From positions 62,001 to 126,000 of the forward strand of contig NW_025954967.1 in the NCBI RefSeq assembly GCF_022376445.1: DNA of 64,000 nucleotides, given 5' to 3'. The position numbers and the translations under genes are program-made. The notes under the pieces are model-generated. The model was given only the letters and a program-made list of their open reading frames with translations. It had not been told where the DNA came from and did not search any database. Source of the stretch: Fomitopsis serialis. Taxonomy: Eukaryota; Basidiomycota; Agaricomycetes; Polyporales; Fomitopsidaceae. Every line of letters begins with the position of its first letter. The stretch's first letter is position 1. This document shows positions 1 through 64,000 of this stretch, in pieces.

Positions 1-1404
1 CTGCGCAGTAGCAAGGCTGGGTTGAAGATCCGGGTGGGCATCTTGAACGGGAAGCGGATAGACTACTTCAAAGGTACGTGGCACGATCGCCACCCTGGTG
101 TCCACTCCGGACGGGTGCGGAACACTGTCTCTGGTCCACCGTAGCACCGATGTCTCAATGAACGTTGTAACGGATGATTGTACAATGTGTCTTCGCTTCC
201 AGAGCTAAGCTGGCACGTTCATCTAGCCTCGACGCTTCGTCTGAGCCTGCTCCGCTGAGAGCCGCTGCAGAGCTACTTGCACCGTTCACTTTGTCCTTCG
301 GTGCTGGAAGATCTGCAATGGCGCGCTGGTCGCCGTATCGCATTACATCTGGCTGCAGGTCGGTTGAGATACGTGTCGACCGCACTCGCGTTCGGGAGTG
401 GCGAGCAGGCTGTCGCCCCGGGATACACGAAATTGACGAGGTCTCCCACAGGCAAAGGCGCAATCAAAGCCCTCCTCTCACCAGCCTACGCCAAGCTCAA
501 AAACGTCCCACCCGTCACAGACGAGCAGGAAGCCGCCACCGTCCTCACCTCCGTCATCCCTTTCGCCTTCTATCTTCACGTCGACCGCGGGCAGCCATCC
601 GGCTCCTCGTCCAATTCACCCAAGATGCTCACCGTCGAGCAGATGCAGACCGCGTTCGACGCCGCACACTATTACGCGTGGTTCTACGAGGGCTCGCAGT
701 GGACGACGTACGCCGGCGGTCTCGCCATGGTCGCGATCATGCTCGCCGGTGTCATGTTCCCACTATGGCCGCCAGTCATGCGGCTGTACGTGTGGTACCT
801 CAGTATCGGCGTGCTCGGCCTCGTCGGTCTGTTCTTCGCGATCGCCGTCGTTAGATTGATATTCTATATCATCACCGTCATCGTGGCGAGTCCTGGGATT
901 TGGATATTCCCAAAGCTGTTTGCAGACGTCGGATTTGTGAGTCCTTTGTCTTACGCGCGATGCCCTGGGGGAGTACGCCGCGGAGTCGAAGTGAACTTTG
1001 TCTTTCCGTCTCGCGGCGTTCTCTGTCCCCAGCTAGCATGCCCGGCTTTCCCGTCTCACATCTGGGAGCACCCGACTGACGAGCTCGCGTTCACGTAGGT
1101 GGAATCCTTCATCCCTCTATGGGAGTGGGACTACCCAAAAAGAAGGGCAAGAAGAGACGCGCCGAGAAGGGAAAGGGCCGTGCCGCGCCCGCAGAAGAGG
1201 GCGGCGCACACATCGAGGAGATCGCCGACTCAGGCAGCTCGCGTCCAGCAAGCAGGACCGCGCGCGTGGAGGATGTCGCCGAGGAGGACTAGGGCTGACG
1301 CGCTCGCGGGTCGTGGCGCAAGGATGGATTGGTGTATCAGTTGCGTTGAGGGTGATCCGCTGTATCTATTGGCTAGGCATGCTTCTCTCGTTGGGAACAC
1401 ATAA
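1..1404 (+). CDS. SEC62: Translocation protein Sec62 (5' end outside the window)
   Basis: ER-membrane subunit of the Sec62/Sec63 complex that feeds post-translational substrates to the Sec61 channel. The window opens inside an exon (1-73) ending in the conserved RIDYFKG; the second exon is 452-936 and the last starts at 1099. The exon-1/2 junction restores FKGKGAIKALLSPAY, typical of Sec62. Two hydrophobic membrane segments lie in exon 2, and exon 3 opens with the family motif SFIPLWEWDYP. Just after this motif, at the five-A run near 1137-1141, the frame appears broken. As written it reads a basic tail to a stop at 1404. The frame one base away gives a lysine-rich stretch then an acidic tail (AHIEEIADSG...VAEED) ending at 1292, which is what fungal Sec62 normally has. 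One missing A would explain this. Identity is secure; the C-terminus is uncertain. Confidence 0.9.
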
Positions 1405-1427
1405 TCTATTTTAATCCGATTAGTGCT

Positions 1428-2706
1428 CTATGTGGAATTACTTGCGGGCGGAGAGGCGGTAGGAAGGGAAGGGGTGGCACGTTTTGAAAGACGGTCGAGC
1501 CGCCGGAGCGCTGTCTGGGCTTCGATGACGCCCTCGCGCATCTTGATGCTCTGTGCTTGTTCGAGGCTCTGCTTGAACAGCTGGCGCGACTGGTCCATAT
1601 CACCACCCATCTGTCCGCCGGGTCGTAAGTCGTAGCTGCAAGAAAGGACGAGACAACCCACCTCGTGAAGGGATCCGAGATTGAAGAGCACAGCCGCAAG
1701 AGTCTGCTCGCACAGCCATAGTTCTTCGGGGTCACCACCAGAAGCCTTTGTCTTTTCGATCGTGGCGAGCCCTTGCTGTGCCCATGCGATGGCCTGCGCC
1801 CGCTGCTCGTCGGATTGCTTGCCACGGATGCTCAGCTCCGCGAGGTTGTTCATTAGCTGCGCTCCTACGAAGACGATCAGACGAGAATTCTAGGAATTGT
1901 GAGTCGAGCCTACCTCTGCACCGCTCCTCCACCGTCGCCTTCTTTTTACTCGAAGGCGGAGGGACGAGCAGGCTGATAGCCTGTAGATACAAAGGCATCG
2001 CATACCTGAAGCCCAAGTCAGCTAATCTCACGACTCCAACAAGACCTACGCACTCGACGTTTCCTTCCCTCGCGTAGAACCGGCCAAGGGCCTCCAAAGG
2101 CGCTCCAACGTCCGTCTTCGTCACCCACGGTGGCATCTCCAGCTCCGCCAGCATCAGCGGGATGCTCCCCTCCTGCGCCTCGCCTTCAACGACGAGCTCG
2201 CCCTTCCTAGTCTCGTCGCGGAGGATGCGCAGGAGCTCCTCGACGGCGTAAGTCAGCCAGCGCTCCTCCTCCGCGACGGGCAGCTGGTACGTCTCCGCCA
2301 TCTCTCCGAGTTTGGATGCGATCGCGACCGCGCGCATTCGCTCGGGGCCCGTGAGCGGTGATGCGGCGTTGGCGGCGCGTAGGCGAGACAGGGCGTCGGT
2401 GTAGACTTCGAACGCGGGCTCTGGGCGGTCGGCGGCTTCGAGCGTGGACGCGAGCGCGATGGCTATGCCGGAGAGCTTGAGGTGGGGTGAGGGCGAGAAT
2501 GTGGCGAGCGGAAGAGCGAGTGCAGTTTCGTATGCGCTGCATAGACGATGTTAGGTGAGAACGGCGGTATGGTGAGAGAGGAGACGGACCGGCGAAGGTA
2601 TCGCTCGCTTAAAATGAAGTCACCTTGGTTCTTGGCCTTGATGCCGGCGCGCAAGTCGCCTCGAACTTCCTGCGGCCACATAGTGAACATAGAGTAGAAT
2701 TCATAT
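1428..2706 (-). CDS. TPR-repeat protein, possibly mitochondrial (TTC19-like)
   Basis: Minus-strand gene with exons 2706-2590, 2536-2054, 2005-1914, 1864-1662 and 1610-1428, joined by introns of 48-53 nt that keep frame throughout. The product begins near YEFYSMFTMWPQEVRGDL and carries helical repeat segments of TPR type (for example SERYLRRAYETALALP, and later NLAELSIRGKQSDEQRAQAI and AQQGLATIEKTKASGG). Repeated paired helices suggest a protein-protein scaffold. Fungal proteins of this layout are usually annotated as mitochondrial TPR proteins related to TTC19, a complex III assembly factor; that link is from memory and tentative. The first exon opens in mid-codon after an acceptor at 2707-2708, so a further upstream exon is likely but I could not place it. 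A run of basic residues encoded just upstream would suit a mitochondrial presequence. Confidence 0.7.
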
Positions 2707-2749
2707 CTAAAAGACAGAAATATCAGCTGCCTGCCCAGCTAGTTTGACC

Positions 2750-4258
2750 GAGACGATGAGAGAGCGCGACAAAACTGCCTTCGAAAAGGCCATGTTGACC
2801 CTGGCCCGATCGGAAAGGAAGCGAACAACAAGTTTTCTAGCTACCATCTGTGCGCCCAATGTCCCTGAAAGTCAACAGCAAGAAGATAGTGACGGACCAG
2901 TTTCACCTGGTCCTAGCGCACACTGAACTTCACGGCGCCGACAGAACAGGTTATGTCGAATACCACTTCGCCGGAAGTAGTAGCCTGCGACGCGAGGGCT
3001 AACAGCGAGAGCCAAGCCCATGTAAGGGCGGGCAATGCTCGCTGGGGGGATCAAGCACGAGATTGTGAGCGCCGCGCAGATAGACCTGACTGTCAACATG
3101 GCACCACGGACAAGACAGTCAACAATTATACGCGTACATACGATGGCCCAACAACCCCCGTTCTCGCAGACGACACAAACGTACGTACATGCACGCTGAA
3201 GGACGTGGACGGCAAGATTGATCCAGCAGTAGACGCCACACGCCTTGATCCTGGTCAGGGCGAGTCTGCTCTCGCCACCCAGAGACGTGAGGTCGATAAG
3301 TTTGGAGCCCCCGGGGTTGTCGGTACGTGGAGAGATAGCTCCGGACATAGGGACAAGAACGGTGTATCACGCAGTCTCTGCACCTCTGCGTCGCGCGCAC
3401 GACAGTTCCATGTCTACATCTCAGTCCACCGCCTTCATCGTCTCATCCACCTATTCAAACGCCAAAGCATTCTCTCGCCACCTTCAAACGGTGGTTTGGG
3501 GAGGAGAATCGGAATACCCACGTAAAGGTGGATTCGGACACAGAGAACGCGCAACAGACCACTTACACGCCATATGCGGTGGATCCCAGGCCTAGCGCAA
3601 TAAGGACTGTAAACACAGTCGATATGCGGGAATTCGAGCGCGCCCATTGTAGCGGCGAAGACGCATAGCTGCGCGTGAAGGGTTGCAGGTAGTGCCGGCG
3701 GCAGATGGGCCCGAAGTGATTGTTCCACTGAGGGGAAGCCTTGGGGTGAAAAGTGCGCTTCAGTGTGTTGGTAGACCTGTTCATGGCGCAATGAGAGAGA
3801 CAACGCCGCAAGGGCGGTAGGCGAAGAACTGGGTTGCCTGAGCGGGAGGTCGAGGATGGAGGAGTGGGAGGTCGTCAGTCACTGCGTCTTGCGGCCCGGG
3901 GCACCAACGGACGCGACAGTCACGTGTTGCCATGTTGACGCGGTCGCGCGTCGCGTCGCGGTTGTGGCTGAACCAAGGCTGAATCGTCCTCGACGACCGA
4001 TGACGACCTCAGGCTCCGGAGACATGCAGCCTGATCCAACGAACTCGAGAATCAGTGTCCTCTGTCAAGTTCGGACGCACGGCACCAAGCTGGCACTGGC
4101 CGAAGGATCTGCTCACTACGATATCGTGATCACGGTGGAATCACTACAACAACTCTTCGGGAGTGTACATACAACAACATTCTCCGGACAGTAGGTACGC
4201 AATACAACTGCTACAGAAGCTACTGCTACATATAATACTGACTCGGTCCGCTAATGAT
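2750..4258. other. Gene-poor interval
   Basis: Only short overlapping reading frames in several frames, with no recognisable domain and no coherent exon chain. It may hold the missing first exon of the TPR gene at its left edge and the 3' flank of the first zinc-finger gene at its right edge. Confidence 0.5.
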
Positions 4259-5296
4259 TCACGTAGATTCCGTACTGATCTTGTACTGCGCAATGAATTG
4301 CAGAGGAATATCCTTCACATCCGACTCCCCGGATTTCTTCAGCACGAATTCCTTGCACGCGACATGTGTATCGCCGTCGAAATGCCGTCTGAAGGGGTCG
4401 CAGCGCGTGGTAGTCCACTCGCAGACGGGGCACTTGTATAAGACTTTCGCCCCGTGCTGCTTAGTCCTGTTCTTGTGTCGCGAAAGATTCTGCGCCGAAG
4501 CAAAGGACTTGGAGCATCCGGGAAGATCACAAAGGTACTTTCCCGGGCCGCCACGTCGACCGTTCGACGATGTCTTCTGTCGTCCAATCTCAGTAGGCAG
4601 GACAGCAAGGAAGGCTGGACAACTCACCTGGGTTGGCGGAGACAAGACACTCCCGACCTCAGCAGAAGAATCATCTGCGACGGATGACATGGCCTTCGAA
4701 GGCAGGGATAAACGTCCGACAACGAACGTTTTCGCTTCAGCGCCGTACGCTCGGGCTCGTCCGGGATAGTGGATGCCGAGGAGGAAGGAGTGGAGCGTGT
4801 CGGTGACGCGAACGGGAAGAGACAGCCGTCTGCGACTCTGCCCAGGCCTCGCCAGAGTCTGAGACGTCAGACAACGTTGTAGTCGACAATGCGGGGGTGG
4901 GTACGTGCGGCTGCTGGCGAGGACCGACTTCCGTCGACGGTAGTTCTACGGTGTCGAGCGTCGTAGAGACTTCCTCCATGATTGGCAGCCCCTGCACTAA
5001 TCGACGAGCCGCGTCGAGGGGTGATTCGGTCACAGCGAATCCCAGCAGCCCGTCAATGAGCACACAGTTCTCCGGCTCAAGGAACGATATGGGCATCTTC
5101 CGGGGGTCTTCGAAGATGGGATCGACCATTCGTGGCTCATCTACAAGGCTAAGTGGGTCTTCGTACTGGTTATCGTACTGTCGTAGTTGTCAGTCTTAGT
5201 ATAATCTTCAAGTTGATCGGAGCGAAGACCTACAAGTCTCTCTTCGAGCATGTTGATTATTTCTCGTGCAGCTTGCATATCGATACTGTCTGTCAT
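4259..5296 (-). CDS. C2H2 zinc-finger protein 1
   Basis: Four exons on the minus strand: 5296-5234, 5177-4749, 4693-4628 and 4576-4259, with introns of 56, 55 and 51 nt, all phase 0. The start MTDSIDMQAAREIINMLEER is chosen because it is the first in-frame Met of the opening exon and resembles the start of the third zinc-finger gene. The last exon encodes two fingers: C-x4-C-x12-H-x5-H (CDLPGC...RHKNRTKQH) and C-x2-C-x12-H-x5-H (CPVC...RHFDGDTH). The central region is Ser/Thr/Pro-rich. This looks like a DNA-binding transcription regulator, but the target is unknown. It is the first of three similar minus-strand genes (4.3-12.5 kb), suggesting local duplication. The intron at 4694-4748 has a weaker donor (gtacgg) and is inferred from frame continuity. 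Confidence 0.75.
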
Positions 5297-8200
5297 CTTG
5301 TATGCGAGGGTTACTGATAGAGCTTCAGGAGGTTGGTAGAAGATTGGCTGGGGCAGGGAGGATGCGGGGGATCAGTCGCGTACGACGGGAACTTGGAGGC
5401 GTGGCGGCCGGGAGCGCACCGTATTTATGTCTCTTCGACGAGGACCCCGCGTCCAGCTATCCAGTAGCCCGGAAATGGCCGCCGGTCGCGTATCGTTTGC
5501 ACGAGATCTGGCCGACGTCGGTCGTGCGCACGAGCCAGTTGGATAAAGTGCATCCGGGAAATGAACGCGTATTCCTACAGCACATGTCATTGGGATCAAA
5601 ACCTGGCGTTCCGACAGAAGCATGCTCGAAGGCCGAGACACATGCCGCGCGTTGACTAATTGCCTCCTCCGTCTTGCATTGTCCCCTGCGATCGGTCCAA
5701 ATTGGGATGACCCTCCAATGCAGTGTATCCGTGCACCGGCGCGCAGCCTGCGCTCGCCAAGCACATCAGATATGGCGGGCCTTGTAATGGTGCCGCGCGC
5801 CCCCTTCTCCGTTCTTCGGCCGCTGGTCGGGAACGTCCGTGGATCCCTGGATAACGGCGAGCAGGCATGCGCACGCGTCTGGCCCCGCGACAACATCCCG
5901 ACCAATGGCGTCGCGCGAAGCAACCCCGCCGTACATGCCCAGGGACACCCCAGTCCCTCGTGTCGGGGTCCGGTTACGGGGATGATCCCGTACATACCGA
6001 ATTCCGGTCTTCCTAGAGGGTAAGTCAGCTTTCAACGTATACAGATTTTAAGCGGCCTTCCTACCACATACCATAATTATTCAGCGTTATCACGACGAAA
6101 CGATGCAAATGTCAGTAATGGCTCCTCTCTCTTCTGTCCCCCTCATGCTGTCGTACGACATTGAGGGGCCGGCCCTGGGATTTACTGGGGGATGTATGGG
6201 TGAGTGAATCTCTCATCGGAAATCGGTGGATAAGTATATCTCAACAGACGTACAGCGCTACTTGACTTGCAACGCAGAGCACCGATCATGGGGAGCTCGG
6301 GTAGTTGTCTCGCCTCGAGACCTTCCTGCTAGTGCTGCTAGTGCTAATAGATTGGTGCGCGCTCAGACGCATAGTTTGTTTCCGTATTCATTCCGGGTCC
6401 GACAGCACGACAATGGTTCTCGACCAAAATGGAACGCTCAACGCCAATGTCTCGAGGAACAATTTACTCGGGATGTCACGTCGAGCTTGTGTCCGACGTG
6501 CGCTCAGGCTGCACTACCTCCGATATGTAAGCACTGGCAGCATTGAGTCTTGTGAGGACAATCTCACTGACGCACTCGATCTCGAAGGCTATCGTAGCTA
6601 CGATCGCTGCTGCTCTGCCCGGTTGAGGAGGCACATCTGCATTGGCCAAGTCGATCCATTGACCGAGTTCATAGGTCCATCGCATTACGTGGATCGGACG
6701 AAGGTGGTTCGTTTTGGTGGTGCCCCTTGAATCATCGTTCACGGAGGGCATTCGCAGTTGACCAAGAAGCGCGAGCAGTACCACAGGTCTGTCAGGCTCA
6801 CATGGTATGTCTCCTCCGCTAAGTGCCTTCCGTGAAGCGGTGCAGTTTGGCTGAGGTGCTGTCGGGTAGTGACACCGAGACAGCCTCGCTCCGGTGGTCA
6901 AAGACCCCGGACACAAGAGTACTGGAAGCAAACGGAGATCGCGCATCGGGGAGTCCTCGACAAGCCGCCAGATCTGGCAGGTGTGTCCGTCGCTCAAGAA
7001 AATGTCGAGTTGGGTTGAAGTCAGTGTTCGTGTGCACTGACATCTTGCCTCCAGTTTGTTTGTCCTTAAACCTCCCCTTCCACTTTCAAGGATACCGTAA
7101 AGACCGCTACGGTTATGCGTTGATTTTGCTTACAGTGCGTTCAACTTGACGTTCATGTTGGTTACCCCACTATCTCTCGCAGGTAACATAGCACATTGCC
7201 TGGTCTTCAGGTTCCCCGATGCGATCGTCAAGAAGTAGTACTCTGCGTCAGACAGCATTATCCGACTTGTATGGGTCAAATCCGACTATCAGTACATTTG
7301 GCAGTATAAGTAAATAATTCAGGATCTCAACACTGGTGATCCGTCGTCACAGACAGTGAAATGCGAGTCGTGCCTTAGAGTATGACTTGGAGAGCCTGTC
7401 GCGGCAGATGCCGCCGACGTCTTCTCATCGAGACCCACGGGCCTCACGCAGCCCTTCAAGGGGACAGGCGGCCGCCGATGGATTGGCACATGCACTGACT
7501 CGGAGGCCATGTACATCAATCAGGGGAGGAAGTGCGGCCGGGAATTGGACGTACTAGACCTTGATGCGTGCAGTACCTTACAATCGTGATCTCGTGCCAT
7601 TTCGGGAAGTCCGGACAGAAGGATGTCGCAGGTTTCACGGGAGCAGTAGCCAGCAGTAATCGCAAGAGGGTTGGGTTCCACGCTCGTCTTGCATTGTCCT
7701 CCTGATGTGGAAGTCCCCCGCTCCCGCACAGGCAGGGCTAATCTCGCCACTCCGATCAGATACGGCGTGTCCGGTATTAGAGTGGGACGATCCCTTCTCC
7801 GCCGAGTCTGCGCCGCCCGTAGGAAGCCCGCCCTGGAGCAGATTTCCCGGTGCGCGCGCCCCGCGTCGAGATCCGGGCTGATGCCGTCGTGGGCAACAGG
7901 CGCGCCTGCCACGTATGACAGTCTTCTCCTACGACCGGCGGCGATGGCTGGGCAAAAATGTACCTTGCATGGATTCAGTCACCCTGAAGGCTACGGTCTG
8001 TGAGGTTCAATTTGATCTGCCTTTTCAACATACGCAAACACGTGGTAATGCACTGACCGTCTTGTTAGGGCGCATGGCCTACGAGGTTTGGAGCTGTAAA
8101 GAAGGATAGTCATCAGGCCTTGGCAGCCTGAGGTGTAATGAATGCAGAGGTCAGTCTTTTGCGACAGCAATTTGTAGACTCACCACAAGACTAACGCACA

Positions 8201-9104
8201 AATGCACATCGCATACAGGACTTGCTATCTCCGTCGAGCGTGCAAGATCCCAGTAGCAGTCCTAGCGGAATGCTTCCATCGATAGTCGGGTGACTCATTG
8301 AGACCGTAGACGTAGTGCTACTAGTCCGGGTTGCCACCCTTAGTAGTAGGTGGAAAAGACGCAGATCCGAGCCTTTCCTAGTCATTCTGACCTCAGGAGC
8401 CTAGGTACGTCACGCCCGTGTATTCCTCAGCATTCTGTATATTTACTGCGCAGTGTACACACGGTTGACGTACGAGACGTGTACCTCTGGGGCTATGACC
8501 TGTAGGTGGTTGTGTCTTCATGACGTAGCTCCGGTCGAAGTGCGGTCCAGACGCAGACTTCCTACGCCGCTTTCACAAGAATCTGAGGCCTAGTATGTCG
8601 GATGTGTGAGTCTAGGGTCGTCAATGCGTCGGTTGTTCAGTGGCTTACAGATTACAGTATAGATCATCTGCCTCTCAAGGAGAGCGGGCACGTCTTGAAG
8701 CCATCATTTCCTATCCAAAGGCTTGTGAAGTTCGGTGACATACTAGTAGAAGGTGCGTATGTAGTTTTCGTGCGCAGAATTCGAATTCATTGGTGCGGAG
8801 GAGGTCGGATGCTCCCATGTCAAGACCCCGACCACCCTCGAACAGGCTGGCGACCTGAAGGGAGATCACGTTGTATTAAATAAGGCGGAGAGCGTTGCTG
8901 AGATTCGCATGCTTGTTTGTTACAGTGGGCTCCAGCGTTGCCCTCTCACGAGGTAACGTAAGATGAAGCGGATTACCTAATGTACAGGCATGAGTGAGTT
9001 ACCATCTACGCTACTGGGTCTCGAGTCTGAAATTGATCTACTGCAGTACAACAAGATAACATATCAACAATCTCGGCGACCGTCACCAGCGTCCATGAAC
9101 AATC
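5297..9104. other. Gene-poor interval between zinc-finger genes 1 and 2, with a diverged repeat
   Basis: No convincing gene in 3.8 kb. Many short frames occur on both strands without domains. Two stretches (about 5620-5850 and 7640-7850) share ordered short words: gtcttgcattgtcc at 5671 and 7686, atcagata-t/c-ggcg at 5765 and 7755, and cccttctcc at about 5802 and 7792. They look like remnants of a direct duplication including the upstream flank of zinc-finger gene 1. Confidence 0.4.
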
Positions 9105-10016
9105 TTACACATTTTCCGTAGTGCTGTCTGTACCAACAAGAGGCATATGTTGATAGTGCCTTTGGAGGTGTTTAGTCGGATGAATGCTCGCAGCATCCGT
9201 CACCTCTTCTTTTTTCTCCCACAGGTCTTGCAAGGTGGCCGCTAGGCAGATCTCCTCCCTGCGGATGTGTGTCTTTAACTTGTCCGCACGACTGAAGTCG
9301 TGGGAACACCCCGGACATCTATACTTGTAGCCAAGATGGACTTTCACATGGCGGTTTAGATCTCGCACTCTGTGGAAAGCTCCGTCACACGACGGGCACT
9401 GGAACGGTTTCTGTACCAAAGCGATGACGAACCTCAGCCGCCCGACGAAGCGATAACATGATATCAGCACCCACATCCTGCACATCGTCATGGTGCCTTT
9501 GTGTCGTTGGACGGCTTGGTTCAGCCCCCCCTGGTGTCTCGCCACCTTCCGTCCTCGATCCTGCCTAGTTAAGGGCGGGCGGATGCATCAGCCTTGCTTC
9601 ATCGTTCTGAGCCAAATTAGAAATACGACTCACTTGTTCGTCTTCGAATACTTCGTCGGAGAGGCTCTTCGGACTACCGGTGTCCGGGGCAGCAATGATT
9701 CCTGGTATATGGTCGTGAAGCATTGCCCCCAATTCGAATAGGGTGCCTTTGATGACACCTGGAGGACCGGCGTACATCCGGTCGCTTCCCGCAGAAGCCG
9801 CCAAGGCGTAGGGAACTATATTGCCTGGGAATCCTGGAAAGGCGTGCGCGTTGAGGTGTGTCCTATCGCACTGGTATGAAGAGATCGTCAGTATACCCCA
9901 CAAGAGCCTAGGCATACCCCAGAACAGCGAAGGATAAGACCTACCACAACATTAAACGTTGGCAGCGAGGAGCTCTCCGACGGAGGCGGCAATTGGAACG
10001 TCATAAACATCGACAT
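9105..10016 (-). CDS. C2H2 zinc-finger protein 2
   Basis: Four exons on the minus strand: 10016-9945, 9870-9634, 9564-9475 and 9410-9105; introns of 74, 69 and 64 nt, all phase 0. The N-terminus is Pro/Ser-rich (FQLPPPSESSSLPTFNVV) and the middle is acidic (SDEVFEDEQ). The last exon encodes a C-x2-C-x12-H-x3-H finger (CPSC...NRHVKVH) and a second whose last ligand is Cys (C-x2-C-x12-H-x6-C: CPGC...THIRREEIC). The start could be any of three close in-frame Met codons (10016, 10010, 10004). Same orientation, intron phase and finger placement as the neighbouring zinc-finger genes. Probable nuclear DNA-binding protein; target unknown. Confidence 0.72.
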
Positions 10017-11591
10017 CAGAGGAGTTGGAGCACCAACGCGAAAGGGCAGGCCCACGCCCACTTGCAGCCGTCCTTATAACTGTTGGCCGTGGTAACATGT
10101 CCTGTGTAAACCTTTCAGCAATATGCACCGAAATCACAACGACTTCTGTCGCAGATTCTGATCTTGCGACCAGCACGCGGGACGAACTAAGTTCACGATT
10201 TGTCATATGCATGTACAACCCTTAATCCGAGTCCTTTTCACTCTCCGGATGGATGCGCTGCTTGGCATTTGAGCCGGACCTGCCTCGCATACGATCTTTA
10301 TGGGCAATCCAATAGCAATACAAACGGAGAGACTATGAGTGGCAGGCGGGGATGGACGGGAAAAGCCGCCTCGCTTGTATGGCTGCACCTGTAAACGCCC
10401 AATGAATCAGACATTGGCGTGACGCAAGGGCAAACATGGAAATGGATTCCTTACCCAGTATCGTTGCGACGCATTCCGCCCTCCGGCAAGTCCCCGGTGG
10501 GGCGGACAGTCCCGTCCTATCGGAGTGATCCATCAAAACGCACACCGTCACGGTGCCGATCGAAAAATATCCTCAATTCAGTTCGACGCAAGCGAGGGTC
10601 GAGCTTCTGGACGGCACCCAGTATCAGATCACGGTACAGATTGGTTGGACACGGACCCCGGAGCATGGACCCGGCCCCCAAGTCTAGTCAGCTAGGCCTC
10701 CGACGTTGTGAGCATTGGGCGCTGTCTTCATGTACTGGGTCATGGCTACAGGGTAGCGCGTCCTTCATTAGATGGACATTTGTCCTGCGCCGGTCCTTCG
10801 GTGGTTGGCGGCATACCCGCCGGAGAAGGGGGTGTAAAGCCGCATTGTCCGCATAAGGAGGGCGCACATCATCATGGTCAGCCACGTTGCACGGCATCCC
10901 AGTCGTAGACCGCCCATTGGCCCCTGCGACGGCTACCAGAAGTTGACCTCGTGTTCCAAAAATTTCGACTCCGGACTTCACCCGATGGCCGGGATCCGCG
11001 CTGCTTCCAAGATGGTCGCCGCCACGACGCGTCGGTCGTATGAGTGCTGCGCTAGTCGGAATGGACTAACCGACAGTCGGGATGCCGGAGCTGACGCAAA
11101 TAGCCACCGCGACTGTACTGACGGACGCCGGAAGACACGAAAGCAGGAGAACTTGATGCTACAGATGGTGCTGTTAGTAGACGATCTCGACAGAGAAAGG
11201 GGGGATGGAAGCCGCGACCAAGGTAGAGGCAACTGAACGCATCGCGCGCAATTATCGATGTCCCGCCGCCCCGTCTGCGACGCCGCGCACTTGAGACTGG
11301 ACCGTCCGACATAACCTGTTCGAAGGTTTGGAGTATCAGTTGCCGGTCACAGAGTTGAGCAGCCACACGAAATGCACGCACCCTTTCGATACATACATGC
11401 CCGGCCACGCCCTGGACGCTTTAGCACGATGTTCGGACAACGGGGTCTTCCCGTCGTAAGAGACATGACGAGTCGACACGGTACATTGGTTCATACTATA
11501 CATACATATCTACAACGAAACTCCCAGCCGAAACTCTAGCCACGCGCGAATACCTCTCCGGAGGCAGTCTACCAAGTCCATGCTGCCACCT
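10017..11591. other. Gene-poor interval between zinc-finger genes 2 and 3
   Basis: Short overlapping frames only. No domain, no plausible exon chain and no clear repeat recognised. Confidence 0.45.
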
Positions 11592-12479
11592 TCAAACCTC
11601 GTACTGCGAGAGATGTTTCATGGGGCTCAAGTCGTCCACGCTGGCCACTGGCTGACAGTTTGTATCGCCCTCCGCGAGCCTCTCGGACATGACCTTGTTC
11701 ACCGCGGCCAGGACGGGCTCGCGGCAAGCGTCGGTCATCTTAACATGCCGCTTGAGGCTATCGACGCGAGACTGCTCGCTGCCACAGTTCGGGCACTTGA
11801 AGAGCGTTGGCTTGCAGAACTGCTTCTCGAGTGCTTCCTTGACGTCTGGTGTCGCCAAAGATCCTTCTTTGACTGAAATTTTGCGCCGCTTTCGCACCTT
11901 GGCAGGCCACATGTGTACCCTCCGTCAGTGAGTCCGTGTAATCCCCGTACTGGGAGTTGGCGGCCTTTGTGAGTTATATACTACGAGGGGAGGGGCAAGT
12001 CAGTAGTCACATTATCCCACCGCTAACCATACTCACATATAACTGTGCCGAGTCCGTGCCCGACGCCGTTTCAGTCGGCGCTGATACAGAACCGTTATGA
12101 TCCTGAAAAGTCGGGGCCTGTTAGGCGTTTAGGTATTTACTATGAAGAGTATGAGTGACTCACATTGGACTGTAAACCCTCCACCATGCCTCCGCCGTGG
12201 CCGGACGACCCACTCGCAATGCCTTCACCCACACATACGTCGTCGACCCGCCTTCTTTTGTGCTTGGGTTCTAGTGCGTCGGCTTCGAATGCCGACGTCT
12301 GCTGCAATTCTGGCGAGGTTGGGAGTTGTAGTTCATTGAATGGGTTTGGGTTATTCCAAAACGTATCATGCTGGGAGAAGGATATGAGACACGGATATGC
12401 ACGCTGGATGGGGGGCACGCACTGTTAAAAACTCTTCAAGCGCGGATAGTTCTGTCCAAAAGAGTGCAGAGTCGGACAT
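11592..12479 (-). CDS. C2H2 zinc-finger protein 3, apparent frameshift between fingers
   Basis: Exons 12479-12423, 12370-12164, 12102-12037 and 11980-11592 on the minus strand, with introns of 52, 61 and 56 nt, all phase 0. The product starts MSDSALFWTELSALEEFLT, much like zinc-finger gene 1, followed by a basic patch (PKHKRRRVDD) that may be a nuclear signal. In the last exon the spliced frame reads GGYTCGLPRC...FQ...LWRHQTSRKH, matching finger 1 of gene 1 (with two extra residues after the second Cys). The second finger, CPNC...LKRHVKMTDAC (C-x2-C-x12-H-x6-C), and the tail to 11592 lie in another frame, with no usable intron between (about 11800-11850). A single-base change would join them. 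Either a recent pseudogene or a sequence error. Confidence 0.6.
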
Positions 12480-13865
12480 GGTGGAAGGCGCGCAGTATGA
12501 AGAGGCGTCGATGGGTAGGGTATTTATGTGTTTCGAAGGAGACGGACAAGAGAAGAAGGTTCGAAGGCAGGACCCGGGAGCCCAGCTACATTAGATCCGC
12601 ATCAGATACGAAGACCAATCGAGAGACCGCAGTAACGCGTGTTTGGGAAAGTGCCCGCCCCGTAGGGCGGCCAGGGCTCGAGAAGCTTCGGAAGTTCGGT
12701 AAGCGCGTGCCTTGCGCTATCCATTGTGCGTGTCGCAGATCACGATCGCAGATGCTGGATGCGTACGTGGGAGGGCACCAGCGAGCCAGTAAGCTGTACC
12801 CTGTACCTCCGCGACACGCCACCAAATTTGATAGGGGTGATCCACCCCAGAAGGAGATGAATGGGTTTGTCCGCGTGCACGCCTGGAGACGAAATCGGAC
12901 GCAAAGGGCAACGGTCCTCGGCTATGGAATACAAGGCTTGCCAGAAGTAGCAATGTGCCACTACCAGCTAGAGCCACAGCTTGGTCCCGTGGGACTGACA
13001 GAGGCAAGCCGCTACGCGGGAGCCACTCGGTGCCTGGAATATTTTGATCATTGACAAACTAGTTTGCCATCGGGAAGGACGCATGATAGGCTCTGTGCAT
13101 CGCCTCATGTTTGCATAGAATTAATCCTAGCTTCAGGGATTCTCCGAGTACCTATTGCGTCTGCCTCTCGGATTCCCAAGACTGCCCGTGGTATAAGCGT
13201 ATGAATGAGACGAGAGTACTAGGATCACGTACAGCAGAGCAAAGAAGCCCGCGTGAATGGATCGGATCCTTGCCCTCTACCGCATGCCAATATTACACGA
13301 CGCAGGGGCAGCACAGACATCTCGATACGCCACGGCGTAGGACAGACTGTTGGCAAGGTTGCGAGGTTCTAGTATGAATCCGAGTCTGAAACGCACGAAA
13401 CTTCCATGACAGGAGCCCCATAGCACAAAGATTTGCGGGTACCGCGCGACAGAGCAGAACCAACCGCTACTTGTTGGTGACAATGTTTGAGAATGTCCGC
13501 GCACAGGGACAAGCGAACGAGGATCTGAGCGATACTGTAGCACACAGGGCTGCGTCTAGCACTGCCAATCGGGTCTCTGTCGCTGCCAGCGGACCGAGAG
13601 CCAGTTCAGAGTACTGAAGCGGAGCAGAAGTCATCGAGAAGGTGTGGCGTGGTCAAAGCAGAGGCAAGCCGGGACGACAGTCGGCGGTCGACAACCGTCG
13701 GCGTTGGCGAACGACACGACTGACTTTCTCGGACGCGGACGGGGGCGTATGTTTGACCTTATTTGGTGCCGATCTACAGCGACGGGCTCAGCGGTCCGCC
13801 ACGACTTGTGCCCGACGCCGACCTCTGCGCCTCCTTCGCTACCCATCACCTCCAACGCGCCCGCA
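12480..13865. other. Divergent intergenic region between zinc-finger gene 3 and mL59
   Basis: Presumably holds the promoters of both flanking genes, which are transcribed away from each other. The mL59 frame stays open upstream to 13644, but that extension lacks family similarity. No other gene seen. Confidence 0.45.
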
Positions 13866-14493
13866 ATGGCTGCCGTGCAAGCCATCAAGCAGTTCCGGCT
13901 AAGGGAGCTTGCAGCGGTCCTCGATGCGTCTCCTGAAGCGACCACCCGCCCAAAGGTCCCCAACCCATTCCTCCCGCGAAAGAACCCCGAGTCCGGACGG
14001 TGGGCGCCGCCCAAGTATTCGCGCCGTCGGCAGGCAGAGCTCATCAAACATGCTCGCGCAAGCAATACGCTTCATCTGCTTCCCCCAGGACCGAAGCTCG
14101 GTGTCCAGCAGCTTGCCACGGCAGCAAGCGTACAGAGCGCCACAGGCCCGAGTGCGTTAGTGAGCGAGGAGGCATGGGCGAGGGGCGTAGAGTGGGAGGG
14201 CGAGTTGAAGGAGAAGGCAGAGCCGAGCGCGGAGATTGGCAGCAGGCTGTACGCCCAGAGGTGGAGGATGTTTAAGGGGCACAAGTGGGAGCGAACGCGC
14301 GAAGCGAGGGAGGAGGAGCGGCGCAAAGCGATGCAATACATGCAGAAGCGCATCGTCGGCTTCAAAGAGGTATGTCTGCGACCTCGGCTTATAAGTTGCG
14401 GGATGGTTAAAGATTCCACAGTCGTACCGCCGGAAAATGCCCAACCCCGCCAGTATCCCTCGACCCACCAACTATACCAAGCTACCTTTCTGA
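13866..14493 (+). CDS. Large ribosomal subunit protein mL59, mitochondrial (yeast MRPL25 homologue)
   Basis: Component of the fungal mitochondrial large ribosomal subunit. Two exons, 13866-14369 and 14422-14493, with a 52-nt GT-AG intron, give 191 residues. Start Met at 13866 (MAAVQAIKQFRLRELA) is chosen because the conserved region begins at once there, although the frame is open further upstream. Diagnostic segments are VPNPFLPRKNPESGRWAPP, LLPPGPKLG, SRLYAQRWRMFKGHKWERT and, after the intron, SYRRKMPNP. The protein is very basic, as expected for rRNA binding. Reads without any frame problem. Confidence 0.9.
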
Positions 14494-16844
14494 TGACGGA
14501 GGACCATTCTCGGCTGCGGGTGTAATCTCATTCCTCGTTGAGTCCGTCCAGGTACCCGAGACCTGGTTGAGTATTTGGACCAGTCTGTACGCCCCGGGTC
14601 AATACACGCACAACGTCAGACAGACGGAACCACGTACCACGCGCGCACTGACTGTCAAATCCGACGCCCTGTTCCACTCTAGCGACAAGCAAAGCAGCTC
14701 TCCGAATAGCGGCTTGAGGCGTTCATCCGCGCGCAGTGTGCGCAGTTTCCCTTGATAACTAATGACTGCTATCTCTTGCGAGTCTCAGCAGGCAGGAACA
14801 TAGGTAGATGGTAACACTCACAGTGTGTAAGCAGAACCCCATAGTCGTCGAGTATCGTGCGTGTCCCAACTTCTCTACGACGAACTGTTCTGAGATGTGT
14901 TCGAGGTGTTGCCGACCGTGATCAACTTTGAGAGTCGTAAGGCGCGACTCGCTGGATATGCACAGTCCGGCGTGCGACTACCAGCGCCCCTCGTCCGTGA
15001 GGCGTGTCTCGGAGTCGTAAGCTGAGAGACACTCCCTCGAAGGGTCGAAGAGTACGACCTACGAAGTCAGCGACTGTTCCGGGTTCGGACAGTGGCCGAC
15101 CTCGTAGGTACACAACAGAGAGGACTGTTCAGTGGTCTCTGTCGTTGTACCGCCAGATGAGCGACAGTGGGATTCAGCCTTCCTGACGGTCGAAGGAAGC
15201 CGGTGCAACAACGTCCAGGGCCGAAAGTCGGTCGACGAAGTCGTGCGCAGGACGTGGGGAATATGTCGCGACTCAGTCGTGGCGCGACGCAGACAAAGGC
15301 GAGCGGACGATGCCGAGGACGCAAGGAAACGTTTGTCAAAGCAACATGGAGTGCGGGCCACAACCTAGGAGACGACGTCGCCGACGTGACGAAGTCTTTG
15401 TTGCCTGGTCTTTGTGCCCACATTCCAAGGCCGCCAATAAAGGCGGCCGACAAGTCCTGCACCCAGGGTGCGCTGCCCAGTGCTTCCCCGTAGGACGTCG
15501 GTGCGGTCGCTCGGTCCGAGCACTGGACCGAAGGCGAGTGTCGCCAGTAAGTGGCACGCTCTTCCTCTGCACGCGCCGGGTCACGCCCAGGACACCATGG
15601 ACCGGGGTCCTCGACTGGGTCCCAAGCCAACCGGAGTGGCACCCGCTGACGCATCCCAAATCGCAGACCCTAGATCCCTTAGCAAGTGCAGTGGCAGGCA
15701 GTGGCGGGTTAGGCCCGACTCTTTACGTACAGGAATACAAGGACTCCCAAAACGAGGCGCGCCTCCGTTTGGACAATAGCCTCAGAACGTGGACGACAAT
15801 AGCGAAGCCTGAAACCTCTTCGCCGGCCGCCGTCCAGCAATGTCGGGCGTGCGATCATCCTGGCGCTACAGACTCATGCACCGCCGATGAGAGCAGTGTC
15901 CAACTTGGGCGGAGGCTTACTGGGCGAGACCGCCGGGGGTCCCGCCTCGGTGCTACTTCACGCATGACGGAGGCGGTACCAGCTCTCCTCCCAGCTTGCA
16001 CCGAGTTCTTCTGACTGCGCCGCTCTTCACAGAAGCATAGGCATCGCCATGGCTGCGAAAAATGGGTAGGTAATATTTCTGGTACCCAAAATGCTGACTC
16101 TTTTTGCGTAGCTAGTAGATTCGCATCTCGGGACCTGACCAAGAACCACGCCTCAGGCCCTCGGGGAAATGCGGGCCCATCAACCTCGCGCTCGCCCGTG
16201 GACCAACTTGCAAGCGAAATGAAAGGCTCCGCATGTTCTTTTTGATGAGTGGCGACGGCTGTGCACCGGAGCTGCCGCACAATGCAATCGTCGTGGTTGC
16301 GCCGTCCCAATCCGGCAGGGATCCCTTCCAGCGACGACAATGGAAGCTCCAGAGGTGCAATTTCTAGTCTTCCCGCCCTATCTGGACATCACGCGCATGT
16401 TGTTGAAACCGTGGCCCAACGGTAAATCCCACGCTCAACCTGCCGCGCGAGGCGGGTCTGAACCCTGTCTAGCCACCCTAGGACTGAAGGAACGGTCACA
16501 GCCAACATTTACGAAGGGCTTACGGCGCCAAACATCTCCTACCCAGATTGGTCACAGTCACTGCGCGTCAATGGACAATCTCGACTCAACCGTTTGATCC
16601 CTTCCCCCGTTCACGGTCGCTGCCTCATGGTGGACCCCACCGCTATCACATTCATTCCAGCCCTTCCGCATACGGTCGTCCTTCTGCTGCGTCGTGTCGG
16701 TAACATCGAAATTCCTGAGATCCGCCATCGAGCCAATGAGCCAGAGCCGCGCACAATGCCTGTGCGCGGCGAAGGATCAGGGCGCCTCCGCGCGCCCTCG
16801 TCAGCACCTCGTGTTTCCCTACCTCACGCGGGACGACGTAGAGG
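14494..16844. other. Long gene-poor interval
   Basis: 2.3 kb with several open frames up to 234 codons on both strands (for example 15310-16014 plus and 15067-15654 minus). They overlap each other, are arginine-rich as GC-rich noncoding frames often are, and show no domain. No gene called. Confidence 0.45.
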
Positions 16845-16850
16845 TATAAA
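16845..16850 (+). promoter_or_regulatory. Candidate TATA box
   Basis: A clean TATAAA in the context gaggTATAAAgg, about 120 bp upstream of the ATG at 16970. Spacing fits a transcript start about 30 bp downstream with a short 5' leader. Confidence 0.55.
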
Positions 16851-16969
16851 GGACGGCGCAGACAAACTGTGGACGCTCCTCAACTTATCACTCGGCACCA
16901 CGCTCAGCTACAGCCCCCCTCTCGTCGAAACCAACTCCATCCACCTCAGGTTCATTACACTACACCGCA

Positions 16970-18172
16970 ATGAATCCTTTCTTCTTCGGCGATGAGTCCG
17001 CGTTCACACAACCTTTCATCTTCAACCCGAATCAACTCTGGAACGACCCTCAAGAAGACTACGATGTCCTCGCTGGATTCTCCGGACAGGTTATCGATCA
17101 AGTACTTCAGCCAGACTTCGTCCCGGGGTCCTTCATGGGTTACTATCCAGAGGGCACCCTACCCGGCTACCAGGTATGTTGCACATCTTACGCGCAATAC
17201 CGCCCGAGCGCGATCTGACTGGTCGCGTGCACATAGCCGTCGGACTCGTTTTCGCTCATCAACGACCCGCGTAACGGATTCGACAAGCTCTACTCCGTCG
17301 ACGCTGAACATTGCGCCTATCAACAAAGTTATGACGAATTGTGAGTCAAATCCTTTGTTCGTAGCGCCCATATGTTGAAGCGACCGCTCTGTGACGACTT
17401 GAAGTTCGCTCAGGAAGCGAATGTCGCGCTAGATGGACTTGCGATGCCCCCGATCACGGAGGACGAAGTGGAAGCCATCTTGGATGGCCTATACGGCATG
17501 AACTCGCGGCCCCTTACTCCTCCGTCCGACCTCGAGTTCCCCCCCAATCCCGCGATGCAGGCTGCCCTCGACATGGCGTGCGCCTACCAAGACTTCGTTC
17601 CACCACCGATGCAGGCCGTCGGAACGAACGACGCCCTGATGCCGACCCTCAGTGCGTCCGCGCCAAAGGAGAGCCTGGGTGTGTTGGAACTGGCCGTCCG
17701 GGCCGTCAAGACAGTAAACTACGATTCGGTGTGCTCTCTGTCTCATTCCGCGGCGCGACGGCCGCGTAAGCAGCGGAAGGTACAACCGACCACATTGGAT
17801 ACGGGCGCTGCTCCCCCGCTCGCTTCCGGCGGTAGCGAGGTCCCATCTGGGCGCAAGCGACGTCGGTCGTCTGCTCAGGAGCCGGAGAGCTCTAAGAGGT
17901 CGAAAGTATCGGCGCCGAAGGCTGCGTCGGGCAACAGCGCAGACCGGACCAAGCAGGGGTTGAAATTTACGCCGCTGCACAGTCAAAAGGCAGCGGTGCT
18001 GAAGAAGGCGGAGCGGCGCAGGAGAGAGGCAGCCAAGTACCTGGAACAAGCAAACGCCTCTGACCCGCAGGAGGCAGATGCAATGATAGAGTCGGAGTGG
18101 TGCAGGAGAATCGCAGCCATGTATTTGGAACAAGCAATTACCTTTGAGGAGGAGGCAGATGCGATGCGATGA
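16970..18172 (+). CDS. Unrecognised nuclear-type protein with C-terminal internal repeat
   Basis: Exon 1 is 16970-17173 (MNPFFFGDESAFTQPF...), followed by a clear GT-AG intron (17174-17236). Exon 2 runs from 17237 to about 17340 and ends at a good gtgagt donor. The long last frame (to 18172) joins in frame only through an acceptor 24 nt later, which is too short; the natural acceptor at 17414 would throw the frame out. So one junction or one base is wrong. The product has an acidic, Pro-rich N-terminal half, a basic patch GRKRRRSSAQEPESSKRSKV resembling a bipartite nuclear signal, and a C-terminal helical repeat in which REAAKYLEQANASDPQEADAM is followed by RIAAMYLEQAITFEEEADAM. Composition suggests a transcription-factor-like protein, but no DNA-binding domain is visible. 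Confidence 0.55.
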
Positions 18173-19586
18173 TAGATTAGAGCATGTTCGTTGTGCTAGT
18201 GAATGGACTCAAAATATCTACGTCTCTTCGTTAATTTCATACAGTTATCTTGCTGGAACAGACGAGATTCTGAGATTGTAGCAGTATCATGTCGTATAGA
18301 GCGCAAGACGCAGTGTGCGGCAACGAGAGTCAAGTCTGAGACTGAACGTGCATACGTGGAGGTTCGAATCAAATGTGAAATGGCCGATAGGCTACGAGCC
18401 AGTGCATGAGACAAGTGTCCAAGTCATTACCATTTGGACGTCAGCATTGGTGCGTGACTGCGTCGAGCTTGATCTCCCCTGGCTAGGCGATAAGTAGTGG
18501 CATCGGAGCTCCGCGCGACTCGGAGTCGCACTGCCCGACTTGACCAACATGCATGGGCCGGATCGACTCGGAGTTATGAATCTAAGCGTATCCGAGGTCG
18601 AACAGGAAACTACATCGAGCCGTAATCCTGTAAGTATCCTTACATTGAGCCTCCGAACCCCGCAGTCGACTCAAAGGCTCCCCGCCGGCGTGCAAACGAA
18701 CGAAGGCCAGTCGGAGCCACGTGATCGTGTTCGGGCGCCTCAGAGTCAAGGTGCAAGCACTGCAGTAGTACATCAAGCAGTATACTTACTTCACACCGTG
18801 ACAGTCTGAGGCTTGCTAGCTTCCGGTCACCCTCTTCCTTTCACTACCTGGGTCCTAAGAACTTTGAGTGCGCGAGAGCAAGTCCGATGATGGCTCTAGG
18901 ACGGCAACCGAGGTGACGGGCAACGATAGGCTCACGGTGTAGCACGCTCGAGTTCGTTCAAGTTCTGGGCCAGAAGCTCTACTGACAGCTGAGTCCAGGA
19001 AAACCCGTTTGTGCAACACAGACTGACTATTAGGACTCGGACGGAGACCTCTCAATGCATGCTTGGGTGCGCACATAATATTCTTTCCACTGGTGAATGC
19101 TTGGCTCGAACCTGCCCGCGTATCCTTTGCCATGTACCTTACTACAGCGCTCGACGCGCCGTAGGAATGTTGCGCCGTCATACTAGGTCACTGTCTTTGG
19201 AAGTCTCAGTGCGTCAACAGTTGAAACACCACTGTTCGTATCGCGCTCTATGCTACTTCCACAATGTCATGTACGGATATTCGCTTCGCTTCCTGACATT
19301 GGTGTTAGCAAGGGACAGATACGTCTTCCCTTATCTTCTATCACTCGCCTGAAAAGTCAGTGTCTGCTAGTCGCGCGGTAATAGCCTTAGTCGGTCGCAC
19401 GGGCTATTCAACACACTCGGCCCCCCTTTAACGACGCTGAATTGCCCGCCGAGAGCGAGCGCGACAAGCGAACACGACTTCGTGCCGACTATCATTGCAA
19501 CGCTTCCAGTGCGGTCTTACTGTGAGTATATATGACCTGGACTATCTTTTCTTATCTCACTAGCCTTCCAGTTCTTGCTGCTGACC
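18173..19586. other. Gene-poor interval
   Basis: Short frames without domains. May contain an upstream exon of the gene starting near 19587, since a pyrimidine-rich acceptor-like ccttccag precedes its first Met. Confidence 0.4.
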
Positions 19587-21424
19587 ATGCGTGCTAGGAT
19601 TCCCGTGCCATCTGACGACGGCCACAAGGATGGACCGGTAGGTGGTGAGCGACGCGCCCACCTCGGCCTCATACCCCTCCCTAGCAAGCTACTCGCGCAT
19701 CGTAACACCTGGGTTCTCAAGATGGACACCCTGCTATCCGTGACGTCGTTTCCTCGCTGCTATGTCATTCTCGTGCTGGGCGGTAAGACCTTCCTTCTCA
19801 TGCCGCTCGATTGAGAGTGGCTCTACGAATGCTCACTCACCGACTCAACAGCACCGACGTACAAGGACCTCTGTCCCATACTGCTGTCCGGACACTACGC
19901 TCATTCGCTGGTGATCATTGCCACCCACGAGCCTCCCGAGATACCCAACCTCGTTATTCCAGCTTTGCGGATCCTGCACCTTTCGAGACCCCTCTCTGCG
20001 GAGAACACGGATACGACGCGCCTCGCCGATGTCATGCTTTGGGCCGAGCATGTTGCGTGCGATTGGCGGAAGTACGGCGGCTCGGGCATCTACGAGCTGG
20101 CGGAGAACGACGACGACGGGATGTTACCGTCGGGCAGGCGCACTGCACTGAACGTCTTGCGTGTTGGTCGCCATTCCGCCCGCAGGCACTCCATGCCAGT
20201 CGATTCGCCCTCAGCAACGATCACGGACGGAAAGCGCCCCTTTGACGTCTTGGTCAATTTCCTCCCGAACCAGCTACCAGACAACGTCCTGCTTCGCCAC
20301 ACTATCTACGTCACCACCATCGGCCGGTCATTCTTCAAACCATCAGCTGCTACATCCTCTTTTCGCGAGGCGTCTTTGCGAAAGCGAGGTCTGTCTTTGG
20401 CGTCTCTACGAATGCTAAGCGGGAGAAACGCTCCTCTGGAGATACGCCTCACACGCACATTGAAGCGCTGCTCACGTCGAAGGCCAGCACGATGCGGCCG
20501 CTCTCCTCGGCGGCGTCGCCGCAGATCATCCATCTTCTGCCCGCGGAGTCCGCTCGATACCCACAGGCGAGCGCGAGGCTCGTCGACAGCATGGAGGCCT
20601 TCATCGCTGCCTTCATGTGCGCGACGTCTCTCTCGACCGATGCGAAGAGAGAAGCAGATGCGCCAGAGAACGTCCGGTCGTTCATCATGCACCCGACCAC
20701 CTTCGGGAAGGCCCTTGACTGTGCGCTCGCACGCCTCACGCCGAGGGAAGGGCCCGGGAGGAAAGACGATACTTGGGGCTGCGAGTGGACAGTGGCAGAC
20801 GTCCTGATATCCGGGGCGCTGGATAGTGCAACGATCCTGACCAAGGGTGCGACGGCCCCGGATGGGATCATGAAGACGTGGATCTCAGGTCCCGAAGACA
20901 TCGCGCTTATGCCGACCGGTGGCGGTTCTGTGCAGTCTGTCCCAATCGTACAGGACTTGGACACGAGCGCAGTGTTGTACAAGACACCCCGTACGACGCA
21001 ATCTGCGCCTCTCCGAGTCTCCATGAAGACTGCTGCGAGGACCGAGAAGGTAGTCGTGGAAGCGGCAACACGCCGGCCTGACAGTCCGGCCTCGACCTAC
21101 TCCACCTCGTACGGACACGAGATGGCTGGCATCTCCCCTCCACCGTCCTTCCACGAGTATCAAGACAGCGCATACCTGCTCGGTAGCCCTGACGGGACAG
21201 CCGAGCAAGCTCATAGCGACGGTGACCATCCAGCCAGCGCGCCGTCAGAGGTCGAGGAGGTCCCGAAGTCGCCGGAGATCTCGCCGGTTACGCAGGAGCT
21301 GCATGATCTGGGGGAGATCGTGCTACCCAGCCGCGTGTCGATCAAGCGCGTGCAGTCGCTGCTCACCGGGTGGAAGGACGTGGGCACATGGCGGTCCAAG
21401 CGGGCGAGCATAGACACCGCTTGA
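19587..21424 (+). CDS. Unrecognised fungal protein
   Basis: Exon 1 19587-19782 (MRARIPVPSDDGHKDG...VILVLG), a 69-nt intron with a good gtaaga donor, then exon 2 from 19852. The first coding block continues through DVLVNFLPNQLPDNVLLRHTI to about 20330. A second long block in a different frame begins near 20340 (QTISCYILFSRGVFAKARSV) and runs to the stop at 21424, ending LPSRVSIKRVQSLLTGWKDVGTW. I found no canonical intron joining the two, so there is either an unusual splice or a one-base error near 20330-20360. The C-terminal third is Ser/Pro/Glu-rich and looks disordered. I recognise no catalytic motif or domain. The block structure and codon bias support a real gene. Confidence 0.55.
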
Positions 21425-21774
21425 ACCTCGCGTGAGGCGCCATTACGAGACAGACGGTGATCTAACGCGAAACACGATCGGGCTTGCGGAACGAGGCAAG
21501 AACGAGGTGAAATGAGGTACGCGCCGGCTCTCGGTGCGTCAGAATCTTGGTCGGAACGCTATGATGTTATGATGGTTCAAAGTCAACCCGATGGATAGAT
21601 AGTCTCGTACGCGTATCCTGCGCGTATCGCTCGATCTCTGGTTTCATTGTACGTTCGGACAGCGGAAGTTTAGCCATAGGATGTCTCTGTGCAAGGTTTA
21701 CTCAATGAAGCTCTCTTTAGATCGTTTCGTCGCTCGCTGAGCACCCGACTCATGGTACAGGAGCATGACTAAGC

Positions 21775-23477
21775 TCATGGCTCAGTCAGTGCGGGACGCA
21801 GGAACTGGACTGGCCCTTCATCACCGCCGGTCAACCGCAACTCGGGGCGCACCCCGTTCCACCAGTCCTTCGCCTTCAGCAGCGTGCGATCTTGCTGTTT
21901 CACCTGCCGAGCGAAGAACGTCAACGCCATCTCCTGCCAACTTTCGCCCATTCAGTCATACCTGCGGTACGCTGAGAACCGTATCGGAAGCGCAGCGCAC
22001 GAGAAGAGAGTTCACTGTTCGGTCGTAGACAGCCGTCCCAGGAGCAGGCAATTGCGCCAGCACGTCTGTCGAGTCAACATGAACTGTAGGAGAGTGCAGC
22101 TGGAGGGTTCGCTCGGACTTGAGAGAGTTACGAGGGGTTTCTGCAAGGGCACCACACGTGTTAATGGTGTAGAAGGGAGCGAGAGGGACGAGATACCTGA
22201 TGCGAGAACGCACGCGAACGTCGCGTGATCTGCTCCGCGGTCATGGTCTCGAAGTCAATGACCGCGTCGGCAGTGGTGATAAGAGGTGCCCGAGGAGCTG
22301 CGGGATTCTCTGCTTGTGGCTGAGACGTTGCCTAGAAAGAGGAGATACGCGTAAGTTCTACGACAGATGGGACTGCGGCCGGAAATGCTGACTCTGCCAG
22401 ACAGCATGTCACGAAGAACGGAGACCAAGAGTTTGCCACCTGTTTGAGCCGACACATCACGAAGGTCAGCGTAATCTGCCCCTTCGGGAATAGCCTGCGC
22501 CGAAACTGTCAGCTTCGGTACGTTTTGGCATATCTCACCACTTACAACTCGCTCCTGCCCCCAGATCGCACCCGCATCGATCCCCTTCACGCGTTCCATC
22601 ATCTCAATAACGCACACACCAGTCTCTTTCTGTTCATCCAGGAGAACGTGCTGGATGGGTGCGGCCCCGCGATATGCCGGCAGCAAGGACGGGTGCACGT
22701 TGAGACGCCTGTTCGGTAGGAAGAGGTTAAGCACGGAGTTGGGGAGGATGCGCCCGAAAGAGGCAGTGATGATGATGTGTGAGAGAGGCGGGGCGGAGCC
22801 TGGCTCGGGGAATGGTGGCGGTAGCTATGTGGACGAACGTAAGCAGAGAAGAACGTTGTTTGCGAAACACTTACCTGCCATGTCTTCAAGACGTCTTTAC
22901 CCTTCCCTGGCGGGACGAAGTGCACGGGTAGGCTGAGGTGTTGCCCCAGGGTCTTTAAGGCGCTGCACATCGTCAGCCTTGGTGTCTCAGCGCCGTCAAC
23001 GGAAAAACAAGAGTGGCACGCGCAGCACAAAAGTTGTGGAAATATGCATTACAGCCCACAGGAATCGAACAGAGGGTTACGGTATCACGGTATGGACTCA
23101 CAAACAGTCAATTTCGAGCCTCGCCTGCCGACTTTTGCGTCCGGGGTCGTCACAACCACCAGCTCCTGCCACACATCTGTCCTTCCGTGTTACGTCCATT
23201 CGACACGCTTGCAAGATAGAAGCGCACCTTGTGCTTTGTGTAGTTCTTCAAGCACCAAGCAAGAGAACTCGTCGCGTCCGAGGTAAAGTATTTTTAACGG
23301 GTCGTGGACAGGCGTTTGATTGTGGTACGCCCGTATTTCGACCGCGCTGTTCCACGACGCATAACGGTGTCGTCGGCTATAGTGATGGTTCAGACAGCTT
23401 GTAAAACTGCATAACGACCCGGAAAGAGGGATAGAGACAGGTCGGAACCGCAGGCTGGACGTTGGCGGCCGCATCAT
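21775..23477 (-). CDS. FMT1: Methionyl-tRNA formyltransferase, mitochondrial
   Basis: Transfers a formyl group from 10-formyl-THF to initiator Met-tRNA for mitochondrial translation. Eight exons on the minus strand: 23477-23228, 23176-23089, 22962-22875, 22824-22546, 22494-22393, 22331-22197, 22117-21962 and 21903-21775. Family segments in order: KILYLGRDEFSCLVLEELH, VVTTPDAKVGRRGSKLTV, LPVHFVPP, IITASFGRILPNSVLNLF, NVHPSLLPAYRGAAPIQH (catalytic N-x-H-x-S/P-LLPxYRG region), DEQKETGVCVIEM, DAGAIWGQE, then the C-terminal domain ITRRSRAFSHQ and KAKDWWNGVRPELRL. The N-terminus is basic and Ser-rich, as for mitochondrial targeting. The exon 6/7 junction is uncertain: the acceptor at 22141 matches the family better at first (KPLVTL) but goes out of frame, whereas an acceptor at 22118 keeps frame. 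Intron 2 (126 nt) uses a weak gtgata donor. Confidence 0.88.
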
Positions 23478-23816
23478 GCCTTCTGGCGTCTAATGCTCGC
23501 TGACGCGGTGGCTCCGGTCACGCCGGTCTCCTCCACAGACGGCGACTCCGACGCCACAGCAGCATCCCGGCAGCATCGACGTCGACATCGTCCTCTTCAT
23601 ACAGCAGACAACAGGCATCGTACAGGTACGCGTCGAATATTCTCTGTACATGTATGCTGTGCGAGTTAGGCTAAAATGCTTCCATTAGCAGTCTACTTCG
23701 TACCAGGCTCTTTCTTTCGTGAGGTGCCACTTCTGTGAGCGACACACCAATAGAGGTGCAGCCAAGCTAAAGAAAGTTCCGGATGCGCGATAGATTGTAC
23801 AACTTCCGTTGGGACC
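23478..23816. other. Intergenic
   Basis: Presumed promoter region shared head to head by FMT (-) and DUF7918-like copy A (+). Base composition changes from GC-rich to AT-rich near its right end. Confidence 0.4.
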
Positions 23817-25073
23817 ATGCGATCCCAGCGTCGAGGCGTGGAAATTAGGATCGCATCCGAGGGGCACCTCCTAGAAGAATATCAACAAATCTGGGAGGAT
23901 GAAAAAATTATAACATGCATAATCCCAAGTGAGGTTGGGAAGAGTAAGTTGTTTCAGTGTTGTTGTGTGTCTGCATAGTGAGAATTTGTTAACATGTGCA
24001 TGATAGTGTTTGATTTCAAAATAACAAACTTCATGAACATAACAGCAGGCATCTGTTGCTACATTGATGGCATGCCCATCCAACAGGATGACAGTTTTGT
24101 CTCAATCTATGGAGGGGCTAGGAACATACTTGGCTCACAGCTCTTCCACTTTGAGAGACTCTTGTTCCAAGAAATGGAAGTGATAGGTATGCAATGCACT
24201 CCAAAACAGTTGTGAGCATGCTAATGTATGGCATTCAAGATGAACCTGTTGGCCTTGAAGGGCCAGACTTAAGTGCCCTAGGTACCATTGAGTTTCATAT
24301 TTATAGGGCTGGAGAGGATTCAGATGATTCAGATTCCTCATCTGATGATGAGGAAGATGGTGTTCCTGATGACTTTGATTGGTATGCAGCTCCTAAGCCT
24401 ATCACTGAGGACTCAAAGAAGGGGTGGATGCACTCTGTTGAGTGAGTTGTCATTGATTTTATACACCACATTCTCACTCATATGCCTAACCAGTGTCAAA
24501 TTCAAGCCACATGTCTCAACAAATGGACCTGCTGGTGTTGAACTATGGGATGATCTAGATGACCCACATTATATATACAAATTCTTGTATAGACCAACTA
24601 GTAAGTCTTATCATGCATCAGTGACAGTTTTGTTGCTAAGTCCAAACTTAAGCATATCTGCAGGCCAAGGGAATCATTCCACAGGAGCAACCAGAGGAGG
24701 ATCAAGACCATGAAGCAAGCTCACAGTCTGACAAGGATGAAGCTGCAGTAGATGATGACAGGCTGGAGGGTGATAATCAATTTATGGATGCAGATGCAGA
24801 GGATGACAAGGATGACATACAAGACCTACAACAGCTTGAGGTAAGCAGACGAGTTACACTTATTCAGTGTCATTGATACTAGGGGACTAGGCCCAAGTGA
24901 GAGAGAGACGGGAAGATCTGGAAAGGATGGAAAGGGCATTGGCTGATAGGAGGGCCAACGGAAAACGGGCATACGAAGCCAACGAAGGGCCTAACAAAAG
25001 GCTCAAACGGGCAGGTTCCCCCATTCATGCCGCTCTTTACCACGGGACTTGCATTGATCTTACGGAAGACTGA
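23817..25073 (+). CDS. DUF7918-like protein, copy A (AT-rich, intact)
   Basis: Six exons, 23817-23943, 24007-24186, 24240-24441, 24494-24600, 24653-24840 and 24891-25073, give 328 residues without interruption; intron phases 1, 1, 2, 1, 0. The N-terminal module shows the family pattern: VEIRIASEGHLLEEY, ITCIIPSEVGK, FDFKI...YIDGMPI, LGTIEFHIYRA, KKGWMHSV, YIYKFLYRPT and YLQAKGIIP. Then come an acidic stretch, a charged helix (RERREDLERMERAL), a basic patch (NKRLKRAGSP) and a C-terminal CIDLTED resembling a SUMO-interacting motif. The ψKxE motif of copies C-L is not kept here (LKRAGSP). Coding sequence is visibly AT-richer than the flanking genes and shares intron-1 phase and sequence with copy B, so A and B form their own group. 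Function unknown. The family name is recalled, not searched. Confidence 0.75.
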
Positions 25074-26650
25074 CGGAGAATGATATCCATGTTGCAATTG
25101 CATAACACCGTTCGAAGACTGGACGGAATGTGTCGTCGTTAAGTCTGAGACGCAGTCTGAGCCGCTTGTCAGATCAAGGGAACATTCGACACGGCGAGGA
25201 CTAACCTATTGACAGTCTCCTGACGGGCCAACAGTGGCCACTAAGTGGCGACAGGCATGGCCATTTCGCACTGTGATCCGCAGAGCGACGTCATACTGCA
25301 CGGCGTAGCAGTACCAAGGTGCAGCGAGGGTTTATTTTACGCGCGGACGCGCGTCCCTACTGTCAAAGGGAGGTTGCGGGATGTCCTACACGCAGTATGG
25401 AACACTTACCACACTTCCGGGCGTCGAGGGCTATTTTGCCTCGTACTTCAGCCGCACGCGACAGGAAGAACAGGGCACTGGGGTACGAGTCAACATGTGG
25501 CAGGTATGAGGACGACGGGCAGGCGCACTGTTCGGCTGTTGTGCCACGACAAACCTTCCACTATGTAGCGGAGTATCAGCCTGAGTGTCCAGAGATAGCG
25601 AACGAACTATTTCACAGGTTCTGCACGAAGCTGAACTACGCCAGCTCGACTCCGTTCGCGGTCAATTGCTGCGGTAGTGTTGCTGGCTCCGTTAGCTATA
25701 CATATCAATAAAGCAGACAAGCGCAGAGAACGCACCACGTCATGTACAGCGTTCAATACTACGCGCGCACCCTCATGGCGCAATGGCTTCATTGAGTACG
25801 CCGCCGCCGAACGTCTGGAGGTCGCCAGTGGCGATCGAAGGATAAGCCCGTACGCCCAAGATCGCGCGGCAGTCACTGAGACGGCGACGAGAGAAAAATG
25901 GTATTGAATCTGTGATATACGTGGGCCTAATTTCACAGTGAGAACAAGACGGAGAATCTATCAGGGTTGAGTACAGATGGCGGGATGGAAGGGAGGCGGG
26001 CGAAGGATGTGGGTGCACGACGGCAGCGTGCGTAGTAATGCGGGTGCTCGCCACGGACAACGAAGGACCGGACAAGGGCTGGCTCGCCGTCGGACAACTA
26101 CCGGAGGAGCGAAGCAATCATACGCATCAAGGGGAAGCGGTGCATCAAAAGCAGAAGTGAACGCACTTGCGATTTCGACATACTTGTGAAGACTGAAGAA
26201 CGTGCATGGTGGAAGAAGCACAGTCGACTTGCCAGAAGCCCCCCAACGAATTGGTGTGGGAACGGTGAGTAGACATGGTCGACGCTGCGCATCTCACTTG
26301 TCTTAAACTCTACACACTGGCCACGTTCGGAACCTGGAGCCAAATGACAGAGCTGGCATTAGCTGAAAACCGAAGCGAACAGTCCAAGGCGGTGAGACTT
26401 ACCTGTCAACGACTCCCTGAACGCTGCGTTACTGTACTGTCGCAGAGCATAGTCGTATGTATGTACTGCACGGCGCAGCAACATCGAATTGTTGCATGCG
26501 AGTCGCCGCGAGGGCTCTGCAGGTTCTGTCAATCGCCACTGTTGCAGGAAGCCCCTACGTCTCTCGGAAAACGGATGACATTATCGTCGCTACTATGTAA
26601 CTCCTTGCTTTCCTGAGCATCTTGTGGGTGCAACGAGTAGTCGACTCAAG
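25074..26650. other. Gene-poor interval
   Basis: No domain-bearing frame and no exon chain recognised between copy A and SDHAF2. Confidence 0.4.
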
Positions 26651-27184
26651 TTACAAATTTGGCATGCGCCTGACGACCTTGCCCTCATTACGGACGTGGA
26701 TGCGCAGCTTCTCCAGTAAAGTCGAGTCCGCCCACCGCTCCGGCGGAGTCTTCTTTCCCGCAGCCCAGTAGTAGATGTCCCAGTCAGGCTCGTCCATCAG
26801 CTGTGGAGACACAGCCGGCACCCCAGTCAGCCAGACGGGTATCGGGGCACAAGTCAGGGGACACACCTTGTCAAATTCGCGCAGTTCCGCCTCATCCATA
26901 CTGCCCAGCTGTTCCTTTGCAAATGTGCTCAGCACCAGGTCGCTCTCCAGCGTGCCTCGTTTGCGCGCCTGGTACACCAACCGCGCACGCATCGTGTCGA
27001 CCGACTCGCCCTGGCGCGGGAGGGGTTCTGGCGGCGGTGCATTGGCGGGCGATGTTGTCTGTGCGACGTGTTCAGGTGTGTTCGGTAGCAGCCATGGATC
27101 GGCTGAACGCGCTGCCGTCGTGGAGATCAGACGGTTGAACAACGTTCGACGACAATGAGAGAGGATGGGCAGCAAGTTCGCCAT
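26651..27184 (-). CDS. Succinate dehydrogenase assembly factor 2 (SDH5/EMI5 homologue), mitochondrial
   Basis: Needed for covalent FAD attachment to the flavoprotein subunit of succinate dehydrogenase in the mitochondrial matrix. Two exons on the minus strand, 27184-26867 and 26800-26651, flank a 66-nt intron that leaves the frame open when unspliced. Spliced, the product reads EFDKLMDEPDWDIYYW, the family core. Other diagnostic parts are RARLVYQARKRGTLESDL, STFAKEQLGSMDE, ERWADSTLLEKLRIHV and NEGKVVRRMP. Start chosen at 27184 (MANLLPILSHCRRTLFNRL), which gives an Arg-rich presequence; the open frame extends upstream to 27280 but adds nothing conserved. Lies head to head with PP1. A decayed copy of its 5' half is at about 33040-33290. 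Confidence 0.9.
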   Translation of the reverse strand: MANLLPILSHCRRTLFNRLISTTAARSADPWLLPNTPEHVAQTTSPANAPPPEPLPRQGESVDTMRARLVYQARKRGTLESDLVLSTFAKEQLGSMDEAELREFDKVCPLTCAPIPVWLTGVPAVSPQLMDEPDWDIYYWAAGKKTPPERWADSTLLEKLRIHVRNEGKVVRRMPNL

Positions 27185-27849
27185 GACGGTGGAGGCTGAG
27201 CGGAGGATGGTAGGCGCCCGTGGTGCCCACAGCGTCGGTGCGCAGGCCGAAGCCGGGGCTCGCTGCTGCCCAGCTTCCAATTCAGTGAGGTCGATTCAGG
27301 TCGAGTTGTAGCATCGCGCAACTGAGAACAGTCTCGCGTCATGATACAGGCCACCTAACCACGTTTATTGTGACTGAATGAAAGATCTATCCGAGGTGAC
27401 TCGCTTGATTTTGAGTACCGGTTCGCGCACAGATGCGAGGCTCTCTGCCTTCGAATCGGATGATCGGGGCAATGGCGAAGTTGTAGAACAATGCATACGG
27501 GTACGCTGCACGCTGCAGCCCAGCGGGCACAGCGGGCCAGCCAGTCGTAGGAGGAGCGGAGTCTAGAACACGCCGACAGAGCAAGAAGGGAATTCATAGT
27601 CCGCTGCGCACTCCGCCCATGCGCGGTGGCGCGCTGACCATCATCCGACGGTCGTTATCACCCACTTCCACTCTCAAATTTCGCATTTTCCGGCGTTGCA
27701 GTCGTCGTCGCGCACATTCTCGCCGCGAGGTCGCTTGTGCGTCCTCACAAGACCCCGTTCGCAAAGCCGCCCAAAACGCTCTCGTTCACGACCAGGAACG
27801 CCCACGCTCACGACCGATTCCACGACCATCTCTCTGACTTTGTCAAGCC
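27185..27849. promoter_or_regulatory. Bidirectional promoter region between SDHAF2 and PP1
   Basis: 665 bp separate two start codons pointing away from each other. No reading frame of note. Individual sites cannot be assigned by eye. Confidence 0.4.
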
Positions 27850-29221
27850 ATGGCGGATTCTAGCACCGAGATTGACCTCGATTCGGTCATTGACAGGCTT
27901 TTGGAAGGTGAGTAGTGGGTTGCGGGAGCGCAGGAGTGTCTGACGCAGCGAGCGCCGTTCGGCAGTGCGCGGAAATCGTCCCGGGAAGCCTGTGCAGCTT
28001 GCAGAGTACGAAATAAAGTATCTGTGCACAAAAGCACGCGAGATCTTCATTAATCAGCCCATCCTCCTCGAGCTCGAAGCTCCCATCAAGATATGCGGTG
28101 CGTCTCAGCCCTTTCTTCGCTTGCCTTCCGGGTTGACGTGTAGCCCCCTCCGCAACCAAGGTGACATCCACGGGCAGTACTACGACCTCCTGCGGCTCTT
28201 CGAGTACGGCGGATTCCCACCAGAGGCAAATTATCTATTTCTGGGCGATTACGTCGATCGTGGCAAGCAGTCGTTGGAGACCATCTGTCTGTTGTTGGCG
28301 TACAAGATCAAGTACCCGGAGAACTTCTTTGTACTGAGGGGCAACCATGAATGTGCGAGCATCAACAGGATTTATGGTTTCTACGACGAATGTGAGTCAG
28401 AGTAGTGGTTGTATTTCCGTCGTGCGCTTACCACATCCGCGCGGGTCCTAGGCAAGCGCAGATACAACATCAAGCTCTGGAAAACGTTCACCGACTGCTT
28501 TAACTGCCTACCCATCGCCGCCATTATTGACGAGAAGATTTTCACAATGCACGGTGGTCTATCACCCGACCTCCAGTCGATGGAGCAGATTCGGAGAGTG
28601 ATGAGGCCCACGGACGTCCCGGATACGGGTACGTGGTATTCTCTGCTCATAGGTTCATCTCTAACGCATCGCTACAGGTTTACTCTGCGATCTCCTCTGG
28701 TCAGACCCAGACAAGGACATCACAGGGTGGTCAGAGAACGATCGAGGAGTGTCGTTCACGTTCGGGCCCGACGTCGTGTCCAGATTCCTGCAGAAGCACG
28801 ATATGGATCTCATATGCCGCGCACATCAGGTACATCTACTACTTCTTGGGTATGTCCGGTGGGGTCACCACACGTTGCTGACGGCATCGATACGTTCCAG
28901 GTCGTCGAAGATGGCTATGAGTTCTTTGCGAAGCGACATCTGGTGACCCTTTTCTCGGCGCCTAACTATTGCGGCGAGTTCGACAACGCAGGAGCGATGA
29001 TGAGTGTGGACGAGACGCTTCTGTGTTCGTTCCAGGTGCGTCATCTCGACATTCAGTCAATGGCGCAACCCTGACTCACCCTGACTCACCGCGGCGGTAT
29101 AAAATAGATTCTGAAGCCGGCCGAGAAGAAGGCAAAGTACCCGTACGGTGGTGTGAATATGGGGCGGCCGGTTACGCCACCGCGCAAACAGAAGAAGAAG
29201 GACGCGAGCAAGATGGGCTGA
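27850..29221 (+). CDS. GLC7: Serine/threonine protein phosphatase PP1 catalytic subunit
   Basis: Broad-role protein phosphatase (cell cycle, glycogen, septation). Seven exons: 27850-27907, 27966-28097, 28161-28391, 28452-28628, 28678-28829, 28901-29035 and 29108-29221; all junctions are canonical and in frame. Metal-binding and catalytic motifs are complete: [48 protein letters not shown] and [16 protein letters not shown]. The C-terminus holds RPVTPPRKQ, the conserved site where cyclin-dependent kinase inhibits PP1, then a Lys-rich end. The symbol follows budding yeast; other fungi use dis2 or bimG. No frame problems. Confidence 0.95.
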
Positions 29222-31492
29222 GGGACACCCTGTCAGTACATCCTTCTCTCCTTGGTCGGGCTCGTCACATACGCTCTTTCCGTTTACCGTCTCTCATTGG
29301 TCATTTTCGGTTTTGGTGGCTGGTCGTGCGTGGGCAGAGGTGTGGATGGATGCGGCGGAAGGATGGGAGATTGGAGAACACACCGCGGACGGTCTACGCT
29401 GGACGCCGTGCTGTGTGGAGCGGCGATGTGTCGTGCTTGGCCTGGCTGGCCAGCAACGGGAGCGGCGTGTGTGGCGGCAAAAACAAACGGGAGGACCCAC
29501 ACGCATGCCCATGGACTCAACTGCATAGCACCGTTTTATACGCTATCGCACCCCCTATTCTGCACGATTATCCTGTGTACGATCCTGACTCTCCGCCTGT
29601 GTCTGCGTCTGTACTACTCCATTCTACCTATCTATTGGCTCAACCCGGACATTGTTGCAGTATCCTGATAGAATCTCATTTCTCCCTCGTCAGGTGCAGG
29701 TCGTCCGACGGCTAGCCAGCCCGTGTCCACCCCTCCGCTGTCCGCCCCGAGCACTTCAACACCCGCAATGCCACCTGCGTCGCCGTCGTTCATCCACATC
29801 CCTTCTCCACCTCCCTCCCCGTTCGTTCCGCCATCTGTACTCAGTCCTGCTAGCCCTCCGTCTTGCTCTCACTGTGAAAATAGGCAACGTATATTACAGT
29901 TTAAATAACAGTTATTCTCTCGCAGCCGCGCGTGAGTGAGGGCACGACTTGGGGCTGATCCTTCGATCGTCACTGGCGGCCATCGGCGGCGTGTTCTGAG
30001 TCGACGCAGGACGAGCGTGCGCGCGAAGGCGCTGGACGGGGTTTCCAAGCCGTGGTGCGTGCACTGTGCTTGTCTACCTCATGCTCATTCGTACTGGTGG
30101 AGGCGGCTGCGCTGGCCTAGACCAATCAGCAGGGGAAGGAGTTGAGCTTGCATCGCGGATAGGTCAGTGCCCGTTCTCTGGCACATCGTCAGTCCCTGAC
30201 GGTCCTGTGTACAGCGGGTGTTCCGTCATGCCCGGTGTCGCGCTGTAGCCTGAGAGTGCGTGGGCCATTCCTCTTGTGGGGACTTCTCGTCGTGCACCTC
30301 CGCCTGCTACCTGGGACCCATAGCCCGCTGAGTCCGCTTTGATTCGCTGTCCTTCCCTGTCTCTTTCTCTCGCGTCTTGAGTACAAGACGTGACGACCAA
30401 TGCCCGTTCGCTCTCAAGGCGTCCCGGACGAGCCCGTGAGGTCAATTGGATGAGCTGATGGTGAACAAGTGATGGTAAGCGCCCCATAGTGTGTTCGTGA
30501 ATGTCAATCAGTCAACTACCTTGACGTTGGGGACCCGAGTCGACCGCGGACGTCCCCTCGGTGCACGGTCCGCTCATGCTTGTAATCGCAATCCACGATT
30601 ATACATGGCCGCCGAACGACGATCTGCAAAATGGAGCCAATGCAACTAGTTCACAGTAAGACGTCTCGCGAGTGAGTTTCGATCACCAGACGTCTCATTC
30701 ATATCGCTCAACAAGCCGCGCCCTGGCTGCCCGTTCGTTCTTACGAGTGGTCGACGGTCCCTGAGCCGTCGTCTGAGCGTTGATAAGCCCCGTCGGTACG
30801 TTCTATGATCGTCTTTACTGGGATTGATGTCTTATGTGTTGCCAGTGACAGTCAGGGCGCCGGAGTATACCAGGATACCTCTGCGTCTGGACCTGGCGCT
30901 ATCATAGCTGTTATGCGGTCGTCCGGTGATGAACTACTTTACGACTGACGCCGTCTTGGGGAATATGCAATCCGACTGTCGCGGCACGAATCCATCGGGC
31001 AAACGCCGTCGACGTCACTGCGCTCGTCGTCGACACCCTTGTCCAGTGCCCTGCGGCCGTGTCGTACGCTCCATTCACACCGGGTTTTGGGAACTCACGC
31101 GCGTTGTTAGTCAGTCGTTGCAGGATTGACCACTCACGGGAAGTCGGGTCGTAACAGTCATGTCACAGGCTGTTGACCCGTCCACCGCGCGACGCCCCTT
31201 ACTTGCCGCGTTACATCCACTAATTACTGTTAGGAGCCCTTTCAACGGCTTCGCTAGCAGCAACGTCGTGCACGACGTCCGAAAGGGTTGTCGTTATGGT
31301 TTTGTTCCCATTACGTGCACCCGGGTTCTGCTTACCCATGTGCGTTTCAGGCTGCTCCATCCGATTACCATAGACATGATCACATTCGTCGTATACTTAT
31401 CCGAGGCGGTCAATGTCATGAGAAATAATAGAATGTGTGCGGCATATGTAATGTTGTACTGACTATCTGTGCTATTCTACTTCCACGCACAG
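29222..31492. other. Long gene-poor interval, left part probably PP1 3' UTR
   Basis: 2.3 kb with scattered frames and no domain. The first few hundred bases may be 3' untranslated sequence of PP1. No repeat, RNA gene or mobile element recognised. Confidence 0.4.
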
Positions 31493-32749
31493 TCAATCCA
31501 TCGTCAGATCTATGACATCGCCATGGTAGGGCTCAGCATGAATTGGCGAGAGTGACTTCATCCTCTTGTTTGGACCTTCACCTTCCTCACGCATGCGTGT
31601 CCGTTTCTTCTCAGCAAGCTTAGCTTGGATGTCGGACAGTTCCATCTGTCTTATCTGTAGGATTTCTTGGGCCTCCTTGGCTTGAGCCTATATACAATGA
31701 CTCATGTCAGCTTAACCTATACTCAGAAAAAGTTAAAACTGTAATCTTTGTGCTTACCTCCTTTTCCTTCATGTGAGCCAACAAATCAGCCTCACTTTCC
31801 CCATGTTCTGGGTGTGGAATGATTCCAATGGCCTGTAGATAGGCTTTCAGGCAGTCAATGTCCTAAAGTCATGCTCATGCAAAAGATATGCTCACTATGT
31901 GGCTTATACATGAATCTATAGATCCACCAAGGACACTCTTCATCATCCTTCCAAGTCACATGGTCATCAATGCTAGTAGGGTCTTCACTCCATTCAACAC
32001 TACATACAGTTCAAAGACTACACACAACATCTAAAAGTGGCCCAACTCACCTGGTTGTGTGCATCCGACCTTTTTGTGCATCTTCAGGAATGGAGACCTG
32101 TTCCTCAAAGTGAGGAGTAGCCACAGCATGTCCAGATATCATTTTCTGTTTCTTTGAACCTCTACCCTTCACTCTCAGGATATGGAATTCAATAGTGCCC
32201 AAGTCCATCAGGTCAATGTCATTGGCATCATCTGTAACACAAGACTGAATGTCAAATCACATATGATTGGGTAAATCAAGTACCTCTTTCTTTCACAAGT
32301 TGGAAGGTGAGTTTCTTGACATTGAACATGTCTGACTTTACAGTTCCACCATGGGGTAATGTGATTGTGTAGAGTTCAGGTTGCAGAGGCTTCCCATCTA
32401 CATAAACAAGGATGCCTAGTTTTTTGCCAGTCTCATTGGAGATCTCAAAGTCAAACTCTATATGCAAAAGCATTAATGTATGAGTATTTAGCACTAGCAC
32501 GTTCACAGCAAAGCTACCGCATTACTTACCTTGGCCAGTTTGGCTCGGTACAACACAAGAAGTGACTTAGATAGCCGGAGACTCGGAGTGGCGGGAGCCT
32601 GAGCCTCTCTTGGCCCGGGAACCTCTCTTGCCAGTGGATCCATCCTCCCTCTGGATGATTCTCTGGTACCGAATATGTTGAAATTCTTGCAACGGCACAC
32701 CCTCAGATACGATCTTAATTTCCAGAGGTTGCTCCTTGGACATCAACAT
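31493..32749 (-). pseudogene. DUF7918-like copy B (AT-rich), in-frame stop in exon 1
   Basis: Exons on the minus strand: 32749-32530, 32457-32284, 32231-32051, 31999-31896, 31843-31758 and 31687-31493, with intron phases 1, 1, 2, 1, 0 as in copy A. Exon 1 starts MSKEQPLEIKIVSEGVPLQEF and ends TSCVVPSQTGQ, but a TAA lies in frame just before that ending (near 32570), after an extra basic segment absent from copy A. Exons 2-6 are intact: FDFEISNETG...VYVDGKPL, LGTIEFHILRVKG, KKGRMHTT-type segment, WIYRFMYK, YLQAIGIIPHPEH, a long charged helix, NKRMKSLSPIHAEPYHG and the C-terminal VIDLTMD. Visibly AT-rich. A missed exon-1 intron or an alternative start could rescue it, but I found none that keeps frame. 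Confidence 0.65.
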
Positions 32750-33039
32750 AATCCGAGTGGTGCCTGAGCGACTGAGAGCGTAGTTGTGTTGTTTTTCGGG
32801 CTATTCGAGATCGACAATTTTCAGAACGTTACTACAGCTGAATGTCGCGAATCGACTCACAAGCGTGCAGATATCCGTCCGATCGAGGCGCGGAGTGGCG
32901 AGGAAGGTGAGAGTTCGGGTCAAAGGACTTCGCCACTCAATCATTCGATATGGCCCAACTTAAGCACTTGGTACTCGACGTCGTCGACGCCCAATGCCAT
33001 TGCCCAACGGCGTCGAACGTACGTTCCATACCCACCTGC

Positions 33040-33290
33040 GCAACAAATCTGCTACCGATCCCTCCTCGCTGCCATCGAGATATGTTTAATTGTTCAGTTT
33101 CTGCGGCGACGCGTTCAGCTGATCCATGGTGGTTTCCCGCCAACACACCTGAATACGCCGCCCCCGCCGGAGTAGGCGGAATCTATGCGTGCGTAGCTGG
33201 CGTGAGCTAGAGAAGGCACTTGTGAACCCCAGCTCGGGATCCCAACGCTCGTCTGGCTGACCAGATAACGGACAAATCGGACTGCTAGGT
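33040..33290 (+). pseudogene. Decayed fragment of SDHAF2
   Basis: Translates in part to RCHRDMFNCSVSAATRSADP followed by WWFPANTPEYAA, matching the SDHAF2 N-terminal region SHCRRTLFNRLISTTAARSA and then DPWLLPNTPEHVA. At DNA level gcgttcagc-c/t-gatccatgg and aacacacctgaa are nearly identical. Further on, atgcgtgcg matches the part coding MRAR, and gctcgtctggctgac resembles the real gene's intron. The core is lost. Presence of intron-like sequence argues for a DNA-level duplication rather than a retrocopy. Confidence 0.6.
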
Positions 33291-33475
33291 GGCGGGCAAG
33301 AGGCCCCATCGGATGTTTGTTCTTGAGCGTACATGGGTTCAGATTTGTGCTTGCCTCTACCCGAGCACTGCACAATCCGCGAGAGCACAGAGTTACCAGC
33401 GACCTACAGTAATGCCAACGGTGGCATATAAGTTACACCCGAGCATAGTCCCTCTATCCAGCGAATTAGTACGTT

Positions 33476-34748
33476 TTACAAGTCATCGGACTTCCGGCTC
33501 CACGAGAGCGCCTCCTCGTATCGCCGGAGAAGTAGTCGTTCCACCCACCCACCAGCGGGGTACGCCTTCTCCCACTGATTATGTAGGTGTACCGAGAAAA
33601 TGCGCCCCAGTGCTTTGTCCAGCCCGCCGCCCTCTTCTCGCCCTAGCCCCAAGGTCCATTGCCCATTCTTCGGATCGGACGCGAAGGGGTCCGGCAGTCG
33701 GTTGTCGAGCCTGCATGAACGCGCGTCGGAGAAGCAGAAGGGCAGCACCTTGAATGGAGGGACCCCAGCAGCGACGAGCCGCCGCCAGAGCTTGAGGTAC
33801 AGAAGTGCGCCCCAGTCGGTCGTCCCTTTGCGTGGTGGCTGAGATGTCACCATGACGTGGAAGGCCTCGCAGAGATACGGAGAGTGTTGCCGGAAGCGCA
33901 TGAGCGCGCCGTTGAAGGGCATGTAGATTTTGTCTGTAGTACACTCAGCCCACGACCATCATAGACAGAAGACTCAACGCACCATAACAGTCCCACTGCG
34001 TCACGAACTCGTGCTCGAGCAGCGGAGCCAGGTCCCGCGTGAGCAACGAGTCCATATCCACCCACACGCCACCGAAAGCCCAGAGCACGAGCAGCCTGAC
34101 CAGGTCCCCGTCGATCCACGCACGCGTGTCCTTCACGCGCAGCAGATCGCTGCCCTCCAGCTCCGTCCCGCGCGCGAGCTCGCCGTAGTCCACCACCCGC
34201 AGCTCGAACGCCTCCGGAAACCGCTCGCGCCACTTCGCGAGGATCGCGTTGCCCGAGAGGTCGCCGTTCGACCACAGCACGAGCGTCGTGTGGTCCGTGT
34301 CCTGCGTCGCGAAGAAGGACTTGAGCATCCACTCCTGGCGCGGGCCAAACGCGGCGAGGTCCGTGCGCCAGTACGTGTGGTAGTACGTGCGCTCCTCGCC
34401 GCCCAGCGCGTCGAGCGGGCGCGGGCCCTGGATCGTGCCGGCGAAGTCGTAGCAGTCCATGCCGAGCCGCAGCGGGAGCCCCGCGTGCACTTCGGTCTGC
34501 TTGTGTCCGTATAAGGCCTCGGAGAGATTGTACTGCGACGAGACGCGGTCGGGGTGGAAGCAGCCTGCGAGCGGGAGGATGGGCTCGATCTCGGATTGGA
34601 TCCAGTCGCGCGAGTAGAACGCGAGCTCGATGTGCGGCTCCCACACGAGCAGACCACCCAGGACAAGGAGCACCACGCAGGGAATGACGAACTTAAGAAT
34701 GGTCATTACGACCGTGGACGGAGGAGCTGGTGCTTCGCGGCGAACCAT
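33476..34748 (-). CDS. GT32-like glycosyltransferase with DXD motif, type II membrane protein
   Basis: Two exons on the minus strand, 34748-33983 and 33933-33476, with a 49-nt intron, give about 407 residues. Start Met at 34748 (MVRREAPAPPSTVVMTILKF) gives a short cytosolic tail, then one membrane anchor (VIPCVVLLVLGGLLVW), typical of Golgi glycosyltransferases; the frame is open further upstream to 34913. The catalytic region has RLLVLWAFGGVWVDMDSLL, the conserved GGxYxDxD motif of the DXD sugar-transferase family (Och1/capsular-type) that binds nucleotide-sugar and metal. Later segments (FNGALMRFRQHSP, HLHNQWEKA) also fit this fold. Donor and acceptor sugars cannot be predicted. Confidence 0.8.
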
Positions 34749-35671
34749 CGTCGCCTCCAGGCGTGAGGAGGGGCATCCGGGATGTCTTGGTGATACGGTG
34801 TCGTGGGCGAAGAGCCCCCGCTCTCTGAACGTCGTCGCGATGTTGATTCTGAGAACGCATGGAGAGGCAGGCGGGTATAGTCGCTTCTCGACATCAGGGA
34901 AGGTCAGGATCACGCACTTCGTACTAAAGCTGTCGACCGTCCCTTCCCTGGCCCAACCAGTTCCTAGTGCTGTGCCCTAGAGCCAAGATGCCTTTGAGGT
35001 GGAATGAGTTGCGACGTAGAGCAGAAAGTGTATTGAGGTCTCGACACTTCAAGCTTCAAGCTTCAGATCTTCAAACCGGACGTCCGTTCATGTGCATGAG
35101 AGCTCCTGAGGCTGTGATGTATGCTGTGACAAGAGAGCGCTCTCGTGATGTGACCATTGCATATACGTACAGTGACACGGAAGTAATGCTATACTTCAAA
35201 TCGTATCGCGCAGAGCTACTAGCTGTTTGATGTCGACCGTCGACCCATCCTTGGATCTGCCATCACTTGGCTGGAAGAGTCCCACAAGGCAGTTGCTGGT
35301 GGCCGTGGATGGTACCGTCCTCACCAAGTCGCGTGACAGTCACGCTCTACGCGTCGGTGGCTGTCGGCCAACACGGTCACGGTGGTGGCGGGTCGCGCTT
35401 GGTTCGTACATGATCGCCACAAGGACTCAACTCTAAAGTGCGAATCGTTCTCTATGCCTTGTGCACCTGCTATCTATCTCAAGCTGCTCTGGTATAGCTC
35501 GGTGAGTTCGTTGACGACAGATATATGCGTACAAATGTGCATCATGTTGCACCTCTGACTGGACCACTTAGCAGCATTGACGAGACTCGGAGTTACGCAT
35601 GCATGGTAACGGCCTGGAACTGAGTGTCGCCATACTCCTCCGGGTCGAGAAGAAGTCACATCGTTTCCAAA
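34749..35671. other. Intergenic
   Basis: Presumed promoter of the glycosyltransferase and, at its right end, of copy C. No gene seen. Confidence 0.4.
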
Positions 35672-37014
35672 ATGAGACATCGCGACTGTGAAGTGTTCAT
35701 TAATGCGATGGCCAGGTGCTAGATGAACACAATGTCCACATCGAGGGTAATGTCGTAGACTGTTACGTTGCTAGCGATTCTGGCAAGGTGTGTGCATGCA
35801 TGTGGCCATGTATGAGCGTCACGATGTACATGTACTGACTCATGTGCACGAGGTATTCGAAGTTTTGTGCAACAATCATTCCTCCGAGCATATATCCGTA
35901 TGGACCGCTGTCGACGGCCAGCAGTTTCCTAGGGCGATGGCCATGAAGGCAGGAAATATGGACAGGAAAATGACTTGCGAAGATGGCAAGAATGGGACTA
36001 GATCATTGATGTTCTCGAACATCCCTATCACAGGCATGATTCTCATCTCATTGTCAACGTGTTTCTCAATGAGCGTGTCAGATGACGATGATGCTGCGAG
36101 GGAGATGTCCTGTGGCAGTGAACTTGGTACAATTCAGGTCAAGATTGTACGTTCAATATTCAAGAAGAAGACGTCATGGACAGCTCCCACCGTTGCAAAA
36201 GCGCAGAATCTCGAGCCTATCCATGAGACTGCTAAGAAAGGCGGTTTGCATTGCGTCTCGTGAGTCGGCAGTCTGCTACAATATATTTGATACTTGCCAT
36301 CGTGTTCTGACCACCTCAGTTTCGGAGCGACAATGCCTGTCAAGAAACCTCGTAATAAGCTTTTGCGGGTCTCGCGCATCGACGATTGGCAAGCACCCTA
36401 CATTACTTTCAATTTCCGCTATCGACCTCGTGGTGAGTCGCTTCACTTCCCATGACTTCCCGCTGAGAATATTCACTCTGTGCCAGCGATTCTTCAAGCG
36501 CATGGCATCATAGAATCCCTTCCCCTCGACCAGCCTCGCGTTGACCCATACGACAATGCACTCGCAGGAGGTGCCCCATCGCCAGCCCGCCTGACGTTCC
36601 CAACGCGACTCGTCGTAAACGACGAGACAGGCCTTCTCCTCCAGACGTGCCGCAGAAACGGCCGCGTCAAGATGCTGGTCCATCCTTTGTGATTGCGGGT
36701 TCTCCCGCAGAAGATGCTTTGCTTGGCGGCGATCAGGAGGATGAAAAGTTGCCTCTGTTCAAGGACGAGGAGGACGAGAGTGCAGACGACGCGGACGCGA
36801 TCGAGGTGCGTTCTCACGCAACTCAGCCTATGCTTCACCGTGATCTCACGTACAACACACGTTTCAGGCTCAGATACAGGCTTTACGACAGCGGCTTGAT
36901 CGAACCAAATCGAGGAAGACTCGACGAAGCCAATCTCGATTCGTCAAGAGAGAGACGTCTCCCATTCGGGTAGGCGGGTTCAACGGCGGTGTCATAGACC
37001 TGACGGATGACTGA
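35672..37014 (+). pseudogene. DUF7918-like copy C, two single-base frame breaks
   Basis: Six exons at 35672-35787, 35853-36033, 36081-36259, 36320-36432, 36487-36805 and 36868-37014. Exon 1 is 116 nt where the intact sisters have 117: after MRHRDCEVFI one base is missing before the CDGQVLDEHN-type segment. Exon 5 is also one base short (modulo 3), between the ILQAHGIIE part and the RRKRRDRPSPP basic part. Intron 2 starts with GC instead of GT (acag/gcatga). The rest is well kept: FEVLCNNHSS, ELGTIQVKIVRS, PIHETAKKGGLHCVS, APYITFNFRYRP, and the tail FVKRETSPIRVGGFNGG followed by VIDLTDD. Two lesions plus a weak splice site suggest a young pseudogene, unless they are sequence errors. Confidence 0.7.
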
Positions 37015-37716
37015 GGTTTGCGGTCGTATGTGCATGGACTCAGAAGTTTCTTTACCTCATGGCTGAGTACTTAATCCGGTCTTATGGTTTGTTTCAAAGT
37101 GTCAGCGTTTCCAGTACATATATCAAGGAAGTAATGTGAATCTTGCTCGATGCAGATACCGTGACGAGACCACTGCAGGTAGTCGCGTGACTCTCACTCT
37201 CTACACGGTTCACCGCGGCGCACCGCGTTCAGGCGCAGCGGTCTCACTTCCTCTGTAACCATATGCGACCGCATTCCCACACTCCATTGAGACACATTCA
37301 CTGCACGCACGCCTTTCAATGCACTGCATCCAAGTACTCGGCACCTAGCTACCTGCTACCAGTGCCACCGGTATAATTCCCATTACATACTAAGGGTCAC
37401 GCCGCTTTTGGCTCAGGTCGAGCCCACGCCACTGAGTAGTAGTACCATTGTTGCAAGACAAACGCGCCAGCTGAAATAGCAGCGCGCATCTTGCTTTCCT
37501 ACATCCACTGGCCAGCTGAGGCTGTAAGTAGTGACCGACTGGGTGAGTCCGTCAATTGCATACAATCTCACCACACATTGACAAGCCTCCACTTCGAATC
37601 CACATCTACTAGTCACGGTAGTAAACACTCAGTTCATTCGCTCAAGCCCAATTGCCGCGCGCGCCACTTTGCCACCACCACTCGTTTGACTGTCGACGAA
37701 TGTGTGTTCGCTCACA
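37015..37716. other. Intergenic between copies C and D
   Basis: No gene. Presumed terminator of C and promoter of D. Confidence 0.4.
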
Positions 37717-38977
37717 ATGAGACACCGCGACTGTGAGATAGCCATCACATGTGACGGCAAGCGTCTCGAAGAGTACAATGTCCAAGTGGAGGGAAATGTT
37801 GCCGAGTGCTATATAGCTAGCGAAAGTGACAAGGTATATCTGTTCAGCACGTTCGAGATGCGATGATACTCAGGACAATTTATATCATGAGGTTTTCGAG
37901 ATCAAGTGTAGCAACCACTTCTCGACGTATTTCTCCGTGCAGACTACTGTCGATGGCCAGCAGTTCCCAAGACGGTTGAGCGTCAAAGCGGGATTCAAGA
38001 ATGAAACTCTGGAGTGCGCCGATGGTGACGGGTTCAAGCCGTTGATGTTCTCGAGAATCTGTGTAACAGGTCTGAGCCTTCACAAGTTAGGATAGTCGTC
38101 CTGACTCACTGATGTCATAGATGACGACAATGCACCGAGAAAGTCAAGCTACGCCGACAGCCTCGGTTTGATTGAGATACGCGTTGTCCGTGCAACGATC
38201 GAGAAGGCGGTGCCCTGGACACCTCCGCCGGGTCCGGGTCCAAAAGCTATTGGCCCTATTCATGAGACAATGAAGAAAGGTGGGATGCACTGTGTATCGT
38301 GAGTGTGCATCTCTGTGATTATAACACATTTGAGTCTGAATTGCTTAGCTTCGGAGCGACACAGCGACACAAGAATATTCCCGAGCTTGTAGTACCCTCG
38401 TACATTGACCAGTGGTCTGCGCCATACATAATCTTCAAAATCCGATACAAACCTCTTGGTAAGTAGTCGAGCTCGTTGACGCTTGTGATCCAGTCTCTCA
38501 TTCCGACCCCCAGTGATACTCCAGGCGCAAGGCATAGTAGAACCTGCAGTGGACCAGTCACGCCGTGCTGGGCCATCTAGAAATTCGCCAGTCGTGTCGA
38601 ACCCATTATCGCCAGAACGGGAGGCTGCAAACGGTGCTCGGCGTCGCGACGCACATGATGCCTCTGATTCCGACCGTCCTCGGAAACGGGCTCGTAAGGA
38701 TGGGTCGTCAGCGTCTCCGAGCTCGTCCAAGGGAGAGGGTGATGATGGCGACGACAACCTCACTGCGCTCCAGGTACGTGCCCTCGCATACCTGGCGATG
38801 ACAGAACTGCAACGGCGGTATGCCTCGCAGGCCCAGATGCGTGCCATACGACGCAAGATCACCAAAGCTCAGATACGGAAGATCCAACGTGACCAGTCAA
38901 CCGGAATCAAGCGGGAGGAGTCCCCTATCGATGCTGGGGAGTTTCACGGCGGCGTCATCGACTTGACGGAGGACTGA
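37717..38977 (+). CDS. DUF7918-like protein, copy D (intact)
   Basis: Six exons, 37717-37833, 37892-38069, 38121-38298, 38349-38458, 38514-38773 and 38831-38977, give 329 residues; intron phases 0, 1, 2, 1, 0. The N-terminal beta-rich module (about residues 1-195) includes MRHRDCEIAITCDGKRLEEY, ECYIASESDKVFEIKCSNH, TTVDGQQFPR, LGLIEIRVVRA, PIHETMKKGGMHCVSFGAT and APYIIFKIRYKPL. A charged linker follows with a possible nuclear signal (RPRKRARKDG), an acidic run and a basic helix (MRAIRRKITKAQIRKIQRD). The tail has IKRE (Lys about 308; ψKxE SUMO-acceptor consensus), then SP, and ends GGVIDLTED, resembling a SUMO-interacting motif. Reference copy for group C-H. Function unknown; a nuclear, SUMO-linked role is inference. 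Confidence 0.8.
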
Positions 38978-40348
38978 GGCTCAGTGCGTTCGCATGCGCG
39001 CGGCGTGTCCTCAAGAGATTGTATCCGCTGGTGCTCATCGCGGCAGTCGTATGACTCGCTATGTCTTCAATAATCCGTGCTTTCGTGCGCCGTGACCCCT
39101 ACGCTGGTAGTGTATTGGTCGTGAGCGTGATGCTAGGCCGGGGAGCGGGCCCATACTTTCATCATGTCGATTCTTTTTGGCCCTTACAGTACTTCCGTCG
39201 TCGTATCAGTCAGTGGTGATACACATATGGTATTCCGGTACATAATGTCCTCATGCACGCCTAATAGGTCCATTCTCAGTACATGCTAAGCCAATCCTGA
39301 CAGCACGAACACGTACCTACTCGTATTGCTACTATCTAGAGCGTTGGCTCGGCCCTCGCGGACAATAAAAGGATTCAAACAGAAAGTTCTGTTCTCAATA
39401 TATTGAACAAACCAAATCTAATACCATCTGGCCCGTCGAAGTCTCAAGCTCGTCAAAGCTTCTGTGTGCAAGGGAGGTACACAGCGCTGAATTTAGCCCG
39501 GCATGACCGGACGAGGCTGACTGACAGCGTCTGTGGCTTCACATCTTCAAGGCCCTGCAACGCGCCACAAGCCCAGGCGAGTGGGGCAAGGACTTCATGG
39601 CGGAATCAACATGGAGGAAGAGGAGGAGGGAATTGGTTTTTGGTGCGGTCCCAGGTGTAGGTGGTGCCTCGGACCTCCAGGAGCCTCCAGGCCCCATATT
39701 CACGCCTCGATTTCGAAATGGGTGGCAGTGTTGATTGGTATTAGTAACCGGTTAACCGGTAACCAGGCTACATATGGAGTTGTTCTTCATTAAAAGTTAC
39801 AGGCAGTCAGTATTATGTAAGTACTCTAGATAGAGTTGTCTTTCCGATAACTCACAGCGCGTCATTACCGACATTGACTTAGCGCCCGAAAACATCCAAC
39901 TATCCTATGACGCGACCCGTTCCCAACCATGATCCCGCCCCGCTTGAATCCGTTTGAGTTCTGGCCGCGAACGTTGCGCTCTGACTGCTCTGGATCTGCA
40001 CGTATTAGGGCATCCCAACTCATCGCCTTTATCTGAATTGCGATAGGTCCGCAGCTCACGAAAGCAGGATTACTGTAACCCGGAGCGCCGGCTATAGTTA
40101 GCATCACCCACTCGACCCCCACGGGCAGCGTAATCGAGTGACGACTCCGAGCCACGCCGACACGGCTTGTCCGCGGCTCGTCTCTACCCGCTGTTTTCTA
40201 TCCACCCGTAAGTCGCGCAGTCTCACTTCAGCCTCAGCTTCAGCAGTCATCTTCATCTCATCCCCCACGACCCGTCAGGCTTCACGACCATTCTCACGAC
40301 CCCCTGCGAAATAAACGCACAGCAGACGACGACGATCGCACGACCTGA
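38978..40348. other. Gene-poor interval
   Basis: Nothing recognisable. Upstream flank of the PH-domain gene at the right edge. The palindrome-like ggttaaccggtaacc at about 39750 is a local feature only. Confidence 0.4.
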
Positions 40349-43300
40349 ATGTCCGCGAGCAGAGTAGAGACGGTGGAAAGGCCCCGGAGAGAGACACCCG
40401 CAGATGTGAGGCATTCCCAGTTTTTGGCAAGTGCTCCGTCTAGACTCGCCCTCTGCTTCTCACACGGCAGCAGCAGGTCAAAACGAGCCACTTTCTCAAG
40501 AAGGTGTCCAACATCCGCAGCGCGCGCCGGCAGAGCACCGATGGCAAGCACCTCGGCGTGCCCGACAAGTTCCAGCGCACGACGCGCTCCATGGACCTTG
40601 GCCCGAAGGACCTCGCCGTGCTCACGAGCCACCATACCTCCGTCCATATGAGCCGGAACTCGGATACTCCCTCCCCGAGCGGCCGCTCTTCCGAGAACGG
40701 ACCCGAGTCTCACGTCGAAGACCCCGTTGCACAACCGCATACCGGCTCGCCACGACCCACCCCCGAGGCGGTCTCGATCAGCATGCCTGCCAGTCCACGG
40801 CTCTCCGAGGAGAGCGGGGTGACCTCACAATCGCGAAACACGCCCTCGGGACCCACAACATCAACGCACGACTTGTCATTTCTGACGGATCCAGACGGAC
40901 TACTACATGCACCTGTGAGCAATTCGGCTTCCACGAGTCTAGACACGATCGACACAGAGACAGGCCCTCCACATCTTACCTCTGCGGCGCGGCGGGAGGC
41001 GGCCTCGAACACCACACTAGCCAGTCCACAGCTTTCCGAGGAGAGCCGAGTTACTCCTGAAGAGCTCACAGCATCGTCGCATGCTCTATCGCAGCCGGCG
41101 GACGTAGTACGGTCATCCGTGGGCAGCCTGGCTGCTCCAAGTCAAACGACAGTCAACGCGTCCGCTATGGTCGCACCGGTGACGTCCGAGTCCAACTCAG
41201 CCCTTGCAGTAGCGACCAGACATGTCCCACTTGCGTCCGGACAAATCTCTCCAGGTCTGTCCGATCGACGCGACCTCGCGCCGCGCCTTGCGACGCTACC
41301 GCCCCCCATGATGGCCAGCTACATGGCGAAGGGGAGTGCACGCTTGACGCCCTCCATCGCCTCACGGCAGCCCCCGATGCCGGTCCTGAGTCTGCCGCCG
41401 CTCCCACCCGTTGCTCCTTCCCAGCAGCCTCAGCGGCCGCGCCAGGGAGCTCCGCTGCGAAGCATTCCCGCGCTGCCCATGCGCGGCCCGAGTGAGGCAG
41501 ATGAGGCAGACCACGACAACGCAATGCTGGAGGAGGAAGACGAGGACGAGGAGGACATGGACGCGAGCCCGGGTACTGATGCGGAGGGCGCGGCCAGCGA
41601 CGACGAAATGGAAGACGGCACCGAAATGGAATCGTCTGAAACGCCTCGGTCACGTGGCGATCGCGCAGGCGGGCTTCCTCAGATCGAAGCCTCCCGCCTG
41701 CACGCGGAAGTCACCGAGTCGCTTCGGACCACCGTTTATTTCACCCCAAAGCCAGACGGCCAGGCCACCCCCCGCCTCCGTCCTGGCTCGTCCTCCTCCT
41801 CCGCGACAGACTATTTCTCCTCCAAGCGGCGCAACAGCATCAGGCAGCAGCACGACCGCCCCGACTCCCCCGTGCGCACCCCCCGCCCCGCCGACTTCAT
41901 CGGCTCGCCCACCCTGCGCACCCCGGCGCTGGGGCATGCACAAATTGCTGGTATGCCACCAGGCTCTCTCGGACGACCGGGATTGTACCACCTCGGCTCA
42001 CGGAGTATGGTCGACCTCTCCTTGTCGAAGAAAGGCAAGGAGACCACCACGTCGCCATCGATCACGGCCGACCCTGTTGCTGGGAGGCGCAAGAGCAAAC
42101 CGCTGCCAGGTGCGCCGACAATACATGAGGACGAGCATAGCACGCCCAAGCCCCCGAGTGTCCCGCAAGACATCTTCCCATCGACGCCGACGCTGCGCAG
42201 GCAGCGGTCGATGCCAACATACAAAGTATCGTCCGATCCACCACCGTATCCATCCTTCCATCCTCGTTGGGCTGGTCCTATGGTGCTGCCGAGAGATGAG
42301 GAGGGGATGGAGCGCCTACCTCCGTACTCGAACGCTGTCTACCTCGCGGCCGTCATACCCCGCAAGGTGGAGTTCACCTCGCCTGGCGTTCAGGCGAAGG
42401 ATCGCAAGTGGCGGCGAGTGCTTTGCGTGCTCGAGGGGACCGCGTTCCGCGTGTACAAGTGCCCGCCTAGCATCGCGGGCGTCAGCGCGATCGAGTCGTG
42501 GTGGGAGAAGAAGGTCGGCGTAGGCGACATCACTGTCGTGAACACCGGTGCGGTGACACAGTCGGGGATCAGGGTGAGTGCGGTGAGGGGGCGTGCAGAC
42601 AGTGAGAGAGCGGGAAAAGAGGATACGGACCCGGCGAGCCCAGATCCTAACACACGGGAGAGCGAGCCGCCACCGGCACAACAAGCACTTCCACCGTCGC
42701 GGTCAAAACTTCGTCTTCCGGGCAGCTTGTTGCACCCCAACCGGTCGAATACCTCAAGGACGAACTCGACACCGAGCCGTCTGAGCGTGTCTAGCAGCCA
42801 GTCTAGCAACTCGAGCCAGTTACAGACACGGCGGAGCACGGACCCCTCACAAGACGACCATTCGTCGATATCTGTGGTTGCGCGCGCGTCAAGCGACGCA
42901 CTTTCGTCGCGGCGGACGAGCTACGTATCATCGAACGCGCCGTCGCCTCGGAGCGCGACGTTCACTCGGCCCACGGCGGGCTCGCCGCCCGCGAGCGACA
43001 GCACGTCGTCCTTCTTCCGGTCGCGCATACTGCACACCTCGCCGCCCGACGCGGGGCCGAAGCAGCCGCCGGAGCCGAACCCGAAGGACCTGATCCGGGC
43101 GTACACGCTGCAGAACGCGGAGAGCGGATTGGCGAGCGACTACGGGAAGCGCAAGAACGTGATCCGGGTGCGGATGGAGGGCGAGCAGTTCTTGCTGCAG
43201 GCGCCGGATGTGGCGGCGGTGATCGATTGGATCGAGGTGGGTGCTGGTCGCGCTTCCGTGGTGCGAGAAGGCGTGTCTGACGGGCCGTGTGCAGGGTATC

Positions 43301-43503
43301 CAGGCTGCGACGAACATTGCGCTTGATCTGGATGAGCGGCCGATGCCTAAGGGCCCGATGTTCCCAAGGTATGTTCGGTACTGCGGTTATGTGAGTGTGA
43401 TAGAGCGCAGACTGACGCGGTGGTACTGCCCAGACGACGCAGAAGGAGACCACGCCCTCAAGGTGTCGCGGGCTCTACAGCCACTGCCACCGCGAATGCA
43501 TAG
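40349..43503 (+). CDS. Large PH-domain protein
   Basis: Start at 40349 ([19 protein letters not shown]), a proposed 38-nt intron (40406-40443), a long exon 40444-43236, then 43295-43368 and 43434-43503. The N-terminal 500 residues are Ser/Pro-rich and look disordered, with an acidic run [12 protein letters not shown] split pleckstrin-homology domain follows: [20 protein letters not shown]...FRVYKCP begins it, and after a long Ser-rich insert [20 protein letters not shown]...VIDWIE and [17 protein letters not shown] complete it. The end is RRRRRR-rich. Such fungal proteins bind membrane lipid or act in cell polarity, but the role here is open. The short first intron is inferred from frame and phase; an alternative upstream structure is possible. 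Confidence 0.75.
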
Positions 43504-44159
43504 TCAAGGGGTCGTTTGCATAACTTTGCATCAGTGTCGTTGTCCCATGTTCTGTGTCTGCTCTATCTGCGCTCGTGTGCTCGCCCATATTAGAACAGAA
43601 CATTCTGCGAAACCTATCCAGGTTCCCATCCATCCTCCACCCGCATACCCTGCATCGCTAGTCTTGCGTCTCGTGACGACTGCGCACGTTTTTTGTTCCT
43701 TTGGATACATTCTCTTTTCATTACTACGACTGGATGTGTGAGATAGCAGTTACTGTACTATACTGGTGTGCAAATAATGCCTCTCCCTTCAAACGGGCGG
43801 GGTTCTGTAGTTTCCATGTGTCCTCCTCGATCGAGGAAGACGTACTCGGCTGCAGATGGCGCTCGTTGTCCATCAAGGTGTGACTACCGTGACTGGGTGG
43901 TGACGGTCACTGCGTCGACTAGCGAATTCACGCCTTGCAGCAAGCCTGCCTCCTCAATTTCCTCGCCAGCGAGCACGTCCCCACCGTCTCCCACCACCTT
44001 TACTCGCCCGCTCGACTCATCTGTCTCTGGGTCACTTCTCCACAAACGAATCACTCGTGGTGACCTCTTGACATAGAACATCACCGCCTCAAGAAGCAAA
44101 AACCCCGCTATACTCTCAACCACATAGCCCCCTGCTCCAAGCATCTCCTCCTCTCTACC
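43504..44159. promoter_or_regulatory. Upstream region of DHH1
   Basis: 656 bp with no gene, pyrimidine-rich before the DHH1 ATG (ccatctcc/ccacctt-type runs), as usual for strongly expressed fungal genes. Confidence 0.35.
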
Positions 44160-45776
44160 ATGGCCCAGCAAGCACGCCCATCCTCCTCCACATCGTATGT
44201 TTCATGCTATCATTTTTGGTATTCAGTGAGCAGAGGTAACGACGACGACGCAGAGATGGCTGGAAAGCGAGCCTCCGCCCTCCACCCAAAGACAGCCGCC
44301 CACAAACTGAGGATGTCACCAACACGAAAGGCGTCGACTTCGAGGACATGTACCTACGACGGGAGCTGCTCATGGGTATCTTCGAGGCCGGCTTCGAGAG
44401 GCCGTCACCCATCCAGGAGGAGGCCATCCCCATCGCCCTCGCGAAGCGCGACGTGCTCGCGCGAGCCAAGAACGGCACGGGCAAGACCGCCGCGTTCGTC
44501 ATTCCGTCTTTGCAGCAGATCGACGTGAACAGGAACAAGATCCAGGCGCTGCTCCTCGTGCCGACGCGCGAGCTCGCGCTGCAGACCGCGCATGTGTGCA
44601 AGATACTCGGCAAGCACATGGGCGCGCAGATCATGGTCACCACCGGCGGCACGACGCTCAAGGACGACATTATTCGTTTGTCGGAGTCCGTGCACGTACT
44701 CGTCGGCACGCCCGGTCGGATATTGGACCTGGCGGGCAAAAATGTCGCGGACCTCAGCGAATGCCCGGTCTTCGTCATGGACGAGGCGGACAAGCTGCTC
44801 TCGCCCGAGTTTGCACCAGTCATGGAGCAGTTGCTTTCGTATCTGCCGAAGGACCGCCAGGTTATGTTGTTCAGCGCGACGTTCCCAATGATTGTCAAGG
44901 ACTTTAAGGTTCGTTTTCGTGCGTGCGCCTAGTACCTGTGCTGTGCTAACGTCTTTGTAGGACAAGCACATGAAGCATCCCTACGAGATTAACCTCATGG
45001 ATGAGCTGACCCTTCGTGGTGTAACACAGTACTACGCATACGTCGAGGAACGACAGAAGGTCCACTGTCTCAACACACTGTTCTCGAAGGTGCGCAAAGC
45101 CCCTGTTATACCAGCTGCTCGTCTGATCCTCGTATAGCTGCAAATCAACCAATCCATCATCTTCTGCAACTCCACGAACCGGGTCGAGCTGCTCGCCAAG
45201 AAGGTCACCGAACTCGGGTACTCATGTTTCTACTCGCACGCGAAGATGCTCCAGTCTCACCGCAACCGCGTGTTCCACGACTTCCGTAACGGCGTATGCC
45301 GCAACCTCGTCTGTTCCGACCTGCTCACGCGTGGTATTGACATCCAGGCGGTCAACGTCGTCATCAACTTTGACTTGCCGAAGAACTCGGAGACGTACCT
45401 CCACCGGATCGGTCGCTCCGGACGGTTCGGACATCTTGGTCTCGCGATCAACCTCGTCACGTACGAGGACCGATTCAACCTGTACAAGATTGAACAGGAG
45501 CTCGGCACGGAGATTCAGCCCATCCCCCAGAGCATTGACAAGGGCCTGTACGTCGCGCCGGGTGCGTCTGACGATGCTGAGCAGCAGCAACAGAAGGCGC
45601 GGGCAACGCCGGCCCAGCCGCGCCAGGCCGCGCCTCAACCTACACTCCCCCAGCAGCAGACACAGGTACAGCCGCAAGTCGTGTACTCGAGCAGTCCTCG
45701 ACCGGTCGTGGCGAACGGGAACGGCGTGCCACCGGCCCAGAGGGCGCCATATCGTGGCGTGCCGGTCGCGCGATGA
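44160..45776 (+). CDS. DHH1: ATP-dependent RNA helicase DHH1 (DDX6/Me31B family)
   Basis: Cytoplasmic DEAD-box helicase that represses translation and activates mRNA decapping in P-bodies. Exons 44160-44194, 44254-44908, 44961-45089 and 45138-45776 join in frame. All helicase motifs are present: Q motif [16 protein letters not shown], Walker [27 protein letters not shown] ([10 protein letters not shown]), SAT (FSATFP), [23 protein letters not shown] and [10 protein letters not shown]. Exon 1 encodes only a short [12 protein letters not shown] leader; the acceptor at 44253 is chosen because the upstream alternatives meet a stop. The C-terminus is Gln/Pro-rich, as in other fungal DHH1. No frame problems. 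Confidence 0.95.
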
Positions 45777-46756
45777 GCCCTTTGGCGTCGCCGTCTTGGT
45801 CTCGTCGGTTACGTCGTGAGGGGTGGTTGGTAGGTGAGGGCCCTGGGCGGATGGGCGGAGCGGAGGAGGGGGTGCGTCAAGACCGACTTTGCGAATCCAT
45901 CTGTCTATACCTTCACACGGACTATCGCTCGGGGGAGGGGTTCTGTACAACAAACAACATCTGCAACGACTCCCATGGCTACAACACTGGCCGCCACCGT
46001 CCTCGGTCGAGTCGCCTCGCCTCACCGCCGATACACATACAACGTCCGCCGTGCCTGTCGCATCCACATGTGCGCAAATGTTTGCTGTCTGTTTAGTTTA
46101 TCTACCGTATAGGTCCGCTCGTCTCGCTACCTTCTATCGCTATTACTACTACTACATACTTGCCTGTCCCCCTCACCCCTCTCCCGATGTTGGTAGCCCT
46201 GATGATTGCTGTAGGTGGAATGGATGTCGCAGTTGGTCTTTGGCGGAGATTTGCGGAAGTGCGTGTGTCACTGGGGCCTCTGAGTATGTGCTGCACTCCA
46301 ACTGGCACATACATAGGAGCTTTGACGATAGACACGGCGATACACGTCAACTATGTGGTATGGTGGGCAAGAAGCTGAGTTTCATGCGAGTTTCATGGAC
46401 CGACACAGGAACCAGGAGGTTATTCATTACAGGAAGACCAGGACGATGACAGCCTGTTTCCAGACATGAGGTCATTATCGATTCTTATGTACCGGACTAC
46501 CATTACTTATGTATATCCAAGACTGTTGATTAGACGGGAACACTGTAGAAGCCAGTATGAAGGAGGGAGGGGGGATTATGGTGAGCGTGTGGCTCTGCTG
46601 CCTGCCCAGCATCACGCTCACGACCAATACCCTACCAGCGGAGAAATCACGACGCACGAAACATCGAAGACATGACAGGTTGTACGACTGCCACGACGAG
46701 CTCAAGCGGATCTAGTCGCTTGAGGGTACGCCGCGCACCTGCGACCGCACTGAGCC
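45777..46756. other. Intergenic, probably DHH1 3' UTR and copy E 3' flank
   Basis: Convergent genes on both sides; no gene seen between. Confidence 0.4.
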
Positions 46757-48072
46757 TCAGTCCTCGGTCAAGTCTATGACGCCCCCATCAAAGTCCCCGA
46801 CCTCGATAGGAGATGGCTCTCGCTTGACTGCGCTTGATTGACCACGCTGGCTCTTCCGTATCTGGGCTTTATTGATCTTGCGTCGTATAGCCCGCATCTG
46901 CGCCTGCAATCATACCGTCGTTGCAGCTCCATCATCGACCGGTATGCGAATAACACACCTTGAGCGCGTCCAGATCCTCTGCATCATCTTCATCCTCGCC
47001 CTTTCGAGCACGCGGCTTGACGTCTTCTGTCCCGTCCACGGTCAGCGGGTCTTCCGCGGAGGAAGACGAGCTCGAAGACGACGACTCCTCGACCCGACGC
47101 GGCCGTTTTCGAGGCGGGTAAGAATCGGCTTGTGCATTCCGACGCGGAGCCGCGTTTGCAGCACCCGGCTCTGGCGATGGGCTGTTCGGTGCGACTGACG
47201 AGTTGCCACCGGACGGACCGGCCTGCGGCTGGGCTACCGGTTCTACTATGCCTTGCGCTTGAAGAATCGCTAGAGGCTGGAATAAGAAATCTTGACTAAG
47301 AGCATCAGAGAGTTCTTTCTCTCACCATGAGGTCTGTAGCGAAATTTGAAGTGAACATAGGGCGCAGACCATTGGTCGGTGTACAAGCATTGTATAACAT
47401 CCCCTGAGTATTCTATACGTTGTTTCTCTCCGAAGCTGAGAATTCAGAGTTCAGTATGCAACCGGTGCCGGTGATGACCCGAATGACGCATACTCACGAT
47501 ACACAGTGCATGCCCCCTTTCTTCACGGTCTCATGGATGGAGCCGAAATTCTGCGGATCCAAACCTGATGTGGTCCAGGGCATCCTTTTCTCGTATATCG
47601 CGCGGACGACATGTATCTCTATGAGACCAAGGCTGTTGGCGTTGCTCAGCTCTCTTGCGGCATCGTCGCCATCTGAGGTACAAATTCAGGATCGAATCTC
47701 GACACTCTGTGAGAACTAGACCTGTGACGCAGAGCCTCGCGAACTTCACAGGTCTGACCCAGTGACCATCTCCGCAGTCAAGTAAGACATCTTTCTTGTC
47801 TGCGTCCATCCATGTCCCTCTTGGGAAGGGCCGGCCATCGACAGTAACGCGCACAGCGAAGGATGTCGCAGTGTGATTGGTAAAGCGAATGTTGAACGCC
47901 TGTTATGAGCAGTTATGGCCATCGTGACAACGGACTTGGTGTCAAGTCGACGCACCTTGTCAGATTCGCTGGCTGTATAACATTCAGAAACATTTCCCTC
48001 CACTTGGATATTGTGCTCTTCGAGCTCCTTGCCATCGCATTTAATGAGTACTTCAAGATCGCGGTGCCTCAT
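46757..48072 (-). CDS. DUF7918-like protein, copy E (intact)
   Basis: Minus-strand exons 48072-47956, 47899-47722, 47672-47498, 47435-47326, 47269-46959 and 46903-46757 give 345 residues with intron phases 0, 1, 2, 1, 0. Starts MRHRDLEVLIKCDGKELEEH; the upstream open frame is not conserved. Other landmarks: ECYTASESDK, VTVDGRPFPRG, LGLIEIHVVRA, SIHETVKKGGMHCVSFGEK and APYVHFKFRYRPHG. The linker holds RKRPRR, a Ser run and an acidic run. The final helix (MRAIRRKINKAQIRKS) is close to copy D. Tail: VKRE (Lys about 324), PSP, then GGVIDLTED. First of four tandem minus-strand copies (E-H). Confidence 0.8.
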
Positions 48073-48922
48073 CCTAAATCGAAGGCCGGTTGACGGTGCG
48101 AGGTGTGGCGGTAAAGTCGAGATTATTGGCTCTAAGCGGTCGTACTGAAGGTTCTTTGTAGGATAGTGGTTCCATATGGCTTGAGCGGTGACTACATGCG
48201 CGCGATCGAAAGACTCACCGAGAGAGTCCAAGTGACCTTGGAAAGTAGCGGATACGAACCCGAGATGTACCGTTCTACTCCCAGCAACACGTATTTGTTC
48301 TTCAAGACCGAGAGTACTTGGTGCGCGAGCTCGCCATCAAACCGGCGTGACTAGGAAGGAAATAGTAGCGGGGAACAGTATTTCTTTCAGAGTTTTAGGC
48401 AAATCCTGGAATCGAAAATACGCACGTACCTCGAAGTGGTTGTTAGCCTCGCAGCGATGAGTTGTGAGTTGACTTACAAGCAGCGTTGAGTCGGCGTGAG
48501 CCCCCGTTCGACCATGTCACGGTCTTGACTCGTCACGGCCCCTTTGCGTCCATCGACACGACGTGACCGAACACAGTTCGTCGCACGTCAAAGTACGTCA
48601 CGGTCGTATGTGCAGTGACATTGACAATCCCTGCGATGCACAGTGCAGTGTACTCAGTAGGCCAAATGTTATCCGAAAGGTTTATCGAAAATCATGACTT
48701 CGCTCTGCACAAACATACCTTGCCATACTCGAACTCGCTAGCAACACCCTCATCGAGTTAGACTCGGACGATAGTAGATGTACAGGAGGTGTACAAGGGC
48801 ACGGAACGTATCTTCGTAGAATCTATTAAGCTCAAGTAAGTTACGAGACGAGTCCGACGTTCGAGTAGGACCAGGCGCCCCCGTCGCGTGAGCAGACTGC
48901 TTCGCGGGGTACGCCCAAGATC
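48073..48922. other. Intergenic between copies E and F
   Basis: No gene seen; promoter of E and 3' flank of F. Confidence 0.4.
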
Positions 48923-50235
48923 TCAGTCTTCCGTTAAGTCTATGATGCCGCCGTTGAAATGACCGACGAGAATGGGAGATGGTTCCCTCTTGACGACGCG
49001 AAATTGGCTACCTTGACCGTTCTGCGCTCTGGCTCGGTCAATCTTCTGCCGTAAGGCCTCCATTTGAGCCTAGAAAGTGAATCCGGTTTCATTTCTACCA
49101 TGTAGCGTTGTTTGGGGACGTACCTCGAGTGCATTGAGACTTTCTGCACCATCGTCGTCCTCACCCTTGGTTCTGAGCGGCTTTGCGTCCTCTGTATCAT
49201 CTGCCCTTAGAAGATCTTCCATGCGGGAACCCGACTCCGAAGACGATGAAGTGCCATCCCGACGAAGTCGTTTGCGAGGTGGCTCCGACTGCGAAGCATC
49301 ATCTTGTCGTTCACGCCGCGAAACTGAACTGGCCGCCTGAGGTGGCGCTGGCGATGGGGTATCTCGTGCGCGTGATGAGGAGCCAGACGGGCCACTGCGT
49401 GGAGGCTGGATTGCTTCCACGATACCTTGTGCCTGAAGAATCGCTATCTCTCAATAGGCTACCTGACCGATAAGTACTCATGATGTCTCCCCTCACCATG
49501 AGGTCTATAGCGGAACTTGAAAGTGATGTATGGCGCGGTCCACTTGTCTATATACGTGACGTCAACTATTGTCTTGCGTATTGGGTATGGCTGCGTGTCT
49601 CCAAAGCTAAAAGCAGTCAGACTCAGACAAGGGTCAAAAGATGCTGGCTTACGAGACACAGTGCATTCCACCTTTTTTGGCAGTCTCATGAATGGGTCCG
49701 ATATTCCGCGCCGTGATCGACGAAGCTTTCCAAGGTCGGTCCTCCTTCCGTATCGCACGAGCAACGCAGACCTCAATTAGACCGAGGTGATCACCATGGC
49801 TCAAAACTTTCGCAGCAGCATCGTCATCTAGTAGGGTGTAGATTGAGAAGAGGACCTCACGTGTTCATGGAACTCGAACCTGTGATGCAGAGTCTCTCGA
49901 ACATCAGTCTCTCGGACTTGTCAACACCATGTTCGCACCGCAGAGTAACGTTAGTATCACCCGCATTCGTGGACTTCGGCCGAGGGAATGGTCGACCGTC
50001 GACGGCAGTACGCATCACCAAAAACGCCGAGGAATGGTTGCTACACTTGATCTCAAATGTCTGCCTCATGTTTGGGAAATCAGTGATTTCACTCCGGTTG
50101 AGTGATTCATGGACATACCTGACCAGATTCGCTCGCTACATAACACTCGATGACGTTATCCTCCGCTTCGACATTGTACTCGTCGAGCGCCTTGCCGTCG
50201 CATGTAATGAGTATTTCACAGTCTCGATGCCTCAT
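48923..50235 (-). CDS. DUF7918-like protein, copy F (intact)
   Basis: Exons 50235-50119, 50060-49880, 49827-49653, 49606-49497, 49443-49124 and 49069-48923 on the minus strand; 349 residues; intron phases 0, 1, 2, 1, 0. Landmarks: MRHRDCEILITCDGKALDEY, ECYVASESGQ, TFEIKCSNHSS, TAVDGRPFPRP, LGLIEVCVARA, PIHETAKKGGMHCVSFGDT and APYITFKFRYRPHG. The linker holds PPRKRLRRDG and Ser/acidic runs; the helix is MEALRQKIDRARAQN. Tail VKRE (Lys about 328), PSPI, then GGIIDLTED, the only copy with I-I-D-L-T. Confidence 0.8.
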
Positions 50236-51028
50236 TGTGAACGGAGTCCGGCGAGTGGCGAAATAGTGGACACAACGCGATGGTGCCAAAGGGCCTTGAT
50301 TGGACACGCTGTTTAGAATCATTCATCATCTGAATTGACATGCTGTCGATATACTCACCAGTTAGCAATGAGATATTGACGATGTGAACGAGGAGGTATG
50401 AAACGAAAGAGCCTGAGCGCTGAGCGCTGAGCAGTGAGCGCATCCATTCCCGAGTCACGCGTGACGACACGCGTCTGCCAATCAGCCACAGACGCGACTT
50501 GGCACCGGCTGGTGGGCTTTCACCAAACGCAAAACACCACTACTTGAAAGCTCCCGAGTCATTCCTTGTCAGTTTAGAAGTAGGCAAATATGTTTTTAGC
50601 CGGAAGGATGAACCACAGAGCTACTGAGTCCGTCAAGAATCACGCCGGCTGTGGTTTGGACACTGCATCAGTGGCTCCCATCTGGGCCGATTCCTTCAAG
50701 TTGTCACGCATCGTCCTCACGAGGCTGAATACTTCTGTGTAGCAGGTGACATAACACAGGAGTCATAAGATTACATGCCTGCATCGGTACGGTACGCCAG
50801 AACCCCAGGAACGACACTACTGACAGACCAGATTATTGAACACCATACAAGTAAGGGGAATGACCATCAAGATGACTATACCACGAGAAAAGTAGTATAT
50901 AACGCTGAATAAAAGCTTGTCCTGCTGGCTGTGTATGGGCAGTCCCAGAATTATGGTTTAGCGGAGTATATGCTGAGTGGCAGATGATTATACCATCGCG
51001 AATCCGTTCACGCGACGAGCAGTGAAGC
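50236..51028. other. Intergenic between copies F and G
   Basis: No gene seen. Contains the short direct repeat gagcgctgagc near 50410-50435. Confidence 0.4.
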
Positions 51029-52371
51029 TCAATCGCCCGTCAAGTCGATGACATCGCCATCGAACTTCGCAGCTTTAACAGGTGACGTCTCCCGCTTGAC
51101 GACCGGTGTACGACCGGTGTGGCTTCTTCTCCCCTCGAGGACATTCATTCGGCCTTGCATTGCTCGCATTTGTGCCTACGATGGAGGCATCGTATCAAAC
51201 GTCATGTCGTGGTCGGTAAGATGCGTAAAAACGCACCCGGAGCGCATTCAGTTCATCCTCATCGTCTACATCTTCATCCTTGAGAACGAGCGGCTTGGAT
51301 TCTACCACAGGCGAGGCATGTCTCGTCGTCGTCGTCTCCAGCGGTGAGCTTACTGAAGACGAGGCACCACCATGACGCGGCCGTTTTCGAGGTCCCTCTG
51401 CTCCGATGGTACCTGCCGGCCTCCTTCGAGTCGAACGAGGAGTGGAATCTTCAAGCGGTGCACATCCGGGAGCATCCCGTTGAACGGATATATCAGATGC
51501 TAGATTGGCAAGTGGGGGCTCGGCCACAACGGGCTGTAAGATACCCTGTGCTTGAAGGATTGCTTTTGTTGTGTCAAAATTCGGTCAGCTCGTCGGAGTT
51601 ACGAGACCGGCTCACCCTGGGGTCTGTAGCGAAAATTGAAGGTAACATATGGTGAAGACACCTTGTCAATCAATACGGCCATAGAATTCGTTGTGATCGG
51701 AATTTCCGTGACGGCGCCAAATCTACGTAGGACGCGTGAGTGTGCATATGAGAAAACTTATGGACTCTCACTCACGAAACACAATGCATGCCGCCTTTCT
51801 TTGTCTTTTCGTGCAGAGGCCCAAAGTTTTTGGCGACGTCAGCGGGTGGCTCATAAGGGACGTCCTTGCCAATCTGGACACGACATATGTGGACCTGAAC
51901 CAAGCCCAGATGACTGGCATCTGGAAGGATGCTTGCAGCACTTTCATCATCTCGCACATCGTGAGCACTCGGTGAGACAATGGGATTCTGAGCGGCTTTG
52001 GGCGCACCTGTAACGGAGATGTCGGAGAACATAAGTGCACGGATCTCACTGGCATTATCTCTGTATGTAAGTGCAGTATCCTCTTGATGTGCCGACAGAA
52101 AGCTTGGATAGGGAAATGGTCGACCATCCACACTAATGTCGGCGCTGATATCGGTCGAGGAAGGGTTGTTGATCCAAAGTGTAAACTCCTGATAATTCAA
52201 AGATGTGACCGCTGAATAGCATCCGCGGACCCACTAGTAGTTACATTAACGCACCTTTCCAGCTTCACTTGCTATATAGCAACTAATAACAGTGTCCTCA
52301 ACCTGCACATCGTGTTCGTCCAATACTTTGCCGTCGCACTTGATGAAAATTTGACAGTCACGATGTTTCAT
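51029..52371 (-). CDS. DUF7918-like protein, copy G (intact)
   Basis: Exons 52371-52255, 52188-52008, 51950-51776, 51722-51616, 51562-51237 and 51175-51029 on the minus strand; 350 residues; phases 0, 1, 2, 1, 0. Landmarks: MKHRDCQIFIKCDGKVLDEH, SCYIASEAGK, ISVDGRPFPYP, LGLVQVHICRVQ, LHEKTKKGGMHCVSFGAV and SPYVTFNFRYRP. The linker has GPRKRPRHGG and an acidic run; the helix is MRAMQGRMNVLEGRR. Tail VKRE (Lys about 329), TSP, then GDVIDLTGD. Most divergent of the intact C-H copies. The acceptor of intron 2 (gtgcgag) is chosen for frame; an earlier AG is also present. Confidence 0.78.
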
Positions 52372-53353
52372 GTCGGGAGTAACCAGAAGAATATGGCTAT
52401 GGAAACGGCGGTGACGATTGTGATGTGGTTGTTGCTTGTCCATGTCGAAAATATGTGAGCATCGGTCCGTGATGGTCTTTTCAGAGTTAGCCAACTCACG
52501 CTGCTCTCCAAGCTGAGGGCCGATAGTGCCGGTGAACGGGTATATTCCACAGAGCAGCGAGCAAAGTAGGTTGAAAGACGTTGGAAAGACGTCTAGAATC
52601 GGAATGTACGCGCGTTGACACCGCGTCGGCGCGTCCCCGTCAAGTGCATCGTGACATCCACGTGTGCGTGACCACCCGCGTACACCCCTTGCGAAACTAT
52701 AGCCTATACTAGTATAGCTACCCGAACTGCTCAACATCCCTTCAACGCGACATTCTAAACGTGAGACGTTGAAGCCTGAAGACCTCGGGCACGGAGTCAG
52801 CTTGGTGATTTGGCAAAGCCGTTGTGTATGAAGGTTACAGGCACTCTGCACCTAAGTTCCGGCGGGGGGCAGAGACGTTAATTTACTTGACCCGCACTGC
52901 CGCGTTCCGCGGGGTCATAATCAGAGGAGTCGCATGGATGGCTTACCTTGAGGAGCTCAACTGAGAGTTCTGGCAGGCCTTGTAATGTCACCACCCCGAT
53001 GCCTACGTCGCAAAACACGGCAATTGTGGTTTACTTGCGCGAACACATCGTTGATGACCTCGGACTGAGCACGTCGCCCTTTAAGCTTTGTAGTCGCAAC
53101 AGCCATAGAACCACACATTTCACCCGTTGCGGACAACAGATACTGAGAGGCGTGAACGGGGCACCAGACCAGATGATTGAATATCAAAGAGACCGAATTA
53201 CGGCGAACGATTACTTGAAGATGTGTGAATGAATTGTGCGGGAGATACGATGCCAATGGGATACGTCTACTGATGAGATGATAAGTCACCGACTTATTGA
53301 GGCATGTCCGGGGCTGTACTAGTAAGTAGTGCAGCCAATGGCAAGCACGGATC
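52372..53353. other. Intergenic between copies G and H
   Basis: No gene seen. Confidence 0.4.
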
Positions 53354-54677
53354 TCAGTCCTCCGTTAGGTCGATGACATTGCCTTGCAGGTTGCCGACGC
53401 GCACGGGCGACGGCTCCCTCTTCGTAACGACCGAGCGATTGGACTGGCTCCGGTTGTTTTCAATACGATCCAATTGCTCCTGTAAAGTGCGCAGTTGCGC
53501 CTAACGAGAAGCTTAATCAGGGGCGCAGCGAAGCAAACGTATGGTAGACACACCCGTATCACTTTCAGGTCGGCCTCGTCATCTTCAACCTCGACTTTGA
53601 CGACAAACAGCTTGAAATCTCCCGCTGTGGGACAGCTTCCTCTAGAACAGCGCTCGTCGACGATTTGGCCCCGTCCTGACGAGGTCGCTTTTTTGAGCGT
53701 TCGGGGTACAGCCGTCGCCGCGCCTTTTGCGTGATAAGCTGGTGTATGACTCGTCAACCAACACTGGCGTTATAAAATCCTGTGGCGTCATTGCACTCAG
53801 TTGCGGAAGTTGAACTGCAGGAGGCTGTGTGATGCCCTGCACCTGCAGGAGCTCTGATAGTGCATCAAGATCTGAAACTGCAAGCGGATAATAAGACTGT
53901 TCACCGGAGGGCCTGTAGCGGAAGTTGAAGGTGATATACGGTGAGGATAAATTATCGACGTAGTCCGCTGAGAAATACATCGGGGACAGACTCGTCCAAG
54001 TTGCTCCAAACCTATATGCAGCCATGAAATGAATATTTCATAATAATGTTTGGTAACTCACTCAATACAATGCATCCCTCCTTTCTTCGCCGTCTCATGA
54101 ATAGGCCCCGATTTTGCAGACAGCGCACCAGTGCCAGTAGGGTGCTTGTAGGGCACTTCCCAACGAGAACGGATGCGAAACACCAGGATTTGAATCACAT
54201 CTAGTTGAGAGGCGTCGGACAGGGTGCTTGCTGCGTTCTCGTCATCTCGTGAAAATTGAGCAAGTACTTACGATGCATGAGTCTTTAGCGGTGCATACCC
54301 GTTACATGAACATCGGCAAACAAGAGAGGCAGTGTCTCCTTGTCACAAGACATATATGCCGCCTCGCCATCGGCATAGCCCGCCTTGAAGTGTGTTCGAT
54401 AGGGAAACCCCCGTCCGTCCACAAATGCCCATACAGCCATGTCTGTGGAAGACTGATTGCTACATCTGATCTTGAATTCCTGAGACAGGTTCAAGCGCAT
54501 CGTTGGCTCGGATCTCCTGTATGCAACAAATGCAATAGGCCTACCCTTGGAACGCACCTTGCCAGCCTCGCTCGCTACATAGCAACTAATGACGCTGCCG
54601 CCCTCTGCGCGTATATCATGCTCAACCAACGCACGGTTGTCACATTTGATGAGGACTTCAAAGTCTTGATGTCTCAT
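53354..54677 (-). pseudogene. DUF7918-like copy H, exon 5 frame broken
   Basis: Exons on the minus strand: 54677-54558, 54479-54299, 54245-54062, 54011-53905, 53853-53554 and 53500-53354. Exons 1-4 and 6 are intact and in phase (MRHQDFEVLIKCDNRALVEH, SCYVASEAGK, AFVDGRGFPYR, PIHETAKKGGMHC, SSPYITFNFRYRPSG; tail TKREPSPVRVGNLQG followed by NVIDLTED). Exon 5 (300 nt) is two bases short of phase: its start (ELLQVQGITQ), middle basic part (SKKRPRQDGAKSS) and end (GDFKLFVVKVEVEDDEAD) lie in three frames. The end of exon 3 reads ATT-GA before the donor, where sisters have Val-Ser. Lysine motif here is TKRE rather than ψKxE. Confidence 0.7.
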
Positions 54678-55099
54678 GTTGGACCCAATGGTGCGTAGTA
54701 CAGTAGTCCAGACGGGTTAGCAGTGGTCACACTGCCCACTCAGGCTGACGCTGGCCGTACAGTCCAGTCTTCGATCGTGCTGTGCCTCCGGGCCTGTCAA
54801 AGCAAGGTTGGCAAAGAGTAGTCGCTGCGACTCAAGTATATCAGTGTCGTGAAGTGCCAGAAGAGGGTCTGGCGTGATGGAACCATGGAGCAAGTCGCTT
54901 CATAGCTGGCACTGTGACTTACGTGCATGTGATCTGTGACAGTCCGCGTTGACGCCGTCACACGTTCACGATATTACTTGGGCTACCGGATAACCACCAC
55001 TGCCTACTAGTCTGAGTCTTCCGCCAAACACGCAATTCCATCTCATTCGCTCGCTGAGCATGTAATCTGTGCGACCATACTTTCTAGATTTTGAAGAAC
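54678..55099. other. Divergent intergenic region between copies H (-) and I (+)
   Basis: 422 bp, presumably both promoters. No distinct site recognised. Confidence 0.4.
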
Positions 55100-56346
55100 A
55101 TGCGCAAAGATCACTTCGAGGTGTATATCAAGAGTGATGGCCACGAGTTGCCTGAATACCAGGTGGAAGCCTTAGACGACACGACTCTGGCATGCTACGT
55201 TCCGAGTGAGGTTGGAAAGGTGCACAGTCTGCGTCTATGCTGACGGCACCAAGGCTGAGTGATCGCAGACATTCGAGATTTGCTGGCGCCGCGACACGCG
55301 ACACGACACGCACAGCACATCCGTGAGCTGCTATGTTGACGGGTGGGACGCTGGCGGTACACTCTGTCGCCCAGGTGCTGTCGAGGGTAGTCGCTGGGGC
55401 ATTAGGTGCGCCAAAGACCAACGGAAGCCATTCCAATTCGCCTCGTTGGTCTTAACAGGTAAAACACGTATTCTTTAGGTGTCAAGTCCACGCTGACCTG
55501 CCAACGTGTAGACGACGATACCGTTGCTACCGGCTCAGAGGCACAGCAGGACTCGGGCACGATCCAAGTCAAGCTCAGCTATGCAATCCGTATCGCTAGC
55601 GAACCACACTTCGTGACCAAATTAGACCAGTTCAAGGTTGGGGTCCAGGTGGTGCACGAAAAGAGCAAGCAAATGGGTGTGCAGTGCATCTCGTGAGTGG
55701 TGATCGTCTACATCCGGGGACCGGTGCAGAATCACTGAATTAGTTAGGTAGTCTAGGAGATAGCCGCAAGTGTAAGGCCACGGATAAAGTGTATGCAGAA
55801 TCCGTCAATCCTCAGCAACCTTCGTATTCAAGCTTCATCTTCCGCTACCGCTCCAAGGGTAGGGTAGACCGCACAACGACATATTCCGACGAACTAAACG
55901 CATGACCCATAGATTTCCTCCAAGCCGAGAACATAATGCCTATGAATGCCATAGCCACCAACGATGCCCACAAACACACGTCCACGGGTCGCAAACGTCG
56001 AACTGGCCAGGAGCCACCGAACCTGCCTCGCAAGAGGGTGAGGACTACTACGGAATCAGCAGCTTCTCCGGAACCCAGGTCACCCAACACTCAGTCCGCT
56101 GCGGATGAAGACATCAACGCACTTCAGAGGAAGCTCGACGCAGCACAGGGACGCGTCCGGGTATACCAAGGCAAGATCCAAGCTATCACAGGACCCAGGC
56201 CATCTTCGAGGGTCAAGCCGGAGCGACGAGAGGAGAATCAGGACGTCGATGACTTGACTCGTGGCAACATCAAGAGGACACGCTCCCCTATAGATATTAT
56301 CGTCACTGATGACGAAGTTATTGACTTGACCCTAGATGACGATTGA
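55100..56346 (+). CDS. DUF7918-like protein, copy I (intact)
   Basis: Five exons, 55100-55219, 55269-55458, 55512-55692, 55752-55858 and 55913-56346; 343 residues; intron phases 0, 1, 2, 1. The fifth intron of copies A-H is absent. Landmarks: MRKDHFEVYIKSDGHELPEY, ACYVPSEVGKTFEICWRRDT, CYVDGWDAGG, QRKPFQFASLVLT, SGTIQVKLSYA, VHEKSKQMGVQCIS, SSFIFRYRSKG and FLQAENIMPMN. The linker carries TGRKRRTG and LPRKRVRT; a coiled-coil-like helix follows (LQRKLDAAQGRVRVYQ). The tail has VKPE (Lys about 301, ψKxE), a degenerate VDDLT, and EVIDLTLDDD at the end. Founding-type member of group I-L. Confidence 0.8.
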
Positions 56347-56654
56347 AGTTATCCTGTCGCATCGCTTTGATCCTGTTTCATACTGTACTGGATGATTCAC
56401 TATTCTAGACGTCAGTCCTAATGTTTTCGATGGACAGGGCTAGCTATCGTCGTGAGGTTTGGCAGGGTGGCCCTTGTTGAACATTTTCCTGCCGAACAAT
56501 ATCATTCGGTATGACCTCGCGATACGGTTCTGCCGGAAGTGTCCCATCCCAACATACTTACAGTACTTAGAGGAAGTAGACGATCTCCATGTCTATTGAT
56601 ACAAATGTATATACACTGTGTACATAATGCGATAGATATGTCCACGTCCACATC
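56347..56654. other. Intergenic, convergent genes
   Basis: 3' flanks of copy I and of the hydrolase gene; nothing else seen. Confidence 0.4.
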
Positions 56655-58443
56655 TCATATCTCCTTCAACCACGCCTCAATGTCGTTGTACACCTTCGTG
56701 CGCACATCCTCGTCCCACCAGCCCATCATGAGGACATCGTGCGCCCCATCCTTAACCCACACCGTCCTGACCCCCACCCCATCCCTCTCCATCGCGCCCA
56801 CGAGCTTCGTGACCTCCCTCTCCAAGCGCTCCGCATCGCCGAGCACGACACACGCCCTCGGGAACCCGCTGAACAAGCTCAGCCCGCGGGGCGACGCGAT
56901 GATCGGGCGCTCGAGGCTCGTCGGCTGCGGCCGAGGTCCACGGGCGAGGGCGCGCCCTCGTACGGCGTGCTCGGTACGGGCGTGCTCGGCGCACTCGGCA
57001 TCGAGCGCAGCGTCGCGCGGGCGACGGTGTTCATGCGCCGATGCTGAGGTCCTGGACGCTCTCCGCGAACGCGTCCCCGTAGAACGCGCGCAGCACTTTC
57101 TGCGACGCGGGGCTGACGTACGGGCTGTGCATCATCTCGAGCGGGTGTTCTCCCAGAAGGTCCGCTGCAGGAGTGCGCGGGGCTCGGGCGTGTCGACGAG
57201 GTAGTCTGTGTCTCCGTGTGGCGGGGGACGTAAGAAGACGGGGACTCGGGAAAGCATGGGCTGTTGCGACGTCAGGACGGGGTCAGAATAATATGTCTTG
57301 ATACTCACAGGGATCGCAGGATGGCGAGAGGAGTAGTAGTCCGTCGGGAGGCGGCAGACGGGCTTCATCTCTAATCCAGCGCGCAAGGGCAAGCACGAGG
57401 TTGCCCCCCGCGCTGTCGCCAATGAGCACAATCTTGCAATGCATATTCTGAGCTGCCTGCGCCACCCGTCTTCTCGCGTGCTCGTTCTCCGCCTTATCCT
57501 TCACGTCCTGCGGGTTATAGCCCGCGGTCAGATAATCCTTCCTGACCACTCCCTCGTCCTGCGCGACTCGTGTATCCGATGAACGCTCCGAGTCTCCTGT
57601 GGACTTGACACCCGGCCGCTGGTACTGCTGCATGATGTGATAATAAACTGCCGCGGCATCTTGCACTTGAGCTGGGAACGGCGCATGCTGGAGCAATCTA
57701 TACTCCACGGCTATTGATACTTTTAGCCTTAACACACTCGACGAGAACTACTGGCCACCTACCATATATTTTGGTGAATGCCTTGTCCTGTAAGACACGT
57801 CTCAGTGTACGTCCTCTCAGCGAGGGAGTATTGCATATGTGCACCACACCTTCATGAGCCGTCTGGGAATCTTTGACGTCGGTGCGTTCTCATGCGCAGA
57901 CATATGGCAGTAGCCTCCGCCGTGCATGAAAATTCCGATGACGGGCACGTCGCCCGCCTCCACGTCCGCCAAGTCAATCTGGGATTCCTTCAGTCCCGGC
58001 TTGTCGATAGTAGCTGAAGCATCAGTGAGAAGTCAGACTCAGAACTGAGCAGAGCTTTGAACCGTACCTTCAGGGGCATCCTTCGGCCAGACGAAGACAC
58101 CCGTCCGCTTGCACTGCGTTTGCGAGTCGACGACGACCCCTGACCGCATCTCCTCCGGCAGGGGTTCAATCCATTCGAAGCGTGTCTCCTTCAGCGTTCG
58201 ATTATCGCAAGGTTCGTCCGGGTTGCGTGTGCCCCATGTTACGCCTGCGAGCTCGGTGACCTTGTAAATTCGCCGCGTGAAGTTGACGCATATAATCTGC
58301 TTGAGCGACCACGATTGTCTCGGGCGATGCTTTCGTGGCATGATGATGTAGTAAAAGGCCCACCACACGACCATGACAAGAGTGGTGAGCATCCGCTGGG
58401 CTACATATATGGCTTGAATGGCTGCCGAGCGAAAGGCATGCAT
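56655..58443 (-). pseudogene. Alpha/beta-hydrolase (steryl-acetyl-hydrolase-like), frame broken in the C-terminal half
   Basis: Minus-strand exons 58443-58068, 58013-57850, 57787-57763 and 57710 to about 57290 read cleanly; the last exon runs to 56655. Start MHAFRSAAIQAIYVAQ is followed by a membrane anchor (MLTTLVMVVWWAFYYIIMP) and the family segment VNFTRRIYKVTELAGVTWG. Oxyanion-hole motif FMHGGGYCHMSA and nucleophile elbow IGDSAGGNLVLALA are present. After the intron near 57250-57290 the conserved SHAFPSP, DYLVDTPEPRALLQRTF, HPLEMMHSPYVSP, NTVARATLRSMPS and PRACVVLGDAERL...GAHDVLMMGWW (with the catalytic His region) all occur in order but in alternating frames, needing about four or five single-base corrections. 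Either a pseudogene or poor sequence. Likely an ER-membrane esterase if intact. Confidence 0.65.
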
Positions 58444-58973
58444 TGCCTGTAGTTTTCTTGCTCTGCTACCCGTGTCATCGTCGTGTTGGTCGTCGTCGGG
58501 TCGTGAGGAAGCAGTTAGGAGTTGGTCAGAGCATAGGTGATGGTTGCGCACTGCATGGGTGATTCCGTCAAGCTGCGACGGTGCGAACGCTTCGTCTCGG
58601 ATCTCCACCTTTCCGTCCGGAGAAACGCATGACGTATGTCCGGGAACGATCACGTGTGCCGCTATACCGACGCGTTCGCGCGTCGCGAATCACGATCTCG
58701 AGGCCTGCCTCGGTCCTCGGAGGACTCAGGGAAAATCGCCTAGTCCGCCATGTATGTAGTCGGTGACGCAGACCAGTTATATGTGGTACATGCGCTCAAC
58801 CTGGACGGATTAACGTGCAGCTGTGACGACAACGCACCAGTTAACATTCACCCATCGAAGATGTCATCGAAGTAGAACAGTTATTATTACAGTATCATAT
58901 TACCATCGCCGTACTTACTCCAGCTACACTTGCAAAATAAACGAAAGCACTTCAGCTTCCAAACAGAATCTCC
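58444..58973. other. Intergenic between the hydrolase gene and copy J
   Basis: Open frame upstream of the hydrolase Met (to 58653) lacks family similarity. No gene seen. Confidence 0.35.
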
Positions 58974-60156
58974 TTAATCATCATCAAGAGTCAAGTCAAT
59001 GACGCCCTCGTCGAAGTCTCGTCGCTTGCTCTTGACTCGCTGGGACGAGCCGGATCCTTGAATGGTCTGTATTTGCCTAGGAGAGCCTGGCCTCGAGCAT
59101 GATTGCGTCAAGCTCCTTCCGGAGTGCATTAACGTCTTCGTTCTAGTGAACGAGCTATAGATGGCTTGACATCGTCCGTAAGGGTGTGATTCCGCTGGGG
59201 CGTGGTTTTGCCCTTTTCCGGCTCGGGCCCGCTTCAGTGCATCTGAGCGGGACGGGCCGCGCGACGTTTGGCCCGTAGGCTCCTCGTCCCGGGCACCGAC
59301 AATAGCCCCGTCGTTCCAAGGCATGATACCCTCGGCTTGGAGAAAGTCTGTATATGCGCATGTGAAATTCTTGACAAGACGATACGACGTAGAATTACCC
59401 TTTGAGCGGTACCGGAAAATGAAGTGCGCATGGACGGGTTGTTTCACATCGATATCTCTGGTCACTTCTTTGACCGATGCCTTGCACTTGCGAACATACC
59501 CAGACTGTACACCATTCACAATGAATAACGGTACAGCATACTCTGAGGTAGGTCGGCGCCACTCACGAGACACATTGGACACCCATCTTCTTGCTCTTCT
59601 CATGCACCATCTCAGGTTTGAGTTGATGCGTGGCCTCGAGAACTGCCTTGTAGCCACTCTGACCACATACACGAACCTCACTTCTATGTTCCAAGTCCGG
59701 ACGAGCATGGCGGCCGTCATACTTTCGTCGTCTAGGAGACAGCAAATCAACGGTGACGGCATGAAGGAAACCAAGCATATCTACCTGTTGTGACCAAGGG
59801 GGCGAACACAAACGGTCTCCGTCGATCCACCGTATCTCTTACACCCCATCGACTATTCTCCAGTCTTCCGCGTTCGCTAAAGGTCCCTCCAGCTTTCTTC
59901 CGTCGACATAACACCGCACGGACGAGTCGTATGGGTCGTGTCTCGTGTCGCCGCGCCAGCAAATCTCAAAGGTCTATACTCACAGTCTTCAAGTCAGAGA
60001 CCTCAAAACAAGCATTGACGACATGCGCTCAGCATACCTTTCCGACCTCACTCGGAATATAGCAGGCCACGGTCCTGTCGTCTGCGTTTCCAGGTGGTAT
60101 TCGGGCAACTCGCGGCCGTCACTTTTGATGAACACCTCGAAGTTCCCCGTGCGCAT
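58974..60156 (-). pseudogene. DUF7918-like copy J, heavily broken
   Basis: Group I-L copy. Exon 1 (60156-60038) is 119 nt instead of 120; exon 2 (59973-59785) is 189 instead of 190; exon 3 (59731-59567) is one base short modulo 3; the exon-4 start and the exon-5 helix region are also out of phase. Recognisable parts: MRTGNFEVFIKSDGRELPEY, TFEICWRGDTRHD, RRPFVFAPLVTTG, VHEKSKKMGVQCVS, AHFIFRYRSKG, FLQAEGIMPW, and the end GSSQRVKSKRRDFDEG then VIDLTLDDD. The lysine motif reads VKSK, so ψKxE is lost, and the second, upstream SIM-like motif of copies I, K and L is deleted. Most decayed copy in the window. Confidence 0.7.
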
Positions 60157-60841
60157 GCCTGACAGTGCCGGAGTCTATGGTTGTTCCATTGTGAGGTGTT
60201 GACTAATTATAGTTGGACATACAAGCGGAAATGAGTTGGACGAGTGTTCGCGATTGGTGATAATGAATGGTCGCGTCCAAGTCCGAGTCGCGTCGCAAGT
60301 CGCGACGTACGCCGTCCAGGAACGGTCACGTGTAACACTATACCAACGCGTCGCGCGTCGCGAACCATGGTCTTGAGCTTGAAGATCAGATGGGTAAAGC
60401 CCTCTCCGACGTGCAACTCTCTCCGACGTGCAACTGTTGACGTGGACTTTTCATTCAGCTTGGGATGTATACTCCCAAGATACTCCTCGCTATCTGGACA
60501 AATCTCACTGAGGACTGATGCAACGACTTCGGAGCGATGCGTTCCTATCATCTAACTTATGTGACATGTATACATCTATCGACATACGTAACGTAATGAA
60601 TCGACGGTAGCAGGCTCATCTTCGTATTGTGAGTCAATGTCGACCATGCTAGCATCACGTACTAGCACCGACGGTATATACATGCCATCTTAATTACTAC
60701 GAGAGTGTGCTTCGCTGTACTTCGATACTGATCCCCAGTGAAACCCTACGAGATTAAATACTAGTCGTTGTAACTTAGGTAATTAACGAACCGACCAACG
60801 ATCCACGTAAGTAGCCTGCAAGCAGAATCAACAGAATACCA
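60157..60841. other. Intergenic between copies J and K
   Basis: No gene seen. Contains a tandem repeat of about 17 bp (ctctccgacgtgcaact, twice) at about 60402-60436. Confidence 0.4.
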
Positions 60842-62078
60842 TCAATCATCATCAAGAGTCAAGTCAATCACGCCACCATGGGTTGCAAGCCGAATAAGTG
60901 AGTATTCCCTTTTGATTGCACCGTGAGTCAAGTGAATGACATCCTCTTCAGCGTCTTGCCGTTCCGTTTTGACTCTCTGAGACGAGCCAGATCCACGAAC
61001 GGTTTGTATTCTGCTCTGGAGTACCTGAGCTCGTTGTTGGACTGCGTCAAGCTCATGTTGAAGTGCAACAACGTCTTCGTCTTCAGCAAGTTGAGCTGCA
61101 GATGGCTTGGTGTCTGCCTGGAGTGTTAAAGGCACGGCGAGCATGGCGCTCTTTGCTCTTTTGCGGCTTGGTCCTGCTTCTGTGACATCCGGACGCGACG
61201 AATAGACGCGTTTGCGCCCCGCGGTCGCTTGTGCCTGATCGTTATTTGCAGGTCGCTCGTCCAAAGGCATGATACCTTCAGCCTGAAGGAAATCTACGCA
61301 CGGAAGTGTCAGGGTCATAGCAGAGTTATAACATGTCCTTTCACCTCTGGAATGGTACCGGAATATGAAGCGCGCGTAGAAGGGCACATCTTCGTCGACG
61401 AGTGTGCTACTGTGCGTGATGGTTGCCGGGCATGGGCGAGCCTCATCTAGCCTAACATAATGAATACAATGTGATTTGTACTCAATAAAACGTGACTCAC
61501 GATACACAGTGCGCTCCCATCTTCTTGCTCCTTTCATGCACCGTCTGATTCACGAAGCCAATGGGTTGATTCTTAAACGGTCTTGTCCCGATGCGGATGG
61601 CATGTGCAAACTCCACGTTTATGGTTCCCAATGTCTCCGCATCTATGGCTGGAGAAGCATCGTCGTCTGTGGAAGGTGTGAGTAATCCAACAATCGCAGG
61701 GAGATTAACATCCCAACCTGTCAGAGCTAACGGGGCAAACACAAAGGGCCTCCGCTGATCTTTAGCCACTCTCATGCCCCAGCGATGGTCCCTCGCTATT
61801 CCTGGACGCAACACTTTCCACCCGCTTTGTGGCCATCGACATAGTATTTCACGGTTGTATCGTGTTTGTCGCCTCGCGTGTCGCCATTGCAGTAGATGTC
61901 GAAGGTCTGCAAGAGCCGCTCAGTCGTAGAGTGCCATACAGCAGAAGACAAAGACGTACCTTTCCGACTTCACTCGGATATAGCAGGCCACGGTCTTGTC
62001 GTCTACGGCTTCCAGTTGGTACTCGGGCAGCTCGCGGCCCTCACTTTTAATCAACACCTCGAAGTTGCCCTTGCGCAT
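60842..62078 (-). pseudogene. DUF7918-like copy K, single-base losses in exons 1 and 2
   Basis: Exons on the minus strand: 62078-61960, 61906-61718, 61666-61501, 61451-61345 and 61293-60842. Exon 1 is 119 nt (sisters 120), with a base lost in the codons for CYIPSE; exon 2 is 189 nt (sisters 190), lost between GGK and the PGIARDHRWGMRV segment. Exons 3-5 are intact: LGTINVEFAHA, VHERSKKMGAHCVS, FYARFIFRYHSRG, FLQAEGIMPLDE, and a coiled-coil helix (LQHELDAVQQRAQVLQ). Tail has VKTE (ψKxE), then VIHLTHG, IKREYS and GGVIDLTLDDD, so two lysine motifs and two SIM-like motifs in tandem. If the two losses are sequence errors this is a working gene. Confidence 0.72.
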
Positions 62079-62654
62079 GATGCTCGACAATGCCAGAGTG
62101 TATGACTGTTCTACTAAGTCGTGAAGTGAACGTTGTCAATGGCTGTACACGCAAGCAGAGCACGAGCCGTACGGGCGTTCGTATGATGGAACGATCACGT
62201 GTGTAATGTTACTTTACCACCTCGTCGCGTGGGCGGTAGCACATTACAATGTACGCACAGATATTCTCGCATTTCACGGGCTCAGAGTAGCGCATACAGT
62301 CCTATTCACCAGTAGACGAATGTGTCAATGTTCTCCGAGCATATCATATTTGTTATGAACCGCTGCCCTTCTCGACCTTCAACGGAGGCGGCCGGACGTG
62401 ACATTGTAGTGTTGCGCTCTGTGATATATTACTAAGTCATGCTGTGTATGTGAGCGTATGAATGGAAATTGGCCTTCAGATGTTGATACAGCGAGCTCGG
62501 TACAAATACAATATCGCGCACCAGCTATCATGGCCTATCAATGCCACGGCACATAGTCCTGGACCAATTGATAAGCAGCTAGTCACTGTTTGTCGTATGA
62601 CGGTTCAAGTTGAATAAACATAGAGAATAATGAATAACTTCCAATAAAAGTACA
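62079..62654. other. Intergenic between copies K and L
   Basis: No gene seen. Confidence 0.4.
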
Positions 62655-63906
62655 TCAATCATCGTCTAGAGTCAAGTCAATCACACCACCATTAGACTGA
62701 AGACTGGTGGGAGAGCGCTCCCTCTTGACGTTGCCGCGAGTCAGGTCAACGACATCCTCGTTCGGATCTTGTTGCTCCCTCTTGACCCTCCGAGATGAGC
62801 CGGATCTCTGGATGGTTCGCAACTTGCTCTGGAGGATTTGAGCCCGCTGTTGGACTGAGTCGAGCTCATTCTGGATTGCAACCACATCTTCATCCTCCGT
62901 AAGCCGAGTTGCGGGTGACCTGACGTCTGCCTGAGGGGCTGAGGGTGCAGCAAGGACATCGGTTCTCCTTTTTTTGCGGCTTGACCCCGCTATCGAGTAG
63001 TCAACGCGTATTCGTTCTCGCATTATGTATGGTTGTTCTGCATTGCCACTACCAGAGCTTCCGTTCAAAGGCATAATACCTTCAGCCTGAAGGTAATCTG
63101 CAAGCAGAAACGTGAATCTCATTGCCAAGTGGTGCCATATATCGTCTCACCCTTAAAACGGTACCGGAATATGAAGCGCGCATAGAAGGGGATATTTTCG
63201 TCGACGAGCTTGCTTTGTTTCCAGAATGTCGATAGGTCGCAGCGACGAGCCTCATCCAGCCTAGTACATCGAACCCTTGTTCGATGTGAGGTGGCTTCGA
63301 CTGAGTGGAATGTAGCTTACGACACACATTGCGTCCCCATCTTCTTGCTTCTTTCATGTACCGTCAGAGCCGTGAACTCATTGGACGTGTCCCGAATCGG
63401 CATGTTCCCAACATGAATGACATGAGCAAGCGTCACGTCGATAGTGCCTAGGTCGGGGTGCGCTTCAGAACCCATGATTGAGGTATCGTCGTCTGCGGAA
63501 AGAGTGAGTACCTCAGCACTCGTAGGGGGATAGGCATCGTACCAGTCAGAGCTAACGATGCAAATACAAACGGACTCCGCTGGTCCGTAGCCACCCTCAC
63601 GCCCCAACGACGGTTCTTCACTAGTCCTGGCTGAGAGGGCTTTCCACCCGCATTGCGGCCGTCGACATGGCATCTCACAGACGTGATGTGGCTGTCACCT
63701 CGCGTGTCGCCGCGCCAGCATATTTCGAATGTCTGTGATGGTCATCAGTAACGTGGAATCATTCAGCAGAAGATATGAAGACGTGCCTTTCCGACCTCAC
63801 TCGGGATGTAGCAAGCCACTGTCTTGTCGTCGACGGCTTCCACTTGGTATTCAGACAGTTCACGCCCCTCGCTTTTGATGAACACTTTAAATTTGCCCTT
63901 GCGCAT
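62655..63906 (-). CDS. DUF7918-like protein, copy L (intact, GC splice donor)
   Basis: Exons on the minus strand: 63906-63787, 63732-63543, 63492-63321, 63260-63151 and 63097-62655; 344 residues; phases 0, 1, 2, 1. Intron 1 begins AAG/GCACGT, a GC rather than GT donor; all other junctions are canonical. Landmarks: MRKGKFKVFIKSEGRELSEY, ACYIPSEVGK, TFEICWRGDTRGD, CHVDGRNAGGK, SPFVFASLALT, LGTIDVTLAHV, VHERSKKMGTQCVS, FYARFIFRYRFKG and YLQAEGIMPLNG. A coiled-coil helix (IQNELDSVQQRAQILQ) precedes a doubled tail: VKRE (Lys about 303), VVDLT (about 313-317), VKRE again (about 321-324), SP, and VIDLTLDDD (from about 336). Best-preserved group I-L member. Confidence 0.78.
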
Positions 63907-64000
63907 GTTCGGCAGTCAGTGCACGCAGACGGAGGATGAGATGGATATTTGCGGTTGGTGTAAGTTTGAAGGATGAGAGGCGTGGAGTGGCTGCAGACCT

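Follow-up and report, generated by a model that had tools for sequence, protein, structure and literature searches.

Twelve genes of the DUF7918 family (copies A–L; Table 1) lie in the window, by which we mean the whole 64,000-nucleotide stretch of Fomitopsis serialis DNA that was analysed. They extend from the start codon of copy A at 23817 to the start codon of copy L at 63906, the same number and extent that had been given in the initial annotation. All 12 of these copies exceed the curated cut-off (27 bits) of the Pfam profile for DUF7918 (PF25534), which bears out the family assignment made earlier; so does a thirteenth copy, M (79.7 bits), situated ~0.5–1.7 kb beyond the end of the window. 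For copies C, H, J and K, domain parts only were scored, and copy J passes on its last stretch only (30.9 bits vs 27). The gene reading of copy H is doubtful, in that it requires an atypical linker intron.

Table 1. DUF7918 genes of the cluster and the motifs in their C-terminal tails.
Feature	Coordinates	Strand	Tail motifs	Remarks
Copy A	23817..25073	+	LKRAGSPI...CIDLTED	public model P0018 stops short of tail
Copy B	31493..32743	-	MKSLSPI...VIDLTMD	without ψKxE
Copy C	35672..37014	+	VKRETSPI...VIDLTDD	exon 1 frameshift here; haplotig C525 intact
Copy D	37717..38977	+	IKREESPI...VIDLTED	public protein P0004
Copy E	46757..48072	-	VKREPSPI...VIDLTED	identical to public protein P0001
Copy F	48923..50235	-	VKREPSPI...IIDLTED	public protein P0002
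Copy G	51029..52371	-	VKRETSPV...VIDLTGD	public protein P0009
Copy H	53354..54677	-	TKREPSPV...VIDLTED	linker reading uncertain
Copy I	55100..56346	+	VKPE...DVDDLT + IKRTRSPI...VIDLTLDDD	double tail
Copy J	58974..60156	-	VKSK...VIDLTLDDD	two frameshifts; single module
Copy K	60842..62078	-	VKTE...VIHLT + IKRE...VIDLTLDDD	double tail; exon 1-2 frameshifts in this haplotype; haplotig C218 intact
Copy L	62655..63906	-	VKRE...VVDLT + VKRERSP...VIDLTLDDD	double tail
Copy L terminal SIM	62670..62684	-	VIDLT	motif example

Beyond F. serialis, DUF7918 proteins occur in mushroom-forming fungi and their jelly-fungus relatives, and neighbouring gene numbers indicate that the genes are clustered in several species; a literature search found no paper naming DUF7918. 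The cluster described here is a local expansion of these genes. The earlier description of the family as ‘rapidly duplicating’ is only partly right, because proteins from Rhodofomes group within the main clades.

The intact protein is predicted to comprise a β-sandwich head of ~200 residues and a helix, joined by a disordered linker that has basic stretches, with the tail beyond the helix again disordered. In the predicted models the sandwich is followed by a helix at residues 289–317 (copy E) and 235–273 (a Calocera member). Stretches rich in Lys and Arg follow residue 200 in 107 of 122 proteins; the nuclear location proposed in the initial annotation, which these stretches would favour, is one of its weaker points. 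Foldseek comparisons of two separate head models, against a structure set without predicted cellular proteins, gave 20 and 31 matches at E ≤0.001 and 6–16% identity; the best matches to viral proteins had E values of 1.7e-8 and 4.5e-12. The proteins concerned are uncharacterised products of large DNA viruses (PrGVORF52, P22.2, Wsv390, ISKNV ORF098 and others), and the likeness is one of predicted head fold, not of sequence.

The Pfam model (228 positions) describes the head only, and the tail module of the copies falls outside it. [VI]IDLT lies at the C-terminus of 11 of the 12 copies in the window, each of which fits the pattern (PILVM)(ILVM)DLT that defines a class-b SUMO-interacting motif (SIM; PMC3395311), whereas copy A is outside the pattern because it has CIDLT. 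As had been noted at the outset, copies C–L all end in VIDLT or IIDLT (10/10), and eight of those ten carry an upstream ψKxE, the exceptions being TKRE in copy H and VKSK in copy J. Copies A and B, which were omitted from that earlier description, lack ψKxE and end similarly, with CIDLTED and VIDLTMD, respectively, both following Ser-Pro-Ile. Furthermore, copies I, K and L have two SUMO-type modules in tandem, of which J retains one; the second lysine motif of copy I is IKRT, and the first SIM-like motif is imperfect in copies I and K. The DNA pattern for [VI]IDLTxD followed by a stop codon occurs at 14 places in the 66 Mb genome (reversed control, 0). Twelve of these fall at DUF7918 loci, counting their copies in the second haplotype, and the other two are two copies of a single gene that, by eye, is not a DUF7918 member. 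We also considered whether the lysine motif might belong to the PDSM subtype, in which the Ser of Ser-Pro lies five residues past the lysine (PMC3395311). We rejected this assignment because the Ser-Pro is one residue too near the lysine: the Ser is at K+5 in 0/102 relatives and at K+4 in 47/102.

Among 126 relatives that were recruited by the N-terminal domain alone, with the tail not used, [VI]IDLT is found within the last 15 residues of 101 (shuffled tails, 0.0), and ψKx[ED] lies upstream in 102 of the 107 that satisfy a relaxed version of the terminal motif (shuffled, 15.8). Even the relaxed motif is missing from 19 of the 126, and five more are without the upstream lysine motif; some of the relatives that lack the motif look like faulty gene models. 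In the alignment from other species, relative entropy is 3.1–4.3 bits at the VIDLT columns vs 0.24–0.56 bits at columns 20–45 residues upstream, which upholds the initial proposal that the motif pair is kept while the rest of the tail is poorly conserved. Motif codons are under purifying selection: the pooled dN/dS is 0.026, vs 0.197 for other tail codons. At the level of sequence, the tail ending is shared by many mushrooms and by fungi related to them.

A SUMO gene is present in the F. serialis genome, as is a Siz/PIAS-type E3 that carries RVKRELSPSNELHASSLKTVPADVIDLTLDSDDDE after its zinc finger, with the module RVKRELSP...DVIDLTLD. The link to SUMO that was originally suggested for the family is thereby strengthened, inasmuch as VKRExSP...VIDLTLD is shared with the fungus’s own Siz/PIAS-type ligase. 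VIDLT is the SIM of human PIAS1 (PMC4907222), and when a random library was screened for binders of yeast SUMO, IDLT turned up repeatedly among those selected (PMC4000234).

We consider it likely, from sequences and predicted models, that DUF7918 proteins are nuclear adaptors in which a β-sandwich head and a helix are joined to a SUMO-binding and probably SUMOylated tail. The tail would be a composite SUMO module: an acceptor lysine in ψKxE, often followed by Ser-Pro, and then, ~15 residues on and at or near the C-terminus, the class-b SIM [VI]IDLT. We infer that the head would bind a partner and that the helix may self-associate, while the SIM would dock either onto proteins that carry SUMO or onto the Ubc9/Siz machinery. 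The nearby lysine may itself become SUMOylated with the help of the SIM, and proline-directed phosphorylation could possibly tune that modification. In those copies that possess two modules, avidity would be raised.

Other explanations of the tail deserve consideration. It is unlikely, in our judgement, that DUF7918 proteins are SUMO-ligase cofactors or E3-like adaptors, in which the module would hold the charged E2 and steer SUMO onto head-bound proteins, the lysine being a site of automodification. Such a role would suit the finding that the Siz/PIAS-type E3 has both motifs in identical order, but the MIZ zinc finger (PF02891) and other ligase domains have no match in the 13 copies scanned, and SIMs are, according to a review (PMC12751080), also common in plain SUMO readers. 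We regard as quite improbable the idea that the tail is kept for a reason other than SUMO. In that event KRExSP could instead serve in nuclear import or as a kinase target, with the acidic, hydrophobic end binding a non-SUMO partner; in copies C–H and in N (a DUF7918 locus outside the window) the Ser-Pro and the lysine motif are indeed equally invariant, and the Lys/Arg-rich stretches described above are common. Set against this are the exact match of the core to a class-b SIM and the recurrence of the pair in the Siz/PIAS-type E3.

It is very improbable that the likeness of the tails merely reflects recent duplication or gene conversion within a family that is decaying and retains no function. 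In this haplotype, frameshifts interrupt copies C, J and K (C and K are intact in the other), and conversion could account for the patchiness of the divergence between haplotypes at K and L; nevertheless, motif codons differ synonymously (135 synonymous-only vs 20 amino-acid-changing differences), the tail is common to proteins of Calocera, Tulasnella and Mycena, and the Rhodofomes proteins nest within the main clades.

The preferred reading, that of a SUMO-binding adaptor, has a practical consequence: because an acceptor site and SIM, laid out as in the fungus’s own SUMO E3, are kept across the family, they allow function to be tested directly and cheaply, for the first time, across the whole clade. 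Locus N lies in a peak of divergence between the haplotypes, with values of up to 28% there; if this represents balancing selection, then the family would also be a candidate for nonself recognition, which in basidiomycetes is described as poorly understood (PMC8229728). The same source outlines a model proposed for somatic incompatibility in basidiomycetes, whereby post-translational marks are checked by reader/writer proteins that are polymorphic. It is a long shot, to our minds, that the DUF7918 family supplies basidiomycetes with polymorphic nuclear sensors, wired to SUMO, that detect nonself, be it foreign nuclei or invading DNA. In that role the head, which is variable, would recognise a partner or mark it, the conserved tail would couple the head to SUMO, and balancing selection would maintain the alleles, as the divergence at locus N would suggest. 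This idea would also take in the viral proteins with the same predicted head fold.

Among known systems, RNF4 had been offered as a parallel for the SIM class; PIAS is the closer analogue. RNF4-like SUMO-targeted ubiquitin ligases combine a RING finger with several SIMs; we rejected this identity for DUF7918, there being no match to a RING family in the 13 copies scanned. DAXX, a SUMO reader and non-enzymatic nuclear adaptor with a C-terminal SIM, resembles what we propose for DUF7918 only in the way it would work. The DAXX SIM, given as IIVLSDSD (PMC8616421), is of another class (IIVL and then SDSD), not IDLT as in DUF7918. The Siz/PIAS-type E3 differs from DUF7918 in its zinc finger and in that the DUF7918 module is at the extreme C-terminus; yet in the enzyme, VKRExSP is followed by DVIDLTLD and acidic residues, a layout that the DUF7918 tails share.

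Each of the twelve gene copies (A–L) in the window scores above the cut-off of the Pfam DUF7918 profile (PF25534), which confirms the twelve-copy family proposed in the initial annotation. The gene models come from a spliced-alignment script, and the copy E model matches a public Fomitopsis serialis protein (P0001) residue for residue. The window is a piece of a 694-kb contig in a 66-Mb assembly. A thirteenth copy, M, lies about 0.5–1.7 kb beyond its end; a further, more divergent copy with a poor gene model is probably present near C667:148–150 kb; and another DUF7918 gene, N, on contig C334, has a second haplotype copy on C592. A domain scan of the neighbourhood took in ten reading frames, five of which gave no domain match.

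DUF7918 genes and neighbouring reading frames (window positions, except for gene N)
Feature	Position	Strand	Basis
Copy A	23817-25073	+	spliced-alignment model
Copy B	31493-32743	-	spliced-alignment model
Copy C	35672-37014	+	spliced-alignment model
Copy D	37717-38977	+	spliced-alignment model
Copy E	46757-48072	-	spliced-alignment model
Copy F	48923-50235	-	spliced-alignment model
Copy G	51029-52371	-	spliced-alignment model
Copy H	53354-54677	-	spliced-alignment model
Copy I	55100-56346	+	spliced-alignment model
Copy J	58974-60156	-	spliced-alignment model
Copy K	60842-62078	-	spliced-alignment model
Copy L	62655-63906	-	spliced-alignment model
Gene N	C334:1005001-1015000, at 7359-8687 in that stretch		DUF7918
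Ser/Thr protein phosphatase	27.9-29.1 kb		domain match, two frames
Glycosyltransferase type	34-35 kb		domain match
Long frame	40-43 kb		PH match below its cut-off
DEAD-box helicase	44-45 kb		domain match

In the window haplotype, exon 1 of copy C and exons 1–2 of copy K are frameshifted, and copy J carries two frameshifts; the second haplotype has unbroken versions of both C (haplotig C525) and K (haplotig C218). The linker reading of copy H is uncertain. The public model of copy A (P0018) chooses a different splice acceptor and stops short of the SUMO-type tail; the acceptor chosen here yields a LEAQ junction, which is usual in the family. Tail-less models such as P0018 would make the motif appear rarer than it truly is.

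The observation that this cluster carries SUMO-like tails was correct. The tails of C–H have in common [VIT]KRExSP[IV]x(8)[VI]IDLTxD, a lysine motif followed by a candidate SUMO-interacting motif (SIM); I, K and L contain a tandem pair of such modules, and J a single one. To avoid tail bias, we recruited relatives with the N-terminal domain only (two alignments as queries). The resulting 126 proteins (P0014–P0139), to which one search contributed 120 listed of 194 matches, include public proteins whose domain parts were queries, plus the tail-less model of copy A; P0001–P0013, found by a full-length query, were excluded from the count. Among the matches listed, 101 of 126 have [VI]IDLT within the last 15 residues, 107 of 126 have a relaxed SIM at the tail end, and 102 of these 107 have ψKx[ED] at most 40 residues upstream of it, versus 0.0, 0.19 and 0.02 proteins expected from per-tail shuffles, although kinship means that these are not 126 independent events. 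When the SIM was fixed and the upstream letters shuffled, ψKx[ED] was expected in 15.8 proteins, compared to the 102 observed. The motif pair is found in the tails of other fungi, far above shuffles. Organism names in the recruited set include Trametes, Mycena, Suillus, Thelephora, Tulasnella and Calocera, genera of Polyporales, Agaricales, Boletales, Thelephorales, Cantharellales and Dacrymycetes, respectively. In 65 of the 126 (again among the matches listed) the protein ends exactly at the T of the motif.

Tandem modules recur, since at least two SIM-like motifs occupy the last 75 residues of 27 of 139 proteins, including those from Mycena, Lentinus, Cerioporus and Rhodofomes. Another multi-SIM protein is encoded at C444:7301-8700, with three VIDLT[LE]D motifs and KRRR stretches in between. 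The sole other C-terminal VIDLTxD gene that we found in the genome (C445:55801-59200) encodes a protein ending ...RKRKRARVSYDTSDVIDLTDD, by eye not a DUF7918 member. We rejected the Ser-Pro of the tails as part of a PDSM: measured from the last lysine motif upstream of the SIM, it stands at K+5 in 0/102 and at K+4 in 47/102.

Codons were compared among eight aligned tails (C–H and both N copies). At the 12 motif codons, picked after the tails were seen, 336 comparisons gave 135 synonymous-only and 20 amino-acid-changing differences, versus 72 and 174 in 308 comparisons at the other 11 tail codons; this contrast is large. Pooling gives dN 0.037 and dS 1.417 for motif codons versus 0.434 and 2.208 for the others; the resulting ratios are rough because dS is near saturation and pairs are non-independent.

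The head of these proteins is predicted by AlphaFold2 to be a confident beta sandwich (approximately residues 1–200; block pLDDT 86–98 in copy E and 77–98 in the Calocera member P0087), and in both models a long helix precedes the tail. PDB chains offered no structural match to the predicted head at E up to 0.001; at the same threshold a viral structure library gave 20 matches for copy E and 31 for P0087 (best E 1.7e-8 and 4.5e-12, respectively), at 6–16% identity. Nearly all come from large DNA viruses (ascovirus, granulovirus, nucleopolyhedrovirus, nudivirus, iridovirus, nimavirus, giant viruses, abalone herpesvirus) and are uncharacterised; one is from a phage. Among the weaker matches are RING-containing giant-virus proteins and ranavirus ICP-18.

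The proposal of rapid duplication holds only in part: not all of the duplication is recent, as a tree built from 31 domain sequences places Rhodofomes proteins inside both the I–M and the C–H group. Between C334 and C592, divergence in 250-base bins is 0–1.2% on the far left, rises gradually to 9–28% over gene N (17% also immediately upstream), and is mostly 0–2.4% to its right, with 2.4–4.0% once more over roughly the final kilobase. Identity between the two N proteins is 77.7% (269/346; dN 0.112, dS 0.335). Copy K and its C218 counterpart are 7.6–17.9% apart per bin, with a sharp edge where K starts, and copy L is more weakly divergent (0.8–6.4%); B, C and D never differ from C525 by more than 0.6% per 500-base bin, the difference for M stays within 0.8%, and a single 1.7-kb control pair is 99.65% identical. 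These values come from one genome and a few haplotigs, which assemblers retain where divergence is high, and in which balancing selection, introgression and conversion are inseparable. PMC8229728 argues that nonself recognition in basidiomycetes could rely on post-translational modifications which polymorphic proteins check; DUF7918 fits the outline of that model, and this fit is all that an unlikely reading of the family as sensors of nonself is based on.

From KR-rich stretches in 107 of the 122 proteins of testable length, we infer a nuclear location for the family. The genome has a SUMO gene on C634, the joined exon pieces of which match a SUMO2 chain (3.4e-32) and Smt3 (8e-19), and two zf-MIZ matches, on C74 and C112, which are apparently a single gene present in both haplotypes; the C74 copy, with its exon pieces joined, matches PIAS3, PIAS2, SIZ2 and SIZ1. 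The SUMO interpretation of the DUF7918 tails is well supported at the sequence level, by conservation, selection and a matching E3 module. RNF4, named initially as the analogue, gives way to PIAS as the nearest SIM. In the literature, the SIM of PIAS1 is VIDLT (PMC4907222), the class-b pattern is (PILVM)(ILVM)DLT (PMC3395311), random-library binders selected on yeast SUMO repeatedly start with IDLT (PMC4000234), and a VIDLT peptide has been used as a SIM competitor (PMC3526273; for SIM reviews, see PMC12751080 and PMC8616421). Downstream of its MIZ finger, the Siz/PIAS-type E3 of F. serialis (C74:81951-83000) encodes EIVILDSDDEDEGRVKRELSPSNELHASSLKTVPADVIDLTLDSDDDE; like the DUF7918 tails, it reads VKRExSP...VIDLTLD, with the two motifs arranged as they are there.
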